DNA from: Halopseudomonas pelagia
Lineage (GTDB): Bacteria > Pseudomonadota > Gammaproteobacteria > Pseudomonadales > Pseudomonadaceae
DNA length: 64,000 bases
Assembly (NCBI RefSeq): GCF_009497895.1
Contig: NZ_CP033116.1
Coordinates: 3,038,001 to 3,102,000, forward strand
Reading direction: 5' to 3'
Below the pieces are notes generated by a model. That model did no database searches and was not told the origin of the DNA. It worked only from the letters and a program-made list of their open reading frames with translations. How positions within the stretch are numbered: position 1 is the stretch's first letter; each line of letters starts with the position of its first letter. Position numbers and translations under genes: made by a program. Below, piece by piece: positions 1-64,000 of this stretch.

Positions 1-199
1 TTTGGAAAAAGCTCGTTCGCTACCGCGTTCGCCTCCCTTAATGCAGCACGACTCAAGTTACCCGCAGAGAATCTCCATCGAAAAATGGAGGACAACAAGC
101 CGAAGTTAACTATGTCGGTAGAAACAGCCGGAATAGCGATAGAACTAGTTGCTGATGAGAACATAAATGAGATTTCGGCAAAATTTGATATCCACGTTC
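1..199 (+). pseudogene. ABC/SMC-like ATPase, 5' fragment cut by the window edge and by an IS3-type insertion
   Basis: The frame is open from the first base and reads FGKSSFATAFASL, the end of a Walker A P-loop (GKSS), so the true start lies before the window. The frame continues to KFDIHV and is then broken at base 199 by an insertion sequence. If the element and one copy of GTTC are removed, codon 199 joins base 1873 in frame and the protein continues as LSSRLRAKATKRN into the 1869-3311 fragment. The rejoined protein is about 545 residues plus the missing N-terminus. ATPases of this build often belong to phage-defence or DNA-repair systems, but the exact family is not recognised. Confidence 0.75.
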
Positions 200-236
200 C
201 GGTAACTGTCAAGGTATCTGTCGCCCTGTTTGATTT

Positions 237-1301
237 TTATGCAGCTATTTTCTCTACCTCCCTAACTACTCGGCGCTCTGGGTTTAGCGATACTAATGTC
301 ACAGGATGCCAGTTGCGGGTGTCACCACTCCAGCGCTCAGGATGCGCAGCTCTGGCTGCAAGGTTGAGCGCATGTCTCTTGGCTAATATGGCTTTGTCTT
401 CTCCTGTGTGGCGCTGCATCGGCGTCACGAAGCGGATAGCACTGTGGCGGTGCTCATAGTTGTACCACTGGACGAAGCCGTGCACCCAACGCTGGGCAGC
501 TGATAGGTCAGCGAAGCCACTGACGGGGTAGTTCGGCACATACTTGCAGGTGCGGAACAGAGCCTCGGAGAAGGCGTTATCGTTGCTCACACGCGGTCGA
601 CTGAACGAAGGCTGGATCTGCAGATCTCTCAGCTTCTCAAGCAAGGTGACGCCTTTGAAGGGGCTGCCGTTATCAGCGTGCAGCACCAGAGGCTGGCCTA
701 CCATGTTTTCGGCCAGCACGGCTCGTTCAATGACACGGCGTGAGTTAGCTGCAGACTCCCCCAGAAAGGCTTCCCAGCCCACGACTTTACGGCTGAAGAT
801 GTCGAGGATCATCACCAGATAGTAGTAGGTACCCTTGGCTGGCCCAGGAAGCCAGGTGCAGTCCCAGGACCATACCTGGTTGGGGGCGATTGCTGTATGT
901 GTAGTCGGCGCTGGCTGTGATTTGCGGGCTTTGGCGCGTCCCCGGTGTGCCAGCTGGCCATGTTTACGCAGTACTCGATAAAAGCTCGATACGGAGGCAA
1001 TGTAACGCTGCTCTTCATCCATCAGCCGAATAACAATCTGATCCGGCGGTAAAGCAGCAAACTCGTCACGGTGGCATTGCCTCAAGATCTCAGCCTCTTC
1101 TTCTGGGGTCAGCGCATTAGCAGGGGCTGGGCGTTCGGCTACAGGGCGTTTATCGCCTGTTAGCTTTCCCGCCTGCATCCAGCGTTGGTGAGTCCGGATA
1201 GAAATCCCGACGACTTCACAGGCAGCCGTCAAGGTGGCGCCCTCGTTGCAGGCGACAGCAATCAGCTCTACGGCACGTTGGCGATCCTCGATGCTGATCA
1301 T
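237..1301 (-). CDS. IS3-type transposase OrfB (DDE integrase-core)
   Basis: The protein has 354 residues. An N-terminal helix-turn-helix (AACEVVGISIRTHQRWMQAG) and an HTH_21-like region are followed by an rve integrase core. The acidic triad is visible as WSWDCTW (D), LHADNGSPFKG (D) and SNDNAFSEALFRTCKY (E). The protein catalyses cut-and-paste or copy-out transposition of its own element. Its start overlaps the orfA stop by 4 bases in the -1 frame, so it can be made by reinitiation or as an OrfAB fusion through the A7G run at 1330-1337. Confidence 0.92.
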   Translation of the reverse strand: MISIEDRQRAVELIAVACNEGATLTAACEVVGISIRTHQRWMQAGKLTGDKRPVAERPAPANALTPEEEAEILRQCHRDEFAALPPDQIVIRLMDEEQRYIASVSSFYRVLRKHGQLAHRGRAKARKSQPAPTTHTAIAPNQVWSWDCTWLPGPAKGTYYYLVMILDIFSRKVVGWEAFLGESAANSRRVIERAVLAENMVGQPLVLHADNGSPFKGVTLLEKLRDLQIQPSFSRPRVSNDNAFSEALFRTCKYVPNYPVSGFADLSAAQRWVHGFVQWYNYEHRHSAIRFVTPMQRHTGEDKAILAKRHALNLAARAAHPERWSGDTRNWHPVTLVSLNPERRVVREVEKIAA

Positions 1302-1807
1302 GACTCCTCGTCCCCCCAGATCGCCCGTGCTTTTTTTGACAGCGTCAGCAGTGCTGCTGTCTCCGCGAGTGCTGTGTTCTTGCGATGTAGCTCTCGTTCC
1401 AGCTCTTTGATCCGCTTGCGCTGCTGCTTGGCTTCATCCGCTTCTCGACGGCGGTCCTCATAGGACAGGCTGGCGGCTTGTTCGCAGTCATGACGCCAGC
1501 GTTGCAGCTGCTCGGGATACAGTCCCCGTTGACGACAATAGGCAGCAACGTCTTCGGTGTTCATCGCTGCGGTCTCAACCACCGCTGCAAACTTGTCTCG
1601 GGACGACCAGCCGGACGTACCCTGGTCACTTGCATCGGGCAAGCAGCGTCCCTCAGCACGAGCTTCTTTGCGCCACTTGTAAACAGTGGCTGGCGAGATA
1701 CCCTCCTGCCGGGCGACCTCTTCTACGCTTTGGTTATAAGGCGGTAACAGCTTGGCCACAGCGGCCTGACGTCGCTCATCGGAATAGCGAGGCATACAGA
1801 TCTCCAA
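1298..1807 (-). CDS. IS3-type transposase OrfA (DNA-binding helix-turn-helix)
   Basis: The protein has 169 residues. The helix-turn-helix reads SVEEVARQEGISPATVYKWRKEA near residues 27-49, and a second helical region (NTEDVAAYCRQRGLYPEQLQRW) follows. A charged coiled-coil stretch (about 120-150, KRIKELERELHRKNTALAE) looks like the leucine-zipper dimerisation region of IS3 OrfA proteins. It binds the element ends and pairs with OrfB. The C-terminus, after LLTLSKKARAIWGDEES, overlaps the next gene. Confidence 0.9.
   Translation of the reverse strand: MEICMPRYSDERRQAAVAKLLPPYNQSVEEVARQEGISPATVYKWRKEARAEGRCLPDASDQGTSGWSSRDKFAAVVETAAMNTEDVAAYCRQRGLYPEQLQRWRHDCEQAASLSYEDRRREADEAKQQRKRIKELERELHRKNTALAETAALLTLSKKARAIWGDEES
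1330..1337 (-). promoter_or_regulatory. Candidate programmed -1 frameshift site (A7G) in the IS3-type element
   Basis: On the minus strand, seven A residues followed by G occur inside the SKKA codons of orfA, matching the A-AAA-AAG slippery form used by many IS3 elements. Shifting -1 here gives an open path (KKSTGDLGGRGV) that runs straight into the orfB start MISIEDR, producing a fused OrfAB transposase. The frame relation of orfA and orfB (-1) agrees. Frameshifting itself is inferred. Confidence 0.65.
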
Positions 1808-1868
1808 ACGCCCCTGAATGTTTAAGAGAGTGTAACAAGGGACGCGACATCAATCCTGACAGAGGGGG

Positions 1869-3311
1869 GTTCTGAGTAGCCGTCTAAGAGCTAAAGCCAC
1901 AAAACGAAATATGGGTGGATTCACTTCGGTGTCGGCATCGCTGGAAATCGATCAGGTTATCTTAGTCGATCGGATTCCTCAAAAGGTTCAGTTTGGGTAT
2001 AGCCTTGCAGAGTGCCGAAAAGAATTCGGAAAGAATGGGAAGATTCTAAAGAGTATCCAAGCAGTTTTAGTCGAGCACAGCATTGCTGACAACCTTTTGA
2101 AGCTCGAACCAGAAATCAAAAAACTTTCCGGCGTTCGCAACCATAAAGCGCTGTCGGATGCGGTAGGCAAGATTAATGCGCAAATCGGCAACACGGAACA
2201 GATTTTACATTGGTCTGCCGCTCACGCAGAAGCCGATTTGGAGTCAATTCAGCCAATCGCACTTGTCGCTGACGCGCTGGCCAAGTTTAATGAAAGCCTG
2301 CCGACGCGCTTAGACAAACTATTAGGCGCATTTCAATTATTTCAACTGCACGCAAAAGATAGAACTCAGTTTATAAACTCATGCAAGTACAGCAGCTATC
2401 TCGCGGAAAAATATAGTCACGAATCAATCATCAGATCATTTGACACGACATGGAAAGGCATCAAGCCGAAGGAGTACAAAGGAAAACTTGTGGTCGACTT
2501 TCCATTGGCAATAGATATTTCCAACGGTCAGCGCGACTCATTGAGCTTTGCCGCCTGGCTTCAAAAAGTAGCAGCTTCTACTGCATCCCGCGACTGCATA
2601 ATAATTATTGATGAGGTTTTTGATTATTTAGACGACGCGAATTTGGTGGCAGTTCAATACTACATTTCTAATTTAATTAAAGAAAAAAAGGCAACATCCG
2701 GTCGCGTTTACCCCCTAATCCTGACGCACTTGAACCCACTCTACTTCAGAAACTTCACGTTTAAGGACCAAAAAGTATACTTTCTCAAGAAGTATCAACC
2801 TTCGATAAACCCTCATTTCAAAAAGTTAATTGTAGAGCGCTCTGACCCGTCTATCAAGCTGAGTGTAGACCATCACCACCTGCACTTCGAGCCTTCCTCT
2901 GTTAATCTGCGAAATGAATTTAAGGCCCTAGGTCTCAAGGAAACGTGGGGAGACTCAACCATATTTCACAAGCACCTTAAGTTCGAATGGAATAAGTATC
3001 TCGCAAATCAAGATGATTATGATCCTTTTGCGATTTGCTGCTATGTAAGAGTAAAAATAGAAGAGCGGGTCTATAACAAGCTGCCTGATCCTGCTACTCA
3101 GTCAGCTTTCTTAGCTGAAAACGGTACAAGAAAAAAGCTGAAGCTGGCCGAGTCTAGTGGCTTGTCACTTGACGATGTCATCTATCTCTTGGGGGTTATT
3201 TACAACGAGGGCATGCACATCAGGGAGCATGTAGATAACAGCAGCCCAATTGTGGCGAAGTTGGAAAATCTGACGATCCGAAAGATGTTACTGGAGAGCG
3301 TTGAGAGCTAA
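1869..3311 (+). pseudogene. ABC/SMC-like ATPase, 3' fragment after the IS insertion
   Basis: This is the continuation of the gene at 1-199. It carries an ABC-signature-like ISNGQRDSLSF (near residue 205 of the part after the first Met), a clear Walker B (RDCIIIIDEVFDYLDD) and a downstream His (LTHLNP) in H-loop position. The first Met after the element (1911) has no good ribosome site, so the fragment is probably not expressed as a working protein and lacks the P-loop in any case. Base composition is more AT-rich than the 10-64 kb region, as expected for an acquired accessory gene. Its stop codon overlaps the hairpin element at 3307-3390. Confidence 0.75.
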
Positions 3312-3390
3312 CAAATCATTGCACCGGACGTTTATCCTGCCACCCTATTTTGCTGCCGCAAAATAGGCACCGCCCCAAACGCCGATGAAT
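3307..3390 (+). repeat. attC-like imperfect inverted repeat with a strong internal hairpin
   Basis: The segment begins with the TAAC overlapping the ATPase stop and ends with GAATTGAGGCGTGA, resembling the outer arms of integron attC sites. Inside it, CCTATTTTGC (3344-3353) and GCAAAATAGG (3358-3367) form a perfect 10-bp stem with a 4-base loop. The right core reads GCGTGA rather than GCGTTA and the left core has one mismatch, so it would be a degenerate site at best. No T-run follows, so it is not an ordinary intrinsic terminator. No integrase and no second copy are present in the window. Confidence 0.35.
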
Positions 3391-3426
3391 TGAGGCGTGA
3401 AAGATAAATCAAAAACAGGAGTTAGC

Positions 3427-3612
3427 ATGAAACAATTGAAAACATTAGCAAGTTGGTATAATTCTAAAACTAGTAGACAACGGAATATCTTGAGGATTAC
3501 CGCACTTCTCCTCTCCGCATTCCCCGTTGTTGGCTGGCTCGGAGTTGCGCCCTGGATGATACCTCTGATGCTTTACTTAGAGTTCAATCTTGGCCAAAAT
3601 ATAGACGCTTAA
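3427..3612 (+). CDS. Small hydrophobic membrane protein, unknown function
   Basis: The protein has 61 residues. The start at 3427 is chosen because CAGGAG lies 6 bases upstream; an upstream in-frame GTG at 3397 has no such site. The N-terminus is basic (KQLKTLASWYNSKTSRQR), followed by two short hydrophobic stretches (ITALLLSAFPVVGWLGV and PWMIPLMLYLEF) that could form one or two membrane segments. It lies just after the attC-like element, between the broken ATPase and the DUF3800 gene. No family is recognised. Confidence 0.55.
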   Translation: MKQLKTLASWYNSKTSRQRNILRITALLLSAFPVVGWLGVAPWMIPLMLYLEFNLGQNIDA

Positions 3613-3888
3613 TCTTCTTAAACAAAGGAAACGAACATAGGAAACAAATTCATTTTCCACGATAACGCAACTGTTTAAGATGCACGTCTTTATTGCCAAA
3701 ATATATAAACCTTTTCATCATGATAACGTTCTGAGCAGCCAGAGAATCTCTCATCTGAGAGAATAAAGATGCATACACCGCAGCTATTCATGAGAGATAC
3801 TAGAGCAATGAGCAAGCCTAGTGAACTTGCTTTTACTTAAGTCTCAGACCGTCGAAAAGCCGAGTTTTATATCTGGAAAGGTAGCAGC

Positions 3889-5034
3889 ATGCCAAAATAT
3901 TTAGGATTTATCGATGAGTCCGGAAATCACGACCTAGATACTTCAAAAGAAGGCGTGTCTAAGTACTACGTCGTCAACGCGATCATTTGCAAAGAACATC
4001 AGTTACAACGCCTGACTAATTTTGTGGAAACACTAAGAAAGAAACACTACGGGGAGGGCGAAATAAAATCAAGTAGGACGAAAGCTGAACGCCGAATCCG
4101 AGTAATCGAAGAGCTTCGAGCGATTGATTTCAAGTTCATAGCGCTCGCTGTAAATAAGGACGAACTCCAAAAGACCGGTGGGTTCCCTCACAAGAAAAGC
4201 TTCGTGAAGTTTCTACACGGAATACTCTACAAGGGGTTGGTAGCTTCTTATCAGGACATTGCTATAAGCGCAGATGAATACGGCCGAGAGGAGTTCATGC
4301 GGGGCTTTCGAGAGTACATTTCAAAAAATCACATTCCAGACCTTTTCAAGTCATGCACGGTTGAACACGTTAAAAGCGACAGCAATGTACTAGTACAGCT
4401 CGCAGATTTTCTTGCCGGAACTATTCGCATGGTCTACGAGGGTGGTGCGTCAAAAGAGCTGATGCAAACCTTCATTGAACTGGCAAAGAAATCGAAGCTC
4501 TCAATTGAAGAATGGCCTCCTCAGTACTTTAGACGTATCGATCAGCGAACCGAGCGCAAAGAATTTGATGAAGTTGTCTTCAACGTCGCAATGAACAGCG
4601 CAGCGAATTTCATCTCCGAAAACGATGACTTCGCCGACCACGGACTACGCGAGCAACTAATTGTCCTGAAATATTTACTATTTCAAGCTCAGTTCGTACA
4701 CACTGATTACATCAGCTCAGGCGAGCTTCGTGATCACCTTTCTGCGCGGGGCTGCGAACAACTTTCTGAACACCAATTTATGTCGTCGGTCATCTCCCAG
4801 TTACGCGATAGAGGTGTTCTCATCTCAAGTTCAAACAAAGGGTACAAAATACCCCAAACACACAGCGACTATATGGATTTCGTTGAACTAGTAAACGGGC
4901 AAAGCATCCCTTTACTTGAGAGATTAAGACGCGCCAAGAAGACGCTATTTGAGGCGAGCCTGGGAGAGCTCAAAACATTTGATGACCCTCAGCATGCAAG
5001 GCTAAAGCGTGTCATTGAGGCCCTAGAAGAATAG
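3889..5034 (+). CDS. DUF3800 domain protein
   Basis: The protein has 381 residues. The N-terminal half shows the DUF3800 hallmarks: FIDESGNH at the start and SDSNVLVQLADFLAGTIR near residue 165, acidic motifs thought to form an RNase H-like nuclease fold. The C-terminal part (about 220-380) looks like a helical, possibly winged-helix region (FMSSVISQLRDRGVLISSSNKGYKIP). DUF3800 proteins are common in mobile and defence regions and their substrate is not established. GGAAAGG lies about 9 bases before the ATG. The 276 bases before it hold no further gene that I can support. Confidence 0.85.
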   Translation: MPKYLGFIDESGNHDLDTSKEGVSKYYVVNAIICKEHQLQRLTNFVETLRKKHYGEGEIKSSRTKAERRIRVIEELRAIDFKFIALAVNKDELQKTGGFPHKKSFVKFLHGILYKGLVASYQDIAISADEYGREEFMRGFREYISKNHIPDLFKSCTVEHVKSDSNVLVQLADFLAGTIRMVYEGGASKELMQTFIELAKKSKLSIEEWPPQYFRRIDQRTERKEFDEVVFNVAMNSAANFISENDDFADHGLREQLIVLKYLLFQAQFVHTDYISSGELRDHLSARGCEQLSEHQFMSSVISQLRDRGVLISSSNKGYKIPQTHSDYMDFVELVNGQSIPLLERLRRAKKTLFEASLGELKTFDDPQHARLKRVIEALEE

Positions 5035-5047
5035 CGAAATAAAGTGA

Positions 5048-5081
5048 GTAACTGGGGTCAGATTGAACTAGCCCCGGTTAC
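5048..5081 (+). repeat. Stem-loop, possible degenerate copy of the 9.3-kb repeat family
   Basis: GTAACTGGGG (5048-5057) pairs with CCCCGGTTAC (5072-5081), with one G-T pair. The core TGGGGTCAGATTGAACT resembles TGGATCAGATTGATCC near 9335. It lies 14 bases after the DUF3800 stop and could act as a terminator-like structure, although no T-run follows. Confidence 0.5.
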
Positions 5082-5118
5082 TTCTTCCTGAAAAAATGTC
5101 AAAGGTAGCTCGAGAATT

Positions 5119-5280
5119 TCAGCTAGTTTTACAGCCATTTTTGTTGCACGTAATGGCGCTGTGGGTGTCAGTCCAGTGAGAGGAATTGTCTTTGGTGTTA
5201 ACGCCGCAACCGGTTACTCCGCCCTTTTGTCCTTTGTGCACGATGCTTTCTCCATTTGGTGGAGAATGTTTTACGGCCAT
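5119..5280 (-). CDS. Small Cys/His-rich hypothetical protein
   Basis: The protein has 53 residues, starting MAVKHSPPNGESIVHKGQ and ending ITCNKNGCKTS. AAGGA lies 8 bases before this ATG, which is why it is preferred to the upstream one at 5343. Three Cys (one in TGCG and two in TCNKNGC) and three His (in VKHS, VHKG and SHWTD) suggest a small metal-binding or disulfide-bonded fold, but no function is known to me. The strand and spacing suit an independent gene. Confidence 0.5.
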   Translation of the reverse strand: MAVKHSPPNGESIVHKGQKGGVTGCGVNTKDNSSHWTDTHSAITCNKNGCKTS

Positions 5281-5502
5281 GGTTTTATTCCTTATTGGGG
5301 TTAACTGGTTCCTGGCCACAATGACCATATCGAGCAGTACCAAGATGAGCCGCGGATGTCAAACAACTGGGAGTTGATTGGGGCAGATGAACATTAAATG
5401 TTGATTGTGTTTAGACATTGGTTTGATTTTTCTAAATTCGGTGAAAATGCTCATCTGACGCTAGCTTTCTTTGGCCCTGGTTTTCCTAATACGCGATTAA
5501 CC

Positions 5503-5531
5503 AAAAAGAAGACCCTGCCGGGCCTTCTTTA
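5503..5531 (-). terminator. Intrinsic terminator of the 5551-6081 gene
   Basis: On the minus strand, AAAGAAGGCCC, a short loop and GGGTCTTCTTTTT form a GC-rich hairpin ending in T residues. It starts 20 bases after the outer membrane protein stop. Confidence 0.8.
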
Positions 5532-5550
5532 TTGGGCTTGATCGAACATC

Positions 5551-6081
5551 TTAGAACTTGAACAGTACCCCGACGGAATAAAGGTCAACATCACTGTCAA
5601 TATCGTACCACTCCCACTCACCGACAATACCGAACTGGTTAGTGAACATATATTGAGCGCCGATCCCGTACAGTAGGTCGGTGCCATCGTCGCTAACACC
5701 GGAAGCAGCACCGCCACCTTCAACATCCCACATAATCGCGCCGAACTTGCCGAACACGCCGAACTGCTCGTTCACAGGCCAGGTGCCTTTTGCCGCGAGT
5801 GTCCAGCCGTCCACTTCGGCGCTGACTGAAGAGCCACCTATCGATCCGCTGATCTCACCGAAATCTACAAAACCTGCCTCAAAGGCGAGATTAGGATTGA
5901 GCTCCCAGCCACCAAAGACCTTCCAGCTGGTGTCTTCATCGTCGCAATTGGCGACACCGTCGCAGGCATCGATGGTTGCCTGCCCGACGCTCGCTCCAGC
6001 ATAGAAGTCATTATCTGCAAGGGCATCGGCTGTCATACCCAACGTCAACAAAATTGCGCCAAAAAGCTTGGTTTTATTCAT
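5551..6081 (-). CDS. Small beta-barrel outer membrane protein (OMP_b-brl/OmpA-like)
   Basis: The protein has 176 residues. A Sec signal peptide (MNKTKLFGAILLTLGMTADALA) is followed by an eight-stranded-barrel pattern of alternating residues: DNDFYAGASVGQA at the start, GVFGKFGAIMWDV in the middle and VDLYSVGVLFKF at the end. The terminal Phe is the usual BAM recognition signal. One Cys pair (DACDGVANCDDED) lies near residues 39-45. Family members are surface porin-like or adhesion proteins and the ligand is unknown. It is monocistronic, with its own terminator. Confidence 0.85.
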   Translation of the reverse strand: MNKTKLFGAILLTLGMTADALADNDFYAGASVGQATIDACDGVANCDDEDTSWKVFGGWELNPNLAFEAGFVDFGEISGSIGGSSVSAEVDGWTLAAKGTWPVNEQFGVFGKFGAIMWDVEGGGAASGVSDDGTDLLYGIGAQYMFTNQFGIVGEWEWYDIDSDVDLYSVGVLFKF

Positions 6082-6236
6082 TATCTGCTCCCTGTACTAA
6101 CGCTGCACAACTCATTTGGACTACTGTTTCTATAACTGCCGTATCAGTATCTTGCGATTCAGCATATAAGTATAGATCACTACGCTGGCTAAGACTGCAG
6201 CAGTCAGGGTCAGATAAAATTGCAAGGAGCAACCTG

Positions 6237-6352
6237 ATGGATAACCTGGCACTTCAGTGTCGTTGTGGTCAGATCAAAGGCCGCGCTATCAAAGTGAATC
6301 CAGCGGACGGCACCCGCGTTATCTGTTACTGCAAGGACTGTCAGGCCTTTGC
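6237..6352 (+). pseudogene. DUF6151/GFA-like protein, 5' fragment broken by IS21
   Basis: The fragment reads MDNLALQCRCGQIKGRA and then RVICYCKDCQAFA, the CxCG and CYCKDC zinc-type motifs of the GFA/DUF6151 group. AAGGAG lies 7 bases before the ATG. After codon 38 the frame runs into the IS21 end and stops at 6368. Deleting 6353-8804 plus one TTTGC joins it to 8810 as CQAFAHALKAGAEVLDE, giving a protein of about 194 residues. Confidence 0.85.
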
Positions 6353-6413
6353 TGTCAATGGCCATTAATTTTGACCCACTTTTGGCCAATAAAATTGACC
6401 CACTTGCGTACCG

Positions 6414-7154
6414 CTAACCGCCGGTTTTCTGCTTCAGTCGATAGCTCTCACCTCCCAGCATAAAGATGTGTGAATGGTGGATCACGCGGTCGATGATGGG
6501 CACGGCCACGTTGTCGTCATGGAAGAACTCGCCCCAGCTGGTGAAGTCCTTGTTGGTGGTCAGGATGACCGAGCGGTACTCGTACAGGTTGTTGATCAAC
6601 TGGAACAGGTTGTAGCGGGCCTGCCGTGTCATTGGCAGGTAGCCCAGTTCGTCGATGATCAGCACGTCGTACTTGCTCAGTTGATTCAAACGCTTCTTCA
6701 GCTCGCCCTTCATCTCCGCCAGCTCCAGGTCTTCGACCAGTGCCAGAGCGGTTCGGAACAGCACTTTGTAGCCAGCCTGGACAGCCTTGTGGCCAATCCC
6801 AATGGCCAGATGGGTCTTGCCCACGCCCGGTGGTCCGATGAACACCAGGTTGTCCCGGTTGTCGATAAAGCTGAAGTCCAGCAAGGCACTGACCTGCCGC
6901 TTGGTAATGGTGGTCTGGTGCCGGTAATCGAAGGCCTCCAGATGTTTCTCCGAGGGGAGCTGCGCCTGCTTGAGGTTGCGGCTCACGCGGCTGCTGGAGC
7001 GGGCGTTCAGCTCATGCTCGACCAGTGATTGGGCGAAGTTCAGGTAGGACAGTTCATTGGCTTCAGCCCTGGCCAGCAGAGTGGCCAGCTCACCGGCGGT
7101 CGCGCTGAGGCGCAGGCTTCGGTACTGCGCAATGGTGCTATCGAGCAGGCTCAT
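6414..7154 (-). CDS. istB: IS21 helper ATPase IstB
   Basis: The protein has 246 residues and is a DnaC/DnaA-like AAA+ ATPase. Walker A is GPPGVGKTHL (near residue 107) and Walker B is DVLIIDELGYLP. It loads the IstA transposase and selects the target. It overlaps the istA stop by 4 bases, the usual translationally coupled arrangement. Confidence 0.95.
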   Translation of the reverse strand: MSLLDSTIAQYRSLRLSATAGELATLLARAEANELSYLNFAQSLVEHELNARSSSRVSRNLKQAQLPSEKHLEAFDYRHQTTITKRQVSALLDFSFIDNRDNLVFIGPPGVGKTHLAIGIGHKAVQAGYKVLFRTALALVEDLELAEMKGELKKRLNQLSKYDVLIIDELGYLPMTRQARYNLFQLINNLYEYRSVILTTNKDFTSWGEFFHDDNVAVPIIDRVIHHSHIFMLGGESYRLKQKTGG

Positions 7155-8686
7155 GGGGTCACCCCGTGGCCAGTCGACTGGCCAACCCGGGCGTAAGCGT
7201 TCAGGTCAGCGTGACTGACCTGGCTGCCAGCTACGGGCGCATAGTCCTGATCGCTGATGACCCGACCACGCGCCTTGGCTTGCTGCCAGGCTTCGAGGTA
7301 GCGCTTGAGTCCAGTGGCAGTCAGCTCGCTGCGCTCACACAGCTCACCAAGTAGCGTGGTATCAACTGGCGCATGGGCCATAAGTAGGTCGCGTGCGGCG
7401 ACCAGCTGGTCCTTGTAGATGCGCGGGGAAGTACGCTTGAGCAGTTGGCACAGGGTTGCCCCCAGGCCATCGGGCAAGATCGAGTCGATGCCGTGCTCCA
7501 GGTTGGCAATGCGCTGGGCATGGTCTCGATAATGGTTGTTGTTCTTGACCATCCGGCCCTTGGCCTTGCACAGGTCATGGGTGGCGATGAGCTCACCGCT
7601 CTCCAGATCATGGATCAGCAACTGGTCGTCCTGGGCGCTGACACCGACACGGGCTTGCTGCCACGCCATGGGCACCGAGTACTTGTTGGCCTGCCAGGAG
7701 ATCAAGCCAGTCTTGTCGACCTTACGGGTCTCGATTGCTTGCGCCACGTGCAGCAGGCTCTGCGGAACGAGATAAGGCTTGAGCTGGGCACGTTCCAACG
7801 TCTCGAAATGCGCTCGTGGATGATGCCCCGTCGTGCCGTGCAAACGTGCGTTAGCCACGGTCTCAAGCCAGTCATGCAAGTGCTCGCGAACGGCGTTCTC
7901 GTCCTGGAACTGCTCGCCGTAAAAGCAGTCGCGCTTTACGTACTTGACCCCGGACTCCACCTTGCCCTTGCTCTCCGGATCATAACCCTCGCACGCGTGG
8001 ATGCGGTACCCGACGGTAGTCGCATACTGGTGGAAGCGCTGGTTCAGCGTCAGCTCACGGTATTGCTCGTTGATCACCACCATCTTGGTCTGATCGTAGA
8101 TGCACTCCTCGGTGACGCCGCCAAAGTAGCGGAAGGCCTCGTCGTGCATCTGGATGAATCGTTCGGTATCCAGTGGCCTGAAGTCGAGGCCGACGTACAT
8201 CAGCCGGGAACAGGACAGCACAAACACCACAAAGTGAACGACGCGCTCCAGACCGCCGATCATGACGCCCCGCAGCTCACCGGGATCGACCTGACACTGG
8301 ACGCCTGGTACCGACTCAACGACCGGCTCGTAATAGCGCAGCTGACCGCTGGCAACCTGCTGCTTGAGCGCTTGCACATAGCGGCGGATGCTCCGGTCTG
8401 ACACCGCCAGGTCAGTGGTGCGTTCCCTCAGGCGCCGGGCCAGCTTGACCGCGCTGAGGGCTGGAAACTGACCCAGCTGATTGATCAGGTAATCACGGTG
8501 CTGGTCGAGCAACTTGGTGCGCGAAGGGTCAGCAATAGCGGCGCTAATCTGCACCTCATCTAGCTGCAGATACTTGCGTACTGTGTTCCGGGAAATCCCC
8601 AGCTCACGACTGATGGCACGGACCGACAGGCCTCGGCTCTGGTCATACAACCCCTTGATCTTGTGAATCACAACCCACTCCTTCAA
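7151..8686 (-). CDS. istA: IS21 transposase IstA
   Basis: The protein has 511 residues. An N-terminal helix-turn-helix (LSVRAISRELGISRNTVRKYL) is followed by the integrase core, with the DDE residues in CQVDPGE, CIYDQTKMVV and KGKVESGVKYVKRD. A C-terminal Mu-transposase-like domain follows (SVPMAWQQARVGV). Its length and gene order fit IS21 family elements. Confidence 0.95.
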   Translation of the reverse strand: MKEWVVIHKIKGLYDQSRGLSVRAISRELGISRNTVRKYLQLDEVQISAAIADPSRTKLLDQHRDYLINQLGQFPALSAVKLARRLRERTTDLAVSDRSIRRYVQALKQQVASGQLRYYEPVVESVPGVQCQVDPGELRGVMIGGLERVVHFVVFVLSCSRLMYVGLDFRPLDTERFIQMHDEAFRYFGGVTEECIYDQTKMVVINEQYRELTLNQRFHQYATTVGYRIHACEGYDPESKGKVESGVKYVKRDCFYGEQFQDENAVREHLHDWLETVANARLHGTTGHHPRAHFETLERAQLKPYLVPQSLLHVAQAIETRKVDKTGLISWQANKYSVPMAWQQARVGVSAQDDQLLIHDLESGELIATHDLCKAKGRMVKNNNHYRDHAQRIANLEHGIDSILPDGLGATLCQLLKRTSPRIYKDQLVAARDLLMAHAPVDTTLLGELCERSELTATGLKRYLEAWQQAKARGRVISDQDYAPVAGSQVSHADLNAYARVGQSTGHGVTP

Positions 8687-8804
8687 TGATCTGTCCCCGG
8701 CCTGTGCATAAGGCGGGTGACGCTACATGGAACGGTGGCCAATGCCACCATGGGTGGGTCAAAATTGTTGGCCAGAGGTGGGTCAGATTAATTGGCCATT
8801 AACA

Positions 8805-9278
8805 TTTGCCCACGCCCTCAAGGCGGGTGCTGAGGTACTCGATGAGCAAGGCGGTACCGATATCTACCAATTGCCGCCCGCGCGCCTGCAAATTCAACAG
8901 GGGCTGGAACAGATTCGCTGTCTGCGGTTGAGCGAGAAGGGTCTTTATCGTTGGTATGCCGGCTGCTGTAACACACCCGTCGGCAATAGCCTGGCGCCGC
9001 GGGTGCCGATGATTGGGTTAATCCACAGCTTTATCGTCGATCCTGAACGCGAAGCCAAGCTTGGTCCGGTGCGCGCTTGCGTCAATCTGCGTGGGGCGAC
9101 CGGCCAGATCCCCAAGAGCCAGCTCGATGCAGCGCCCGCACGCGGCTATGTCGGTAAGCTCATGCTGAAAATCCTCGTCTGGAAACTCAGCGGTCAAGGG
9201 CGACCAAACCCATTGTTCAGCACCAAGGGTAAGCCGCTGGCTAGCCCGCATATTTTAAGCCCCGGCGAGGAGTTATAA
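8805..9278 (+). pseudogene. DUF6151/GFA-like protein, 3' fragment
   Basis: From 8810 the frame reads HALKAGAEVLDEQGGTDIYQ and contains LYRWYAGCCNTPVGNS, the second Cys motif of the family (GCCNTP). It ends at 9278. Together with 6237-6352 it makes one full-length gene inactivated by IS21. Family members bind metal through these Cys residues; the reaction is not known with certainty. Confidence 0.85.
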
Positions 9279-9291
9279 GGCCTCAGGAATT

Positions 9292-9368
9292 AATGGATTC
9301 AGAGTCCTTGATCTTCGGTCTCTGGAAAGAAACTTGGATCAGATTGATCCACCCCGATTACCCGGCAT
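9292..9368. repeat. Dispersed intergenic repeat, copy 1
   Basis: It runs from AATGGATTCAGAGTCCTTG through GGTCTCTGGAAAGAAA and TTGATCCACCCCGATTACCC. It aligns along its whole length with 9853-9924, and its first 35 bases align with 15143-15180. The GGTCAGAGTC-type core resembles repeats often found near REP-associated transposases. Confidence 0.7.
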
Positions 9369-9410
9369 CGTAATTACTGCTACTTCAAATTAAATCGAAA
9401 GGCGAGCTCT

Positions 9411-9827
9411 ATGAAGGTTTTGCTAATACTAGGTGCTATTGCTGTTATATTTTTTGTGTTGGTCATATTAAAGAGGCAACCTAAAAAGGGTAAAAAATAC
9501 CCGACCGCACGCGTCAATCAAGCTGTAGTCAGTAAAAATCAGAACAGATTCCAAGCCACCAAGGTTGTTCCGGGAAATAACGCCTGCTTGGCGGCGCAGG
9601 ACTTACAAGGCACGTTTTTTCTTAAAAACGAAGGCAATACACCCACTTTACCCCTGACAGAATGTACCCAAGGGTCGAACTGTCACTGTAAATATGACCA
9701 TCAAGATGACCGCCGCAGTGACGAGGATGATCGACGTACCTTAAGCCCATTACGAAGCACGCTTTATCTCAATACTGAAGCAGATGAAAAGCGAGGCCGT
9801 AAGCGTGGACGCAGGGCCCCTGATTAA
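9411..9827 (+). CDS. Membrane-anchored Cys-containing hypothetical protein
   Basis: The protein has 138 residues. One N-terminal membrane helix (VLLILGAIAVIFFVLVIL) is followed by a basic linker and then a compact domain with Cys in NACLAAQDL, LTECTQGSNCHCKY and the motif HQDDRRSDEDDRR. This Cys-plus-DRR pattern recurs in uncharacterised Pseudomonas proteins as far as I recall, but no function is assigned. The charged tail (KRGRKRGRRAPD) is very basic. It sits between two copies of the dispersed repeat. Confidence 0.7.
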   Translation: MKVLLILGAIAVIFFVLVILKRQPKKGKKYPTARVNQAVVSKNQNRFQATKVVPGNNACLAAQDLQGTFFLKNEGNTPTLPLTECTQGSNCHCKYDHQDDRRSDEDDRRTLSPLRSTLYLNTEADEKRGRKRGRRAPD

Positions 9828-9845
9828 TTCAAGAATCATAATTGG

Positions 9846-9924
9846 AGAGACCAATGGCGTCAGTGTCATTGATCATTGGTCTCTGGGAAGAAATCAGGTC
9901 ACATTGATCCCCCCGATTACCCGG
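9846..9924. repeat. Dispersed intergenic repeat, copy 2, with perfect inverted arms
   Basis: AGAGACCAAT (9846-9855) and ATTGGTCTCT (9875-9884) are perfect 10-bp inverted arms around TGTCATTGATC. The following part (TTGATCCCCCCGATTACCCGG) matches copy 1. It could form a stem-loop in either transcript. Confidence 0.75.
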
Positions 9925-9979
9925 CCCGGTTTAGCTTTTCGAATTGGTGCATGAGAAATACTCACAAGGATTGTCGAGC

Positions 9980-10243
9980 ATGAAAAAACTGATCATCTTC
10001 GCGCTATTGGCCTTCGCTGGCTGGAATTATTACCAGAAGAACATGGCGACGCCGATCCCTGCAGTTGTAGCTGCCCCGAGTGCCAGAAACCAGCCAGCAC
10101 AGAGCTTCACATGCGATGGCCGCCAGCATTGCAGCCAGATGGGCTCAAAAGCGGAAGCTGAGTATTTTACAAGGCACTGCCCCAACACCAAAATGGATGG
10201 CGATAACGACGGCATACCTTGCGAGAACGACTCAAGGTTCTAG
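9980..10243 (+). CDS. Excalibur calcium-binding domain protein, exported or anchored
   Basis: The protein has 87 residues. The start at 9980 is preferred to the ATG at 9950 and the upstream GTG because AAGGA lies 9 bases before it. An N-terminal hydrophobic segment (KKLIIFALLAFAGWNYY) anchors or exports it. The C-terminus is an excalibur domain: FTCDGRQHCSQM, then HCPNTKMDGDNDGIPCEN, with the DxDxDG Ca-binding loop and conserved Cys. The cellular role is unknown. Confidence 0.85.
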   Translation: MKKLIIFALLAFAGWNYYQKNMATPIPAVVAAPSARNQPAQSFTCDGRQHCSQMGSKAEAEYFTRHCPNTKMDGDNDGIPCENDSRF

Positions 10244-10372
10244 CGCTTGGCCGAAAGTCCACTGCGGCTAAAGACGATATTATTTTCCAGCACCCTGTCG
10301 AAATCGGGGCTCACTGCTCGACTAACTGATGACATACAAAAACATCATCCAACAAAGGTTAGGAGTGCAGCC

Positions 10373-10777
10373 ATGCCCCGCATGATTTTTATCAATTTCC
10401 CCGTCAACGATCTGGCCGCATCAATGGCGTTCTACACCGCCATCGGATTTGAAAACAACCCGCAATTTACCGACGAGACCGCCGCCTGCATGGTCTGGAG
10501 TGAGGCGATTCACGTCATGCTGCTGACCCATGACAAGTGGCGCACCTTTACCAGCCGCCCCATCCCGCCTTCCACGTCTGGCGAAGTGATGATCGCTCTG
10601 ACCTTTGACAGCCGCGAGGCGGTTGATGGCATAACGGAAACGGCAGCCGCCAACGGGGGTACAGCGGATATCAACTCCGTACAGGATCACGGTTTCATGT
10701 ATAGCCGTACCATCGCTGATCCCGACGGCCACGTGTGGGAGCCCTTCTGGATGGATCCGGCGGCAATACCTCAGTAA
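10373..10777 (+). CDS. VOC-family (glyoxalase-like) protein
   Basis: The protein has 134 residues. It begins MPRMIFINFPVNDLAASMAFYTAIGFE and ends with SRTIADPDGHVWEPFWMD, the paired beta-alpha-beta-beta-beta modules of the VOC superfamily. The DPDGHVWE motif supplies a metal-ligand Glu. It resembles the bleomycin-resistance/lactoylglutathione-lyase-like subgroup; the substrate is unknown. The start is set by TTAGGAG about 8 bases upstream. Confidence 0.88.
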   Translation: MPRMIFINFPVNDLAASMAFYTAIGFENNPQFTDETAACMVWSEAIHVMLLTHDKWRTFTSRPIPPSTSGEVMIALTFDSREAVDGITETAAANGGTADINSVQDHGFMYSRTIADPDGHVWEPFWMDPAAIPQ

Positions 10778-10849
10778 AGAGCCGTTATTGACCGCCCCAA
10801 CCGATAAAGGCATCGTGGTGACGACATCCAATCGTTAGGGGCCGTCATC

Positions 10850-11296
10850 ATGTTGAGCATTGAACCTGCTACGGAAGCGGACCTTCCGGCTGTTCTGGAT
10901 ATTTACGTTCAATCAGGTCTTGATGGCGATACACATTTGCCACTGGAAGAAGCCCGGATCACTTTTGCTCGCATGCGCGCCTATCCGAATTACAAGATAT
11001 ATGTGGCAAGAGCAGAAAGTGGGATTGTGGGAACCTTTGCCCTGCTGATCATGGATAACCTGGGGCACCTTGGCGCTCCGTCGGCTGTGGTCGAAGATGT
11101 GGCCGTGCATGCATCAATGCAGGGGCAAGGTATCGGCAAGGCCATGATGGAATTTGCCAAGCGGGAATGTCAGAAACATGGCTGCTATAAACTGACGCTC
11201 TCTTCCAACCTCAAGCGCCACGATGCACATGCGTTTTATCTGTCATTGGGGTTTGAGCAGCATGGGTACAGTTTTGGGATTGATCCTGAATCGTGA
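10850..11296 (+). CDS. GNAT-family N-acetyltransferase
   Basis: The protein has 148 residues. The acetyl-CoA site motif QGQGIGKAMMEFA (near residue 87), the preceding strand VEDVAVHASM and the terminal AHAFYLSLGFEQHGY are typical of GNAT enzymes. The acceptor substrate cannot be told from sequence. No operon partner is evident; the gene starts 72 bases after the VOC gene. Confidence 0.88.
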   Translation: MLSIEPATEADLPAVLDIYVQSGLDGDTHLPLEEARITFARMRAYPNYKIYVARAESGIVGTFALLIMDNLGHLGAPSAVVEDVAVHASMQGQGIGKAMMEFAKRECQKHGCYKLTLSSNLKRHDAHAFYLSLGFEQHGYSFGIDPES

Positions 11297-11562
11297 TGAA
11301 TGGGCTCAGGATCAGATAGCTCCGCCTCAACTCAATAGCAGGTTTTGCTATGGCTACAGTGCCACCTTCTGCCGCTAGTGCTATATTTTGTAGCGAAGGA
11401 CACCAACATCCCGACGAGACACGCTGACGGCAACGGCCTTGGGCAACATGCAAGCTCGATGACAGATGCACTTGGTATAGGCAAAAAAATAAAAGTGCAG
11501 TCTCCCTCCTCTCTTCCAGTGACAGACTATCCGTGCCGCTCGGCCTGCACGGTGCTTTACCC

Positions 11563-12750
11563 ATGATTGCTCACACGCCAACCATCTTCGCCTCGGTGGC
11601 CTGGGTGGCTATGATCATGGCCTTTTGTCTGCTGGTTGTCGGCCGCTTCAACCAGCGCGATGGCCTGCTGACAGTGGGGGCCGGGTTGCTGGCACACGCA
11701 CTGGCCTACGTCTGTTTTACCCTATTCGGTCATGCCTCCCTGTGGGTAACCTATGCCGTGCCCAATTCGCTGCTTTCGGTCGCAGTGGCCTTCTACACAG
11801 CGAGTATTTTCCGTATTGCCGAGCACCGCGTTCCCTGGCTCTGGCTGTTCAGCCTGCCGCTCTGCCAGATAGTCCTGCTTACTCTGCTGCTCAATACGCT
11901 GGAGCCGCGCACTCTGGTGGCCTCTGGAATACTCATGATCCAGTGCGCGTTCATCATCCGCTGGGCAGCACACTTCGCCCAGCCGGGCGGGCGCGCTCAT
12001 ATTCTGCTGATCGTCGGCGCGGGGATCAGTCTGATAGGCGTCCTCATCCGGGTGGTGTCCATTGTCGGGGGCAGCGCAGTGGAAATGCGCTATGACGTCA
12101 GTAACCTCAGGCAATCGATATCTATCAGCCTCGGCACGGTGACAGTGATGATGCTGTCGCTGGGGTTGGTGCTGATGTCCAAGGAGCGCAGTGAAGCGGC
12201 TCTCAAGTATCTTGCCCTGCGCGATGCCCTCACCGGCATACCCAACCGGCGCGCCATTCTGGAAGAGCTTGAGCGTGAAGTGGAGCGTGCGCGGCGGACT
12301 GACACCAGACTGGCCATCGTCATCATTGACCTGGATCACTTCAAGAGCATCAACGACCAGCACGGACACCTGGCTGGCGACGAGGTGTTGCGGCATTGCG
12401 TTGAGCAAATGAAAAAAAGACTGCGGCAGACCGACAGTCTGGGCCGCTACGGCGGAGAAGAGTTCCTGCTGCTGATGCCCGGCGCCACCGTGGAGGGTGC
12501 CATGACAGCGGTAGAAGATCTGCGCCAGGCCATTTCAGACAACCCCACGCTGTTTGGCCAGCAATGCATCCCCCAGAGCTTCAGCGCTGGCGTCTGGGTC
12601 GGTGTGCCAAGCGCCACAGATGATGGCAACAGCCTGATCGCTCAGGCAGATGCCGCGCTGTATGAATGCAAAGCGACAGGACGAAATACAGTGCGATTGG
12701 CTGGTGGCAAGCTGGTTGATGCAAGCGCTACTGCGGCTGTTACTACGTAA
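11563..12750 (+). CDS. Membrane diguanylate cyclase (GGDEF domain)
   Basis: The protein has about 395 residues. Seven or so hydrophobic segments fill residues 1-205. They are followed by a GGDEF domain beginning RDALTGIPNRRAILEELE, with the active-site signature YGGEEF and an upstream inhibitory RxxD (RQTD, five residues before GGEEF), so it should make c-di-GMP and be product-inhibited. The start is uncertain (11533 GTG or 11563 ATG); neither has a strong ribosome site. The sensory membrane part is not assigned to a named family. The 266 bases before 11563 show nothing else. Confidence 0.9.
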   Translation: MIAHTPTIFASVAWVAMIMAFCLLVVGRFNQRDGLLTVGAGLLAHALAYVCFTLFGHASLWVTYAVPNSLLSVAVAFYTASIFRIAEHRVPWLWLFSLPLCQIVLLTLLLNTLEPRTLVASGILMIQCAFIIRWAAHFAQPGGRAHILLIVGAGISLIGVLIRVVSIVGGSAVEMRYDVSNLRQSISISLGTVTVMMLSLGLVLMSKERSEAALKYLALRDALTGIPNRRAILEELEREVERARRTDTRLAIVIIDLDHFKSINDQHGHLAGDEVLRHCVEQMKKRLRQTDSLGRYGGEEFLLLMPGATVEGAMTAVEDLRQAISDNPTLFGQQCIPQSFSAGVWVGVPSATDDGNSLIAQADAALYECKATGRNTVRLAGGKLVDASATAAVTT

Positions 12751-12780
12751 CCTGACACAAGCAAGAAGGCTTCAGATTTT

Positions 12781-13716
12781 TTATTCCGCCTTCTCATGCC
12801 CTTCTTTTCCGAAAACACGGCCAGCCAATGTCACGGCGCCGAGGATCACCGCGCCCGCCAGTATGCCGAACAGCGCATCGAGGAGCGTTGGCACCAACCC
12901 GCCCAACACCGAGCCAATATAAGGCAGCGCCAGGGTAAACTCGGCACTGGTTAGAATTGCATGATGCACAGCACCGAAGCCGTGGGTAAGAATGCCGCCA
13001 CCGACCATGAACATAGCTGCCGTGCCGACAACTGACAGGGTTTTCATCAACCAGGGCGCGATAAAGAGTATGGCGTTGCCAATACTCTTTACCAGGGCAC
13101 TGGTCTTCTGGCTCAACAGCAGACCGAGATCGTCCAGCTTTACAATGCTGGCAACCAGTCCGTACACGCCAATGGTCATGATCAATGCAATGCCTGACAG
13201 TACCAGGACCTGCTGCAGGAATGGCGCGTCGGCCACTGTGCCTAGCGTGATCGCGATAATTTCTGCAGACAGGATGAAGTCGGTTCTTACCGCCCCGCTG
13301 ATTTTGTTCTTCTCGAAAGCCACCATATCCACGTGCGGATCAGCCAGCGCTCGGACCGTTTCGGCATGCTTCTGCGCATCATCATGCAGAAACCGGTGTG
13401 CCAGTTTCTCGAAGCCTTCGTAGCAAAGGAACGCGCCGCCCAGCATCAATAATGGCGTTACCGCCCAGGGAATGAATGCACTGATCAATAGCGCAGCCGG
13501 CACAAGGATCAACTTGTTGCGCAAGGAGCCTTTGAACACGGCCATCACCACCGGCAATTCTCGGACTGGTTTAACACCGGTCACCTGCTGCGCGTTAAGC
13601 GCAAGGTCATCACCCAGCACGCCAGCGGTTTTCTTGGCGGCGATTTTGGTCATGATCGAGACGTCGTCGAGAATGGTGGCAATATCGTCGATTAGCGCAA
13701 GCAGACTGGAAGCCAC
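12781..13716 (-). CDS. DUF808 family inner membrane protein (YedI-like)
   Basis: The protein has 311 residues. It begins [32 protein letters not shown], the typical DUF808 start, and has several membrane helices ([47 protein letters not shown]). The central [14 protein letters not shown] stretch is also characteristic. The function is not established. It is convergent with the diguanylate cyclase gene. Confidence 0.9.
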
Positions 13717-13806
13717 GAGGTGAATCTCCTGTTCGTTGGAACCTGGGTAGAGGCCTGACCAGCGCCCGCAGTTTCAAAAGGGTCAAGTATACTCCGGCCC
13801 AGAAGT

Positions 13807-13835
13807 AGCCGAGCCAGCAATAGGCTGGCTCGGCT
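13807..13835 (-). terminator. Strong hairpin after the PQQ-type dehydrogenase gene
   Basis: AGCCGAGCCAGC (13807-13818) and GCTGGCTCGGCT (13824-13835) form a perfect 12-bp stem with a 5-base loop, starting 6 bases after the stop. Only short T runs follow on the minus strand. Confidence 0.7.
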
Positions 13836-13841
13836 GCAGAC

Positions 13842-15104
13842 CTACTCCTGCGGCGTCAACTTCAGCAGCGTACCGTTACCTCCACGCTTGCCATCTTCCA
13901 ACAGCCAGATCGCACCCTCCGGACCTTGCTCAACCTCGCGCACGCGTCGCTGCAGGTCAAAACGTTCTGCCTCCTGGGCGCTTTCCCCGTCGAATTCAAC
14001 ACGTACCAGGCCGAGAGACGAGAGGCCACCGATAAAGCCGCTACCCTTCCACTCCGGGAAAAGATCCCCGTCATAGATGATGAAGCCTGCCGGCGAGATC
14101 ACCGGCGTCCAGCTGATAGCGGGCGCTTCAAACTCTGGACGAGTGTCGTGATCGGGGATGGGCCTGCCGTCGTAGTGCTCGCCGTTGGATACGATTGGGT
14201 AGCCGTAATTGGCACCCTTTTCGATCAGGTTCAGCTCATCGCCACCTTGCGGACCCATTTCATGGGCCCACAACTGGCCGTCTGCATCGAAAGCCATTCC
14301 AAGAATATTACGGTGGCCCAAAGACCAGACCTGCGCCGCCACCTCGCCCTGATCGGTGAAGGGGTTATCATCAGGTACGCTGCCATCGTCGTTCAACCTG
14401 ACCATCTTGCCCAAGTTGCCAGTCATGTCCTGCGCCGGGTCGAACTCCTGCCGCTCGCTGGAGCTGATCCACAGCATTCCTTCATCATCAAACGCAAGGC
14501 GGTGGCCGAAATGGCCATCGCCAGACATCTTCGGCGTTTGCCGCCAGATCACCTTGAGATCTTCAAGCTCGCCGCCGCCATTCTCGTCCAATACCAGCCG
14601 GGCCAGGGCTACCGCTGCGCCAGAACCACCGTCTCCAGCCTCGGCATAGCTGAGATAGACCTGCTGGTTATCTTCAAATTGCGGGTGCAATAGCACATCA
14701 CCCAGTCCACCCTGCCCGGCATGAACGACCTCGGGTACGCCGCCGATGTTCCCGGTTTCACCTGTCTCCAGGTCATGCAGACGCAGGTTACCCGCCATCT
14801 CTGTTACCAGGAGCCGACCATCTGGCAGGAATGTCATGGCCCAGGGTGACTCGAACCGGGTGATCTCGGCCACCGTAAAAGGAGTACCGGAGTCGGTTGA
14901 TTCCACCTCGCTCGGATCAGATGCCGCCATCGCTTCAGCTGAGTCCGTATCGGCAGCAGTAGAGGACGACTCTGCCGGGGCCGCTTGGGCTTCAGTGGTC
15001 GGCGCGGGAGGCTGATCAGGGTTACCTGGGTTCGATTGATTGTCGCAGGCGGTCAATAGCCCGAGGGTTGCTAGAAAGATCAGGGAATGTCTGAAAGGGA
15101 CCAT
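13842..15104 (-). CDS. PQQ-dependent sugar dehydrogenase lipoprotein (GSDH family)
   Basis: The protein has 420 residues. The start at 15104 is set by CAGGAG 5 bases upstream. A lipoprotein signal ends in LLTAC, and a low-complexity Ala/Ser/Asp linker runs to about residue 75. A six-bladed glucose/sorbosone dehydrogenase propeller follows: PWAMTFLPDGRLLVTEMAGNL, GQGGLGDVLLHPQF, SGDGHFGHRLAFD and HEMGPQGGDELNLIEKGANYGYP. Family members oxidise aldoses in the periplasm with PQQ. The lipid anchor suggests membrane attachment. Confidence 0.9.
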   Translation of the reverse strand: MVPFRHSLIFLATLGLLTACDNQSNPGNPDQPPAPTTEAQAAPAESSSTAADTDSAEAMAASDPSEVESTDSGTPFTVAEITRFESPWAMTFLPDGRLLVTEMAGNLRLHDLETGETGNIGGVPEVVHAGQGGLGDVLLHPQFEDNQQVYLSYAEAGDGGSGAAVALARLVLDENGGGELEDLKVIWRQTPKMSGDGHFGHRLAFDDEGMLWISSSERQEFDPAQDMTGNLGKMVRLNDDGSVPDDNPFTDQGEVAAQVWSLGHRNILGMAFDADGQLWAHEMGPQGGDELNLIEKGANYGYPIVSNGEHYDGRPIPDHDTRPEFEAPAISWTPVISPAGFIIYDGDLFPEWKGSGFIGGLSSLGLVRVEFDGESAQEAERFDLQRRVREVEQGPEGAIWLLEDGKRGGNGTLLKLTPQE

Positions 15105-15142
15105 GAGTACTCCTGAGGATTGGGGAATCAATGGGTCGAATC

Positions 15143-15180
15143 AATGGGGTCAGAGTCATTGATCGTTGGTCTCTGAGCAA
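15143..15180. repeat. Dispersed intergenic repeat, copy 3
   Basis: It reads AATGGGGTCAGAGTCATTG followed by ATCGTTGGTCTCTGAGCAAA, matching the first half of the copies near 9.3 and 9.85 kb. A shorter AATGGGTCGAATC sits just upstream. Confidence 0.7.
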
Positions 15181-15293
15181 AGTTCAAGTCAGGCTTTGCC
15201 TTCTGCCCTTACCGTGCCTGACCATTAGCCAGGCCATCAACCAGCTCATCATACTTTCAGCCGTAAGTGACTGTTCCGTCTGTTAGCTAATTG

Positions 15294-17495
15294 TTACGCT
15301 TTATCCTCGATAGCCTGGCGATTTTCAGCACTCCTGATCGCCAACGCTCTATCCGCATCCTCGCGCAGCTTGATGGCAATATCCACAGACAGATTCAAGC
15401 GCCGCAGAATCAAGGGTTTCAGATCGTAATCAAGTGAATCGGCAGCTGAGTTTTCAATAGGCCAGGCTTTATAAACCGGTGCATCCGGCAGCGCATCTGA
15501 ATGGGGTGCGGTCAGGGCTGCGTCGATTTTCTGTGCTGCGATGTGCATCGGCTCGCTTATATCGTCATGCTCCAGATGCCCGCGACGAATAAGCAGGCTT
15601 TTTACCGCAGTCAGTTGCGCAAGCAGCTGATGGCCCCTGGCAAGCAGCTGTTCGAGTGATTCCAGCGCCGGGCGCACGGCCCTCGGCTCTGACAGTGATC
15701 GACGTGTCGCCTGTACCAGTGCCGACAGACTGTCGAAGGCTTCCTTGCGCGCGAGCCGCCATTCCAGCTCAAATTCATCATCGATCGCCTGCAACTGGCT
15801 CCGGCTCAGGGCGATCTTGGCGTGTTGCGCCTGCGCCAGCACAGCCCGATTGACCAGTGCCACAATCTGCCCGCGCTCCCAGGAGGGCAGCACATAGCTG
15901 AACGCCCATGCTATACCCGCGCCTATCAGGGTATCGCCCAACCGCTCGAGCACATGAAACTCCAGGTTGGAGCCAGAGCTGAGCAAATGCGCGAGGGTCA
16001 GGCTCAGCACTGTGGCGGACACCGAGGTGATCAGATAGCGCTTGATGGCGAAGGAATGCGATATTGCCTGGGCCACGGGAACAATGATCATCAGCAACAG
16101 CAGCGGCGGATTCATGACCAACAGGCCGGCGGCCAGAATACAGCCGAGCACGGTGCCGGCCACCCGGGCGTCGCGGCGCTCCAGCGTTTGCGACAGGCTG
16201 CCGCGCAACACCACGACGATAGTCAGCAGAATCCAGTAGCCATGGGTTGCCCACGGCAAGGCTAGGGAAAAGCAATAGCCGGTCCCGACGGCCAGGGCGG
16301 CACGCAAGGCATGGCGCAACGGCGGCGCATCCCAGCGCCACAGCAACAGAAACGGCCGCCACGACCACGCGGTGGGGCTGACAAACAGCTTCCAGGCCGT
16401 GCGGACCAGAGCCAGATCCGGCTCTGCTTCACCCCGAGCCAGGCGGTTCAACTTGACTATCTCGTCATTGATGTTGCCGACGCGGTTGATCAACCCGCGC
16501 AGCAGCATCCACACGGGCGGAAAATCGGTACCAGGCTGTGCGTTGCCCGCAACGTTCCAGTTCAGGTCCGCCAGTTCCGAACGCCGGTCGGTAAAGCTGG
16601 GCGGTGTGCCACCTCGCAGCAGAGCGTCGCCCATGTTCTCCACCGCTTTTGCCAACTGACCGATTATCTGGCCCAGTTGATCGAGCGTGACCGCACAATC
16701 CGGGTTGGCTGCAGCGGCATCCAGATCCAGCTCGCTGGCCAGCAGATGATCGCGCAGCTCCAGCAGGTTGATCAGCATCGCCGCCAGTTGTTGCCGGCGC
16801 GGCTGACGCGGCGACTCGAGCAGGATATTGCGCGCGGCCTGCAGCTCGTCTGCCAGTTCCGCCTGCTTGTGCATCAACTCGCCCGGCTGGGGAGCGGGAT
16901 ACTGACCCAGTGCGGCGCCGAACCGGCTACCCTGTATGCGCATCAGCGCACCCATCGACAGAAAGATCTCACCCAATACCTGTGCGCGATAGCGGTCGTT
17001 CAGCAGTGTATTGGACGCGGTGGCATACAGCAGATAGGCCGTCGCACCCAGCGCAAAATACCCACAGGTGACCAGCAGGGACACTCCATGACTCTGGCTT
17101 GGCACCGCCATGGAAAAGATCATCGCGAACATGATCGAGATGACAATCGGCACACCCTGCTTGCCCCATGCGCCAGCCAGAAAGGCCATGAACGTCGCGG
17201 GAACCAGCAGCAAGCCGAGATACAGCGGCTGGTCGTGCAATATCTGCACGCAAGCAAACAGCGGTAAACCGATCACCGCCGCGGGCAGCAGATGGAAGAA
17301 CTTGTTGCGACGGGGTGAGGCGCGGTCCGGCGGAATACAGACGATTGCCCCCACCGTGGCGACCGATGCAGCCAATGGCCCAAAAAGGAAAAACACCGAC
17401 GCCGCTATTATCAGCAGCCCAAGGCCGGCGGAAATGCCGGTGGTGACGTAGGAGCTAAGAAGGATACGAAGAAGGTTTCTAAAGCGTTTGCGCAT
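15294..17495 (-). CDS. FUSC-family inner membrane transporter (YccS-like)
   Basis: The protein has 733 residues. It has two hydrophobic blocks of about six helices each (residues 10-165 and about 375-515), each followed by a cytoplasmic helical region, the FUSC layout of aromatic-acid/fusaric-acid exporters. LRHALRAALAVGTGYCFSL begins the second block. The substrate is unknown and no periplasmic adaptor gene is adjacent, which suits the stand-alone YccS/YhfK subgroup. Confidence 0.88.
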   Translation of the reverse strand: MRKRFRNLLRILLSSYVTTGISAGLGLLIIAASVFFLFGPLAASVATVGAIVCIPPDRASPRRNKFFHLLPAAVIGLPLFACVQILHDQPLYLGLLLVPATFMAFLAGAWGKQGVPIVISIMFAMIFSMAVPSQSHGVSLLVTCGYFALGATAYLLYATASNTLLNDRYRAQVLGEIFLSMGALMRIQGSRFGAALGQYPAPQPGELMHKQAELADELQAARNILLESPRQPRRQQLAAMLINLLELRDHLLASELDLDAAAANPDCAVTLDQLGQIIGQLAKAVENMGDALLRGGTPPSFTDRRSELADLNWNVAGNAQPGTDFPPVWMLLRGLINRVGNINDEIVKLNRLARGEAEPDLALVRTAWKLFVSPTAWSWRPFLLLWRWDAPPLRHALRAALAVGTGYCFSLALPWATHGYWILLTIVVVLRGSLSQTLERRDARVAGTVLGCILAAGLLVMNPPLLLLMIIVPVAQAISHSFAIKRYLITSVSATVLSLTLAHLLSSGSNLEFHVLERLGDTLIGAGIAWAFSYVLPSWERGQIVALVNRAVLAQAQHAKIALSRSQLQAIDDEFELEWRLARKEAFDSLSALVQATRRSLSEPRAVRPALESLEQLLARGHQLLAQLTAVKSLLIRRGHLEHDDISEPMHIAAQKIDAALTAPHSDALPDAPVYKAWPIENSAADSLDYDLKPLILRRLNLSVDIAIKLREDADRALAIRSAENRQAIEDKA

Positions 17496-17560
17496 TTCCA
17501 GCCCTGTGGGGGGAGTGACCTGTTTGACTGAGCTTAGTTGATCTGCAGCGGCCCGCTCCC

Positions 17561-17585
17561 CGATGACAAACCATCTTTGTCATCG
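17561..17585 (-). terminator. Stem-loop after the 17606-17977 gene
   Basis: CGATGACAAA (17561-17570) and TTTGTCATCG (17576-17585) form a perfect 10-bp stem with loop CCATC. It begins 21 bases past the stop codon. No T-run follows, so it may be a stabilising or weak terminating hairpin. Confidence 0.55.
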
Positions 17586-17605
17586 TCACGACGCTGGGTG
17601 CGCGG

Positions 17606-17977
17606 CTATAACCCCAGATATTCCGCTATCAGGAAGGCTTCACCCTTGCCTTCATGCTTGCCGAAATAACTGACCGGCTCGCGGGCATCGTCCTCGATAT
17701 ACCCCACCTCGCAATCAATACCGTATTGCTCAGCCAGGCCATTGAACAGGTCCACCGGAAAGTTAAGATGAATGTTCTTGGTCACCGGTTGGGTGATACC
17801 CAACTGCCAGTCTTCACAAGACTCGCTCTCACACTCATTGATCAGCGTGACATTGTTGGCGGCGTTGGCATCAACATAAGCCTGCAACGCTGCTTGCAGC
17901 TCCGGCAGGTTCTGCCGCAGTTTTTTCTCTCGCTTTTCTTCAAGGCGGTCACAGGCGACCAGAAGGTATATCAGCAT
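17606..17977 (-). CDS. Hypothetical protein, possible short lipoprotein
   Basis: The protein has 123 residues. It opens MLIYLLVACDRLEEKREKK, with a lipobox-like LVAC, but the stretch before the Cys is only eight residues and lacks a basic start. A TAA lies directly before the ATG, so no longer signal is available in this frame. The mature part has a helical region, then Cys in NECESESCEDW and in YGIDCEVGY. No family is recognised; a damaged 5' end is possible. Confidence 0.6.
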   Translation of the reverse strand: MLIYLLVACDRLEEKREKKLRQNLPELQAALQAYVDANAANNVTLINECESESCEDWQLGITQPVTKNIHLNFPVDLFNGLAEQYGIDCEVGYIEDDAREPVSYFGKHEGKGEAFLIAEYLGL

Positions 17978-18104
17978 TTAAATTACCGGATTGGAGGAAT
18001 GGGAACTGTGGGCCATATTCCCGGTAGTTTACCCTCTTTGATCAACAAGCATAAAATTGCCAAGGCGCCCCTGGTGGTCTAACCCAGGGGCGACCTTGTC
18101 CTGG

Positions 18105-18860
18105 TTAGATACCCTGCCCGCCGGAAACCTCGATTCGCTGAGCGTTAATCCAACGATTATTCTCGGATAACAGGCTGGCGATCATCGGGCCGATATCATC
18201 CGGCACCCCTACACGACCCAGCGCGGTCATATCGGCACAGGTCCGGTTCATGTCCTGATTATCGCGTACGGCACCGCCCATAAAGTCAGTCTCGATGGCG
18301 CCCGGCGCGACGGTATTAACGGTGATGCCGCGGCTACCCAACTCTTTTGCCAGATACCTGCTGAGCACCTCGACCGCGCCCTTCATCGCGGAATAGGCGC
18401 CGAAGCCAGGCAGGGTGACGCGCGTCAATCCCGATGACAGGTTGATGATGCGACCGCCATCTTCAATCAACGGAAGCAACTTCTGGGTAAGGAAAAAAAC
18501 CCCTTTTACATGCACGTTCATCAGGGCATCAAACTGAGCTTCAGTGGTGTCTGCTATCAGTGCGAACTCACCCTGCCCGGCGTTATTGACCAGGGCATCC
18601 AGCCGGTCGCGCTGCCACACCTCCCGCAACACGCCTTGCAACCGCTCAACAAAAGCGGGAAACGAGCTGACCGCGCCGGTATCCAGCTGCAAGGCAACGG
18701 CCTTGCGGCCCAGCGCTTCAATTTCCGCCACCACCGCGTTCGCCTCTTCGCTACGGCTGTGATAGGTAACGATCACATCGCCGCCCTGGCGGGCAATGTT
18801 CAGTGCAGTATTGCGGCCAAGCCCGCGGCTTGAACCGGTAACGAGTGTAACTTTAGACAT
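18105..18860 (-). CDS. SDR-family oxidoreductase
   Basis: The protein has 251 residues. The NAD(P) motif TGSSRGLGR is near residue 8, NNAG follows in ALVNNAGQGEF, the catalytic Ser lies in INLSSG and YSAMK supplies Tyr and Lys. This is a classical short-chain dehydrogenase/reductase. It is transcribed away from the AraC-type regulator at 19010, a common pairing in which the regulator activates the SDR gene. The substrate is not known. Confidence 0.9.
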   Translation of the reverse strand: MSKVTLVTGSSRGLGRNTALNIARQGGDVIVTYHSRSEEANAVVAEIEALGRKAVALQLDTGAVSSFPAFVERLQGVLREVWQRDRLDALVNNAGQGEFALIADTTEAQFDALMNVHVKGVFFLTQKLLPLIEDGGRIINLSSGLTRVTLPGFGAYSAMKGAVEVLSRYLAKELGSRGITVNTVAPGAIETDFMGGAVRDNQDMNRTCADMTALGRVGVPDDIGPMIASLLSENNRWINAQRIEVSGGQGI

Positions 18861-19009
18861 GTGCAGCTCCTGTAGTCGATGGGCACACTGAAATGCTGCG
18901 CCTTACGCGAAACTGCTGCGTTGCCAGATCTTATGCACGCTTTGCCTATTCCTACAAAAATACCCAGGTTCATATTGCCGGACGAGCCGCCCACGCGCAG
19001 AATCAAGCC

Positions 19010-19900
19010 ATGAATACTCTCTTACTCAATGCAGTCGATCGCTACGGTGCGGCACACGCCGAGGCAAACGGCATGGCGTTCACTCCGTTCGACGGCCTGA
19101 GCACCATGCGACTGACTGCGCCGAATGAGCTGCAGCATTCGATTCAAAAGCCGCTGGTGTGTCTGGTATTGCAGGGTGCCAAGCAGGTCACCATCGGCAA
19201 GGAGCCCCTGGAGCTGAGGCCCGGCAATTCGATGCTGATCTCTGCGGATCTCCCAGCCGTCAGCCAGATAGTAACGGCAAGCGAGCAGAAGCCATATCTG
19301 GCCATTGCACTGGAGCTGGACCTGTCCGTATTAACTGATCTGACCACTACCATGGAAGCCGCTCCCACCCCAAACGTACCTGTGGTACAGACCAAACCAA
19401 CGCAGAAGGAGTTGATCACCACTGCGCTGCGCATGATGGAGTTGCTGGAAAAACCCGAATCCATACCCATTTTGCAGGCGCAGCTGGTGCGCGAAATGCA
19501 CTACTGGCTACTGGTAGGAGAACACGGGCCCGCGATCAGACGCCTGGGCTGGCCGGACGCGCATGTTCGTCGTGTGGCACGCGCGGTCTCGGTTCTGCGT
19601 ACCGATTATGCGAAATCGATTACGGTCGAGCAGCTCGCCTCCTCTGCGGGAATGAGCCCCTCCTCCTTCTTCAATCATTTCCGCAAGGTCACCACCCTCT
19701 CGCCGCTGCAGTTTCAGAAGAAGCTGCGCCTGATCGAAGCGCGTCGCCTGATGCTCTGCGAAGGCTCTACTGCAAGCCATGCCGCCTTTACCGTGGGCTA
19801 TGAAAGCGTGTCCCAATTTACCCGCGAGTACCGCAGAATGTTTGGCCTGCCCCCTGCCCAGGAAACCCAGGAGGTCAAACGCAAGGCCCACGCAGGCTAA
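19010..19900 (+). CDS. AraC-family transcriptional regulator
   Basis: The protein has 296 residues. The N-terminal AraC_N (type-1 cupin-like) domain includes KPLVCLVLQGAKQVTIG. The C-terminal double helix-turn-helix spans about residues 205-290 (SITVEQLASSAGMSPSSFFNHFRKVT and ASHAAFTVGYESVSQFTREYRRMFG). It probably controls the divergent SDR gene; the inducer is unknown. Confidence 0.9.
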   Translation: MNTLLLNAVDRYGAAHAEANGMAFTPFDGLSTMRLTAPNELQHSIQKPLVCLVLQGAKQVTIGKEPLELRPGNSMLISADLPAVSQIVTASEQKPYLAIALELDLSVLTDLTTTMEAAPTPNVPVVQTKPTQKELITTALRMMELLEKPESIPILQAQLVREMHYWLLVGEHGPAIRRLGWPDAHVRRVARAVSVLRTDYAKSITVEQLASSAGMSPSSFFNHFRKVTTLSPLQFQKKLRLIEARRLMLCEGSTASHAAFTVGYESVSQFTREYRRMFGLPPAQETQEVKRKAHAG

Positions 19901-20048
19901 TCTGCAATACGATCTCCTTTCTGACCAACACGCACGTACTGCACCCGTCCTCGCCCAACTTCGCCTGTATTTTTCTGAGCGTTTCTAGTGAAATTCAACG
20001 CATCCAGACTATGCTTGGAAATACCAAAAAGACTGAGGAGGCCCAGCC

Positions 20049-20447
20049 GTGACCCTTTCTGGACAATGCCAATGCGGCGCCATTCGCTACCAACTGACCG
20101 GCACGCCACAAACCGTAGCGCTATGTCACTGCCGTGACTGCCAACGCAGCGCCGGCGCACCCATGGTGACCTGGGCCATGTACCCCGAGGCCTCCCTTAC
20201 CGTGACACAAGGGGAGCCGAAAACCATCAACTCATCCGGCACCGCCATGCGCAGCTTCTGCGCCAACTGCGGGAGCGGACTGTTCTATCGCAATGAAGAG
20301 TTCCTGCCTGGGATTGTGGATGTGCAGACGGCGACACTGGACGATCCAGAAGCTTTGCCTCCCGAGATAACAATACAGACGGCTGAGCGAATGAACTGGA
20401 TGCAGCATATGAATGAGCTGCCGGAGTTTGAGCGGTTTCCGGAATAG
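20049..20447 (+). CDS. GFA-family (glutathione-dependent formaldehyde-activating-like) protein
   Basis: The protein has 132 residues, with a GTG start preceded by GAGGAGG. The zinc motifs are CQCGAIRY, LCHCRDCQRSAGAP and SFCANCGSGLFY, all intact. Family members bind zinc; most, including this one, have no proven substrate. It is a distant relative of the broken DUF6151 gene at 6237. Confidence 0.9.
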   Translation: MTLSGQCQCGAIRYQLTGTPQTVALCHCRDCQRSAGAPMVTWAMYPEASLTVTQGEPKTINSSGTAMRSFCANCGSGLFYRNEEFLPGIVDVQTATLDDPEALPPEITIQTAERMNWMQHMNELPEFERFPE

Positions 20448-20651
20448 GAAGCCGTCGACAATCTGGGCCACATGCGTACCCACGTTTGCCAAGACAGGAC
20501 TTTATAACGAGCTCTTTTTTCGGGTCTGTGGAATTACTGCCCAGTTACGTGGTCATCAGAAATACCAGCGCAGTAAAACCGCTCGGCCGCGGCTAACGCT
20601 TCATTAGGACGTTACGCCGATACAGGCGAGCCTTATTGCAGGGTTCGCACG

Positions 20652-20999
20652 ATGACCGAGCAACCAACCAGATTACCCAGCTTTGACGAACTGAAAATCA
20701 TGGCGCTGGAACAACCGCAGGCGCTTGAGAATCTGCGCAAGCTACTGATCGCCGAGTTGATCGCAAGCGCTCCGGAATGCCGACGCCGACGGCTGGAGGG
20801 TCTGGCATTCGTGATCGAGGCAGAGCGGCGCAAGGCGCGCAACCCAATGCAAGCCTGCATCAAAATCTCTCGAATGATGCTTGATTCGCTGGTCGAGCTG
20901 AATGCGAGTCTGGATCTGCGCAGAGCTTCCACCCCTCCAGATCAGCCCCCGACCGCGACGGTTATACCGTTCGACAAACACCACCGTTCGCTGCAATGA
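20652..20999 (+). CDS. DUF3135 domain protein
   Basis: The protein has 115 residues. LPSFDELKIMALEQPQALENLRKLL followed by PECRRRRLEGLAFVIEAERRKARNPMQACIKIS is the DUF3135 pattern, a small helical cytoplasmic protein of unknown role. The stretch from 20448 to 20651 before it holds no gene I can support. Confidence 0.85.
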   Translation: MTEQPTRLPSFDELKIMALEQPQALENLRKLLIAELIASAPECRRRRLEGLAFVIEAERRKARNPMQACIKISRMMLDSLVELNASLDLRRASTPPDQPPTATVIPFDKHHRSLQ

Positions 21000-21132
21000 C
21001 GGCTATGCTTTCCTTTTCGGGTCTATCCTGGGGTGTAGGCTGCTCAAATTGGGCAATGGATTCCGGCCAAAAAGGAGAGCACTCTGAGGGCCGTGCTACG
21101 CTTTCCCTAACCCTCCGCGAGTGCAAGCGACC

Positions 21133-22512
21133 ATGTTTATCAGCGTGCTGGATCTGTTCAAAATAGGTATCGGGCCATCGAGTTCCCATACGGTCGGGCC
21201 TATGGTTGCCGCCCATGAGTTTATCGGTCGTATAAAAGAGCATGCGTTTGATGAAGAGAGCCTGCAAGGTGCCACCCTCCGCTGCACGCTCAAAGGGTCA
21301 TTGGCCTACACCGGTAAAGGCCATTCGACTGACCGGGCTGTTGCCCTGGGCTTGCACGGTTACCTTCCGGCCGATCTTGTCGAAACTGATGTACAGGCGC
21401 TGGTGACTCAACTCTGGCGAAGCCAACAGATCGAGCTGGACCCGAATCGAGCACTCTTGTTCAGTCCCGCTCGGGATGTAATCTTTGACACAGGCAAACC
21501 GTTGCCACAGCACAGCAACGGTATGGTATTCGAGGTGATAGACCGTGATGGCAAGCCGCTGCTTGCGGAAACCTATTTCTCTATCGGTGGCGGCTTCATC
21601 AACACTCTGGCTGAAATTGACCAGCTGCAGGCTCCGCTGAAATTCGCAGCAGTCGATTCTTCAACTTATCCCTTTGATTCAGCCAGATCCTTGCTTGCGC
21701 TGGCTGACAAGCATCAGCTTTCCGTCGCTCGCATGAAGTACATTAACGAGCTTGAGCATCTTGATGAAAGCGACCTCATTGCAGGGCTGGATGACATCTG
21801 GCGCGCCATGCGGACCTGTATCGCGGGTGGCTTGGCTACAGATGGCGTGCTGCCGGGTGGGCTGGATATTCCTCGGCGAGCGAAGTCGCTTTACGAGGGC
21901 ATAAAGAGCAAACCGGAAACGGCGAACATCAATGACTGGCTGTGTGCGTATGCCATGGCTGTCAACGAGGAAAACGCTGCCGGCAATATGGTGGTGACAG
22001 CGCCCACCAATGGGGCGGCCGGCGTGATACCGGCGGTGCTGTATTACTTTGTGACCCACGAACAGGGGACGCAGCAACAGGTGAGGGACTTTCTGCTGAC
22101 GGCCAGTGCGATTGGTGGCCTGATCAAGCAGCGCAGCTCGATCTCAGGCGCCGAGGTTGGCTGCCAGGGTGAGGTCGGTTCCGCCGCTGCCATGGCCGCC
22201 GCTGGCTTATGTGAAGTGCGTGGCGGCAATGCCCGGCAGGTAGAGAATGCCGCGGAGATTGCGCTGGAGCACCATCTAGGCATGACCTGCGATCCGGTAA
22301 AGGGGCTGGTGCAGGTGCCCTGTATCGAACGCAACGGCTTTGGCGCCATCAAGGCCTATGCGGCCGCCTCGCTGGCGCTGCGCGGTGACGGCAAGCACTT
22401 TATGCCGCTGGATAATTGCATCGAGGCAATGCGAAAAACCGGGCTGGAAATGTCCTACAAATACAAGGAAACATCCCTGGGCGGGCTCGCGGTCAGCATT
22501 ACGGAATGCTGA
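21133..22512 (+). CDS. sdaA: L-serine ammonia-lyase (serine deaminase)
   Basis: The protein has 459 residues. It converts L-serine to pyruvate and ammonia using a [4Fe-4S] cluster. It begins [24 protein letters not shown], the family start, which fixes the start at 21133. Cluster Cys candidates lie in [18 protein letters not shown] and near the C-terminus ([10 protein letters not shown]), with further family motifs [19 protein letters not shown] and [20 protein letters not shown]. It is the single-chain (alpha plus beta fused) gammaproteobacterial form. Confidence 0.96.
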
Positions 22513-22645
22513 GAAAATTCAGCTTAGCGCCCTTTCCCAGCTTCAGAGTCGCTTTCTCGTTGTCGATCTCCCAGCCAGACGCCTTGGTGGTAAATAGGCG
22601 CCGCGTTATCTCGACAAGCCCGGTTAAAGGTGCTGCAATCGCCGC

Positions 22646-24010
22646 ATGGCAAAAGACGATCCGCAGGTACCTTTAGACCTTCCAGCCCTTTCCCTCGAAG
22701 AAGGTGCCGAGGCCGTTGGTAGCTGGGCACAAGCCCATCTTTTCACCAGCGGCACCCTGATTGAAGCCGTGCTGCTGACAGGCATTTTGCTCTTTGCAGT
22801 GATGCTGCGCCGGCTGACAATGCCGCGCGTGGACGCCATGTTGGCGCGCGAAGCCCTGTTGCCTGGCATGCGTTACACCTTGCGCCGCTTGCTGTTGATC
22901 GGCACCACCGGCGCGGCCGCGTTGCTGACCTGGATTGCCCATGGCGCAGCGACGAGGATGGGCCTTGAAGGCGAACTGCTACGCATTGGAGCCAATCTGC
23001 TGACTGCCTGGGTGGTCATACGCCTGCTTACCAGTTTGCTGCGCCAACCTGGTTGGGCGAAGTTGCTCGCTGCCATCGTCTGGTTTGTCGCTGCGCTGGC
23101 CATTCTCGGTTGGCTGCAGGGCTTCCGTGATCTGCTCAATGCAATTGCTTTCAACGTCGGCGATGTGCGCCTGTCGCTGATGGGTTTCGTCAACGGCATT
23201 CTGGTGTTGACGATCTTTATCTGGCTCTCCAGCCTGCTGGCCCGGCTGGTCGACAGCCGTCTGGTGTATCTGGAGGGCGTGACGCCAGCAGCCAGGGTGC
23301 TGATCGGCAAGGTATTGCGCATCGTTCTTTATCTGGTCGCTGTGGTGGTCGCGCTGACCTTTGTTGGTGTGAATCTGACCGCCCTGGCAGTTTTTTCCGG
23401 CGCCCTGGGCATCGGTCTTGGCTTCGGTTTGCAGAAGGTGGTGTCCAACCTGTTCAGTGGCATTATTCTGCTGCTGGATCGCTCCCTGAAACCGGGTGAC
23501 GTGATCGAAACGAGTGACGCCTACGGCTGGATCAAGCACATGGGCGCCCGTTATACGACGGTGGCGACGCGCGACGGCAAGGAATACCTGATTCCCAATG
23601 AAACACTGATTACCGAGCAGGTGATCAACTGGAGTTATTCCGACACCGCAGTACGGGTGAAAATCAAGGTTGGCATCTCCTACCGCTCGGATGTGCACAA
23701 GGCCATCGAGCTGATGACCGAAGCCGCACTGACCCAGCCCCGGGTACTCAGCGACGAGATACATACGCCCCAAGCCCACCTGGTCGATTTCGGCGACTCT
23801 TCAGTGGATTTTGAACTGCGCGTCTGGATCAGCGACCCTCAGCAAGGTTTGGTAAACGTGGCCAGCAAGATACGCCTGGCCATTTGGGACCTGTTCCACC
23901 AACACGATATCGAGTTTCCGTTCCCACAGCGGGATCTGCATATCGTCTCGGCCGAGGGCCTGCCCGGCCTCAAGCGCGATGCGGAGGAACGCCCCGGGCC
24001 AGCAGATTGA
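22646..24010 (+). CDS. MscS-family mechanosensitive ion channel
   Basis: The protein has 454 residues. About six membrane helices (residues 38-265) are followed by the pore-lining helix and beta domain: ALAVFSGALGIGLGFGLQKVVSNLFSGIILLLDRSLKPGDVIE, with the Gly/Ala-rich TM3 pattern of MscS. The C-terminal region (VDFELRVWISDPQ, FPFPQRDLHI) matches the cytoplasmic cage. It releases solutes on hypo-osmotic shock. Confidence 0.93.
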   Translation: MAKDDPQVPLDLPALSLEEGAEAVGSWAQAHLFTSGTLIEAVLLTGILLFAVMLRRLTMPRVDAMLAREALLPGMRYTLRRLLLIGTTGAAALLTWIAHGAATRMGLEGELLRIGANLLTAWVVIRLLTSLLRQPGWAKLLAAIVWFVAALAILGWLQGFRDLLNAIAFNVGDVRLSLMGFVNGILVLTIFIWLSSLLARLVDSRLVYLEGVTPAARVLIGKVLRIVLYLVAVVVALTFVGVNLTALAVFSGALGIGLGFGLQKVVSNLFSGIILLLDRSLKPGDVIETSDAYGWIKHMGARYTTVATRDGKEYLIPNETLITEQVINWSYSDTAVRVKIKVGISYRSDVHKAIELMTEAALTQPRVLSDEIHTPQAHLVDFGDSSVDFELRVWISDPQQGLVNVASKIRLAIWDLFHQHDIEFPFPQRDLHIVSAEGLPGLKRDAEERPGPAD

Positions 24011-24049
24011 TGGCTTGCCCTATGCGCTAAATTTGGCGGCAGGTCTGAT

Positions 24050-25264
24050 TCAAACAGTTCTCCGCCCTGCCCCCAACCGAATCAGCAAACAGCCCACACC
24101 TGCCAAGGTCGCCAGCGCGACCACACCCAGCCAGCCCACATTGGCAAGCAGGAATGCGCCCATTGCCGAGCCGGCGGCCATGCCGACGAACATCGTGGTA
24201 AAAAACACCGCGTTCAGACGCCCACGGGCTTCCGGATCCAGACCGTAGATCAGCGTCTGATGCGCGATCAGGGTGGCCTGTACGCCCAAATCAAACCCGA
24301 GCGCGCTTAATGCAATCAGAATCAGCCGGCTCTGGGTATCCAGTAACGGCAGCAGGAACATCGAAGCGAAGGAGACGATCACGATAATCGCGCCGACCAA
24401 GGTAACCCGGTGTGGGCCGAAGCGGTCGGCCTGTTTGCCCGCCAGCGGCGCGATCAAGGCGCCAGCAACACCGGCCAGGCCGAACAGCCCGGCGGTGGCG
24501 CTGCCGAGGCCGAAGTCGTCGTGCAGCATGATGGCCAGCGTGGTCCAGAAGGCGCTGAACGCCACGGCCAACAGGCACTGAGCGAAGGCGGCATAGCGTA
24601 GCGCCGGATAATGACGCCAGAGCAGCCCCATCGACAGCAACAACTTTGCATAGCTGACACCGGTATTGGGCGTAAAGCGCGGCAGGACGCGCCACAGGCA
24701 TACCGTGATCAGCACTATGCTGACCGCCGCCAGCCCATACATCACGCGCCAACCCAGGTATTCACCAACAAAACCACTGATCACCCTGGACAGCAGAATA
24801 CCGACCAGCAGACCGGTCATCACGCTACCAACCGTCTTCCCACGCGTGGCTTCCGGGGCCAAGGCCGCCGATGCCGGGACGATATCCTGGGCAAGTGTGG
24901 CGGCGGCGCCGATCAGCAAGCTGGTCAACAGAAGAGTGTTAACACCACCGGAAATACTGCAAAGCACCAGCGCCAATGCCAGCAACAAACCCTTGGCAAG
25001 AATCACGTTGCGCCGGTCAAAGCGATCGCCCAGCGGAATCAGCAGCAACAGGCCGAGGGCATAGCCGACTTGCGTCAGGGTCGCTACCAGTCCAATCGCA
25101 GCAACGCTGACCCGCAGCTCCGCGCCCATGCTGGGTAGCATCGGATGACTGTAGTAGATGGAGGCGACACTCAGGCCGGCACCGGCAGCCAGGGTAAATA
25201 CGGTCTGTGGCGATAACGCCTGCTGCGTATCCGCGGAAGAGATCGCATTCTGGGGGGCGGCCAT
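24050..25264 (-). CDS. MFS transporter (arabinose-efflux/YnfM-like)
   Basis: The protein has 404 residues and twelve hydrophobic segments. The loop 2-3 motif is GDRFDRRNVILAKGL. The AGKQADRFGPHRVT loop between helices 8 and 9 mirrors it. It resembles DHA1-type efflux transporters; the substrate is unknown. It lies downstream of, and on the same strand as, the two-component genes but is separated from them by 106 bases. Confidence 0.9.
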   Translation of the reverse strand: MAAPQNAISSADTQQALSPQTVFTLAAGAGLSVASIYYSHPMLPSMGAELRVSVAAIGLVATLTQVGYALGLLLLIPLGDRFDRRNVILAKGLLLALALVLCSISGGVNTLLLTSLLIGAAATLAQDIVPASAALAPEATRGKTVGSVMTGLLVGILLSRVISGFVGEYLGWRVMYGLAAVSIVLITVCLWRVLPRFTPNTGVSYAKLLLSMGLLWRHYPALRYAAFAQCLLAVAFSAFWTTLAIMLHDDFGLGSATAGLFGLAGVAGALIAPLAGKQADRFGPHRVTLVGAIIVIVSFASMFLLPLLDTQSRLILIALSALGFDLGVQATLIAHQTLIYGLDPEARGRLNAVFFTTMFVGMAAGSAMGAFLLANVGWLGVVALATLAGVGCLLIRLGAGRRTV

Positions 25265-25370
25265 GCAACGGCTCCATGACGAGGGGCGGAAAGTTCAATT
25301 CAAGCCAGATTGACCACAACCCGGCCCCTCATGTTCCCAGCAGGCTCTGGATAAAGCTAGCGCCCTCGCT

Positions 25371-26798
25371 TCACGAATGCCGCTCAGGCCGCACCAGGCC
25401 CATCTTCTCGATCTTGTAGCGCAACATGTCCCGCGTTATGCCCAGCATCCGCGCTGACTTGGTCACGTTCCAGTCGGTTCGCTCCAGAGCACCCAAGACC
25501 TTATCCTTCCCACAACCCGCATTGGCTACCTCTTCACTACTGTCCACTTGCCGGGCGAATCGAGCGTTGTCCAGATCGCCAATTCGCCGCGCATAAGTGG
25601 TAGCCAGGCTGGGGCAGAGGCTCAGCTGAGCGACGCTCACCACCTGATCCGGCGCCAGCAAGGCTGCCTGTTCCAACATGTTTTTCAGCTCTCTGACGTT
25701 GCCTGGCCAGCTGTAGCTGGCGATGAGATCTTCCGCATCGGGGGAGAATTGCAGATCGGGTTTGCCGTAGCGTTTGCCATGCAGATCCAGAAAGTACCGC
25801 GCCAACAGCAGCACGTCTGCTCCGCGGTCCCTCAGGCTCGGGACCTTGAGCGAAATGATACGCAGGCGGAAGAACAAGTCCTTGCGGAAACGGCCCTGAC
25901 GAACCATTTGCTCAAGATCACAGTTCGTCGCGCTGATGATACGCACATCCACCTTGCGTTCCTTGGCGGAGCCAACGCGCCGCAAGGATCGGTCTTCCAG
26001 CAGTTTGAGCAACTTGGCCTGCATGGCCAGATCCAGCTCGCCGACTTCATCCAGAAACAGGGTGCCGCCATCGGCCGTTTCTACTAGCCCGACCCGGCGC
26101 TCCTTTGCATCGGTAAAAGCACCTTTCTCATGACCGAAAAGTTCGGCTTCGAGCAGCTGCGGCGGGATGGCTGCGCAATTGATTTCAACGAATGGGTTGT
26201 CACGCCTTGCGCCTTCGAAGTGCAGAGCGCGGGCGACCAGTTCCTTGCCAGTGCCCGTCTCGCCTTCGATCATCACCACCGGCAGATTGGTGTTTTTCAT
26301 CAGACCTTCAGCGGCCAGTATCCGGGAGATGCGATCCTTGAGCGCCAGCATGGCCGGCGATCCGCCTATCAGTGTTTCAAATCCGGCATTCTCGGCTTCG
26401 CGTTTCTGGTAGAACGACAGTTTCTGCTCCAGCTTCAGCGTGCCAAAGGCCTTTTCCATCAGCACTTTCAGCTCGGATAGCGCGATGGGTTTGGTCAGGT
26501 AATGAAACGCGCCAGCTTGCATCGCCTCCACGGCATTTTCGATGTTGCCGTAACCCGTCATCATGATGGTTTTCAGGTTGGGCGCGCTGGCCTGCAGTTT
26601 TCTGATCAGCTCAATGCCGCTCATGCCCGGCAAGGAGTTGTCGGTCAACACAACGTCAGGACGCATGGTGTACAGCAATTCCAGTGCACTTTCGGCAGAA
26701 TCGCAGATAACCGCCTCATAACCCCTGCGTTGAAGATAATTTTGGATGTTTTCCGCCAACAGGCTGTCATCCTCTACTACCAGAATTGTCTTATCCAT
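25371..26798 (-). CDS. NtrC-type sigma-54-dependent response regulator
   Basis: The protein has 475 residues. A receiver domain with phospho-acceptor Asp53 (VVLTDNSLPG) is followed by an AAA+ sigma-54 activation domain: Walker A GETGTGKE (about 180), the loop GAFTDA (about 226, Asp where most relatives have Gly) and Walker B GGTLFLDEVGEL. A Fis-type HTH is at the C-terminus (NVTKSARMLGITRDMLRYKI). Three consecutive ATGs exist; AAGGA spacing favours the third. It follows the kinase gene directly, so the two form a pair. Manganese oxidation in P. putida GB-1 is known to need such a regulator (MnxR); equivalence here is inferred from the linked oxidase locus. Confidence 0.93.
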   Translation of the reverse strand: MDKTILVVEDDSLLAENIQNYLQRRGYEAVICDSAESALELLYTMRPDVVLTDNSLPGMSGIELIRKLQASAPNLKTIMMTGYGNIENAVEAMQAGAFHYLTKPIALSELKVLMEKAFGTLKLEQKLSFYQKREAENAGFETLIGGSPAMLALKDRISRILAAEGLMKNTNLPVVMIEGETGTGKELVARALHFEGARRDNPFVEINCAAIPPQLLEAELFGHEKGAFTDAKERRVGLVETADGGTLFLDEVGELDLAMQAKLLKLLEDRSLRRVGSAKERKVDVRIISATNCDLEQMVRQGRFRKDLFFRLRIISLKVPSLRDRGADVLLLARYFLDLHGKRYGKPDLQFSPDAEDLIASYSWPGNVRELKNMLEQAALLAPDQVVSVAQLSLCPSLATTYARRIGDLDNARFARQVDSSEEVANAGCGKDKVLGALERTDWNVTKSARMLGITRDMLRYKIEKMGLVRPERHS

Positions 26799-26800
26799 CA

Positions 26801-28264
26801 TCATGATCCTTGGGCCAGGCTGAACCCCAAATCAATTGTAGTACCGCGTTGCTCATAGCTGCTGAGTGTGACTTCACCGCCGAATCGCTCCATGATCCGC
26901 TTGACCGTAACCAGGCCCACTCCCAGGCCCCCCTGCTTGGTGGTAAAAAAGGGTTTGAAGGCCATCGTGCGTTGTTGATTTGACATCCCGTTGCCGGTGT
27001 CGCTGATAGACAGCACCAGCTTTCCGGTGGCAGTGTCGATGTCCATCCGCAGCCGCAGCACCCCGCCGTGGGGCATGGCTTCGATGGCATTGGACAGCAC
27101 GCTGTTCAGCACCTGCGACAGCAGTACACGATGGGCCAGCACCAGAGGTTGTTCCTGCGGCGCGAAATCGACGTCGATGCGAAAGGTTTGTAGCTGCAAT
27201 TGGCACGCGCTCAGGGCATCTTCAATGATAGGTACCAGCTCGACGGGCCTGACCCGGCTGGACATTGGGCGCGAGGTCTGCAGAAGCTCACGCACCCAGG
27301 CAGACATGCGGTCGACCTGGTTGATAATGTCGTTGATGTTTTTCTTCGCTGGCTCCTGATCAAGCTCAAGCGCCAGCTCGGCGCTGGAGCGAATGGTGGC
27401 CAGCGGGTTACGCAAACTGTGTGCTATGGCGGAGGACATTTCGCCCATCGCCACGTAGGTTTCGTTCTCAACCAGTTTCTGCTGCTGATAGGCCAGCACC
27501 AGGGATGCTCTGCGCACAATCCAGAACAGCCCGAGATAAAGAGTCGCCGCGCCAATGATGGTCGTCGATGCAATCAGCCACATGCCTCGCTTGATCCGCG
27601 CGACCAGATCATTGGGCTCCTTGTAGATTTCGACGACTATTGCGACATCTCCGTTCAGATCCAGCAGTGGAATATAGTTCTCAATAAAGAAGGTGCGCGG
27701 ATGCCGGATGAACTGCTGCTCCTCATGGTGATTTTCCGCAGAGACATGAAAATAAGTGGAGCCTACCCGTCCTTTTGAGCTGAAGGCTTCATCCAGGTTA
27801 CCGTTGGCTGCGCTTTGATGACCTATCAGGTCGGGGTTGGTAGACCAGATAACACGGCGGTCGGTGGCGTAGATATTCGCCAGTAAAGCGTCGGGAAGAT
27901 GGGTGATATGGTCGAGAAATTCGCCGCGCACGTCATGAACCACTTCAAGAGGCAAATCTTGGTCTGTCAGCCGCCGCAGGTCGACTAGATCGCCCATTGT
28001 CAGAGTTTCAGGCAGGACCGAATGCCTGATTTCTGCTTCAGCCACTGCCCTTACAAACTGCGCGCTGAGCATCAGGTCACGTTCAATACTTTCGTTTACG
28101 ACGAAATGTGCAGACACGGCGCCCAATACAAGAGCGACCGCAGTGATCAGGATCAGGCTCAGCCAGGAATACCAGCGCAATAGATTAAATGGCCGGGTAC
28201 CCGGTTTTGTAGCTGAGTCGGGCTCGATCTTGGATTCCGTCCAGTACGATGTGACGTTTATCAT
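26801..28264 (-). CDS. Membrane sensor histidine kinase
   Basis: The protein has 487 residues. The start at 28264 is set by GGATGGAG 5 bases upstream. TM1 is near residues 33-53 and TM2 near 225-248, enclosing a periplasmic sensor domain of about 170 residues. The H-box is IAHSLRNPLATIRSSAEL (His about 282) and the ATP-binding motifs are NSVLSNAIEAMPHGG, SDTGNGM and GGLGVGLVTV. It should phosphorylate the adjacent regulator. The signal is unknown; the linked copper oxidase suggests a metal or redox cue. Confidence 0.93.
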   Translation of the reverse strand: MINVTSYWTESKIEPDSATKPGTRPFNLLRWYSWLSLILITAVALVLGAVSAHFVVNESIERDLMLSAQFVRAVAEAEIRHSVLPETLTMGDLVDLRRLTDQDLPLEVVHDVRGEFLDHITHLPDALLANIYATDRRVIWSTNPDLIGHQSAANGNLDEAFSSKGRVGSTYFHVSAENHHEEQQFIRHPRTFFIENYIPLLDLNGDVAIVVEIYKEPNDLVARIKRGMWLIASTTIIGAATLYLGLFWIVRRASLVLAYQQQKLVENETYVAMGEMSSAIAHSLRNPLATIRSSAELALELDQEPAKKNINDIINQVDRMSAWVRELLQTSRPMSSRVRPVELVPIIEDALSACQLQLQTFRIDVDFAPQEQPLVLAHRVLLSQVLNSVLSNAIEAMPHGGVLRLRMDIDTATGKLVLSISDTGNGMSNQQRTMAFKPFFTTKQGGLGVGLVTVKRIMERFGGEVTLSSYEQRGTTIDLGFSLAQGS

Positions 28265-28383
28265 AGCCACTCCATCCTTGCCGACAATATAGGTATAGCG
28301 CACGGCTAGCACAGAGCAAGCACCCTTCGTCAGATGCCGGCCGCGCTCTCGACCCGCGGCTCCCCCTAATCGGGCCCATTAAC

Positions 28384-28397
28384 GGGGGAATACCCCC
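28384..28397. promoter_or_regulatory. G-rich inverted repeat, candidate regulator-binding site (UAS)
   Basis: GGGGG-AATA-CCCCC is a perfect inverted repeat lying about 80-90 bases before the sigma-54-type promoter at 28474. It is similar in composition to G-rich repeats at 44033-44069 and 54834-54984. Enhancer function is inferred. Confidence 0.45.
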
Positions 28398-28473
28398 ATT
28401 CCATGTCTCCCCCGTCCCCCCCTCATTTATTCACAGCTTGTCTATTACGCTGGTTACAGCCCGATAAAACGAT

Positions 28474-28490
28474 CTGGTACAGAAGCTGCT
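28474..28490 (+). promoter_or_regulatory. Candidate sigma-54 promoter for the secreted-protein/curlin genes
   Basis: CTGGTACAGAAGCTGCT has GG (-24) and GC (-12) with exactly 10 bases between, and matches the consensus at most positions. It is 64 bases before the ATG at 28555. An 8-bp stem (28502-28509 with 28520-28527) lies in the leader. The divergent kinase/regulator pair begins at 28264. Confidence 0.65.
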
Positions 28491-28554
28491 TAGGGATCAT
28501 GGCCTGGCTCAAAAAAGCAAGTCAGGCTCACCCCACTTGCAGGAGGAATTTCTC

Positions 28555-29913
28555 ATGCGCAGCTCTGTTTCGAAAACATCAGCGCTGATAATCATCGGAG
28601 GGCTGTGCGCAGGCATCGCTCAAGCAGCGTTGTATACCGTGGACCCCGGACCTTATGTACCGGCGAATGCCAATTTCCCCGCCTGGTACCAGGACACCCA
28701 TGGCCGCGCGCTGGATCTGTGTCTTTCCCGAGCGCTAAGCTCACGCGCTGGCGGGGCCGCAGGCACCTACATGTGCGGGCTGGGGGCAGAACCTGGCGTG
28801 TTCGACGATACTTTGCCCTTTGCCTTCCCCGGCAATTTCCCCAGCGAAGCATTCTGGTTTACCGCCGATGCCTCCATTGAAGACGCCGCGACCGGCATTG
28901 CGCTTGATTTTGGCACGGCTCTGGAAGCCGCCTTCAGCGGGGATGGACCCATTGACGGCGATCAGGTGGCCTTTTCACGCGTGCGCATTCGCGTCGACCT
29001 GACTGTCCCAGGGGTTTATACGGTGACCCACCCCTACGGCGTGGACGTTTTTGACATCTCCGCCGCAGACATCGCCGACGCTGGCGGTGACCGGGTGATC
29101 AACATGACCCGCGATATCGGCATCGCCAGCGATGGGCTGTTCAATGGTGCATTGACTGGCGACGTAGGCCCGTTCCTGCGCGGCATCAATGGTCCTTATA
29201 CCGAAACCAATCCGGATACCGGTGAGGTGGATACCTATGTTGGCGACCCGAACATTGAGGAAGAAGTCACCGGCAGTCCGTTCGCCACCAACTACGTCCG
29301 TATCGAGGGACCTAACGGCATTGACCTGCGCACCAACCTGTTTGCCGTTACCGGCATGCTTTCGGATGTTGCTTTGCCGACGCCGCTAAAAATCGACCGC
29401 GCCACCTATTCACGCCAGCCCGGTGAAGACGGCGTTGTCGCGCGGCAGGATGTATTCGCTCTGGCTCCCCCGCCTCCCGGCACAGCCCAATTCAGTGATA
29501 CCGGCGGTACCTCCCATGTCATGAGCGAGGAGAACACCACCGGAAACTGGTACGGGCAGTCCAGTGAGATCCCAACGGTGCTCGGCAGTATCAGCGTTAC
29601 CGCGGATAACAGCCTGGCGATACCCAGCAGTTCCGCTACCACCGCGCAGGCGCAGATTGTCGATCAAGTGATCATCCATCGCGCTGAATACAGCTTGTCG
29701 ACTGCGCAGCTGACTGTCGAAGCCGAATCCAGCGATAAAACCAGCCCACCGGTGCTGAGCGTGACCGGCAACAGCGGACCCATTGGGGATTTGAGCGGGA
29801 CCGGCGCCATCAAGCAGTTGGTGACCGGCGTCACACCTATCCCGCCCGCCAGTATCAACGTGACCTCGTCCAATGGCGGCGTCGATGTTGAAGAAGTCAT
29901 CATTCTCCCCTAG
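28555..29913 (+). CDS. Secreted protein of unknown fold, paralogue 1
   Basis: The protein has 452 residues. GGAGG lies 8 bases before this ATG. A Sec signal peptide ends near SQAQA-type residues (CAGIAQAALYTVDPG). The mature N-terminal region of about 280 residues (DPGPYVPANANFPAWYQDTHGR, LEAAFSGDGPIDGDQVAFSRVRIR, INMTRDIGI) is homologous to the next gene. The rest is Thr/Ser-rich beta-type sequence, with VTSSNGGVDVEEV near the end. Three Cys occur in the mature N-terminal part or signal (LCLS, YMCGL and the signal Cys). No known domain is recognised. It leads the predicted sigma-54 transcript that includes the curlin genes. Confidence 0.85.
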   Translation: MRSSVSKTSALIIIGGLCAGIAQAALYTVDPGPYVPANANFPAWYQDTHGRALDLCLSRALSSRAGGAAGTYMCGLGAEPGVFDDTLPFAFPGNFPSEAFWFTADASIEDAATGIALDFGTALEAAFSGDGPIDGDQVAFSRVRIRVDLTVPGVYTVTHPYGVDVFDISAADIADAGGDRVINMTRDIGIASDGLFNGALTGDVGPFLRGINGPYTETNPDTGEVDTYVGDPNIEEEVTGSPFATNYVRIEGPNGIDLRTNLFAVTGMLSDVALPTPLKIDRATYSRQPGEDGVVARQDVFALAPPPPGTAQFSDTGGTSHVMSEENTTGNWYGQSSEIPTVLGSISVTADNSLAIPSSSATTAQAQIVDQVIIHRAEYSLSTAQLTVEAESSDKTSPPVLSVTGNSGPIGDLSGTGAIKQLVTGVTPIPPASINVTSSNGGVDVEEVIILP

Positions 29914-29946
29914 GAAAGCTAGCCGGCTCTAAGGTCAGGAGGCACC

Positions 29947-32163
29947 ATGAATATTTGGCACAAAACCCTAACAACCAGCCTTGCGCTTGCCGCACTAACG
30001 GCCGGCCAAGCTTTCGGAGCGCTTAGCAGCCTCGACTTTGGGCCTTATACCGCCGCATCGGGGGGGTTCCCCATCTGGTATCAGGACGAAAATCAGCTCT
30101 CGCTTGAACTCTGCCGATCCAAAGCGGTGAGCTCTCGCAACGCCAACGCATCCATGTGCGCCCTGGCGGCCGATCCCGGCGTGTTCGACGATACACTACC
30201 GATGATCTTCCCGGGCAACTGGCCAGGCGAGCTGTTCTGGATGCTGGCCGAGACGGACATTCCCGCGGCAGGCAACAGCAACTACGAGCTTGAAGTCTAT
30301 GTAGCAGCCCTCGAAGCCGCCTTCTCCGGCGACTCGCCAGTGGACGGCGATCAAGTCAGTTTTGCCCGTATCCGCATCCGCGCGACCATTCCGATACCTG
30401 GCACCTATGTGATCACCCACCCTTATGGCGTGGAAACCATCCAGGTGACTGGTACAGGCCGTCGGGCGATCAACATGACGCGCGATATTGGTATTGGCTT
30501 GCCAGGGGATTTTGATGGTGCTCTGGAGGGCGATGTTGGTCCCTTCCTGGAAAGCGTCAACGGCCCCTACACCGAGGTTAATCCGGAGACCGGTTTAACC
30601 GAGAGTTTTGTAGGCGACCCAAGCTTGCGTGAACCCATGACAGGCAGCCCATTCGACACCAACTTCGTTCGTATCGAAGGACCAGCGGGTACGATTGAAA
30701 CGAATACCTTTAGCCTGAGTGGCAAGGTGTTTGACAACCTTACGCCCACCGCAGCCGAGATCGAGCGGGCTACTTATAGCCGGTCTGGCGGAAGCAGCAG
30801 CATCGATGTGTTCGCGACTTCGGTGGGTAATGCCGAGGTGTGCTTCCGGGAGTCGATTGAACTGGTGGGCGAGAACCCAGGTACACCCTGTCTGGTGGAT
30901 ATGACCGGCGATAACAACGGGCATTTCTTTGGCTACAAGCCGGCTCCGGCCGAGCTGCCTGAGGTGATCGTTGTGACGGCCGCCAATCCCAGCGGCGCAA
31001 CCGTGCCGACCACGCTATCCAGACCCTTGACTGATGTGGTGAAAATCACCAGTGCCGAGTACTCCTGGGTCAATAACAGCCTGACCATCGAAGCGGTTTC
31101 CAGCGATGAAGTCCAGGTGCCAGACCTGGTAGCAGAAGGCTTTGGCCGACTGTCCAAGGCAGGAACTACCCAGACCCTGAGCGTACCCAATCTGATGCAA
31201 CCGCCGTCCAGGATCAGCGTGAAGTCGTCTGCGGGCGGCGCTGACACCGAAATGGTCAGTGTGATCGATGACGCGCCAGCAACTGGCGGCAACGAGCCTC
31301 CGGTGGCAGCCAACGACAGCGCCAGCACCAGCTCCGGGGTGCCGATCGTTATCAATGTGCTGAGCAATGATACAGACCCTGATGGCGACATTCCGTTAAG
31401 CATCGTCGCGCTGACTCAACCCCCAATCGGGCAAGGCAGCGTCGCGCTCAACGGTAGCACCAGCGTGCTGTATACCCCACCGATCACCAACGTGCCAATA
31501 CAGGCTACCTTCAGCTATCGCGCCCAGGATATCCGCGGCGAGCAGTCCAATGTGGCTCAGGTAACGGTCAGCATCAGCGCCAACCAGGCACCGGTGGCAG
31601 TCAACGACAACGCCGCTACGCTGGCCATTCCGATCGATATTGATGTGCTCGCCAATGATACCGATCCGGAGAATAACCAGCCGTTCAGCATCGTCGGTCT
31701 GACCCAGCCGGCCAATGGCCAGGGCACTGTGAGCGTCAATGGCTCGCTGGTCAGATATACCCCACCGGCTACCGTCAGCAGCGCCTTCAATGCAACCTTC
31801 ACCTATCAGGTACAGGATGCGTTGAATGCGGTATCAGCGCCCGCCACGGTAACCGTCAGTGTGTCTCCACCACCCGCCACAGCTGAAACCATTAATGTCG
31901 CGACTTCGCTGCTACGCCTGCGCAGCAATGATCGGCAGACCTGGGATCTGCGTGGCAATACCTCGTTGGCGACCGGCAATACCATCACCATTGAGGTCAG
32001 CACCAATAACGGCCCTCTGTCACTGGGTACCGCAACGCTTAGCCTGACCGGCCAATGGCGGCTGTCGGCAAACACTGAAGGGCTGTCATTACCGGCCAAC
32101 CCGACTGCGACTATCAGGTCCGCTTTCGGGACTGTGTTGACCGTGCCGTTAACTGTACGTTGA
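29947..32163 (+). CDS. Secreted protein of unknown fold with two Ig/cadherin-like repeats, paralogue 2
   Basis: The protein has 738 residues. After a signal peptide (ending GQAFG), residues 25-270 repeat the fold of paralogue 1: DFGPYTAASGGFPIWYQDENQ, LEAAFSGDSPVDGDQVSFARIRIR and INMTRDIGIG. Two tandem domains near residues 455-545 and 550-640 carry the NDTDPDGD / NDTDPENN calcium-type motif and VLYTPP / VRYTPP ends, as in extracellular Ig or cadherin-like repeats. A further beta-rich C-terminal domain follows. A surface adhesin or matrix scaffold role is inferred from context. Confidence 0.85.
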   Translation: MNIWHKTLTTSLALAALTAGQAFGALSSLDFGPYTAASGGFPIWYQDENQLSLELCRSKAVSSRNANASMCALAADPGVFDDTLPMIFPGNWPGELFWMLAETDIPAAGNSNYELEVYVAALEAAFSGDSPVDGDQVSFARIRIRATIPIPGTYVITHPYGVETIQVTGTGRRAINMTRDIGIGLPGDFDGALEGDVGPFLESVNGPYTEVNPETGLTESFVGDPSLREPMTGSPFDTNFVRIEGPAGTIETNTFSLSGKVFDNLTPTAAEIERATYSRSGGSSSIDVFATSVGNAEVCFRESIELVGENPGTPCLVDMTGDNNGHFFGYKPAPAELPEVIVVTAANPSGATVPTTLSRPLTDVVKITSAEYSWVNNSLTIEAVSSDEVQVPDLVAEGFGRLSKAGTTQTLSVPNLMQPPSRISVKSSAGGADTEMVSVIDDAPATGGNEPPVAANDSASTSSGVPIVINVLSNDTDPDGDIPLSIVALTQPPIGQGSVALNGSTSVLYTPPITNVPIQATFSYRAQDIRGEQSNVAQVTVSISANQAPVAVNDNAATLAIPIDIDVLANDTDPENNQPFSIVGLTQPANGQGTVSVNGSLVRYTPPATVSSAFNATFTYQVQDALNAVSAPATVTVSVSPPPATAETINVATSLLRLRSNDRQTWDLRGNTSLATGNTITIEVSTNNGPLSLGTATLSLTGQWRLSANTEGLSLPANPTATIRSAFGTVLTVPLTVR

Positions 32164-32170
32164 GCCAAAT

Positions 32171-32209
32171 CCGCCGCCCGCACAGACGCGAGGTCTGGGC
32201 GGGCGGTGG
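32171..32209 (+). terminator. Very stable hairpin between the secreted-protein gene and csgB
   Basis: CCGCCGCCCGC (32171-32181) pairs with GCGGGCGGTGG (32199-32209), and CAGAC pairs with GTCTG inside, giving a stem of about 16 pairs with one mismatch. No T-run follows. It may slow transcription or protect RNA ends, which would change the ratio of curlin to secreted-protein mRNA. Confidence 0.6.
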
Positions 32210-32227
32210 TAAACGGAAGTAAAGGCC

Positions 32228-32734
32228 ATGCTGACTCGATACATAGCTCGTCAGTTGAATTGCCAGGTAAACCGCAGTCTGACCCGGGGCCTGGTTCAAG
32301 GTTTGGCCATAAGCCTGATGCTGACGGGCCAGGTCGCAGCGGCGGACCTTATGGACAACCAGGATCTGGCGGTTGCGCCTGAACTGGCCGGCCTCGGCAA
32401 CAGTGCAACACGAGCAGTGATTGACCAGCAAGGTGACGAACATCAGGCCAGCATCAGCCAAAGCGGTGAGGGCCTGGTCGGGATTATTGCGCAGCTAGGC
32501 AATAGTAATGAGGCATTCATCACCCAGGAGGGAATTGAAATGATCGCTTATATCAGCCAGGACGGCTTTTCCAACCTGGCCAGCATCACCCAACACGGCG
32601 CCTACAACCAGGCATACATAACTCAACATGGCGCAGACAACAGTGCCCACATCGAGCAATCCGGGGAGGGGCTGCACGGCAGCATCACCCAGCATGGCAG
32701 TGGCCAGAACATAGAGGTTACGCAGTACCAGTAG
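32228..32734 (+). CDS. csgB: Curlin-repeat protein, CsgB-like nucleator candidate
   Basis: The protein has 168 residues. The signal peptide ends near GQVAAAD. The mature part has about five 22-residue curlin repeats of the form N-x-A-x-I-x-Q-x-G (NEAFITQEG, NLASITQHG, NQAYITQHG, NSAHIEQSG). Curlins are secreted and polymerise as amyloid on the cell surface. Assignment as the nucleator rests on small size and position before the large subunit gene; it could also be a minor structural subunit. Confidence 0.8.
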   Translation: MLTRYIARQLNCQVNRSLTRGLVQGLAISLMLTGQVAAADLMDNQDLAVAPELAGLGNSATRAVIDQQGDEHQASISQSGEGLVGIIAQLGNSNEAFITQEGIEMIAYISQDGFSNLASITQHGAYNQAYITQHGADNSAHIEQSGEGLHGSITQHGSGQNIEVTQYQ

Positions 32735-32789
32735 CTCTGGTCTCAATTAAAAACGCAACGCATCACATTCTATTTGTGGAGGTAACACC

Positions 32790-34073
32790 ATGTTCAACAT
32801 CAAACCCCTCACGGCTGCGATAATTACTGTCATCAGCCTCAACGCTTTTGCCGACGACAGCCTGTCGACCCAGGATCAGACCGGGGACTTCAACATAGCC
32901 GACGTGAACCAGAGCAGTGCCACCGGCAGTTTTGCCGACCAGGATCAGGTAGGCGGTGACAACAACGCCTTCATCTTCCAGGCAGAAACCCAGAGCACGG
33001 CAACCCAGATCCATACCGGGGATCTCAACGCCGCCGCGTCCGAACAGAGCCTGAATACTGGGAGCTCCTCGCTTCAGGACCAGCAAGGCATGTTCAATGA
33101 CGGGGCCAGCCTGCAGCAATTCGGCACCGACAGCACCACCACACAGCTGCAGATCGGCGACGGCAACAGCGCTTTGACCTGGCAGGAGGAACAAGTACAA
33201 AGCACCGCGCTGATGATCCAGGCCGGCGACGAAAATTTCGTATCGGTTGACCAGATTGTTGGTAGTGGAAATACCGCTGCGGTCTACCAGGAAGGTGACA
33301 TGAACACCGCTGCTACCTGGCAGCAGTTCTCCGACGACAATCAGATCTATCTGCAACAGTATGGGGTGGGCAACGAAGCCTACGCTGATCAATGGGAAAG
33401 CCAGCAAAGCACCACAACCATCACCCAGAACGGTGACTCAAGCTACCTGGCGACCTATCAGGAACTCCAGAACCAGAGCCAGGTTATCGTCGACCAGAGC
33501 GGCAGTCTGAACGAGATGTTGGTGGACCAGACCGGCGGCGAACTCAACATAGCCTACGCCGTGCAGTCCGGCGACGTGAACAGTCTGGACCTTCAGCAAA
33601 TCGACTCGTTCAACAACCAGGCTTATGTCTATCAAGACGGCAGCGACAACGTGGGGCTGATCTATCAGGAGGGCCAGGATCACCTGCAGATCGTCTCCTC
33701 AACCGGTCAGGAGAACGAACTGGACGTAAGCCAAACCGGGGAGCGAAATCTGCTCACCTTCAGCCAGGACGGCGCCGGTAACTTGCTCACGGCCGAACAA
33801 GGTGGCAGCGACAATACTGCCAGCGGCTCCAGCATCGGCGTCGACAACGAAGTGGTACTGGATCAGACCGGCACCTTTAACGTCGCAGAGGTTGCCCAGC
33901 AGTACGGTTCGGATAACCTCGCCAGCATCACCCAGACTGACAGCCTCAATTATGCGGCCATTGTTCAGGGAGGGATTGGCAACCAGGCGTTCGCGGTGCA
34001 GGCGGGTGCCAGTCATGCCGCCTATATTACCCAGCAGGGTAACGGCAACCTGGCCACAGCAACACAACAGTAA
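32790..34073 (+). CDS. csgA: Large curlin-repeat protein, CsgA-like major subunit candidate
   Basis: The protein has 427 residues, much longer than the 151-residue E. coli CsgA. A signal peptide (ISLNAFA) precedes roughly 18 repeats of about 22 residues, such as NIADVNQSS, NNAFIFQAE, NQAFAVQAG and NLATATQQ. The repeats are rich in Gln, Asn, Asp and Ser, and acidic overall. It should form a beta-helical amyloid exported through CsgG. GGAGG lies 7-8 bases before the ATG. It ends at a bidirectional terminator shared with csgG. Confidence 0.85.
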   Translation: MFNIKPLTAAIITVISLNAFADDSLSTQDQTGDFNIADVNQSSATGSFADQDQVGGDNNAFIFQAETQSTATQIHTGDLNAAASEQSLNTGSSSLQDQQGMFNDGASLQQFGTDSTTTQLQIGDGNSALTWQEEQVQSTALMIQAGDENFVSVDQIVGSGNTAAVYQEGDMNTAATWQQFSDDNQIYLQQYGVGNEAYADQWESQQSTTTITQNGDSSYLATYQELQNQSQVIVDQSGSLNEMLVDQTGGELNIAYAVQSGDVNSLDLQQIDSFNNQAYVYQDGSDNVGLIYQEGQDHLQIVSSTGQENELDVSQTGERNLLTFSQDGAGNLLTAEQGGSDNTASGSSIGVDNEVVLDQTGTFNVAEVAQQYGSDNLASITQTDSLNYAAIVQGGIGNQAFAVQAGASHAAYITQQGNGNLATATQQ

Positions 34074-34090
34074 ATCGCTCCACGCAAAAC

Positions 34091-34119
34091 AAAACCGCCC
34101 ATTTCAGGGCGGTTTTTTT
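34091..34119. terminator. Bidirectional intrinsic terminator between csgA and csgG
   Basis: AAAACCGCCC, loop ATTTCA and GGGCGGTTTTTTT form a hairpin with A/T runs on both sides, serving the convergent transcripts that end at 34073 (plus) and 34146 (minus). Confidence 0.9.
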
Positions 34120-34145
34120 ATCAGCAGCTTTATTTGGCAAATCGG

Positions 34146-34988
34146 TCAAGGGGCCTGATTACGTAGACTACTGGAGTATTTGGAAAGCGAAGAAAAACCC
34201 GGCTCGTCATCAGCCAACTGCCACAAGCGCCGCTCCAGACCCTGGGCAACCAAGTGCGCAACCGCCGATTCGATGGCCGACAGCACGCACAGCTGAGCCG
34301 GCTCGTTCAATGTGTATCCGGCCTCTGCCTCCAACAGCTTCTCGAACTCGATGAACTTGAACACACCCGCATTGCGCCCAACCGAATAGATGGTTTTGGA
34401 CGTCATGACATTGCCCAGCACCTGTCCGGTGCGCACGTCGACAGCGCGCAGGCTGACCGACACCTGATCCACCCGGTATTCCTGAGCCAGGCTGAGACCC
34501 AGATAGCGTGCCCCTACTCCGCCGGTGCGCACATTGGAATCAAACGCCGTGATCCCGCCCTCAAGCAGCAGGTTGGCAGCATGCAGCGACGGCAGATCCT
34601 CCTGAATGTTGGCCGGAATGTTGGGCTTGTTCTGCGAGGCACGGATAATTTTGCGTTCAGTCAGAATGTTCTGCAGCCCCTCGCGCTCCAGCACCATGAA
34701 CCAGCCACTGGCCTGCAACGCATCCACCAACATGCTGGCAGCGCCCTGCGTGACGCTGGTAGAAAATGAGCTGGCGGGGTTGGGCTTGTATTGCCCGGTC
34801 TGGTCGCGAAAACCATAGACCGCGACAACCACCCGCCCCTTCGGCCGGGGCAGCGCCAGCAAGTCATAATAGGTCGACGCCCTGGGCGTGAGCACAGGGG
34901 CCTCAGTGTCCTGGGCTGGCATAGGTTCGCGGCTTGCGCATCCGTGCAGCGTAGCTGCCAGTATCAATGTCGCAACGATTTTGTTCAT
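34146..34988 (-). CDS. csgG: Curli secretion channel lipoprotein CsgG
   Basis: The protein has 280 residues. The lipobox is LHGC (Cys17). Core motifs follow: VVVAVYGFRDQTGQYKP, SFSTSVTQGAASMLVDALQASGWFMVLERE and LLEGGITAFDSNVRTGG. CsgG forms the nonameric outer membrane pore for curlin subunits. It is the last gene of the long operon that starts near 43871, 23 bases after csgF. Confidence 0.95.
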   Translation of the reverse strand: MNKIVATLILAATLHGCASREPMPAQDTEAPVLTPRASTYYDLLALPRPKGRVVVAVYGFRDQTGQYKPNPASSFSTSVTQGAASMLVDALQASGWFMVLEREGLQNILTERKIIRASQNKPNIPANIQEDLPSLHAANLLLEGGITAFDSNVRTGGVGARYLGLSLAQEYRVDQVSVSLRAVDVRTGQVLGNVMTSKTIYSVGRNAGVFKFIEFEKLLEAEAGYTLNEPAQLCVLSAIESAVAHLVAQGLERRLWQLADDEPGFSSLSKYSSSLRNQAP

Positions 34989-35011
34989 GGGTCCATCCCT
35001 GTTTTTAGCGG

Positions 35012-35428
35012 CTACGGATTAGTCAGGCCGTTTACTACGACTTCCGATACTTCGCCGGTCTGCCGGTCAGTGATGACAATGCTGAGCATGCCGGAGTCGT
35101 CAATGATGTTGATGATGAACGCGTCGGTGGTCAGGCTGCCGCTGTCGCCATTCTGGATATCGGTCAACAGTTGCGACAGCAGCCGGGACTCCAGCTGGCT
35201 GGTAAACCGTTGTAAGGCGGAGATACCTGACGTTGAAGATCGGGAGCTTGAATCCGCTCGATGGCTGTTTTGCGATTGGGCATTGCTCAGCAGCCAGCTT
35301 CCGTTCAACGGGTTGCCGCCAAAAGACGGATTGACCGGGGTGTAAACCAGCTCCGTGGCGCTTGCTCCAGCACTCAGGGCGAGGCCGGCACAGGCCAGCA
35401 ATACATGTGTTGCTGCGGTGCATTTCAT
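35012..35428 (-). CDS. csgF: Curli assembly factor CsgF
   Basis: The protein has 138 residues. The signal peptide ends ASA; the mature start TELVYTPVNPSFGGNPLNGSW is the CsgF hallmark that plugs into the CsgG pore. The C-terminal part contains FIINIIDDSGMLSIVITDRQTGEVSEVVV. It overlaps the end of csgE by 4 bases. Confidence 0.95.
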   Translation of the reverse strand: MKCTAATHVLLACAGLALSAGASATELVYTPVNPSFGGNPLNGSWLLSNAQSQNSHRADSSSRSSTSGISALQRFTSQLESRLLSQLLTDIQNGDSGSLTTDAFIINIIDDSGMLSIVITDRQTGEVSEVVVNGLTNP

Positions 35429-35928
35429 AATTCGTCCCCTTCTATATCGAAGTTATCCTGAAACATCCTTTCAAGGCTCTGCTGGGCTATGGCCTCGCGT
35501 ATCCAGTCCGCCGCGCTGTAGGCGACGGGTTGCAATAGCGAGGTATTGGGTGGGAGAAATCGCTGGTAAAGAATCACGCCGTCCAGTTCGACCCAGATCA
35601 AACTGCCCCAGCGTGCGGAGGGCCGTTCATGCACCACCAGGTTGACGTCCAGCTCGTCGCCATCACGCAGGCGCTCGCTGAAGTAGCGATAAAACTCGTG
35701 GCCGATATTGGAAATCGTGTCGTTGACCACAAAGCCGGCGAGGATGGCGTCATCCGCTGCTGCAGCATCATCGACAGCCGCGTCTCCGCCAGCCTCCGCT
35801 TCCGCGCCGGCGTCGATATCGGTATTGACGTCAGCGTGTGCCGAAAGCATCCACCACGCCAGGAACCACACCAGGGTCCAGGCGGGCCATCGCCAGGCGC
35901 TGCGCGGTGCACTGCTTACCGGGCTCAT
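35425..35928 (-). CDS. csgE: Curli secretion specificity factor CsgE
   Basis: The protein has 167 residues. The start at 35928 is chosen because its ATG overlaps the stop of the preceding pseudopilin gene. The signal-like segment (WTLVWFLAWWMLSAHA) is followed by an unusual acidic Ala/Asp-rich linker of about 35 residues and then the CsgE domain: FVVNDTISNIGHEFYRYFSERL, LVVHERPSARWGSLIWVELD and VILYQRFLPPN. CsgE caps CsgG on the periplasmic side. The acidic linker is longer than in enterobacterial CsgE. Confidence 0.9.
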   Translation of the reverse strand: MSPVSSAPRSAWRWPAWTLVWFLAWWMLSAHADVNTDIDAGAEAEAGGDAAVDDAAAADDAILAGFVVNDTISNIGHEFYRYFSERLRDGDELDVNLVVHERPSARWGSLIWVELDGVILYQRFLPPNTSLLQPVAYSAADWIREAIAQQSLERMFQDNFDIEGDEL

Positions 35929-36452
35929 GGGCTGCCTCCCGGTGCTGCGATTGGCTGCGCGGTCGATTGGCTGTCTGCGAATGCGTCTTCCGCCACAAAC
36001 TGCCAGTCCGACACCCGCTCCAGCCCTTCGAACGTCTGCCATTGCGGCGGGAAGTTGGAGCGTTTCATGCTGCTGCGTTCCGAGCGGCTATACACACCGG
36101 CGATGCCCTCGCCGTAGGACATCACCAACCCCCAGTCCGGGGAACCGGTCATGGGGTCTGGATAGAGGCGGCGCAGATGCCGCTTGGGCACCACCGAGCG
36201 GCGATCCTCCAGCAGCTCTTCCAGGTGCCGGGGATAAGCCGCAGTGCCGGGTGAGTTGCGGTAATAACTGCGCAGCGCCCGAGCGTATTGCGTGCCGACC
36301 CAGAGCAGCTCTCGCTCCTTGGCGCGTTGGCTGCTGACTGACCAGAGCTGGCCCACACCGGCAAGCGAAGCGCCCATCACGGTGACCAGAAACAGCACGC
36401 CGAGAAACGTGAAGCCCTGTTGCGGCCGTGCCAGATGATTACCAGTGCGCAT
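35925..36452 (-). CDS. Pseudopilin-like protein with Gly at position 5
   Basis: The protein has 175 residues. The start at 36452 follows GGGAG and overlaps the previous gene by 14 bases. The prepilin cleavage site lies in RPQQG/FTFLGVLFLVTVMG: Gly(-1) is present, but the usual Glu at +5 is replaced by Gly, as in tip-type minor pseudopilins. The remainder (WVGTQYARALRSYYRNSPG, YPRHLEELLEDRR) matches GspG/PulG-like folds. Needs a prepilin peptidase encoded elsewhere. Confidence 0.82.
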   Translation of the reverse strand: MRTGNHLARPQQGFTFLGVLFLVTVMGASLAGVGQLWSVSSQRAKERELLWVGTQYARALRSYYRNSPGTAAYPRHLEELLEDRRSVVPKRHLRRLYPDPMTGSPDWGLVMSYGEGIAGVYSRSERSSMKRSNFPPQWQTFEGLERVSDWQFVAEDAFADSQSTAQPIAAPGGSP

Positions 36453-36813
36453 ATGCACTCCCGTCCCGGGCATGCCCGGTCGCCGCGCTTTTTACGTCAC
36501 TCACCCGGCCGGCCACACCTTCCGGTGGCTCAATGATGACCCACAGGTCCGAGCGCTCAAGAATCGGGTCGACCGGCAACTGGCGCAGATAGCGACGTTC
36601 AACCAGCTCCTCGATCGAATCCGGATAGGCACCGGTATCGCCGTAATATTGATCAAGCGTGTCACGCATCACTGCCAGGCTCTGTTTAAGCGTCGTTTCC
36701 TTGGATGCCTCAAGGCTGGAAAAATACCGCGGCAAGGCAATAGTCATCAGCATGGCCACAATGGCCATGACCACCATGAGTTCGATCAATGTGAAGCCGC
36801 TGTGTCGTTTCAT
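36439..36813 (-). CDS. Type II secretion pseudopilin (GspG/PulG-like)
   Basis: The protein has 124 residues. The leader MKRHSG/FTLIELMVVMAIVAML has the classic cleavage site and Glu5. The globular part has DQYYGDTGAYPDSIEELVERRYLRQLPVDP, the GspG calcium-site region. It starts 3 bases after the preceding gene in the operon. Confidence 0.88.
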   Translation of the reverse strand: MKRHSGFTLIELMVVMAIVAMLMTIALPRYFSSLEASKETTLKQSLAVMRDTLDQYYGDTGAYPDSIEELVERRYLRQLPVDPILERSDLWVIIEPPEGVAGRVSDVKSAATGHARDGSAYAHW

Positions 36814-36816
36814 GTT

Positions 36817-37296
36817 TCACCAATCCCGGTAAGCGATGCCGTTCAGGCCATCGCCACGCATCAATGAATACACATCAAAAACGTCTTCGCCCTCGCGCGG
36901 ATCTTCCGCCGAACTCGCGTAACTGCGCTTGCCCCAGGTATCGACTGCGGGAATTTTTGCATCGGCGAAGGGGTCACGGGGGATGCGCCTGAGGAAATAC
37001 ACCTTTTCGCCCTTGATGCTACGCAGGTCCCGCACGCCATCAACGAGCAATTCCAATGACGGCGGATAACCCGAGGTACCGGCGCTGTTTTCCAGGAAGC
37101 CGGCGTCGGCCAGCATCTTGTACCGATCAATCGCATCGCGTATCTGATACAACGAGGTTTTCAGTTCCTGCTCCTTGCTGCGCCGGACCAGCGTCTCGGT
37201 CAGCGGCAATGCCATGCTGGCCAACAACGCCAATATCGCCATGCTGATAACCAGCTCTATCAGGGTGAAACCCGAGCGACGCGCTGCCGTGTTCAT
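36817..37296 (-). CDS. Type II secretion pseudopilin
   Basis: The protein has 159 residues. The leader MNTAARRSG/FTLIELVISMAILALLASM has Gly(-1) and Glu5. The middle shows LKTSLYQIRDAIDRYKMLADAG and SGYPPSLELLVDG. It overlaps the secretin stop by 4 bases. It is probably a minor pseudopilin of the same apparatus. Confidence 0.88.
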   Translation of the reverse strand: MNTAARRSGFTLIELVISMAILALLASMALPLTETLVRRSKEQELKTSLYQIRDAIDRYKMLADAGFLENSAGTSGYPPSLELLVDGVRDLRSIKGEKVYFLRRIPRDPFADAKIPAVDTWGKRSYASSAEDPREGEDVFDVYSLMRGDGLNGIAYRDW

Positions 37297-39152
37297 AATG
37301 GCCGGGCCTCGCTCACCGCTGGCGCCAGATCCACCGGATCAGGCAACTCAAGGGGTTCAACAGGCGCGCGTGGCTGTTCCTCGTTCAAGGTCACAGGCCG
37401 TGAACGCATGTGGCTCTCAGTGCCGGTGGCAAACTCCATATCGCCAGGGCTCTGGTACGGCAGGTTGCGCACTATGCGCGGAGTGATGGATAGCACCAGC
37501 TCGGATTTGCCGATGGTGTCTTTCCTGCTGCCGAACAAGCGGCCCAGCCCAGGCACGTCACCGATCCCCGGAATCTGGTTACCGGTGACGCCGTGATCGT
37601 TACGCACCAGACCTGCGAGCAACTGCGTCTCGCCGTTTTTCAGGCTCAAGGTGGTGACCGCATTGCGGGTATCGACCTGCACCGGAATGGTCCCCTGGCG
37701 GGTAGCCTCCAGGGGCGTGGCATTGCTGACTTCCAGGGCGATCTGAATACCCACCACATCGTTGAGATAAATGGTCGGCTGCACCTCGAGTTTCAGACCC
37801 ACATCCAGATAGGTAATGCTTTCGGTAATCACCGGCCCCTGCGTCGAAGGTACCGAGGTTGCGCTGATGATCGGCACGCGCTGGCCGATATGAATTCTCG
37901 CCTGCTCCTTGTTGCGCACCCGGATGACCGGGCTGGCCAGGGTGTTGATGTCGTTGTCCTGCTCGTTGATGCGCAGTTGCGGCGAAGGGCTGAGGGTGAT
38001 GCGCCCTGAATCGATCCCGCGCAGTTGATCGAGCACGGTTATCGCGCCGCCTTCGGCATTGACCACGCCGAAGGTGTTCGGCCACTGCAGGCCAAGATCG
38101 AGTATCCGCTGCTGTGAGACTTCCATGATCTCGATTTCCAGAACCACTTCTGGATCCGGCTGATCCTGTGAAAACAGCAGCTTTTCAACCATGCGCACCA
38201 CGTCCGGGGTATCGCGCATGGTGAGGGTATTGAGACGCTCGTCGACAAAGATGTCACGGGTTTTCAGCAGGGTCTTGATCATGTTCAGCGCCGCATCGGC
38301 GCCAATATTGGTCAGATAAAAACTGCGCATGACCAGCTCCTGATACTCCTTGAGCTTCTGCGGCGAGTCCGGATAAATGATGATGGTGTTGTCGTTGATG
38401 ATGCGCTGATGCAGCTGGTTTTGCTGGGTGATCAATTCCACCGCGTCAGCAATGCTGACATCGCGTACGAAGATGGTGGCTTTCAGATCCGGACGAATAT
38501 CCTTGTCGAGGATGAAATTCAGGCCGGCGGTCTGCGACAGCACTTCAAAAATGATACCCAGGTTCGCGTCGCGAAACTCCAGGGTCACCAGGCGCTGCAG
38601 CCGGCCGCGTAGCTGCGGGTCCATGGTGTCCGTGCGGGCGCGTATCTGGCCCACGTCATCGCGCAATTTGCGCGCCCCTGGATGCAATGGGTCCAGTTCG
38701 AGAATCGCCCTGACCTGCGTTTCCGCGCCGACCAGGTCCCCACGGCGCAGAGCCGCCTGGCCCTGGCGCAGAAAATCGGCGATGTACTGCATCTGCTCGA
38801 TCTTGCGCATGCCCTGCTGGGCCCGGGTGTTAGTCGATTCCAGGCGTAGCACGCGTTGAAAGATCGCATACGCGGCCACCTGATCACCCAGGGTCAGGGC
38901 ATTGTCAGCCTGAGTCAGCAACATGGTGATAACCCGTGCCTTCTGGGTGGCCAGCGCAATTTGTACCGACGGGTCACGTGGGTCCTTGGCAGCGGCTGCC
39001 TCCAGCTGCGCCAGGCCCGCTTCATAGGAACCTTCGTCGATCAGCGAGATTCCCTGGCTCAGGTCGTTCGCGCAACCGCCCAGGGCTGCCAACGCCAACG
39101 CCAGCAACAACGCCTGCACATGCAGCGCGGGACGATAATCTGCGGGCTTCAT
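37293..39152 (-). CDS. Secretin (GspD-like) with N-terminal TPR and lipoprotein signal
   Basis: The protein has 619 residues. A lipoprotein signal (LAALGGC, Cys27) is followed by TPR-like repeats to about residue 160 (YEAGLAQLEAAAAKDP, GDLVGAETQVRAILELDP). STN/N0 and N1 domains follow (FILDKDIRPDLKATIFVRDV), then the secretin core (VGLKLEVQPTIYLNDVV, VPGLGRLFGSRK, LVLSITPRIV). It forms the outer membrane gate. The TPR-plus-lipid arrangement suggests a self-piloting channel, unlike ordinary GspD. Confidence 0.92.
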   Translation of the reverse strand: MKPADYRPALHVQALLLALALAALGGCANDLSQGISLIDEGSYEAGLAQLEAAAAKDPRDPSVQIALATQKARVITMLLTQADNALTLGDQVAAYAIFQRVLRLESTNTRAQQGMRKIEQMQYIADFLRQGQAALRRGDLVGAETQVRAILELDPLHPGARKLRDDVGQIRARTDTMDPQLRGRLQRLVTLEFRDANLGIIFEVLSQTAGLNFILDKDIRPDLKATIFVRDVSIADAVELITQQNQLHQRIINDNTIIIYPDSPQKLKEYQELVMRSFYLTNIGADAALNMIKTLLKTRDIFVDERLNTLTMRDTPDVVRMVEKLLFSQDQPDPEVVLEIEIMEVSQQRILDLGLQWPNTFGVVNAEGGAITVLDQLRGIDSGRITLSPSPQLRINEQDNDINTLASPVIRVRNKEQARIHIGQRVPIISATSVPSTQGPVITESITYLDVGLKLEVQPTIYLNDVVGIQIALEVSNATPLEATRQGTIPVQVDTRNAVTTLSLKNGETQLLAGLVRNDHGVTGNQIPGIGDVPGLGRLFGSRKDTIGKSELVLSITPRIVRNLPYQSPGDMEFATGTESHMRSRPVTLNEEQPRAPVEPLELPDPVDLAPAVSEARPL

Positions 39153-39694
39153 AACGCGCTTCCCGCGGTGCTACCGACCAGCACCGACTGGTTCAGGTCC
39201 AGGGGCAGGTAAACCAGTATTACTTCGCGCCCGCGGAGGCCCTCGACGCGGTAGGTTTCATCAATCACATCGCCAACGCTGACCACATGAATGGTCTGGT
39301 TGCGTTGAAGCACTATATGCAGTTGCTCGTTGTCTCTCAGCGTACCGACGAACTGGAAAGGCACCGGTGGCGCGGCGGGCAATACCGGTGCCATCACCCG
39401 TGGAGCAGCCGGCGGCGGAATGTCCGGCACTGGCGGTGCTACATACCAGCTGTGTGCCGGAAACAGATCAGCGCGCGGTATGACCTGCTGCTCTGCGGGC
39501 AGGCGAGCGGCAGGTGGCGTCCCCTGCTCTTCCTGCAGGATCGCCTGAACCGCTGCAACATCGGGCAGTTCAGGGGCATAGTCGGCCGCGGGCTGCACCA
39601 GTTGCTCGTCGTCCCAGAACAGCTCTGGAATGAGTGCCAACGTGGTCGCTCCAGCCAAAAATCCCAACCATATGAGAGACCGCTTCTTTTCCAT
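39149..39694 (-). CDS. GspC/PilP-like periplasmic linker protein
   Basis: The protein has 181 residues. One N-terminal membrane segment (IWLGFLAGATTLALIPELF) is followed by a Pro-rich linker (PPVPDIPPPAAPRVMAPVLP) and a small beta domain (PFQFVGTLRDNEQLHIVLQRNQ...HVVSVGDVID), the HR-like fold of GspC/PilP that contacts the secretin. It overlaps the secretin start by 4 bases. Identity as GspC or PilP equivalent is inferred from position and shape. Confidence 0.75.
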   Translation of the reverse strand: MEKKRSLIWLGFLAGATTLALIPELFWDDEQLVQPAADYAPELPDVAAVQAILQEEQGTPPAARLPAEQQVIPRADLFPAHSWYVAPPVPDIPPPAAPRVMAPVLPAAPPVPFQFVGTLRDNEQLHIVLQRNQTIHVVSVGDVIDETYRVEGLRGREVILVYLPLDLNQSVLVGSTAGSAL

Positions 39695-39696
39695 GG

Positions 39697-40242
39697 CTAC
39701 CTCGATAGATACAGAGTCAGGCGGATTCGCCCTTCAAGGTGTGTTGTGCCGATGTCCAGACGCCGAAGATCAATATCCTCAAGCGCCAGGGCCGGTATTT
39801 CTTCCATGACCGAATGAATGAAACGACGTAGCTGGGGATAACTGCCGCCTACCGGCAGCGTCATCTGATATCGCGCCAGACGGGTTCTGGCATCGATCCC
39901 CATTGAATATTCGCCCCGTGCCAGGGTGATGCCTTCCGAGCTCGCCAGGGCGTAGATGCGATTGATGGTAGTGGTAGCGTCCATTTGCCCGGGGAGCCCC
40001 TGGCGGAAGGCGTCGACCTCGTTCTTGCCGCCATCTGATTCCGAGTAAGCAGAAGCCGGCTGGGTTGGGTCCAGTACGCCAGTATTGGCGGACAGATCAA
40101 CCGGCCGGAGCAGCTCAGCGCTGGCGGGCGCCAGGATCAGCCCGGCGTAGAATGCCGCCATCAACATCAAGCTGGCACCCAGAAGCCCTGGCCAGCCGAG
40201 CCGCTGGGCCTGTTCAAGCAGGATCAATCTAGAGAGGTGCAT
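39697..40242 (-). CDS. PilO/GspM-like inner membrane protein
   Basis: The protein has 181 residues. The start at 40242 follows GGAG and overlaps the previous gene by 14 bases. One membrane helix (LLGASLMLMAAFYAGLIL) is followed by a ferredoxin-like periplasmic domain (NRIYALASSEGITLARGEYSMG, YQMTLPVGGSYPQLRRFIHSVME), as in PilO and GspM. It likely pairs with the PilN-like protein encoded just upstream. Confidence 0.8.
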   Translation of the reverse strand: MHLSRLILLEQAQRLGWPGLLGASLMLMAAFYAGLILAPASAELLRPVDLSANTGVLDPTQPASAYSESDGGKNEVDAFRQGLPGQMDATTTINRIYALASSEGITLARGEYSMGIDARTRLARYQMTLPVGGSYPQLRRFIHSVMEEIPALALEDIDLRRLDIGTTHLEGRIRLTLYLSR

Positions 40243-40780
40243 GGCTGCCGCTCCAGGTGACCAACAGATTGAAGCGCACCGGCTCACCGTCCGTTTGCGC
40301 CATGACCTCATGATTGATCAGGTAAACGTCACTCAATTCCTGGCTGCGCTCAAGCTCCTGATGAAAAGCCAGCATGGACCCCAGATCGCGTGCTTCGGCC
40401 TGGATGCGCAGTTGCCGGTTGCGCCCGTCCGTAATCAGCGACAGCAGCGCGACATTTTCAAGCGGCAAGGTTTCCAGGTTAACGAACAGAAGCTCCCAGG
40501 GACGGTTTACCTGATCCGACACGGAGCGAATCTCAGCGAGAATAGCGCGGCTGCTTCGCAACTCTTCAGGCGTCCGAGAAGGCGCTGGCGCCTGTTGCTC
40601 TGCGGCGAGACCCGCTGCACCCACTTGCACTACGGCCCCCGCCCGCTCGGCTTGTTGACTGCTGATCACTTGCTGCGCCAGCCCGCAGGCGAGGACCGAT
40701 ACCAGCCCCAGGCTGAGCAGTACCCAACCTCTGGCGCTCGCTGTGCGCGGGGGTGCGAAATCAAGTTCCAGGATGCGCAT
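40229..40780 (-). CDS. PilN/GspL-C-like inner membrane protein
   Basis: The protein has 183 residues. A short cytoplasmic start (MRILELDFAPPR) resembles the PilN segment that binds PilM. One membrane helix (GWVLLSLGLVSVLACGLA) and a coiled region with a ferredoxin-like domain follow (LPLENVALLSLITDGRNRQLRIQAEARD, LERSQELSDVYLINHE). Confidence 0.8.
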   Translation of the reverse strand: MRILELDFAPPRTASARGWVLLSLGLVSVLACGLAQQVISSQQAERAGAVVQVGAAGLAAEQQAPAPSRTPEELRSSRAILAEIRSVSDQVNRPWELLFVNLETLPLENVALLSLITDGRNRQLRIQAEARDLGSMLAFHQELERSQELSDVYLINHEVMAQTDGEPVRFNLLVTWSGSHAPL

Positions 40781-40781
40781 G

Positions 40782-41603
40782 TCAATGCACCGCCCGGGCC
40801 ATCAGCAACATTGGATCGACAGGCTCGGCCTGCTGGTCCACCTGCTGACCCTCCTGACCCAGCCTGTGCAGCGTACAGCCGTTACCTGCCGAGGTTTGCT
40901 TCGGGAGGCTGGCTGCACTACCGTGCACGTACACCGCCTGAACCGCCTCGTCCCGCAGTTCAAGCAGTTGCTGCTCACGCGCTATGAGTTCGGCTAGTGC
41001 GTTGTCGGTATCGGCGCAGGCCAGGGTATGCACGCTCTGCCATTGCCCATCACGCGCGCGCAGCACGCCCACGCGGCCCTGCTCCACTGCAATGAACAGA
41101 AAAGACTGGTCCGCCAGATTGCGGCAAAAGCGATTGAACACTGTGGCCAGATACGGCTGCACGCCAAGCAGCCGGCACCCGGTTTCCTTGCTTAGCTCCT
41201 GCAGCCCGCTAATGAGCTCTGCGGACGTGGCTGCGGCAATACGAGATCGGCCTTTTGCCTCTGGCGACACACTGAACGACCAGTTGTGCGGCTCTTCAAC
41301 ATAGACCTGTTCAAAGCAGAACTGCGCAAAGGACAGCAACTCGCGCGGCGAGGCGATTTCCTCACGCCAGGGCACCAGCATAAAGCGCACCAGATGGCTG
41401 GAGATCAATACCTGCAGCCGACAGCGGGCCGCTGCGTTCTGCCGCAACAGCTCGGCCAGAGCGATCAACACGCTCGTCGGCGTGGCGTCCGCAGGGGTCA
41501 CCACGCGTTGGATCTCCTGCGGCCCATTCGCACCCAGGCGAAATAGGCCGACCTGGGTTCTGCCGAGGATTATCACGCGTTGTTCAAGCGACGAAAGTGA
41601 CAC
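40782..41603 (-). CDS. PilM/GspL-N-like actin-fold cytoplasmic protein
   Basis: The protein has 273 residues from a GTG start at 41603, which has GAGGAG 7 bases upstream and overlaps the ATPase gene by 20 bases. It shows VIILGRTQVGLFRLG near the start and SFLFIAVEQGRVGVLRARDG near residue 180, consistent with an actin-like fold. Sequence similarity to known PilM is weak by eye, so the call rests largely on gene order (E-M-N-O-P-D). Confidence 0.65.
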   Translation of the reverse strand: MSLSSLEQRVIILGRTQVGLFRLGANGPQEIQRVVTPADATPTSVLIALAELLRQNAAARCRLQVLISSHLVRFMLVPWREEIASPRELLSFAQFCFEQVYVEEPHNWSFSVSPEAKGRSRIAAATSAELISGLQELSKETGCRLLGVQPYLATVFNRFCRNLADQSFLFIAVEQGRVGVLRARDGQWQSVHTLACADTDNALAELIAREQQLLELRDEAVQAVYVHGSAASLPKQTSAGNGCTLHRLGQEGQQVDQQAEPVDPMLLMARAVH

Positions 41604-43287
41604 GATTGATCTCCTCCAGCGAAGTCTGTCCAGTGCGAACCAGCTCCAGTGCCGAACTGCGCAGCAGGCGCAGTCCGCGCTGGCACGCCAGTTCCTTGAT
41701 CCGCTTGAGCGGCTGCCTTTCCACAATCATCTGGCGCAAGTCATCGTCGAGCCGCAGCAGCTCAGCGATGGCGGTACGGCCGCGGTAACCGGTACCCCGG
41801 CAGCGACTGCAGCCCTGCCCTTGCATCAGGCTGAAGGTGCCGCGCTGCTCGGGCGCGATACCGGAGAGCAGGAGCTCGGATTCGGAGTACTCAACCGCCA
41901 CCGCGCAGTCAGGGCAAACTAGGCGCAGTAGCCGCTGTGCCAGTACCGCGTTGAGGGCAGAAACGAAACTGTAGGGGTCGACCTCCATCTGAATGAAGCG
42001 GCCAATCACATCGAACACGTTGTTGGCGTGGATGGTGGTGAATACCAGATGGCCGGTCAGTGCCGACTGCACGGCAATCTGTGCGGTCTCGGGGTCACGG
42101 ATTTCCCCAACCATGATCTTGTCCGGATCATGCCGCAGAATCGAACGCAGCCCTCGGGCGAAGGTCAGCCCCTTTTTTTCGTTCACGGGAATCTGCAGCA
42201 CGCCGGGAAGCTGGTATTCGACCGGATCCTCAATGGTGATGATCTTGTCGCGGCCGTTGTTGATTTCGCTGATCATCGCGTACAGGGTGGTGGTCTTGCC
42301 GCTGCCTGTCGGGCCGGTTACCAGCACCATCCCGTAGGGGTCAGCCGCCAGGCGTCGCAACTGCACGAGACTCTCGTCGGCAAACCCCAGCGACTCCAGG
42401 CAGACGCCGTTGCTCTGGTCGGCGAGATCCTGTTTGTCGAGAATCCGCAGGACCGCATCTTCGCCAAAAATGCTCGGCATCACCGAGACCCTGAAGTCAA
42501 TCTGACGACCGCTGATACCGACCTTGAAGCGACCGTCCTGGGGCACGCGGCGCTCACCAATATCCAGCTCGGCCATGATCTTGATCCGCGAGATAACCTG
42601 CTCGGCAATCTGCATCCCCTGAGCACAGGTCACGCTGTTGAGCACCCCGTCGATACGGTATTTGATGCCCAGGCCGTTGGCAGTCATGCCCAGATGAATA
42701 TCACTGGCGTGCAACTTCAGCGCATCGTAAAGCGTCGAGTTAACCAGCTTGACCACCACGCTGGAGTCCTCGCTGATGCGCGTCAGCGAGAGAATCTCCA
42801 GAGACTCGTCCGCCACTATCGCAACGCCTTCGCCCAATCCTTGAACAGCCTGGAATCCATCTTCGAGTCGCGCCAGATAGTCCGCCAGGTCGAGGGCATG
42901 CACCAGATATAACGGCGCGCCGGCCAGACATTGATCGATCCAGGCCAGGCGCGCAGCATCGAACGGATCGGCGAACACCCCGATGCTGATCTCGCCGTGC
43001 TGGACCATGATGAATTCACGCTTCAACGACTGCGCCAGCGACAACTGACTGAAGTCGGGAACAGCGTCGAGCAGGCTGCTGCGATCCAGCACCGGATAGC
43101 AAAAGGTGGCGCCGAGCCGCTGGACGAATTCGGCAGAACTGAGTCCAGACAGTTCCTCAGCCTCTTCAAGCACCCTGCTGGCATTGACCAGCGAACAGGC
43201 ATGGGCAGACCTCAGCAGTTGCGCATCGAGTCGCTGGGCAGGTAAAGCCGTGGCAGTCACCAGAACCGCATTGACCTGACTATCCAT
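41584..43287 (-). CDS. gspE: GspE/PilB-type secretion ATPase
   Basis: The protein has 567 residues. An N-terminal MshEN-like domain is followed by the ATPase core: Walker A GPTGSGKTTT (about 320), the Asp box IITIEDPVEYQLPG, Walker B ILRHDPDKIMVGEIRDPETA and the His box TGHLVFTTIHANN. The CxxC zinc motif is LVCPDC plus CSRCRGTGYRGR. It powers pseudopilus assembly. AAGGAG lies 6 bases before the ATG at 43287. Confidence 0.95.
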   Translation of the reverse strand: MDSQVNAVLVTATALPAQRLDAQLLRSAHACSLVNASRVLEEAEELSGLSSAEFVQRLGATFCYPVLDRSSLLDAVPDFSQLSLAQSLKREFIMVQHGEISIGVFADPFDAARLAWIDQCLAGAPLYLVHALDLADYLARLEDGFQAVQGLGEGVAIVADESLEILSLTRISEDSSVVVKLVNSTLYDALKLHASDIHLGMTANGLGIKYRIDGVLNSVTCAQGMQIAEQVISRIKIMAELDIGERRVPQDGRFKVGISGRQIDFRVSVMPSIFGEDAVLRILDKQDLADQSNGVCLESLGFADESLVQLRRLAADPYGMVLVTGPTGSGKTTTLYAMISEINNGRDKIITIEDPVEYQLPGVLQIPVNEKKGLTFARGLRSILRHDPDKIMVGEIRDPETAQIAVQSALTGHLVFTTIHANNVFDVIGRFIQMEVDPYSFVSALNAVLAQRLLRLVCPDCAVAVEYSESELLLSGIAPEQRGTFSLMQGQGCSRCRGTGYRGRTAIAELLRLDDDLRQMIVERQPLKRIKELACQRGLRLLRSSALELVRTGQTSLEEINRVTFVA

Positions 43288-43319
43288 CACGCGCTCCTTG
43301 TTGCTGTTCGGTAGTGGGT

Positions 43320-43871
43320 TTATTGCGCCTCTCCAGCGCCATCGTCGGCTGACTTTTCGTTCACCAACCCATCTTTGAGGGCAAGGCTTAATAATGGCTG
43401 GCGGCGGTTGGCCATCACCCAGCTACCGTCATACATTCTCAACGGAAAGACATTGATACGTTCCCTGCGTCTTTCCTCAATGATTGCCATGGGCTTGTTC
43501 TTCTGCACGGCAGGCGTTTCCAGCAAACCACTGACCAGCCGTCGCAGCTCCTCAAGCGGAAAGGGTTTGAACATGATGTGCGAGATTCTGCGGCGCTTCG
43601 CGCTTTCCAGTACCTGGCTTGAGGGGTGACCTGTGATCAAAATGCAACCTCCCTGCCAATGCATTTCCAGCGTATCGAGAACCTGAAACCCTTCCATGTC
43701 CGGCAGTCTGTAGTCGAGTACGATGACTTCAGGCAATAGCGTGCGGGCCAGCTGTATTCCGGAAATTCCGTCCGCTGCCAGATGGACTTCGCACGGCAGT
43801 TTCTCCAAATACAGCTTGAGGTTTTCCGCCAGCAGCATTTCGTCCTCGACTAACAGAACCTTTTTGAGCAA
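43320..43871 (-). CDS. Receiver-domain protein, first gene of the secretion/csg operon
   Basis: The protein has 183 residues from a TTG start (43871) that has AAGGAG 7 bases upstream. A CheY-like receiver: KVLLVEDEMLLAENL, phospho-acceptor Asp in VIVLDYRLPDMEGF and Lys in HIMFKPFPLEEL. After residue 120 there is no DNA-binding domain, only a short basic tail (IEERRRERINVFPL). It may be phosphorylated by the kinase at 26801 or by another one, and may act on the secretion machine or by phosphate competition; both are inference. Confidence 0.85.
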   Translation of the reverse strand: MLKKVLLVEDEMLLAENLKLYLEKLPCEVHLAADGISGIQLARTLLPEVIVLDYRLPDMEGFQVLDTLEMHWQGGCILITGHPSSQVLESAKRRRISHIMFKPFPLEELRRLVSGLLETPAVQKNKPMAIIEERRRERINVFPLRMYDGSWVMANRRQPLLSLALKDGLVNEKSADDGAGEAQ

Positions 43872-43934
43872 CTGAAATCTCCTTAACAAAATGACCGTTT
43901 TAGCCGCCAAGGAGCCTGCTCCTGATTAAACCTA

Positions 43935-43951
43935 GGCATGCTTCATGCCAG
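43935..43951 (-). promoter_or_regulatory. Candidate sigma-54 promoter for the secretion/csg operon
   Basis: On the minus strand CTGGCATGAAGCATGCC has GG and GC separated by 10 bases and a near-consensus -24 box (TGGCA). It lies about 65 bases before the TTG start at 43871. Confidence 0.75.
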
Positions 43952-44032
43952 CCGCAAGAAATCCGGAATCTTTTATAAGGATATGATTTATATTGATAAT
44001 TAAAGATTAAACCGGGACAAAAAAAGCAGGAT

Positions 44033-44069
44033 TGGGGAAATACGATTGGGGAACAGGTGGATTTCCCCA
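44033..44069. promoter_or_regulatory. Cluster of three TGGGGAA-type repeats, candidate enhancer
   Basis: TGGGGAAAT at 44033-44041, TTGGGGAAC at 44046-44054 and ATTTCCCCA (inverted) at 44061-44069. They lie about 85-130 bases upstream of the promoter at 43935, the usual position of NtrC-type binding sites. Confidence 0.55.
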
Positions 44070-44104
44070 CTATTGGGTGGGTAGGGCCTGGCTGGTGTCG
44101 CGAG

Positions 44105-45637
44105 TCAGGGATTAACGTAGCGGCCGAGTGGCTGAAAACGTTGCTGACGTAGATCTACCCTGACCATGTGAGCGCCGAGCGCGCCGGTTCTGCGACCGGG
44201 GCCGAAACTCATGGCAGGGGCCAGCCCGGTCTGAAAGTTATGCAGGTTCTCCAGGCTGACAACCAGGGCTTCACGGCTGGCGTCGCGGCCGATGCGTTTA
44301 AGCCCCTCGAACAGCAGCATGGTCGACACATAGCTGTTGACCTGCAGCGCCAGATACCGCTCCCCGCCCATTGATTCGGGCACAGCCGATTGCAGCAGGG
44401 ACAACGCCGGCGCCGTCCAGTCGCTGGGTAAAAAGGCGTAGGCCAGCACCACCCGATCACTGAGCCGCTGCGGCAGTCGTAATACGTCTGCGCCAACCTG
44501 GTCAGACGATGCCAGCAGCAATGGTGGCGGATCTGCCTGCAGACTTGTCTCGGCAAAATCCACCAGCTCGCTGCCGCTGCCGATAAAAAAGACCGTACCG
44601 ATCTGCCCAGCAGCAGCCGTCTGCTCGGCCTCCGGCGGGCTCCGGGTTTGCACATCTTGCCAACCCAGGTCACGCAGCCGTCCGGCCAGCAGATCGGCAA
44701 GGCGTTGCTGACCCGGATCGACGGCATGCACCACCAGCGCCCGCTGAGCCGATTGATCGGGGATGCTGTTGGCGTAGCTGGCGAGTGCCAACATCTGTTC
44801 ACGCAATCCCGGCAAGGCCTGGAACACCCACTTTGGATGCGCATGATCGGCCGGCGAAATCAGCGAGCCTATGACGGGCACCGCCAGCGACGCGGCAAAC
44901 TCCTCCAGGCCATCAGTTAACGCCGGGGCCATTGGCGCGAGTATCAGAAACACTTGATCCTCTTGAACCAACCGCTGCAACGCCTGTATGGATGTAGAGC
45001 GATCCGGGCCGGGATCTCGGACCACCAGCTCCAGCTGCCTGCCATGGATTCCGCCGCGGTTATTCAACTGCTCTACCAGTTGCTGCAGCAGTCCGCTGAC
45101 CATTCGCCCCGGCCCCGCCAGCGGGCCGTCAGCGGGTAGCAAGGTGCCAATGCGCAGCAGGTTATCTTCCAGCCCCGGGTCGTGGTCATCTTCCAGCCGG
45201 CGAATATAGGCAATCAGGTTGTTCGCATCAGTTCTGGAAAGACTGTAGCGCGGCATCGCCGCGGCCAGTTGATTGTCGCCGGGATCCAGCCCGCGGGTGA
45301 ACGCGTGCAACAGGCTGGTTTCGGTATAAGGCGGATAGTCACGGCCGTTCTCGAGCCGCTGCCTGTAGGGTTTGGTCAGCCGCTGCCAGGTGATGTCCGG
45401 TGGCACCACCGCACCTTCGGGCCGCCCACGCCCATCGCGGCCATGACAATTGACGCAGGGCAGCGACGTTCCTGGCAAAAGCATATCGCCAATGCCAATC
45501 CGGGCCTGAATTGGGCCCTGGCCGACACCGGTCAGATAGATCTGTTTGCCTGCCCGCTCCTCCGGGCTCAGTGGCAGCGCGCAGGCGAAGGAACTGCAGA
45601 GAAGCAGGCATGCGATCACCACTGCAGCGCGGAACAA
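44105..45637 (-). CDS. Cytochrome c / periplasmic substrate-binding fusion protein
   Basis: The protein has 510 residues, with a TTG start preceded by GGAG. A signal peptide (LLLCSSFACA) is followed by a cytochrome c domain with haem motif CVNCH (about residue 60) and a candidate axial Met in AAAMPRYSLS. From about residue 160 there is a Peripla_BP_6 (branched-chain amino-acid-binding-type) domain: LRIGTLLPADGPLAGPG, EQLNNRGGIHGRQLELVVRD. The fusion may link ligand or metal sensing to electron transfer. It is the last gene of the oxidase operon. Confidence 0.9.
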   Translation of the reverse strand: MFRAAVVIACLLLCSSFACALPLSPEERAGKQIYLTGVGQGPIQARIGIGDMLLPGTSLPCVNCHGRDGRGRPEGAVVPPDITWQRLTKPYRQRLENGRDYPPYTETSLLHAFTRGLDPGDNQLAAAMPRYSLSRTDANNLIAYIRRLEDDHDPGLEDNLLRIGTLLPADGPLAGPGRMVSGLLQQLVEQLNNRGGIHGRQLELVVRDPGPDRSTSIQALQRLVQEDQVFLILAPMAPALTDGLEEFAASLAVPVIGSLISPADHAHPKWVFQALPGLREQMLALASYANSIPDQSAQRALVVHAVDPGQQRLADLLAGRLRDLGWQDVQTRSPPEAEQTAAAGQIGTVFFIGSGSELVDFAETSLQADPPPLLLASSDQVGADVLRLPQRLSDRVVLAYAFLPSDWTAPALSLLQSAVPESMGGERYLALQVNSYVSTMLLFEGLKRIGRDASREALVVSLENLHNFQTGLAPAMSFGPGRRTGALGAHMVRVDLRQQRFQPLGRYVNP

Positions 45638-45640
45638 GGT

Positions 45641-46264
45641 TTACTCCGTCTCGATCGGCATGGCCAGCAGTTGCAGGCGCTGGGCCACGGCCTGCACAGG
45701 CGCATCGGGCCTTATCTTGCTCCAGCGCTTGTTGGCTACGTCGCCCGCGATCAGCAAGGTTGAGTGGCCCTCCGGCGAGTCGGAGAACTGGCCCAGCCGC
45801 TTCAACACTGCCTCCATCGCTGCCGGGTCGCCGGTCAGAAAGGTCCATTGGCGCTCATCCAGGCGTTGTTTTTTCATGAAAGCGCTGAGTGCCTGCGGGG
45901 AGTCGTTGACCGGATCACTGCTCAACGACACGAAGTGGATCCGCTCTGACTGCTCGCCCAATTGCTCGCGTACCTCCTGCAGCTTGCGGCTGATCAACGG
46001 GCAGGCATCCTTGCATTGGGTGAACACCACATTCAGCAACACCACCTTGCCGGCCAGCACATCGGAATAAAAACGCACCTCCTGACCATGCTGATTGAGC
46101 AATAGCGTATCGGTGAAATACGCTTGGGCGTCACGGTTCAGATCAGCGGCCACCGGTTGCGTGGATGGTGCCGATTCCGCGGCATGTTCCACCCCGTCAT
46201 GCGCCAGCGCCGGCAAGCACAGCAGCAGCGCCAGACTCCACAGCAGCGCCCGTTGACGTTTCAT
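45641..46264 (-). CDS. SCO1/SenC-family copper chaperone 2
   Basis: The protein has 207 residues. A signal peptide (LLLCLPALA) is followed by a thioredoxin fold with the copper CxxxC motif in VVFTQCKDACPL and the ligand His in PEGHSTLLIAG. SCO proteins deliver copper to oxidase centres or keep Cys reduced. It overlaps the first SCO gene by 4 bases. Confidence 0.92.
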   Translation of the reverse strand: MKRQRALLWSLALLLCLPALAHDGVEHAAESAPSTQPVAADLNRDAQAYFTDTLLLNQHGQEVRFYSDVLAGKVVLLNVVFTQCKDACPLISRKLQEVREQLGEQSERIHFVSLSSDPVNDSPQALSAFMKKQRLDERQWTFLTGDPAAMEAVLKRLGQFSDSPEGHSTLLIAGDVANKRWSKIRPDAPVQAVAQRLQLLAMPIETE

Positions 46265-46965
46265 AGCGCCACCTTCTGGGAATCGATTGCGCGCAGTTCA
46301 GCCGGGTGCGTCCCGGCATGCCCCGGTTGCAAGCTGTCGACTCGGGCAACGATGGCCGCTGGATCGGTAAACCCGTAGAAGCGCGACCATTCGCCGGTGG
46401 CGTCATTGCCCACCAGAAAGACCGGCTGGTGCGACTCCAGATCCGGTGACCAGCTACGCAGGCTTTTCAGGGTCGCAGTGATGGCGGGTACCGATCCGGT
46501 CAACCATGACCAACCAGGCCCGGCTTTGTGCAACTCGGCATATTCACGCAGACGCTCTGGTGTGTCGCGTAGCGGATCGATGGTGATGGATACCAGACTC
46601 ACCCCGTCACCAGCGCGCTCACCCAGTTGGTCCTGGACCTTGGCCATGATCGACGAGACCACCGGGCAAACCGTTGTGCACTGGGTATACATGAAACTGA
46701 TGACCACAATGCGCCCGGAAACCAGGTCCTTTTGCAGATTGACGCTACGGCCATGTTGATCGGTCAGCGGCTGGTCGGCAAAGGTGATACGCGGCTCTGC
46801 CTCGACATGCCCTTTGGCCGGGGCATGGCCGGCATGGGCACCGCTTGCATGGGCGTTCTGAGCATGCTCGTGCTCAGCGTGCGCCGAGGCTGTGCCGGTA
46901 CCGAACGTGAGCAACAAGCCCATCAGCATGACAGCGGTGTTTGATCGTCCCTGTATTGATTGCAT
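46261..46965 (-). CDS. SCO1/SenC-family copper chaperone 1 with His-rich N-terminus
   Basis: The protein has 234 residues. The signal peptide ends ASA, followed by HAEHEHAQNAHASGAHAGHA, a His-rich metal-binding stretch. The SCO core has CxxxC in MYTQCTTVCPVV and a His in LESHQPVFLVG. AGGAGG lies 5-6 bases before the ATG. It probably supplies copper to the giant oxidase encoded two genes upstream. Confidence 0.92.
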   Translation of the reverse strand: MQSIQGRSNTAVMLMGLLLTFGTGTASAHAEHEHAQNAHASGAHAGHAPAKGHVEAEPRITFADQPLTDQHGRSVNLQKDLVSGRIVVISFMYTQCTTVCPVVSSIMAKVQDQLGERAGDGVSLVSITIDPLRDTPERLREYAELHKAGPGWSWLTGSVPAITATLKSLRSWSPDLESHQPVFLVGNDATGEWSRFYGFTDPAAIVARVDSLQPGHAGTHPAELRAIDSQKVAL

Positions 46966-46989
46966 TACTACCTCCTGACAAACGTCTCA

Positions 46990-48948
46990 TCATTGAGCTT
47001 GTTTCAGCGTCGCGGCCGTGCGCCGCACGCTGGTGTATGGCTGGTCGCCGAATGCCATTCCCAGTGAGCTGGAACCAACGTGCAGGTAATACGCACCCGG
47101 ATCCGGCAGCTCCAGCATCGCCTCATAGAGCCCGGCGCTGATCTCCGTTGCCGCGACTTCGTGGGGCCTGGATGAGGGCGCCATAAAATAGCGTACGCGC
47201 AGATCTTCTATCCCCGGGTGCGGCGCATTATCGGGCCCGCGCGACACCTGAAAGCGCACCGGCCGGTATCTATCCGGGCTAACCCGAGCCTGATCCGCGA
47301 GTAAGGTCACCTTGGGCTTGGCGTTCAGCCGATCCAGTTCCGGATTGCTCTGTACTTGCATGGCGAAGCAATGCGTGAGTTCCGGCTGATTGAGCATAAA
47401 GGCCACATCAAAGTGACCGGAGGCCGGCAACCGCACGCGGCTCTGGTAAATACCTGGCTCAACCTCGCGCAGCGTGCGGTTGAGCACCGAAACCGCACGG
47501 GCGGTATGACCGCGGTTGGGGTAACCGGACATCGGTGCGTTCATGCCTTCGTTGTAGAAATAGGTGGTATTGTCGGCCGGGTTGACGACGAACACCGAGC
47601 CCTGATCAACCGAGGTCGCCAAACTCTGAGCCATCGGCAGCTCTCCCGCCAGGCCCGGTGCCGCCCTGCCCGCATCAAATCCCTGCACGATGGGCTTGGA
47701 CTCCGCGGCGATCGATGAGAGGTTGATCATGGTGACTTTGCTGCTGCCCAGGCCGCGTATGTAGGCGTAGGCCGGCGTAAATTCCAGCTGATAAGGCTGA
47801 GCCGTCACATCAATGCGATGCAGCACCTTGGCATCCGCCGCATCGATTACCAGCACCTGGCTGTTCAGGGTATTCAGCACCATGCCCCAGCGCCCGTCCC
47901 CACTGAAACCCATCGGCCCCAAGCCCGGCCTGCCCTTGATCACGCTGCGGACGTTGTGGCTCTGCCCATCAATTACCGTCACCTCGCCCGCTTGACCATC
48001 GACCACATACACAGCGCCAGACAGCTCCGAATAGGCGACGTCCAGCGGATGCGCGCCGACCGGCATATCCTTGATCTTGCGCAAGTCAGCTACATCAATG
48101 ATGCTCAAGCTGCCGCTCGTGCGATTGCTGATAAAGGCATAGCGCGAGTCAGGGCTGAAGGCCATTTCGTGGTGGCCGCTACCGGTGGCGATGCTGGCGA
48201 CAACTTGCAAACTCTCGCTATCGATAACGGTTACGCCCCCCTTGGCCGGGTCGGCAGCATCATTGCCGACCCACAGATAGCGACCATCAGGCTGCATGGC
48301 CATGCGCATCGGATCGGCACCCGCGGGGATATTGCTGGCCAGGGTGAAACTGTCGGTATCGATCACCGCCACCTCGTCGGCATCAGGCAAGGAGACGAAC
48401 AGACGTTTTTCGTCTGCGCTCAGTACCCAGTCCATCGGCGCGCTCTTGAGTAAAATGCGCGTCAGCGTGCTGGTCACGCCCCCGACGGAAATCGAAGGAT
48501 CGATGACGGTGATGCTCGGATCCTTGTTCAGAATCATCAGGTAATAGCTATTGAGATCCACCAGAGGCCTGATGCCAATAGATCCCTTCAGATACAGCCC
48601 GATGCGCTTTTTGCAGTCCAGTTGCTGACTATCCAGCCCGGACTCCGTATGCAACTGATCCAGCCAGGCACCCGGGTTCAATCCGCTCAGCGGTTGGCCT
48701 GCGGCGCTGTCGGTGACCCGGAAGCGAATATCCGCATACTGGCCGGCAATCGGCAGCTGATCGGTTGCGCCACCGCCAGGCCGCACTTCAAAATCGATGA
48801 TCACCCCATCCCGCTCCAGGCTCTGGTGCGGCGGCTTATCCGCCGCACTAGCCGCCGCCTGAGATGCCTGGCAGGTCATCGACAGCAGCGCCGCCAGCCC
48901 CAGTGACAGCATCCGGCTGAGGGCTGTGCGATTACTCATCTTCATCAT
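46990..48948 (-). CDS. Periplasmic YVTN beta-propeller protein
   Basis: The protein has 652 residues. A signal peptide is followed by a propeller with repeats such as VAVIDTDSFTLASNIPAGADPMRMAMQPDGRYLWVGND, HEMAFSPDSRYAFISNRTSGSLSIIDV and GAVYVVDGQAGEVTVIDGQ. A C-terminal beta domain (from about 470) ends in MLELPDPGAYYLHVGSSSLG. Its start overlaps the oxidase stop by 17 bases, so the two are translationally coupled. The function is unknown; a partner or assembly role for the oxidase is inferred. Confidence 0.88.
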   Translation of the reverse strand: MMKMSNRTALSRMLSLGLAALLSMTCQASQAAASAADKPPHQSLERDGVIIDFEVRPGGGATDQLPIAGQYADIRFRVTDSAAGQPLSGLNPGAWLDQLHTESGLDSQQLDCKKRIGLYLKGSIGIRPLVDLNSYYLMILNKDPSITVIDPSISVGGVTSTLTRILLKSAPMDWVLSADEKRLFVSLPDADEVAVIDTDSFTLASNIPAGADPMRMAMQPDGRYLWVGNDAADPAKGGVTVIDSESLQVVASIATGSGHHEMAFSPDSRYAFISNRTSGSLSIIDVADLRKIKDMPVGAHPLDVAYSELSGAVYVVDGQAGEVTVIDGQSHNVRSVIKGRPGLGPMGFSGDGRWGMVLNTLNSQVLVIDAADAKVLHRIDVTAQPYQLEFTPAYAYIRGLGSSKVTMINLSSIAAESKPIVQGFDAGRAAPGLAGELPMAQSLATSVDQGSVFVVNPADNTTYFYNEGMNAPMSGYPNRGHTARAVSVLNRTLREVEPGIYQSRVRLPASGHFDVAFMLNQPELTHCFAMQVQSNPELDRLNAKPKVTLLADQARVSPDRYRPVRFQVSRGPDNAPHPGIEDLRVRYFMAPSSRPHEVAATEISAGLYEAMLELPDPGAYYLHVGSSSLGMAFGDQPYTSVRRTAATLKQAQ

Positions 48949-51900
48949 CCGTTACCCGCAGCAATCCCCATAAGCCTGAGGCGTTACCGAAGGCGGCATA
49001 ATCGCGGTATAGATAGTCGCCCTTGATGCCATTGCCACCGCCAGCGCTGGGTAACATGAAGCTGAAATGTGCTGCCGGCAGTACGCTTTCCTGCGCGGCG
49101 GCGTAGCGGCTCAGCGGGTTGTAGCCAAAGCGTACTGCCCCTACACCCGGATCCTTCAGCGGGTAGCCCTGGGAGTCAGTTTTTTCCGAGATGAACGGAT
49201 CTACCGGCCACAGATGTCCAGCCAACTGGAAGGTCGAACCACGACTACCGCCGGACGGCATGGTCAGATTGATCCGGAAGGCTTCATTGGGTTTGACCCG
49301 CAGAATCGGGGTGACCGGATCGGAGCCAACCAACGCATTGCTGTACGCCATGTGCGCATTGGGTACGTCACCCCAGCCCTGGCCATCAGCGCGGCCGAAC
49401 GGCGCATCCGGCGCCTTGGCGAAGCGATACCACAGCGGCTCGGTGCGATAATTCACCGCCATGCCGGAATTGTCCTTGGGATCATTCGGTACACCAATGC
49501 CTTCTATTGCGACGTTTTCCACCGGCCGGCCACTGGCCCAGCGCATGTTCAAGCCCTTCTGCCAGATCAGCGAGAAGTCCTTGTAGGCTGGCTTGTTCGG
49601 CGCAGTGACCGTGGCGGTGGCGCGCATGGTCGGGTTCTCCTCCCAGGTGGCGCCCATGGGCACAATAGTCATCGCCCCTACCAGGCCCTTCTGTGGCTGC
49701 TTGATCATGTCGGCCGGCATCAGATTCAGCCCGCCAAACTCGATTGGTGTGGCAATGATGTTGTCAACGCTACGGCCGAGCCGTACCAGCGGCCTGCCTT
49801 CGCGCTGCAGATGCCCGGCGTAGTATTGATACTCGCGCGTCGGGTACTCGCCAGGCACAGTACTGGGTGCCACGGTTTGCACCGGATTCATGCCGACATT
49901 CATGCCGTCGGATTGAGTCACGTCGTATGCCATCAGTTGCGCATGCATGCCGACGTGGCTGGAGGGGCGCATCAGGTTGTTGTTGAAGGTGGTCGAACCC
50001 TGATTGCCCTGCCGGTCGCGCTTGGCTACACCCTGCATGATGGCGAAGTTCGGCAGGTCGGGCATGACCAGTGGCAGACGGTTCTCCAGTGCGACGGTAA
50101 CGCAGTCGCCCGCCGCGGCGCGCAGCATCAGCGGTTCCACTGGCACGCCGGGCTTCAGCTTGCCGGTGACCGGATCCAGGTCGCTTTTGCGCACGTAGAG
50201 AATCGCGGTAGGGTCATGCAGCGGCCCGGACTCACCGCCGAGGGTGACGGTTTCGCCATCTTCCGGGTCCACTATGGTGACCTGTGGAATGGCAGTGGCC
50301 CGCGGGTTCATCACCAGCGTTCCGCCATCGGGGTTGAGCGCGCCGCCGACATGCGAGCCGGCGCCGTCCGGGTCGTCAATGCTCAGCCCGAGACTGTTAC
50401 CCAACACATCGTTGGCCAGCACCGCGACTACCTCGAAACGACGCTGGACGGTGCTGCGCGAGCCAATTCCATTAGGGTTGGGGCTGAATCTTGGGCACAC
50501 GCCACCGTAGGAGACAGTATTGCGCGGGGCCACCGGGATGCTGTTGTTTGGCACCGGCATCAGGTCATCGCGGCTGGCTGAATAATTGCGCATCACGCCC
50601 CAGATGCCGCTCCAGTACCCTTCCATGGACGCGTCCATAGCGTACAAGTAGTCCGCTGTCTCAGACGCCCTGCCGGAGAACATGTGCACCGGCGCGGTAA
50701 AGCCGAGCTGCTCGGAAATACCGATCATCTGCGATCCGCGCCAGCCCGAGTTGGCGCTGGTGACTATGCCGCTGCCACCCTGAAGCCATTTGACCCCGTG
50801 CAGCGTGACGTTGTGCTCCTCTTCATGCCCGCCAGCAATGATCCGCAGCCTGACGTTGTCACCTGTGTAGGTACGCAGCATGGGCGTGAACGCGTCTCCA
50901 GGCTCACCACCGCCAGCATTGATATGCGGCGGGAAACTGGTGGTAGCGCCGGTGGGCCCGACGGCACTGAGCAGCGCATCGGGAGTCAGATTCAGTGCCG
51001 CAATTGCCCGGTCTGTGCGGGTCTGCAAAGCGAACGCCAGATCCCCCGCCAAACCCTCTGCCTGCATGCCTGGTTTGCCATCCGGAGCAATCCGTTGCGG
51101 GTCAAAGATGCGCAACCCCACCGGTTCGTTGCGGTAGTTCACCACAAACATACCCGGGTCATCGGCGGAAATGGCCTGAGGGCATGGGCGTATCGGGCAG
51201 CCGAGCTTTTCACCTCCAGCCACTTCAATGACCGACTCCAGCAACGCGTTGGCGCTCTTGCGTTCGGGCGGGTTGATAGCATAGCGGAAACTGTCGGTGG
51301 TAGCCGGAAACGCACCCGGATCGGGCCTGCCGTCAGGCCCTGCGCCCACATAAACCCCGGCTTCATAGGCATGCTGGAAATCGCTATAGGCCAGGAAGAA
51401 CTCCCTGAAGCTGTCGTTTTTACCATCGGCATTTTCATCGCCAGCGGCAATCACGGCTTGCCAGGAGGTCGGCCCACCATCCTCACGGGTATACATCGGT
51501 TCGCCGGTTTCCGCGTGGTACCAGGTCGAGCCTGCCGGTTCAACCAGCACAGTAGCGTACAGGCCAAGCTGCTGGTGGGTGGACGGGGCCAAATGATCGT
51601 GGGTGAAAATATTGCCCAGGCCGCGATCGATGCCATGGGAATTGACCACCGGATCAACGAACCAGCGTTGCATGCCAGTGCGCGCTCCGAGCCAATCCGG
51701 CCGGCTGAACTGGCCAAAATATGGATGGACCTTGGCTAGCGGACAATCCTGGGTGCCGTCGCGCGCATCGCCTACGGCGCACTCGTTGTATTCCCGAATA
51801 GCTTCGATACGCTCGGTCACTGCAACGGGGGCAAGTATGCCATCCTCATAGTTCCAGCCATTCGAGGCGCCGTCGGCCGCAGTCAGATCCCATTTCGGCA

Positions 51901-54709
51901 AGTGGATGTGCTGGCCAACTACGTCGCTGGGAGTGCGCACCTGATAGTCGTCAAGCTCATAGTAAGCCGGTATGAGATTGGTCTGGTGGTACATGGCACA
52001 GTCAAAACTATTCAGGCGCATCACCAGCGGCTCGGGTGGCTGCTGCTTGTTGATCACCGGCCAGGCATCTTCCCAGAGCGTGAGGATGCGTGCCTGAGGA
52101 TAGTGGTAACCAACCTTGTTAAAGACCGCGTCAAACTGGATGTTGGCACCCTTGTAAATGCGCGGACGGTCAGCGGTATAGGGGGACGAGCCGGTGAAAG
52201 ACATACCGTTGGTTTTTTCACCACTGAAGAAACGCCCTACACCCGCCGCGCTGGTCAAAAGTTTTTGCTGGTCATCCATGCAGGGCTCGAAAAAGGGTGC
52301 CCCGGCCATCGGCAACGCACCGTTGGTGCGGAAACTGGCCGACTGCACCGTGCCATTGGGCATTACCTTGAAGCTGGGGTGTTCCTTGCGCGCGTGATAA
52401 CTCATCGCGGCTTGTTCTACGTCATTACCCTGTTCCGGAAACCAGATTGGCCGGGCGCGACTGATACGCTTGGAAAAGTCCACCGCACTGGTGGTTACAT
52501 CCGCCTCGCCACCCGCAGACCAGCCGTCCAGTGCATGCCGCGGCAGGCCACCGTCCCATCCGTCCACCTGGGTGGGCTCAAGCGCTTGCCACAATGCATT
52601 GCCGCTGTCCTTCAGTGCCTGAGCTGCCAACGGATCAAGCATATCCAGCGGCGGGGTTGGCGGGCGTTGCCCTACAGTGTGTTCAATCCCGCCGATCCAG
52701 AAGGGATAGCCGGGGTTTATCAGGGTGCCGTCCGGGTTGTAGTTGGCTTCGCTGCGGTCCACCAGAGCCAAAGAGCCAAGCGGTTCGCCGGTTTCAGTGG
52801 ATTCACCCTCCTCGTGATCCCCTTCCGCCAGCAACTCACCCTGGGCAAACCGGGGCACCACACTGACCTTGCCCGGCATGGGTGGGAGTGGCTTGCCGGG
52901 CAGCGGCACCACCGCAGGAATCGGCGTGCCGGCGACGATCTCGCCGTCCGGCAAGGCGCGCGCGCCCTCTGCTGGCATGCCGCTACGCAAGGCGAACGGT
53001 TCCTCATGGAAACCATCTTCACCCTCCTCCGAAACCGCTAGACGACTGCCTTGCTCGAAAACATCATGCACCCGCCACAGGGCCCACATTCCCTGAGCAA
53101 AATGGGGGTAGAAATGGCAGTGGTAGATGGCGTCGCCGGCTACCCGATTGCGATTGCCGGATCCGCCTAAAGCGATTTCATAGGTGAATCCCGCGCCCGG
53201 GCCGATACCCTGAGCGTCAATGTAATCGGAGTTGTCGTCATTGGGGTTGAATAACCACTGATGACCGTGCAGGTGGAAAATGTGCTGTTCGTGCCCCGCA
53301 TGGGTGTTACGGAACTTGACGAAATCGCCAATGTAACTGTGGTTGACGTTGGAGGGGTCGCTGGGGAAAAGCGCCATGGTCGCCTTGACGCCAATATCTT
53401 CCGGGTCGGGTGTTTGCCCCGGGACGATATCCTCCAGCCCGACGTTGGCTGGCACATCGACCAGCATGGCGGCGTCACCTACAACGTGCGAGGACAGAAA
53501 GAATTCCTCATATGCGCAGGACAAGCAATCATGCATGGGCCCTACGCCAAGCCGGTTAGCGATAATCTCAGAACCAATACCGGCCGAGCCGTAGTTGATC
53601 ATGAAGGAATCGCGGGTGGGTTGCAGCACGTGACCGAACACCGGATCGTTCCAATAGCCTGGAAAGGCCTGGGCAGCGGCGGTCTCATCATGCCAGGCAG
53701 AGGCAAAGTCGCGGAACGGCTCAAGCCGGTTAGGCAGCGACGGGTTGCGTTTGCCAATCCTTTCCAGCGGATAAGTCGCAGGCGGAAAACTGCCATCGGC
53801 ATTAGGGCCCAACACTATGGCATCAGTAGAGCTGACGATAATCTCGCTGCCATCGACCATATTGAGAATGGGTTTGCCGGCCTTACCTTCGGCGATCCAG
53901 GGTTCGCTTTGGGGGAAACGTGCTTCATAGTCAATGATCGGCTGGCCAGCCGGGGTCCGACCAGTGGAGGCCAGGCGCATCTCTTCTTCGGTAACCGTGT
54001 TGCGATAACTTCTGGCACCTTTGGGCAGTACTATCACCTGACCGAACAGGCCGTTGGTCATATTCCCAGCCGTGCCTTCGCCACCAAAGGTTGCGCCATA
54101 GCTGGTCGCCAGAAACGCGCCCTCACGCTCGGCGTAGAGCACATAGTTTCGGCTGGCGCCGGGGGCCAGCAGGGTATTGTCGTTCTCGCCCGAATTGGTG
54201 GCGATGTCATCAATCGAGTTGACCGCCTGCAGTCCATTCACCTTGAACCCGACATGACGATCTGTCACCTGGTCATCAATCTGCAGGGCTGGGTGCCCTT
54301 CGCCCTTGCGCGGGTTAGCCTGTTCCGCCAACAGGTTCTGCAGCTGCACGGTAATGCAGTCGCCTTCTGCCACACGCAATATCAACGGCCGCGGACGCTT
54401 GTCCGGGCGCAGCAGTACGCGCCCCGGGAGGGCTTGGCCGCCCTCTGACAGCAACACCTGGTTTTCGTCGACCACATCTGAGCGCAGGGCAAACATCATC
54501 CCATTGATATTCTGCGCGCCAAGTCGGTTGAACATCAGCGGCTGGTCGAATGCGACGACTTTGGCGACCAGGTGGCGCTGGCATTGAATAGCCGCCTGCA
54601 CCTCGCGGTCCGGCACTGCCAGGCTCATGGCCACAAGCGACACGCATAGCAGACTGCGTAGCCCCGACCTTGGAATGGAACTGAATAAATGGTGCAGGTT
54701 CTGGCTCAT
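48932..54709 (-). CDS. Giant multicopper oxidase, manganese-oxidase (MnxG/MofA) type
   Basis: The protein has 1925 residues; GGAGG 8 bases upstream sets the start at 54709. The Sec signal peptide ends VQA/AIQC. Many cupredoxin domains follow. Copper motifs: HIFHLHGHQWLF (about 475), IYHCHFYPHFAQGMWAL (about 530, the HCHxxxHxxxxM type-1/trinuclear motif), GQHIHLPKWD (about 930), FTHDHLAPSTHQQLG (about 1036), HNVTLHGVKWLQGG (about 1300) and SHVGMHAQLMAYD (about 1583). Ordinary laccases have about 500 residues; the length matches bacterial Mn(II) oxidases such as MnxG of P. putida GB-1. Mn as substrate is inferred. Confidence 0.9.
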   Translation of the reverse strand: MSQNLHHLFSSIPRSGLRSLLCVSLVAMSLAVPDREVQAAIQCQRHLVAKVVAFDQPLMFNRLGAQNINGMMFALRSDVVDENQVLLSEGGQALPGRVLLRPDKRPRPLILRVAEGDCITVQLQNLLAEQANPRKGEGHPALQIDDQVTDRHVGFKVNGLQAVNSIDDIATNSGENDNTLLAPGASRNYVLYAEREGAFLATSYGATFGGEGTAGNMTNGLFGQVIVLPKGARSYRNTVTEEEMRLASTGRTPAGQPIIDYEARFPQSEPWIAEGKAGKPILNMVDGSEIIVSSTDAIVLGPNADGSFPPATYPLERIGKRNPSLPNRLEPFRDFASAWHDETAAAQAFPGYWNDPVFGHVLQPTRDSFMINYGSAGIGSEIIANRLGVGPMHDCLSCAYEEFFLSSHVVGDAAMLVDVPANVGLEDIVPGQTPDPEDIGVKATMALFPSDPSNVNHSYIGDFVKFRNTHAGHEQHIFHLHGHQWLFNPNDDNSDYIDAQGIGPGAGFTYEIALGGSGNRNRVAGDAIYHCHFYPHFAQGMWALWRVHDVFEQGSRLAVSEEGEDGFHEEPFALRSGMPAEGARALPDGEIVAGTPIPAVVPLPGKPLPPMPGKVSVVPRFAQGELLAEGDHEEGESTETGEPLGSLALVDRSEANYNPDGTLINPGYPFWIGGIEHTVGQRPPTPPLDMLDPLAAQALKDSGNALWQALEPTQVDGWDGGLPRHALDGWSAGGEADVTTSAVDFSKRISRARPIWFPEQGNDVEQAAMSYHARKEHPSFKVMPNGTVQSASFRTNGALPMAGAPFFEPCMDDQQKLLTSAAGVGRFFSGEKTNGMSFTGSSPYTADRPRIYKGANIQFDAVFNKVGYHYPQARILTLWEDAWPVINKQQPPEPLVMRLNSFDCAMYHQTNLIPAYYELDDYQVRTPSDVVGQHIHLPKWDLTAADGASNGWNYEDGILAPVAVTERIEAIREYNECAVGDARDGTQDCPLAKVHPYFGQFSRPDWLGARTGMQRWFVDPVVNSHGIDRGLGNIFTHDHLAPSTHQQLGLYATVLVEPAGSTWYHAETGEPMYTREDGGPTSWQAVIAAGDENADGKNDSFREFFLAYSDFQHAYEAGVYVGAGPDGRPDPGAFPATTDSFRYAINPPERKSANALLESVIEVAGGEKLGCPIRPCPQAISADDPGMFVVNYRNEPVGLRIFDPQRIAPDGKPGMQAEGLAGDLAFALQTRTDRAIAALNLTPDALLSAVGPTGATTSFPPHINAGGGEPGDAFTPMLRTYTGDNVRLRIIAGGHEEEHNVTLHGVKWLQGGSGIVTSANSGWRGSQMIGISEQLGFTAPVHMFSGRASETADYLYAMDASMEGYWSGIWGVMRNYSASRDDLMPVPNNSIPVAPRNTVSYGGVCPRFSPNPNGIGSRSTVQRRFEVVAVLANDVLGNSLGLSIDDPDGAGSHVGGALNPDGGTLVMNPRATAIPQVTIVDPEDGETVTLGGESGPLHDPTAILYVRKSDLDPVTGKLKPGVPVEPLMLRAAAGDCVTVALENRLPLVMPDLPNFAIMQGVAKRDRQGNQGSTTFNNNLMRPSSHVGMHAQLMAYDVTQSDGMNVGMNPVQTVAPSTVPGEYPTREYQYYAGHLQREGRPLVRLGRSVDNIIATPIEFGGLNLMPADMIKQPQKGLVGAMTIVPMGATWEENPTMRATATVTAPNKPAYKDFSLIWQKGLNMRWASGRPVENVAIEGIGVPNDPKDNSGMAVNYRTEPLWYRFAKAPDAPFGRADGQGWGDVPNAHMAYSNALVGSDPVTPILRVKPNEAFRINLTMPSGGSRGSTFQLAGHLWPVDPFISEKTDSQGYPLKDPGVGAVRFGYNPLSRYAAAQESVLPAAHFSFMLPSAGGGNGIKGDYLYRDYAAFGNASGLWGLLRVTDDEDE

Positions 54710-54757
54710 GGCGGCGACCTCCAGTCGGGATGCCCAAAATGCGTCACCAGAACCGAG

Positions 54758-54774
54758 AGCAATTGCTATGCCAA
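54758..54774 (-). promoter_or_regulatory. Candidate sigma-54 promoter for the oxidase operon
   Basis: On the minus strand TTGGCATAGCAATTGCT matches the -24/-12 consensus closely (TTGGCA, 10 bases between GG and GC, TTGCT). It is about 50 bases before the oxidase ATG at 54709. Confidence 0.8.
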
Positions 54775-54833
54775 AAAAAATCCAGATATATATCAGTGAC
54801 CTGCGTAAGGCGGGCAAATCAAACTGGGTAATC

Positions 54834-54984
54834 CCCCGGAAATTGCCCACCCATTCACCCAGCAATTCCAGGTGTGGCGGTGTGTCTATTGGTAAGGAGC
54901 TGGTCAGCGGATTTTGCAGCTTGAGAAATGGTCAAACACTCCCCCAGGCCTGGGGAAACTTACCCGACAATGGTGGGGTAATCC
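54834..54984. promoter_or_regulatory. G-rich inverted repeats upstream of the oxidase promoter, candidate enhancers
   Basis: The stretch contains CTGGGTAATCCCCC (54834-54847), the perfect palindrome CCCCAGGCCTGGGG (54942-54955), TGGGGAAAC (54951-54959) and TTACCC-N10-GGGTAA (54960-54981) with TGGGGTAATCC (54974-54984). They lie 60-210 bases upstream of the promoter at 54758. Confidence 0.5.
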
Positions 54985-54988
54985 TGCT

Positions 54989-55585
54989 TCATTTGGCTTG
55001 ATGAGCCGCCTGAAGATGCCGATAGTGACGCAACACCCGGGGAACATATTTCTGCGTTTCTGCGAAGGGTGGAACCGTCCGCCCGTGTTGCTGTACTGCG
55101 CCAGGACCGGCATTGTAAGCCGCCAGCGCCAGCTCAATGTCGCCTTCAAACAATGTCATCAGGCTCTTCAGATAGCGGGCACCGCCACTGATATTGGCAG
55201 CCGGATCCCATATATCTTCGACGCCCATCTCGACCGCGGTCGCCGGCATCAATTGCATCAAACCAACCGCTCCACGGGGTGACAGGGCCAGCGCGTTATA
55301 GCCGGACTCAACCTGGATAACCGCATGCAGCAAGGCCTCCGGCACGTCGTGCAGGTTGGCCGCCTCGCTGACCAGTGCGGTGTAGGCCTGTGGCTGTGGC
55401 GATCCAGAGGGCCTGGTGACCGGCGTCGGTTCTGTCAGTTTTACCGGTGAAAACCCCGGGCCGGAGCGCACGTTGGTCAGGATAATGGTGCCCGTCGCTG
55501 ATACCGATGTGTAGAAGCCGGCCGCCTGCTGGGCGTACGCCGGGAGCACAATTAACGACAGCACCAGTATCAGCATCGGACGCAT
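54989..55585 (-). CDS. Lytic transglycosylase (SLT domain)
   Basis: The protein has 198 residues. A signal peptide (LVLSLIVLPAYA) and a short linker precede an SLT domain: catalytic Glu in AVIQVESGYNALALSPRGAVGLMQLMPATA, then GGARYLKSLMTLF and ALAAYNAGPGAV. It cleaves peptidoglycan and may open the wall for the secretion apparatus or the curli channel. It lies between the oxidase operon and gspG and has its own sigma-54-type promoter. Confidence 0.92.
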   Translation of the reverse strand: MRPMLILVLSLIVLPAYAQQAAGFYTSVSATGTIILTNVRSGPGFSPVKLTEPTPVTRPSGSPQPQAYTALVSEAANLHDVPEALLHAVIQVESGYNALALSPRGAVGLMQLMPATAVEMGVEDIWDPAANISGGARYLKSLMTLFEGDIELALAAYNAGPGAVQQHGRTVPPFAETQKYVPRVLRHYRHLQAAHQAK

Positions 55586-55626
55586 GTTTTATTTCCTTAT
55601 TTGTTCTCCGGGACGCGGGTCTTCCC

Positions 55627-55643
55627 TGCAAAGCACATGCCCG
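55627..55643 (-). promoter_or_regulatory. Candidate sigma-54 promoter for the lytic transglycosylase gene
   Basis: On the minus strand CGGGCATGTGCTTTGCA has GG-N10-GC and a TTTGCA -12 box. It lies about 42 bases before the ATG at 55585. Confidence 0.6.
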
Positions 55644-55682
55644 TGTTGCTCTGCCCTCGCCTGAGCAGTCAGCCGCGCAAAA

Positions 55683-55699
55683 CTTGCATAACTTTTGCA
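55683..55699 (+). promoter_or_regulatory. Weaker sigma-54-like promoter for gspG-gspF
   Basis: CTTGCATAACTTTTGCA keeps the -12 TTTGCA and the 10-base spacing but has TG in place of the nearly invariant GG at -24. It lies 37 bases before the gspG ATG. Confidence 0.35.
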
Positions 55700-55735
55700 T
55701 GGACAGCTCATGCGCAACTTTCAGGAGGAACAGTG

Positions 55736-56167
55736 ATGACTTCCCACTCTCTAGACGCCGAGAACAAAAATCGCGGCTTCACTTTGCTCGAGCTGTTGGT
55801 GGTGCTGGTGGTACTGGGGATGCTGGCGGGCATCGTAGGGCCCAAGTATTTCAAGCAACTCGGGCGTTCGGAAACCAAGATTGCCCATGCCCAGATCGAA
55901 ACCTTGGTGAAGGCCCTGGACATCTATCGCCTGGAGATGGGCAATTACCCGACCGGGGAGCAAGGTTTACAGGCGCTGGTAGAACCGCCCGGCGATTCGG
56001 TCAGCTGGGGCGGCCCCTACCTGCGCAAGGGTGTGCCACTGGATCCATGGGGCCGCGAATACGTTTACCGCTCGCCCGGTGAGCATGATGAATACGACCT
56101 GCTTTCATGGGGCAAGGATGGGCGCCCCGGGGGCGAAGGTGAAAACGTGGAGATCGTCAGTTGGTGA
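55736..56167 (+). CDS. gspG: Type II secretion major pseudopilin GspG
   Basis: The protein has 143 residues. AGGAGG lies 7 bases before this ATG. The leader NKNRG/FTLLELLVVLVVLGMLAGIVGPKYF has the cleavage site and Glu5. The body has IYRLEMGNYPTGEQGLQALVEPPGD, LDPWGREYVYRSPGEHDEYDLLSWGKDG, the calcium-site region of true GspG. It is the likely main pseudopilus subunit of the apparatus encoded at 36-43 kb. Confidence 0.95.
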   Translation: MTSHSLDAENKNRGFTLLELLVVLVVLGMLAGIVGPKYFKQLGRSETKIAHAQIETLVKALDIYRLEMGNYPTGEQGLQALVEPPGDSVSWGGPYLRKGVPLDPWGREYVYRSPGEHDEYDLLSWGKDGRPGGEGENVEIVSW

Positions 56168-56232
56168 ACTGCTGAGCCCCCCTGTCGTTAGCCGCGGCTG
56201 ACAACACCCCTACATAAACCAAGGACGCAGCA

Positions 56233-57420
56233 ATGCACTACCGGATCAAGGCCATCCAGCAGCCCAAGGGTATCGTCACCCTGAACTTCTTCACGCCTAC
56301 GGCGAAAGAAGCGGAAGATCTCGCGCGCGAACAAGGTTATCGGGTGCTGGGTGTACAGCCGGTGTCCCGCTGGATGGCTGGCAGCTGGCGCAAGGAACGC
56401 TTCCCCTTGATGTTGTTCAGCCAGGAACTGGCGACGCTGCTGCGCGCCGGGCTGGCACTGATCGATGCGCTGGAAAGCCTGGCGGAGAAAGAGTCCGATC
56501 CGCAGTCAGCCAAGGTTCTGTCGAGCATTATCCGGCTGCTGTACGAAGGCAAATCCCTGTCCCAGGCGCTGGGTCAGTTTCCGTGGATCTTTCCACCGCT
56601 GTACCTGGCGTTATTGCAATCCAGCGAAAAAACCGGCGATAGCGCCGCCGCGCTGGAACGTTACGTCAGCTATCGGTACCGGCTTGAAGAGGTACGCCAG
56701 AAGATCATCAGCGCCTCGGTTTACCCGGTTCTGTTGCTGGCGGTGGGCGGGCTGGTCATGCTGTTTCTGCTGGGCTACGTGGTGCCCAGGTTCAGCCTGG
56801 TGTTCGACGGCATGGAAGGTCAGCTGCCGTGGTTGTCGCAGGTGTTGCTGGCATCAGGCCAATGGTTGAACGAGCACTACACCGCGCTCTTGCTCGGAGT
56901 GCTGATAGCCGTCTGCATAATAGTGGCCGGGTTCAAACAGCCGGTCAGCAAACGAATGCTCCACCGCCTGCTGGCCAGCTTGCCGATCATCAATCAACGG
57001 CTATTTATTTATGAAATGGCCCGGTTCTATCGTTCGCTGGGCATTCTTCTGCAGGGCGGCATTCCGCTGCTGACTGCGATGGAGATGGTCAAAGGACTAC
57101 TGAGTCTTACCGCGCAACTACGATTACAACAAGCTCGCGATCGGATCCGCGAGGGGCAATCGCTTTCACGCGTTCTTGAGGAATATCAGCTATCCACACC
57201 TATATCGATTCGTATGCTGCGTGCGGGAGAGCAATCAGGGAATGTAGGCGAAATGATGGAAAAAACCGCCAATTTTTACGACGCCGAAACCAACCGCTGG
57301 ATAGATTGGTTCATCAAGCTATTCGAGCCTTTGCTGATGACCTTTATCGGGTTGCTCATCGGCGGAATCGTCATCCTCATGTACATACCGATCTTCGAAC
57401 TGGCCTCAAGCATTCAATAG
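56233..57420 (+). CDS. gspF: Type II secretion inner membrane platform protein GspF
   Basis: The protein has 395 residues. Two T2SSF domains (about 65-190 and 265-390) carry the paired motifs LFSQELATLLRAGLALIDALESLAE and FYRSLGILLQGGIPLLTAMEM, with three membrane helices including VLLLAVGGLVMLFLLGYVVPRFS and the C-terminal LLMTFIGLLIGGIVILMYIPIFEL. It is the platform on which GspE acts. No other gspF is present in the window, so this copy probably serves the 36-43 kb apparatus. Confidence 0.95.
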   Translation: MHYRIKAIQQPKGIVTLNFFTPTAKEAEDLAREQGYRVLGVQPVSRWMAGSWRKERFPLMLFSQELATLLRAGLALIDALESLAEKESDPQSAKVLSSIIRLLYEGKSLSQALGQFPWIFPPLYLALLQSSEKTGDSAAALERYVSYRYRLEEVRQKIISASVYPVLLLAVGGLVMLFLLGYVVPRFSLVFDGMEGQLPWLSQVLLASGQWLNEHYTALLLGVLIAVCIIVAGFKQPVSKRMLHRLLASLPIINQRLFIYEMARFYRSLGILLQGGIPLLTAMEMVKGLLSLTAQLRLQQARDRIREGQSLSRVLEEYQLSTPISIRMLRAGEQSGNVGEMMEKTANFYDAETNRWIDWFIKLFEPLLMTFIGLLIGGIVILMYIPIFELASSIQ

Positions 57421-57477
57421 GCCGACCAACCACGACCCGCTCACGCAGGCTCGTGGCTGTATCGTTGATGCCTGTGC

Positions 57478-58464
57478 TCAATCCAGCCTGACCACGATCC
57501 GGCCAACCATCTTGCCAGCCAGTATCTTTTCGATTTCGGCAGGCAGATCATCGAGTGCGATTTCTTTTTCCAGGTTATGCAGATCGGTTTTCCATTGCAG
57601 CGACAGCCGATCCCACATCGAGGCCTTGACCACCAACGGCTGCTCGACCGAGTCGACACCCAGCAGGTTGACGTTGCGCAAGATGAACGGCAAAACGCTG
57701 CCCTGAAACTGGGTACCGGCTGTCAGGCCGCAAGTCACGACGCTGGCACCGTACTTTAGCGACTTGACCACATTGAACAGAATATCGCCGCCGACCGTAT
57801 CCACGGCTCCGGCCCATTGCTCTTTGAGCATGGGTTTTTCCTTGCCCGCTTCCAGTTCACTGCGCTCGACGATCCGAGTCGCGCCCAGACCTTTGAGAAA
57901 GTCCGCCTGGGTGGCTTTGCCGGTAGCCGCGGCCACTTCGTAACCCAGGCTGGCGAGCATGGCGACGGCAATACTGCCAACACCGCCGGTAGCGCCAGTG
58001 ACCAGAATGGGACCCTGCCCCGGGATCATGCCGGCTTGTTCAAGCTTGTCGATACACAGCGCGGCTGTCAGGCCCGCGGTGCCAAGCACCATACTGTCAC
58101 GCAGGCCCAAACCTTCCGGACGCTTGAGAACCCAGGCTGCGGGTACACGAATGTATTGGCCATAGCCGCCGGACGTACTCATGCCCAGATCGTAACCGGT
58201 GACGATCACCTCATCCCCTGCCGACAATTCCGGCACCGAGGAAGACTCCACCACACCCGCAGCATCGATGCCCGGGGTATGCGGGAAGTTACGCGTTACG
58301 CCCTTGTTGCCGGAGGCGGACAAGGCGTCCTTGAAGTTCAGCGATGAGTACTTGACGCGAATCAGCACTTCACCTTCCGGCAGGTCGTCGATCTGCCGGG
58401 TCGTAACATTGGAGACATAGCGGCCGTCTTGTTCGCTGACGACCAGAGCCTTGAATTCCGTCAT
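57478..58464 (-). CDS. MDR-family quinone oxidoreductase (YhdH/AcuI-like acrylyl-CoA reductase)
   Basis: The protein has 328 residues. It begins FKALVVSEQDGRYVSNV and has SSLNFKDALSASGNKGVTRNFPHTPGIDAAG, the YhdH/YhfP signature, and the NADPH motif VTGATGGVGSIAVAML. Characterised relatives reduce acrylyl-CoA to propionyl-CoA. It lies next to sohB on the same strand. Confidence 0.92.
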   Translation of the reverse strand: MTEFKALVVSEQDGRYVSNVTTRQIDDLPEGEVLIRVKYSSLNFKDALSASGNKGVTRNFPHTPGIDAAGVVESSSVPELSAGDEVIVTGYDLGMSTSGGYGQYIRVPAAWVLKRPEGLGLRDSMVLGTAGLTAALCIDKLEQAGMIPGQGPILVTGATGGVGSIAVAMLASLGYEVAAATGKATQADFLKGLGATRIVERSELEAGKEKPMLKEQWAGAVDTVGGDILFNVVKSLKYGASVVTCGLTAGTQFQGSVLPFILRNVNLLGVDSVEQPLVVKASMWDRLSLQWKTDLHNLEKEIALDDLPAEIEKILAGKMVGRIVVRLD

Positions 58465-58473
58465 TTGGATCTC

Positions 58474-59493
58474 CTACCAGAATCGCTGATTGTGAAAGCG
58501 CGAAAGCCAGGTCAGCAGCAGATTGTCGAGCGCGGTCGAGACACTGCCCGAGAGCTTCTCTTGCAACTTTTTGCGGGTAACATAATGCACTTCAAATACG
58601 TCTGCTTCGTGGATCATGCGACTAATGTACTGGTCGCTGGTGCTGATCTCGTCAGCCAGCGCATTGTCCAGTGCCTCAGCGCCAAACCAGACCTCACCAG
58701 TAGCCACGGCCGCCACATCCAACTTGGGGCGGTACTGGGCAACAAAGGCCTTGAACAGGCGATGAATGTTTTCCAGGTCCTCCTGAAACTTCTCACGGCC
58801 CTTCTCGGTGTTCTCGCCAAACAGCGTCAGCGTGCGCTTGTACTCGCCGGCGGTAAGCATCTCGTAATCCACGTCATGCTTCTTCAACACTTTGTTGAAG
58901 TTGGGGATCTGCGCGACTACGCCAATGGAACCAAGCATCGCGAACGGCGCGGCCAGGACCTTATCGGCAATACAGGCCATCATGTAACCGCCACTGGCCG
59001 CGACCTTGTCCACACAGATGGTCAACGGCACGCCGGCCTCGCGGATACGGGTTAATTGTGACGCTGCCAGACCGTAGGCATGCACCATGCCGCCGCCACT
59101 TTCCAGCTTGACGACTATTTCGTCCTTGGCGGTGGCCACTTCCAGAATCGCGGTAACTTCATGACGCAAATTTTCCAGCGCGCTGGCTTTGATATCGCCA
59201 TGAAAATTCAGCACGTAAACACGCTTGGGCGTATCCGTGGACTTGCCACGCGCTTTCAATTGCGCATTGCGCTCTTTATGCCGAACCTTGAGCGCGGCTT
59301 TACCGAGAATGGTCTCGCTTAACTTGTCGGTCATGCGATCCAGTTGATCATTCAGGCGCGTGACGCTCAGCGTGCCCACCGCACGGCCCTTGCGCTCCTT
59401 GAGCGCAGACACCATTGCGACTACCAGAAGCAGCGCCACCACAAAGGTAGCGGCCTTGGCCAAAAACATAGCGTACTCAGCAAGCCATTCCAC
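58474..59493 (-). CDS. sohB: SohB inner membrane serine protease
   Basis: The protein has 339 residues from a GTG start at 59493, preceded by GGAG and matching the E. coli SohB start (VEWLAEYAMFLAK). An N-terminal membrane helix is followed by an S49 peptidase domain: KLESGGGMVHAYGLA, the catalytic Ser in VDKVAASGGYMMACIADKV and the Lys region SIGVVAQIPNFNKVLKKHDVDYEMLTAGEYKRTL. It degrades membrane or periplasmic peptides. Confidence 0.93.
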   Translation of the reverse strand: MEWLAEYAMFLAKAATFVVALLLVVAMVSALKERKGRAVGTLSVTRLNDQLDRMTDKLSETILGKAALKVRHKERNAQLKARGKSTDTPKRVYVLNFHGDIKASALENLRHEVTAILEVATAKDEIVVKLESGGGMVHAYGLAASQLTRIREAGVPLTICVDKVAASGGYMMACIADKVLAAPFAMLGSIGVVAQIPNFNKVLKKHDVDYEMLTAGEYKRTLTLFGENTEKGREKFQEDLENIHRLFKAFVAQYRPKLDVAAVATGEVWFGAEALDNALADEISTSDQYISRMIHEADVFEVHYVTRKKLQEKLSGSVSTALDNLLLTWLSRFHNQRFW

Positions 59494-59698
59494 AAGCGCA
59501 CTCCAGACAAAAAACAGAGATTGATAATTGCCCTCAAGCATACAGGAACAGCCCCAGACTGGGACAAACTCGCCCGCGGCCAAATTCAAACAAGCGTATG
59601 GTTTTTTATTGACAGGGGCATGAGACGCCAATACCCTCAGCATTCAGTGTCAGGCACCTTGTCTTAGACGTTTACCTTTAAAAAAATGGGATCACCTT

Positions 59699-60400
59699 GT
59701 GGGCAGTATCTATCTGATTCGGCACGGCCAGGCTTCACTAGGCGCAGAGAACTACGATGTGCTCTCGCCGATGGGTATCGAGCAGTCTAAGATTCTCGGC
59801 GAACACTACCATCGCACCGGTCTGACCTTTGACCGCAGCTACGCGGGCGAAATGGATCGGCAGATCGATACCGGCAAATATGCACTGGCGCAAATGCCGG
59901 GCTCTGACCAGCAGATTTTATGCGAGCCGGCTTTTAATGAGTACGCCGCTGACACCGTGATGCAAACCTACCTGCCGAAAGTAGCGGAAGCCGAACCGGA
60001 TGCAATGCACTACGTGCAGAACGCCGGGCAGTACCGCAAGGAATTCCAGAAGATTTTCAGCCAGGTCATCACTCTGTGGATCACCGAGACCAAGGAAGTC
60101 AGCGGCTGTGAGCCCTGGTCTGCCTTTGTTGATCGGGTGAAAGGCGGTTTGGCCCGTGTGTTGGAAGATGCCCCACGCGGCCAGAATATCGCGATCTTTA
60201 CTTCGGGCGGCGCTATTACCGCTGCCCTGCAACTCATCACGCAAATGCCTGCGACCAGCGCTTTCGAGCTGAACTGGCAGATCGTGAACACCTCTGTAAG
60301 CCGTCTTCAGTATGGTAAAAACAAGCTCAGCCTGGCGTCATTCAACAACCAGGCTCATCTTGATCTGCACCAACAGCCGGATTGCATTACTTACAGATAA
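59699..60400 (+). CDS. Histidine phosphatase family protein
   Basis: The protein has 233 residues, with a GTG start. The phosphohistidine motif LIRHGQASLG is at the N-terminus and the second His site is replaced by IAIFTSGGAITAAL near residue 160. It resembles phosphoglycerate-mutase-like phosphatases. The 205 bases before it (59494-59698) show no other gene. Confidence 0.88.
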   Translation: MGSIYLIRHGQASLGAENYDVLSPMGIEQSKILGEHYHRTGLTFDRSYAGEMDRQIDTGKYALAQMPGSDQQILCEPAFNEYAADTVMQTYLPKVAEAEPDAMHYVQNAGQYRKEFQKIFSQVITLWITETKEVSGCEPWSAFVDRVKGGLARVLEDAPRGQNIAIFTSGGAITAALQLITQMPATSAFELNWQIVNTSVSRLQYGKNKLSLASFNNQAHLDLHQQPDCITYR

Positions 60401-60455
60401 AACGGCAACGGCATGTGACGTTGCTCCAGCAAAACCAGAAATCAAGGACACACCT

Positions 60456-60770
60456 ATGACCAGCGTTGCAGAAATCACCAGCACAATGGAATCCAAGTTC
60501 AACCCAGCCGCAGCCGCCGGCCTGGATCTGGTTTTCCAGTTTAACATCGAAGACGACAACAACTTCAACGTCACCATCAAGGATGGCACTTGCGCCATCG
60601 CTCAGGGCGACGCTGCTACTCCTAACGTTACCCTGATCATGGACAAAGCCACTCTGGAAGGCGTCATGACCGGCGAAACTGATGGCATGCAAGCGTTCAT
60701 GGCAGGCAAACTGCGCGCCGAAGGCGACATGATGCTGGCTCTGAAACTCGGCGAACTCTTTCCCGCCTGA
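60456..60770 (+). CDS. SCP2 sterol-binding domain protein
   Basis: The protein has 104 residues and is a single SCP2 domain: LVFQFNIEDDNNFNVTIKDGTCAIAQGDAATPNVTLIMDKATLEGVMTGETDGMQAFMAGKLRAEGDMMLALKLGELF, with the typical FxxGKLxxxGDxxLAxKL ending. It probably binds lipids or acyl chains. It fits the neighbouring lipid-metabolism-type genes. Confidence 0.93.
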   Translation: MTSVAEITSTMESKFNPAAAAGLDLVFQFNIEDDNNFNVTIKDGTCAIAQGDAATPNVTLIMDKATLEGVMTGETDGMQAFMAGKLRAEGDMMLALKLGELFPA

Positions 60771-60784
60771 GTCATTGCTGTATA

Positions 60785-60816
60785 AAAAAACCGGAGCCAA
60801 GTGCTCCGGTTTTTTA
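60785..60816 (+). terminator. Intrinsic terminator after the SCP2 gene
   Basis: CCGGAGC (60791-60797), loop CAAGT and GCTCCGG (60803-60809) followed by seven T residues, starting 15 bases after the stop. Confidence 0.92.
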
Positions 60817-61418
60817 TGTCTGGTTTATTGGTTTTGGGACAGCAATATCCAAGTCACGCAAAAAGCTTGAGGAGCATTCCAGCTTGGCAGGGTGGAGAAA
60901 GTGTATAAAACAGGGATGTTTTATCCAAGCCTACAGGGACGTATTCACGGCGTCTTTCGGAATCCTGTCAAGCTGGGATGCGGTTTACGCCCCGATCATA
61001 AAACCGATTGTTTTGTATCCGCTTTTGATCATCACAGGCCGATGGTTCACGCCGACACGCGCAAGTCCCCGCAAGCGGGCCCAGCCAGCGATCATAGATC
61101 ACTTGGCGTTCAGCTGCGCGCGAAGCATGCTTCGCCAACGCTTGCCTCACCCCTCTAGCTCGGCGATGGCATCCATGCCATCGACGGTCGGCTTAGCTCC
61201 ACCGCCCTGCGATGATCACGGTCATTTGCGTGAACTAGAGAAGATCAAAAGCGGATTCGCTTTCCGCTCGACATTACTCTTACTCCAAAATAGCCCGAGC
61301 CAATCCCACACCAACACGAACCCTGATAAGCCCTTTCAAACAAGCGTTTGAGCTTGTTCGCACCGCCTCACTGGATTAGATTAGCTGATTGTCCACGCCC
61401 CCCATTATAAGGAAAGCC
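60817..61418. repeat. Long intergenic stretch with Pseudomonas-type repeat sequence
   Basis: No credible gene is seen in about 600 bases. ACAGGGATGTTTTATCC and ACAGGGACGTATTCACGG (60911-60956 region) look like the two halves of a common intergenic repeat of Pseudomonas-like genomes, as far as I recall. A perfect hairpin GATGGCAT-CC-ATGCCATC lies at 61165-61182. AAGGAAAG before 61419 is the ribosome site of the next gene. Confidence 0.45.
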
Positions 61419-62486
61419 ATGAGCGCTACAGACCAGGCTACCCAGATCCGCGAAGGCGAAGAACTGGATGTACAAGCCGTTGACCAGTACCTCAAGAGCC
61501 AGATTCCCGGGCTCGAAGGCCAGCCCACCATCACCCAGTTCCCCGGTGGCGCATCCAACCTCACCTATCTAGTTGCGTATTCCAACCAGGAATTCGTACT
61601 GCGGCGGCCGCCCTTTGGCAAAAAAGCCAAATCGGCCCACGACATGGGTCGTGAATACCGCATTCAGAAGCAGCTGGGTCAGGGCTTCCCCTATTGCCCC
61701 AAGGTCTACGCACACTGCACTGACGAGTCTGTGCTCGGTTGCGAGTTCTACGTAATGGAGCGCGTCAAAGGCATCATTTTGCGTTCCGAGATTCCCGAAG
61801 AGCTCGGACTGGACGAAGCCAAGACCCGCGAGCTGTGCAAAAGCTTTATCGACAAGTTCGTAGAGTTGCACAACCTGGACTACACCGCCTGCGGCCTGGC
61901 AGATATGGGCAAGCCTGAAGGCTATGTAAAGCGTCAGATCGAAGGCTGGATTGATCGTTATCAGAAAGCCGCCACGCCTGACGCTCCTGACTGGGAACCG
62001 GTGATGGCCTGGCTGCGTGACAAAATGCCTGCCGATCATCACAAGCCCGGCCTGGTACATAACGACTATCGCTTCGACAACGTCATTCTTGACCCCGAAA
62101 ACCCGATGGAAATCATCGGCGTACTGGATTGGGAAATGACCACCATCGGCGACCCGCTGATGGATCTGGGCAACACCCTCGCCTACTGGATTCAGGCAGA
62201 TGACCCACAACCGATGCAGGCCATCCGTCGCCAGCCCAGCCACGCACCGGGCATGCTGACGCGGCAGGAATTTGCGGATTATTACGCAGAGAAAGCCGGC
62301 ATCGAGATTCCCAATCTGGATTATTACTACACCTATGGCTTGTTCCGTCTGGCTGGCATCGTGCAGCAGATCTACTACCGTTTCTATCACGGCCAGACCC
62401 AGGATAAGCGCTTCGGCAACTTTATCCATATGAACAAGTTGCTGGAACAGTTGAGCCTCTCGGTCATCAACAAATCCACCCTATAA
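61419..62486 (+). CDS. APH-family phosphotransferase (acyl-CoA-dehydrogenase-linked type)
   Basis: The protein has 355 residues. The start at 61419 follows AAGGAAAGCC. Aminoglycoside-phosphotransferase/choline-kinase fold: ITQFPGGASNLTYLV and EFVLRRPP near the start, catalytic LVHNDYRFDNVILDPENP and IIGVLDWEMTTIGDPLMDLGNTL. This group resembles the kinase part of ACAD10-like proteins and is usually linked to fatty-acid genes rather than drug resistance. It is followed after 21 bases by an SDR gene. Confidence 0.9.
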   Translation: MSATDQATQIREGEELDVQAVDQYLKSQIPGLEGQPTITQFPGGASNLTYLVAYSNQEFVLRRPPFGKKAKSAHDMGREYRIQKQLGQGFPYCPKVYAHCTDESVLGCEFYVMERVKGIILRSEIPEELGLDEAKTRELCKSFIDKFVELHNLDYTACGLADMGKPEGYVKRQIEGWIDRYQKAATPDAPDWEPVMAWLRDKMPADHHKPGLVHNDYRFDNVILDPENPMEIIGVLDWEMTTIGDPLMDLGNTLAYWIQADDPQPMQAIRRQPSHAPGMLTRQEFADYYAEKAGIEIPNLDYYYTYGLFRLAGIVQQIYYRFYHGQTQDKRFGNFIHMNKLLEQLSLSVINKSTL

Positions 62487-62507
62487 GCTTAAGAAGAGGA
62501 CACACCC

Positions 62508-63275
62508 ATGCAAAAGACTCAATTGTTTGATCTGGACGGTAAAGTTGCCCTGGTGACCGGCGCCAGCCGTGGTATCGGCGAATCCATCGCCAAACTGCTG
62601 GCCCAACAAGGCGCCCACGTGATTGTGACCAGCCGCAAAATTGAAGGCTGCCAGGAAGTGGCTGACGCGATTGTCGCCGCTGGCGGCAAAGCCACCGCCA
62701 TGGCCTGCCATATTGGCGAGATGGCGCAGATTACTGCCACCGTCGAGACCATCCGCAGCCAGTTTGGCAAGCTGGATATCCTGGTCAATAACGCAGCTAC
62801 CAACCCCTACTTCGGCAACGTGCTGGATACCGATCTGACCGCGTTCCAGAAGACGGTAGACGTGAATATCCGCGGCTACTTCTTCATGTCAGTTGAAGCC
62901 GGCAAATTGATGCGTGAGAACGGCGGCGGCGCGATTCTGAACGTAGCGTCCGTCAACGGCATGGTGCCTGGAGACATGCAGGGCATCTACTCGATCACCA
63001 AAGCTGCAGTGATCAATATGACCAAGGTGTTTGCCAAGGAGTGTGCGCAGTTCGGCATCCGCTGCAACGCCCTGCTGCCAGGTCTGACCGACACCAAGTT
63101 TGCCTCGGCACTGACCACCAATGATTCGATTCTGAAGATGGCTCTGCAGCGCATTCCGCTGCGCCGCGCAGCGGATCCAAGCGAAATGGCCGGTACCGTT
63201 TTGTATCTGGTCAGTGATGCGTCCAGCTACACCACTGGTGCAGCTATCAACGTTGATGGCGGCATGCTCGCCTGA
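62508..63275 (+). CDS. SDR-family oxidoreductase
   Basis: The protein has 255 residues. Cofactor motif TGASRGIGES, NNAATNPYFG, catalytic Ser in NVASVNGMVPG and YSITKAAV. The C-terminus has SSYTTGAAINVDGGM. It probably forms an operon with the APH-family kinase gene upstream; its substrate is unknown and may be a hydroxyacyl compound. Confidence 0.92.
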   Translation: MQKTQLFDLDGKVALVTGASRGIGESIAKLLAQQGAHVIVTSRKIEGCQEVADAIVAAGGKATAMACHIGEMAQITATVETIRSQFGKLDILVNNAATNPYFGNVLDTDLTAFQKTVDVNIRGYFFMSVEAGKLMRENGGGAILNVASVNGMVPGDMQGIYSITKAAVINMTKVFAKECAQFGIRCNALLPGLTDTKFASALTTNDSILKMALQRIPLRRAADPSEMAGTVLYLVSDASSYTTGAAINVDGGMLA

Positions 63276-63296
63276 GAAATCGCTGCCGAGCAGGGG

Positions 63297-63944
63297 TTAC
63301 TCGAAGCGTTCGAGAGCCTCTGTCGCAGCCTCGTTCATAGGCACCGGCGTCAAGCCGGTCGCCCCGATCTCAAGATTGAAGGTGGCGCCGTCCACCATGG
63401 GGATGAAGCGCAAGGTGAAGGCATCCGCCTCCAGCAGCGACTGCGTACCCAACCTGTCCAACCAATACCATAAATCGCGCCAGCTCGGCGTGCCATGCAA
63501 TATATCCTGCTGCGGCGGCAAGGCATCGCGCTGCTGTTCAAGCGCCAGATAGCGTCCGGCTAGCCGATGCAGCCGATACCCATCCTGCAGTCCGATGGCA
63601 TAACCCAAGCCTCTCCAGCGCAGCACCTGTACGTCCATTTCCCACAGGTCACCCTCCAACTTCAGGCGCAGGTCATCGTGGGAGCTCAGTTGGACATTGA
63701 ATTGCTGGGGCGCGACTTCGATAAATGTCAGCGTGCCGACGTTGCTTCCCATCTGGACCGGTTTGAATTGATGCAGATCCCACGCAGCCAGGGCCAGGAT
63801 CAGCCCGACCAGCAGCGACAACAACAACAGATTGCCTTTCAACCAGGACCACAACCACTCAACACGCCAACCCTTTGCGATCACAGCGCCGAGAATCAAC
63901 AGCGATACCACGCCCAGCAAGGCGGCCAATCCGTAGTACAGCAT
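63297..63944 (-). CDS. Two-helix membrane protein, unknown function
   Basis: The protein has 215 residues. Two N-terminal membrane segments (YYGLAALLGVVSLLILGAVIA and LLLLSLLVGLILALAAW) precede a soluble domain of about 150 residues (VQVLRWRGLGYAIGLQDGYRLHRLAGRYLALE). Similar Pseudomonas proteins are sometimes labelled multidrug transporters, but with two helices that name is not supported. It is convergent with the SDR gene. The last 56 bases of the window beyond it show nothing. Confidence 0.8.
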   Translation of the reverse strand: MLYYGLAALLGVVSLLILGAVIAKGWRVEWLWSWLKGNLLLLSLLVGLILALAAWDLHQFKPVQMGSNVGTLTFIEVAPQQFNVQLSSHDDLRLKLEGDLWEMDVQVLRWRGLGYAIGLQDGYRLHRLAGRYLALEQQRDALPPQQDILHGTPSWRDLWYWLDRLGTQSLLEADAFTLRFIPMVDGATFNLEIGATGLTPVPMNEAATEALERFE

Positions 63945-64000
63945 GATGTCTCCAGGCCAGATCAGGCCGGCACAGGTGGAAGGGGTTGGCCGCGCCGGCG

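Follow-up and report, generated by a model that had tools for sequence, protein, structure and literature searches.

Why bacteria oxidise manganese and how the oxide gets placed outside the cell are open questions. The window analysed here, a stretch of 64,000 nucleotides, bears on both. Its host is a bacterium related to Pseudomonas whose giant enzyme probably turns dissolved manganese into oxide, and the gene for this enzyme lies among genes for a sigma-54 regulator, a type II secretion system (T2SS) and curli amyloid. Do these genes belong together? We consider it likely that a single sigma-54 regulon builds an extracellular Mn(II) oxidase together with a T2SS of its own, curli and a dedicated surface.

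The locus (25371..57420) comprises 27 genes, is 96% coding once start codons are corrected, has no gap larger than 279 nt and includes no unrelated gene. An initial annotation had described its modules as contiguous, and all those it named were recovered at its coordinates with Pfam and NCBIfam. The oxidase genes and the neighbouring transglycosylase gene are the following.

44105..45637, minus strand: fusion of a cytochrome c domain (CVNCH) and a periplasmic binding domain (Pfam, motif)
45641..46264, minus strand: SCO copper chaperone b (Pfam SCO1-SenC)
46261..46965, minus strand: SCO copper chaperone a (Pfam SCO1-SenC)
46990..48948, minus strand: YVTN beta-propeller protein (Pfam/NCBIfam)
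48932..54709, minus strand: MnxG giant multicopper oxidase, 1925 aa, with signal peptide (NCBIfam NF041487)
54989..55585, minus strand: SLT lytic transglycosylase (Pfam SLT)

By sequence the giant oxidase is MnxG, with Mn(II) oxidation as its predicted activity. It matches the NCBIfam equivalog NF041487 with 3823.8 bits (cut-off 3100) over positions 1-1894 of the 1894 in the model, and its best sequence match in the PDB is 9bxa (MnxG). Its start is probably 54709 rather than the ORF-called 54865, judging from the ribosome-binding site and the signal peptide. The type 1/trinuclear copper ligands of such enzymes lie in HxHGH and HCHxxxH motifs, and the 1977-aa oxidase ORF carries HLHGH at 531 and HCHFYPH at 582. 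The cytochrome c match in the fusion protein falls slightly below its Pfam cut-off (21.1 versus 21.3).

The secretion genes are found in two places, on either side of the oxidase genes.

35925..36473, minus strand: third pseudopilin-like protein, GFTFLGV without the usual Glu (motif, conserved position)
36439..36813, minus strand: pseudopilin b (N_methyl, GFTLIEL)
36817..37296, minus strand: pseudopilin a (N_methyl, GFTLIEL)
37293..39152, minus strand: secretin, GspD/PilQ-like (Pfam Secretin, Secretin_N, STN)
39149..39694, minus strand: platform protein, PilP/GspC-like by position only (no Pfam match; position conserved)
39697..40311, minus strand: T2SSM_b, GspM-like (Pfam 23.8 bits, cut-off 21.7)
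40229..40780, minus strand: PilN-like platform protein (Pfam PilN 17.4 bits, under the cut-off of 22.8)
40782..41726, minus strand: PilM/GspL-like protein by position (no Pfam family matched)
41584..43290, minus strand: GspE ATPase (Pfam T2SSE, 411 bits)
43320..43910, minus strand: receiver-only response regulator, opening the T2SS-csgEFG unit here (Pfam Response_reg)
55601..56167, plus strand: GspG major pseudopilin, coordinates of the listed ORF, with the true start near 55733 (Pfam T2SSG, N_methyl)
56233..57420, plus strand: GspF inner-membrane platform protein (Pfam T2SSF)

The T2SS core of secretin, GspE, GspF and GspG is thus present, each member above its curated Pfam cut-off. In the inner-membrane GspL/GspM/GspC set, T2SSM_b passes its cut-off, PilN falls below it and the proteins at the PilM and PilP positions have no match; the third pseudopilin-like protein matched no Pfam family either. 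Since Pfam matches are absent or below cut-off, the names 'PilM', 'PilP', 'PilN' and third pilin-like protein rest on position and motif. The PilM/GspL-like gene probably starts at 41603 or 41576. The locus holds no prepilin peptidase gene, and a single Peptidase_A24 match was found genome-wide (C1:3884989). Weak TPR matches occur at the N-terminus of the secretin.

Downstream of the pseudopilins, the same unit continues into the curli export genes, and the curlins are encoded on the opposite strand.

32228..32734, plus strand: curlin 1, 168 aa (Pfam Curlin_rpt, 5 stretches)
32790..34073, plus strand: curlin 2, 427 aa (Pfam Curlin_rpt, 6 stretches)
34146..34988, minus strand: CsgG, curli pore (Pfam, 263 bits)
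35012..35428, minus strand: CsgF (Pfam)
35425..35928, minus strand: CsgE (Pfam)

CsgE, CsgF, CsgG and subunits with curlin repeats, the curli (type VIII) gene set, are therefore all present by Pfam; a loose curlin-repeat pattern matched curlin 2 20 times. A 4-nt overlap joins the csgE ATG to the stop codon of the pseudopilin-like gene preceding it; the window has this overlap, as do 11 of 13 loci, and it ties curli export to the type II operon.

Two paralogous secreted proteins precede the curlins.

28555..29913, plus strand: P458, secreted protein of ~452 aa from its ATG (all-beta model, pLDDT 79)
29947..32163, plus strand: P738, secreted paralog with two C-terminal Big_9 domains (Pfam)

Their shared part is 47% identical, and P458 belongs to no family in Pfam or NCBIfam.

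How often do these modules travel together? Synteny was followed across Pseudomonadaceae, with linkage and co-occurrence counted over 398 family genomes. A full MnxG occurs in 66 of them; one genome with a partial multicopper oxidase match (G132, 46%) was excluded, which lowered the count from 67, and another in which MnxG matched in two pieces (G077) was kept. The locus secretin and P458 are each found in 66/66 MnxG genomes and CsgG in 61/66. A genome with a 38% secretin (G007) was dropped from the list of positions, the Fisher total being kept at 68. The csgG gene lies at most 28 kb from mnxG in 54 of 61 genomes, and in 60 of the 61 its distance to the secretin gene is at most 40 kb. GspE lies within the flank, often a truncated one, in at least 67 of 80 relatives (80 out of 467). 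The five MnxG genomes without a CsgG match (G052, G067, G077, G082, G120) indicate that curli are not obligatory and are dispensable for the rest.

Gene layouts were drawn for hand-picked genomes. The block recurs complete in G006, G015, G022 and G173, and with duplications and a moved receiver gene in G152 and G149. Within the stretches examined, G343 retains everything except the kinase's regulator, and G092 keeps the linkage in a rearranged order. In genus g11 (L131, L166, L144) the receiver gene does not precede the T2SS operon but adjoins GspF or a second regulator. The initial annotation would have been contradicted by modules routinely separate and without co-occurrence; this is not what the relatives show, and that many of them keep much of the set together suggests that fibres and oxidase are made as one programme. 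Outside the family, three of five genomes have MnxG next to a distant type II system, and curli were not seen near MnxG in these five.

The secreted pair tracks MnxG, not curli. Over the 66 genomes, P458 lies within 40 kb of MnxG in only 36, far apart on one contig in 10 and on a different contig in 20. Despite the overall linkage, the secreted pair and the regulator are located elsewhere in many genomes.

Common control is suggested by a regulatory gene pair and by predicted promoter and activator sites.

25371..26804, minus strand: NtrC-type response regulator, MnxR-like (Pfam Response_reg, Sigma54_activat, HTH_8, a Fis-type HTH)
26801..28312, minus strand: sensor histidine kinase, MnxS-like (Pfam HisKA, HATPase_c)
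28385..28396, no strand: palindrome GGGGAATACCCC, candidate activator site, exact match to GGGGAWWWCCCC
28475..28490, plus strand: candidate sigma-54 -24/-12 site before the secreted pair-curlin unit, 2 mismatches
43935..43950, minus strand: weak sigma-54-like site TGGCATGAAGCATGCC before the receiver gene, 3 mismatches, upstream read by eye
44057..44068, no strand: palindrome GGGGAAATCCAC upstream of the receiver gene, 1 mismatch
54758..54773, minus strand: predicted sigma-54 -24/-12 site TGGCATAGCAATTGCT before mnxG, 1 mismatch
54825..54836, no strand: palindrome GGGGATTACCCA, starting 63 nt upstream of where the mnxG -24/-12 site starts
55627..55642, minus strand: predicted sigma-54 site GGGCATGTGCTTTGCA before the transglycosylase gene, 2 mismatches

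The regulator ortholog was detected in 40/40 MnxG genomes versus 0/19 without MnxG, in a hand-picked sample of 40 of the 66 MnxG genomes (our own included), 4 with a partial one and 19 without. In most layouts that show the kinase, it adjoins the regulator. In the window alone, the sigma-54 pattern does not exceed chance (56 matches versus 49 expected), and ortholog upstream regions were therefore used. In reduced sets that include the window, a site precedes the transglycosylase gene in 37/37 regions (shuffle maximum 9), mnxG in 61/85 (shuffle maximum 14) and the secreted pair-curlin unit in 17/21 (shuffle maximum 5). The mnxG regions had been extended because the ORF start was placed too far upstream; the unextended region gave 2/106. 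For the receiver gene, a site with at most two mismatches was found in 20 of 41 reduced upstream regions, the window's own not among them. Where the P458-P738-curlin unit is relocated, G324, G203 and G355 retain its -24/-12 site and G252 does not. These counts should be read beside the within-operon controls, some of which also exceed their shuffles (YVTN, 33/102 versus 6.2; GspE, 11/80 versus 2.6; P738, 4/27 versus 1.2).

The palindrome was picked by eye in the window's own upstream regions and then counted in orthologs. With at most one mismatch it occurs in 52 of 85 reduced mnxG upstream regions (shuffle maximum 5) and in 5 of 21 for the secreted pair-curlin unit (shuffle maximum 2), the window included in both; some within-operon controls again lie above shuffles (GspF, 6/61 versus 0.5; YVTN, 5/102 versus 0.5). 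In many loci a palindrome lies downstream of the transglycosylase site, which does not match a simple upstream activator site. Taken together, the linkage, the overlap of csgE with the T2SS operon, the sigma-54 sites before four units and the co-occurring NtrC-type regulator lend good support to the initial annotation's view of one programme.

Could shared timing account for the arrangement? Curli would then be ordinary biofilm fibres, co-regulated with the oxidase through a stationary, surface-attached life, and would neither bind nor organise the oxidase or its oxide. We regard this as a serious, if somewhat doubtful, reading. The five MnxG genomes lacking a CsgG match fit it, as do excerpts of published work linking Mn oxidation with stationary phase and, for P. 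resinovorans, with c-di-GMP and biofilm. Against this, the curli export genes overlap the type II operon, which goes beyond mere proximity, and the linkage survives rearrangement in G092. In addition, a CsgG tree separates the mnx-linked lineage of the genus from the CsgG that occurs in this genus without mnx; its input, hand-picked for spread, was 35 of the 61 mnx sequences plus 25 CsgG sequences drawn from 24 of the 75 mnx-free genomes.

The type II system might instead serve P458/P738 or other proteins, with MnxG reaching the surface otherwise, which we judge unlikely. P458 does track the secretin as tightly as MnxG (66/66), and G088 carries the T2SS and the regulator without MnxG; that genome, however, also has no P458 match. 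Similarly, G046, G093 and G351 carry P458 without MnxG, yet have no match to the locus secretin at E <= 1e-100. Distant type II systems next to MnxG homologs in other families speak further against this reading, as does the Gsp-related pathway that the Mn-oxidising factor of P. putida GB-1 is reported to need (passages of PMC3056050). The annotated claim that the system exports the oxidase gains support from the invariable secretin in MnxG genomes and from the genetics reported for GB-1. Inheritance within Pseudomonadaceae without functional meaning seems very improbable: genomes of one family are not independent and Fisher values ignore kinship, but MnxG is patchy (in 3/36 other genomes of the genus and absent from most relatives) while the secretin and P458 co-vary with it almost without exception. 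Moreover, the linkage outlasts the altered gene order of G092, and the promoter sites and 4-nt overlap persist across loci whose proteins are often just 35-75% identical to those of the window.

For the favoured single sigma-54 regulon, the following sequence of events can be proposed. The sensor kinase and the MnxR-type activator would switch on four transcription units from promoters predicted at the conserved sites: mnxG-propeller-SCO-SCO-cytochrome, the transglycosylase, P458-P738-curlins and receiver-T2SS-csgEFG. MnxG would enter the periplasm via its signal peptide, with copper loading aided by the SCO proteins, and would presumably leave through the dedicated type II system, in line with the Gsp-dependence reported for the GB-1 factor. 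At the same time, CsgEFG, encoded at the end of the T2SS operon, would export the curlins. The beta-rich P458/P738 pair is probably exported too and may act either in the matrix or on the cell surface. The whole would probably yield a cell-surface curli layer where the oxidase works and oxide is laid down; that the amyloid would embed the oxidase or its oxide, as the initial annotation put it, is a reasonable inference. More tentatively, the outcome may be a composite biomineralising surface, in which MnxR and sigma-54 co-activate the oxidase, a private type II exporter and private curli, delivery of the oxidase, P458/P738 scaffold and amyloid is coordinated, and the curli serve as the bed for Mn oxide.

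A conserved unit of oxidase, exporter and amyloid makes direct tests possible: does oxide form on curli, and does one regulator govern all? Two unnamed secreted proteins thereby become open to genetic study, one of which (P458) is present in all 66 MnxG genomes of the family sample, and the locus is an instance of a curli exporter joined to a type II operon.

The initial annotation knew of no description of such a unit. This is too strong for the parts, as publications exist on the mnxG operon, on MnxS/MnxR with sigma-54 and on the Gsp pathway; for the whole unit and its curli link, no account was found among the listed matches in the open-licence literature. Among the same matches, curli and mnxG appear together only in PMC3056050, in separate sections of the passages available. 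The main texts of the mnxG papers PMC8218464, PMC11930936 and PMC11409713 contain neither 'secretion' nor 'curli'.

A close counterpart is the mnxG operon of P. putida GB-1, with the same oxidase family, the same order (mnxG, propeller, SCO, SCO, cytochrome-SBP), an NtrC-type regulator and sigma-54 dependence (MnxS1/MnxS2/MnxR). Sigma-54 and IHF sites have been predicted before mnxG in GB-1, and in Pseudomonas sp. MS-1 rpoN::Tn5 abolishes Mn oxidation, which complementation restores. The GB-1 operon also includes SurA, whereas here the 194-nt gap between the cytochrome and receiver genes holds no SurA gene; the GB-1 regulator genes probably lie at a distance from mnxG, their IMG numbers being 72-74 removed from it. 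The Gsp-related secretion pathway of GB-1 (de Vrind 2003), with genes named xcm, is likewise type II-like and is reported to be needed for export of the Mn-oxidising factor, as stated in passages of PMC3056050. According to the same passages, homologs of the GB-1 Mn-oxidation genes also occur in KT2440, F1 and W619, the last lacking PputGB1_2665; only their potential is spoken of, and the genes therefore do not prove the trait.

In the portions available on Geobacter, OmpB and OxpG/Pul offer a further likeness: an extracellular multicopper oxidase, atypical type II export and SCO/cytochrome genes near ompB. That system, however, serves Fe(III)/Mn(IV) reduction, not Mn(II) oxidation, and its pul genes stand near cell-division and DNA genes, with curli unmentioned in those portions. 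With the Pseudomonas curli (type VIII) systems the locus shares CsgE, CsgF, CsgG and curlins. P. putida has csgEFG and csgAB clusters, treated apart from the Gsp pathway and unlinked to it in the passages of PMC3056050, and no csgD lies near Pseudomonas csg genes, P. stutzeri excepted, according to the part of PMC3521004 available. In the four mnx-free relatives G009, G029, G097 and G141, csg genes have neither a T2SS nor P458/P738 in the 20 kb covered. Here, in contrast, csgEFG form the tail of a type II operon, with a sigma-54 regulator nearby.

The reported linkage of a sigma-54 regulator, curli, type II-like secretion and a giant oxidase proved real. The locus, from 25.4 to 57.4 kb of the window, is covered to 96% by 27 genes and is conserved in relatives and functionally coherent; the host genome is a single contig of 4.55 Mb. 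Six transcription units can be recognized.

Transcription units of the locus, by direction and spacing, with Pfam and NCBIfam families
minus strand: kinase, NtrC-type regulator
plus strand: P458 (28555..29913) and P738 (29947..32163), paralogous secreted proteins; curlin, curlin
minus strand: receiver-only response regulator (43320..43910), GspE, platform proteins, secretin (37293..39152), three pseudopilin-like proteins, CsgE, CsgF, CsgG
minus strand: mnxG, YVTN propeller, SCO, SCO, cytochrome/SBP
minus strand: SLT lytic transglycosylase (54989..55585), alone
plus strand: GspG, GspF

Taken singly, the modules are of known kinds. Their combination, and in particular the curli-type II operon inside a sigma-54 manganese regulon, did not turn up among the best matches in the open-licence literature. 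The data show co-occurrence, linkage, gene overlap and conserved sites directly; regulation, the route of export and a role of curli as bed for oxidase or oxide are inferred from them.

The giant oxidase scores far above the NCBIfam cut-off of the MnxG equivalog, and its best match among PDB sequences is the solved MnxG 9bxa. Its sequence retains the motifs HLHGH and HCHFYPH. Among seven Cu-oxidase_3 matches in the host genome it is the sole giant frame; two others (C1:814440 and C1:4295676), 483-aa frames with equal scores, suggest a duplicated copper-oxidase gene. In several Pseudomonas genomes (G152, G098, G167) mnxG occurs twice in tandem, and the stretches L103 and L106, probably from G098 and G167, hold three MnxG match pieces each.

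In a family sample of 398 genomes, matches were obtained for MnxG in 67, CsgG in 136, P458 in 69 and this secretin in 68. With one partial match (G132) left out, all 66 MnxG genomes carry the secretin and P458, and 61 carry CsgG, which is also present in 75 of the 332 remaining genomes. Fisher p-values against MnxG (1e-27 for CsgG, <1e-71 for the secretin and for P458) ignore kinship and are to be taken simply as strong association. The secretin occurs without MnxG in G088 and, as a weak match, in G007; P458 does so in G046, G093 and G351. Within the host genus MnxG is found in 4 of 37 genomes, the host included. The MnxG-less G007 of this genus holds a type II cluster (L193) in which a secretin 36-38% identical and similar pseudopilins adjoin GspG, GspF and GspE.

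P458 and P738 share 47% identity over their common part and gave no family match other than cadherin/Big_9-type domains in P738; the predicted structure of P458 consists of beta-sandwich domains. P458 goes with MnxG and the regulator, not with curli: all five MnxG genomes that lack CsgG have it, and the 75 MnxG-less CsgG genomes gave no P458 match. Orthologs of the NtrC-type regulator (at least 60% identity) were found in 40/40 MnxG genomes and 4/4 partial carriers tested, and in 0/19 MnxG-less genomes tested (E <= 1e-130).

The linkage, which the initial annotation suggested testing across Pseudomonadaceae, is conserved in many MnxG genomes of the family. A distance of at most 40 kb separates mnxG from the secretin gene in 58/66 genomes (3 far on one contig, 5 on different contigs) and from csgG in 54/61 (9.3-27.8 kb; 3 far, 4 on different contigs), and the secretin gene from csgG in 60/61 (median 2.3 kb; 1 on different contigs). 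P458 and mnxG are so linked in 36/66 (10 far, 20 on different contigs). Layouts drawn for hand-picked genomes show the unit in full in representatives of three genera: g1 (G006, G015, G022), g8 (G173) and g11 (G149, G152). Both g11 genomes have the receiver gene relocated next to GspF, with a second regulator-P458 set, and G152 has mnxG in tandem. The stretches fetched from G343 and G365 (g14) hold everything except the regulator, which in G365 lies ~22 kb away on the other side of mnxG. Order is rearranged with linkage kept in G092. Split forms include joint relocation of P458-P738-curlins (G324, G203, G252, G355) and separation of mnxG from the T2SS-csgEFG operon (G062, G203). Genus g11 also has an additional kinase-regulator-receiver set, accompanied by P458 and, where the stretch extended far enough, by P738 (L131 of G152, L166 of G149, L143 of G046, L152 of G093); it adjoins transglycosylase-GspG-GspF in L131 and L166 and occurs without MnxG in G046 and G093.

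Curli and type II genes are joined closely. In the window the csgE ATG and the stop codon ending the last pseudopilin-like gene share 4 nt, and the same overlap is present in 11 of 13 loci holding both genes, one locus per genome; for the two others (L119, L167) the script gave no call. Within 20 kb fetched around the curli loci of the MnxG-less G009, G029, G097 and G141, neither T2SS nor P458/P738 was found. On a tree of 60 CsgG sequences the mnx-linked label requires 3 changes vs 19.3 in shuffles. The mnx-free CsgG of four host-genus genomes group with genus g15 (support 98/92), separate from the mnx-type CsgG of the host genus; this within-genus placing is the stronger point since near-copies favour such a shuffle test. 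Curli may serve as a bed for the oxidase or its oxide. The third pseudopilin-like protein (35925-36473) has the cleavage motif GFTFLGV, without the usual glutamate, as would be expected of a tip-type minor pseudopilin.

For regulation, a -24/-12 pattern (GG and GC fixed, <=2 mismatches) and the palindrome GGGGAWWWCCCC (<=1 mismatch) were counted in redundancy-reduced upstreams, the window's own included, against 50 shuffles.

Upstreams with each site (shuffle maximum in brackets)
mnxG: -24/-12 61/85 (14); palindrome 52/85 (5)
transglycosylase: -24/-12 37/37 (9); palindrome 16/37 (2)
P458: -24/-12 17/21 (5); palindrome 5/21 (2)
receiver gene: -24/-12 20/41 (4); palindrome 10/41 (2)

The palindrome sits 63-64 nt upstream of the mnxG -24/-12 site in 11 of 14 loci among those listed. 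In within-operon controls, where redundancy was kept unlike in the main counts, the sigma-54 pattern vs shuffles gave 4/27 vs 1.2 (P738), 1/20 vs 0.6 (Curlin1), 2/20 vs 1.3 (CsgE), 1/61 vs 2.9 (GspF), 3/72 vs 4.0 (GspG) and 1/18 vs 1.2 (kinase). GspE (11/80 vs 2.6) and YVTN (33/102 vs 6.2) exceed shuffles, which underestimate their background because the DNA upstream of both is conserved coding sequence. The palindrome is absent from P738 (0/27), Curlin1 (0/20) and CsgE (0/20) controls; counts vs shuffles were 2/80 vs 1.3 (GspE), 6/61 vs 0.5 (GspF) and 5/102 vs 0.5 (YVTN), and GspG (39/72) and the kinase (5/18) share their upstreams with transglycosylase and P458, respectively. Scanned alone, the window shows no enrichment of the sigma-54 pattern and a weak one of the palindrome (42 vs 27.6 expected; 2/100 shuffles as high). 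One occurrence, CGGGAAATCCCC at 8589-8600, inside ORF 7151-8686(-) and outside the locus, is probably due to chance.

The sites suggest that the MnxR-like regulator would govern these four units. In GB-1, sites for sigma-54 and IHF had already been predicted upstream of mnxG and mcoA, and in strain MS-1 a complemented rpoN::Tn5 mutant showed that Mn oxidation depends on sigma-54. New in our analysis is that sigma-54 sites are also predicted for the units of the curlins, of T2SS-csgEFG and of the transglycosylase.

Named strains also carry such genes. The mnxG-csgG distance is ~14-15 kb for Pseudomonas resinovorans DSM 21078 as well as P. koreensis DSM 16610, if both genes share a contig, as the identical coordinates of G100 and G266 indicate. 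IMG numbers published for Pseudomonas sp. DSV-1 and MS-1 place mnxG and mnxR 27 apart; in the window the regulator is 23 genes from mnxG, and adding the SurA, mcoA, its SCO gene and second kinase reported at these places gives 27, so the gene numbering suggests that both strains carry the unit. In L155 of G252 (873-8459), two kinase genes flank an SCO gene, matching the mcoA-SCO pair reported between mnxS1 and mnxS2 of these strains; the unit there may include mcoA. The window's P458 is 95% identical to a Halopseudomonas laoshanensis protein and is also present in Pseudomonas sp. MOB-449, a strain that PMC11409713 mentions in connection with low-temperature Mn oxidation. Mn-oxidation genes do not prove the trait, since homologs of the GB-1 genes in KT2440, F1 and W619 are given as mere potential in a review (PMC3056050).

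MnxG bears a Sec-like signal and would be exported by the type II-like machine, whose pseudopilins are presumably processed by the protein behind the host genome's only Peptidase_A24 match, outside the locus. In other gammaproteobacterial families, MnxG was matched in 5/302 genomes, the host itself excluded. Near mnxG, three of the five (G430, G697, G551) carry more distantly related genes for GspE, GspF, GspG and a secretin, as though MnxG had acquired type II partners on more than one occasion. Neither curli nor P458 was seen in the stretches fetched, so type II systems accompany MnxG more widely than curli do. These type II genes (L182, L184, L187, respectively) are only ~25-55% identical to those of the locus. 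The mnxG contig of G425 has no GspE, GspF, GspG, secretin, curli or P458 genes, and the MnxG stretch of G696 is a fragment. For GB-1, the literature reports a Gsp-related pathway serving the Mn-oxidising factor, and the OmpB-OxpG pair of Geobacter is a case analogous to MnxG with its type II system.
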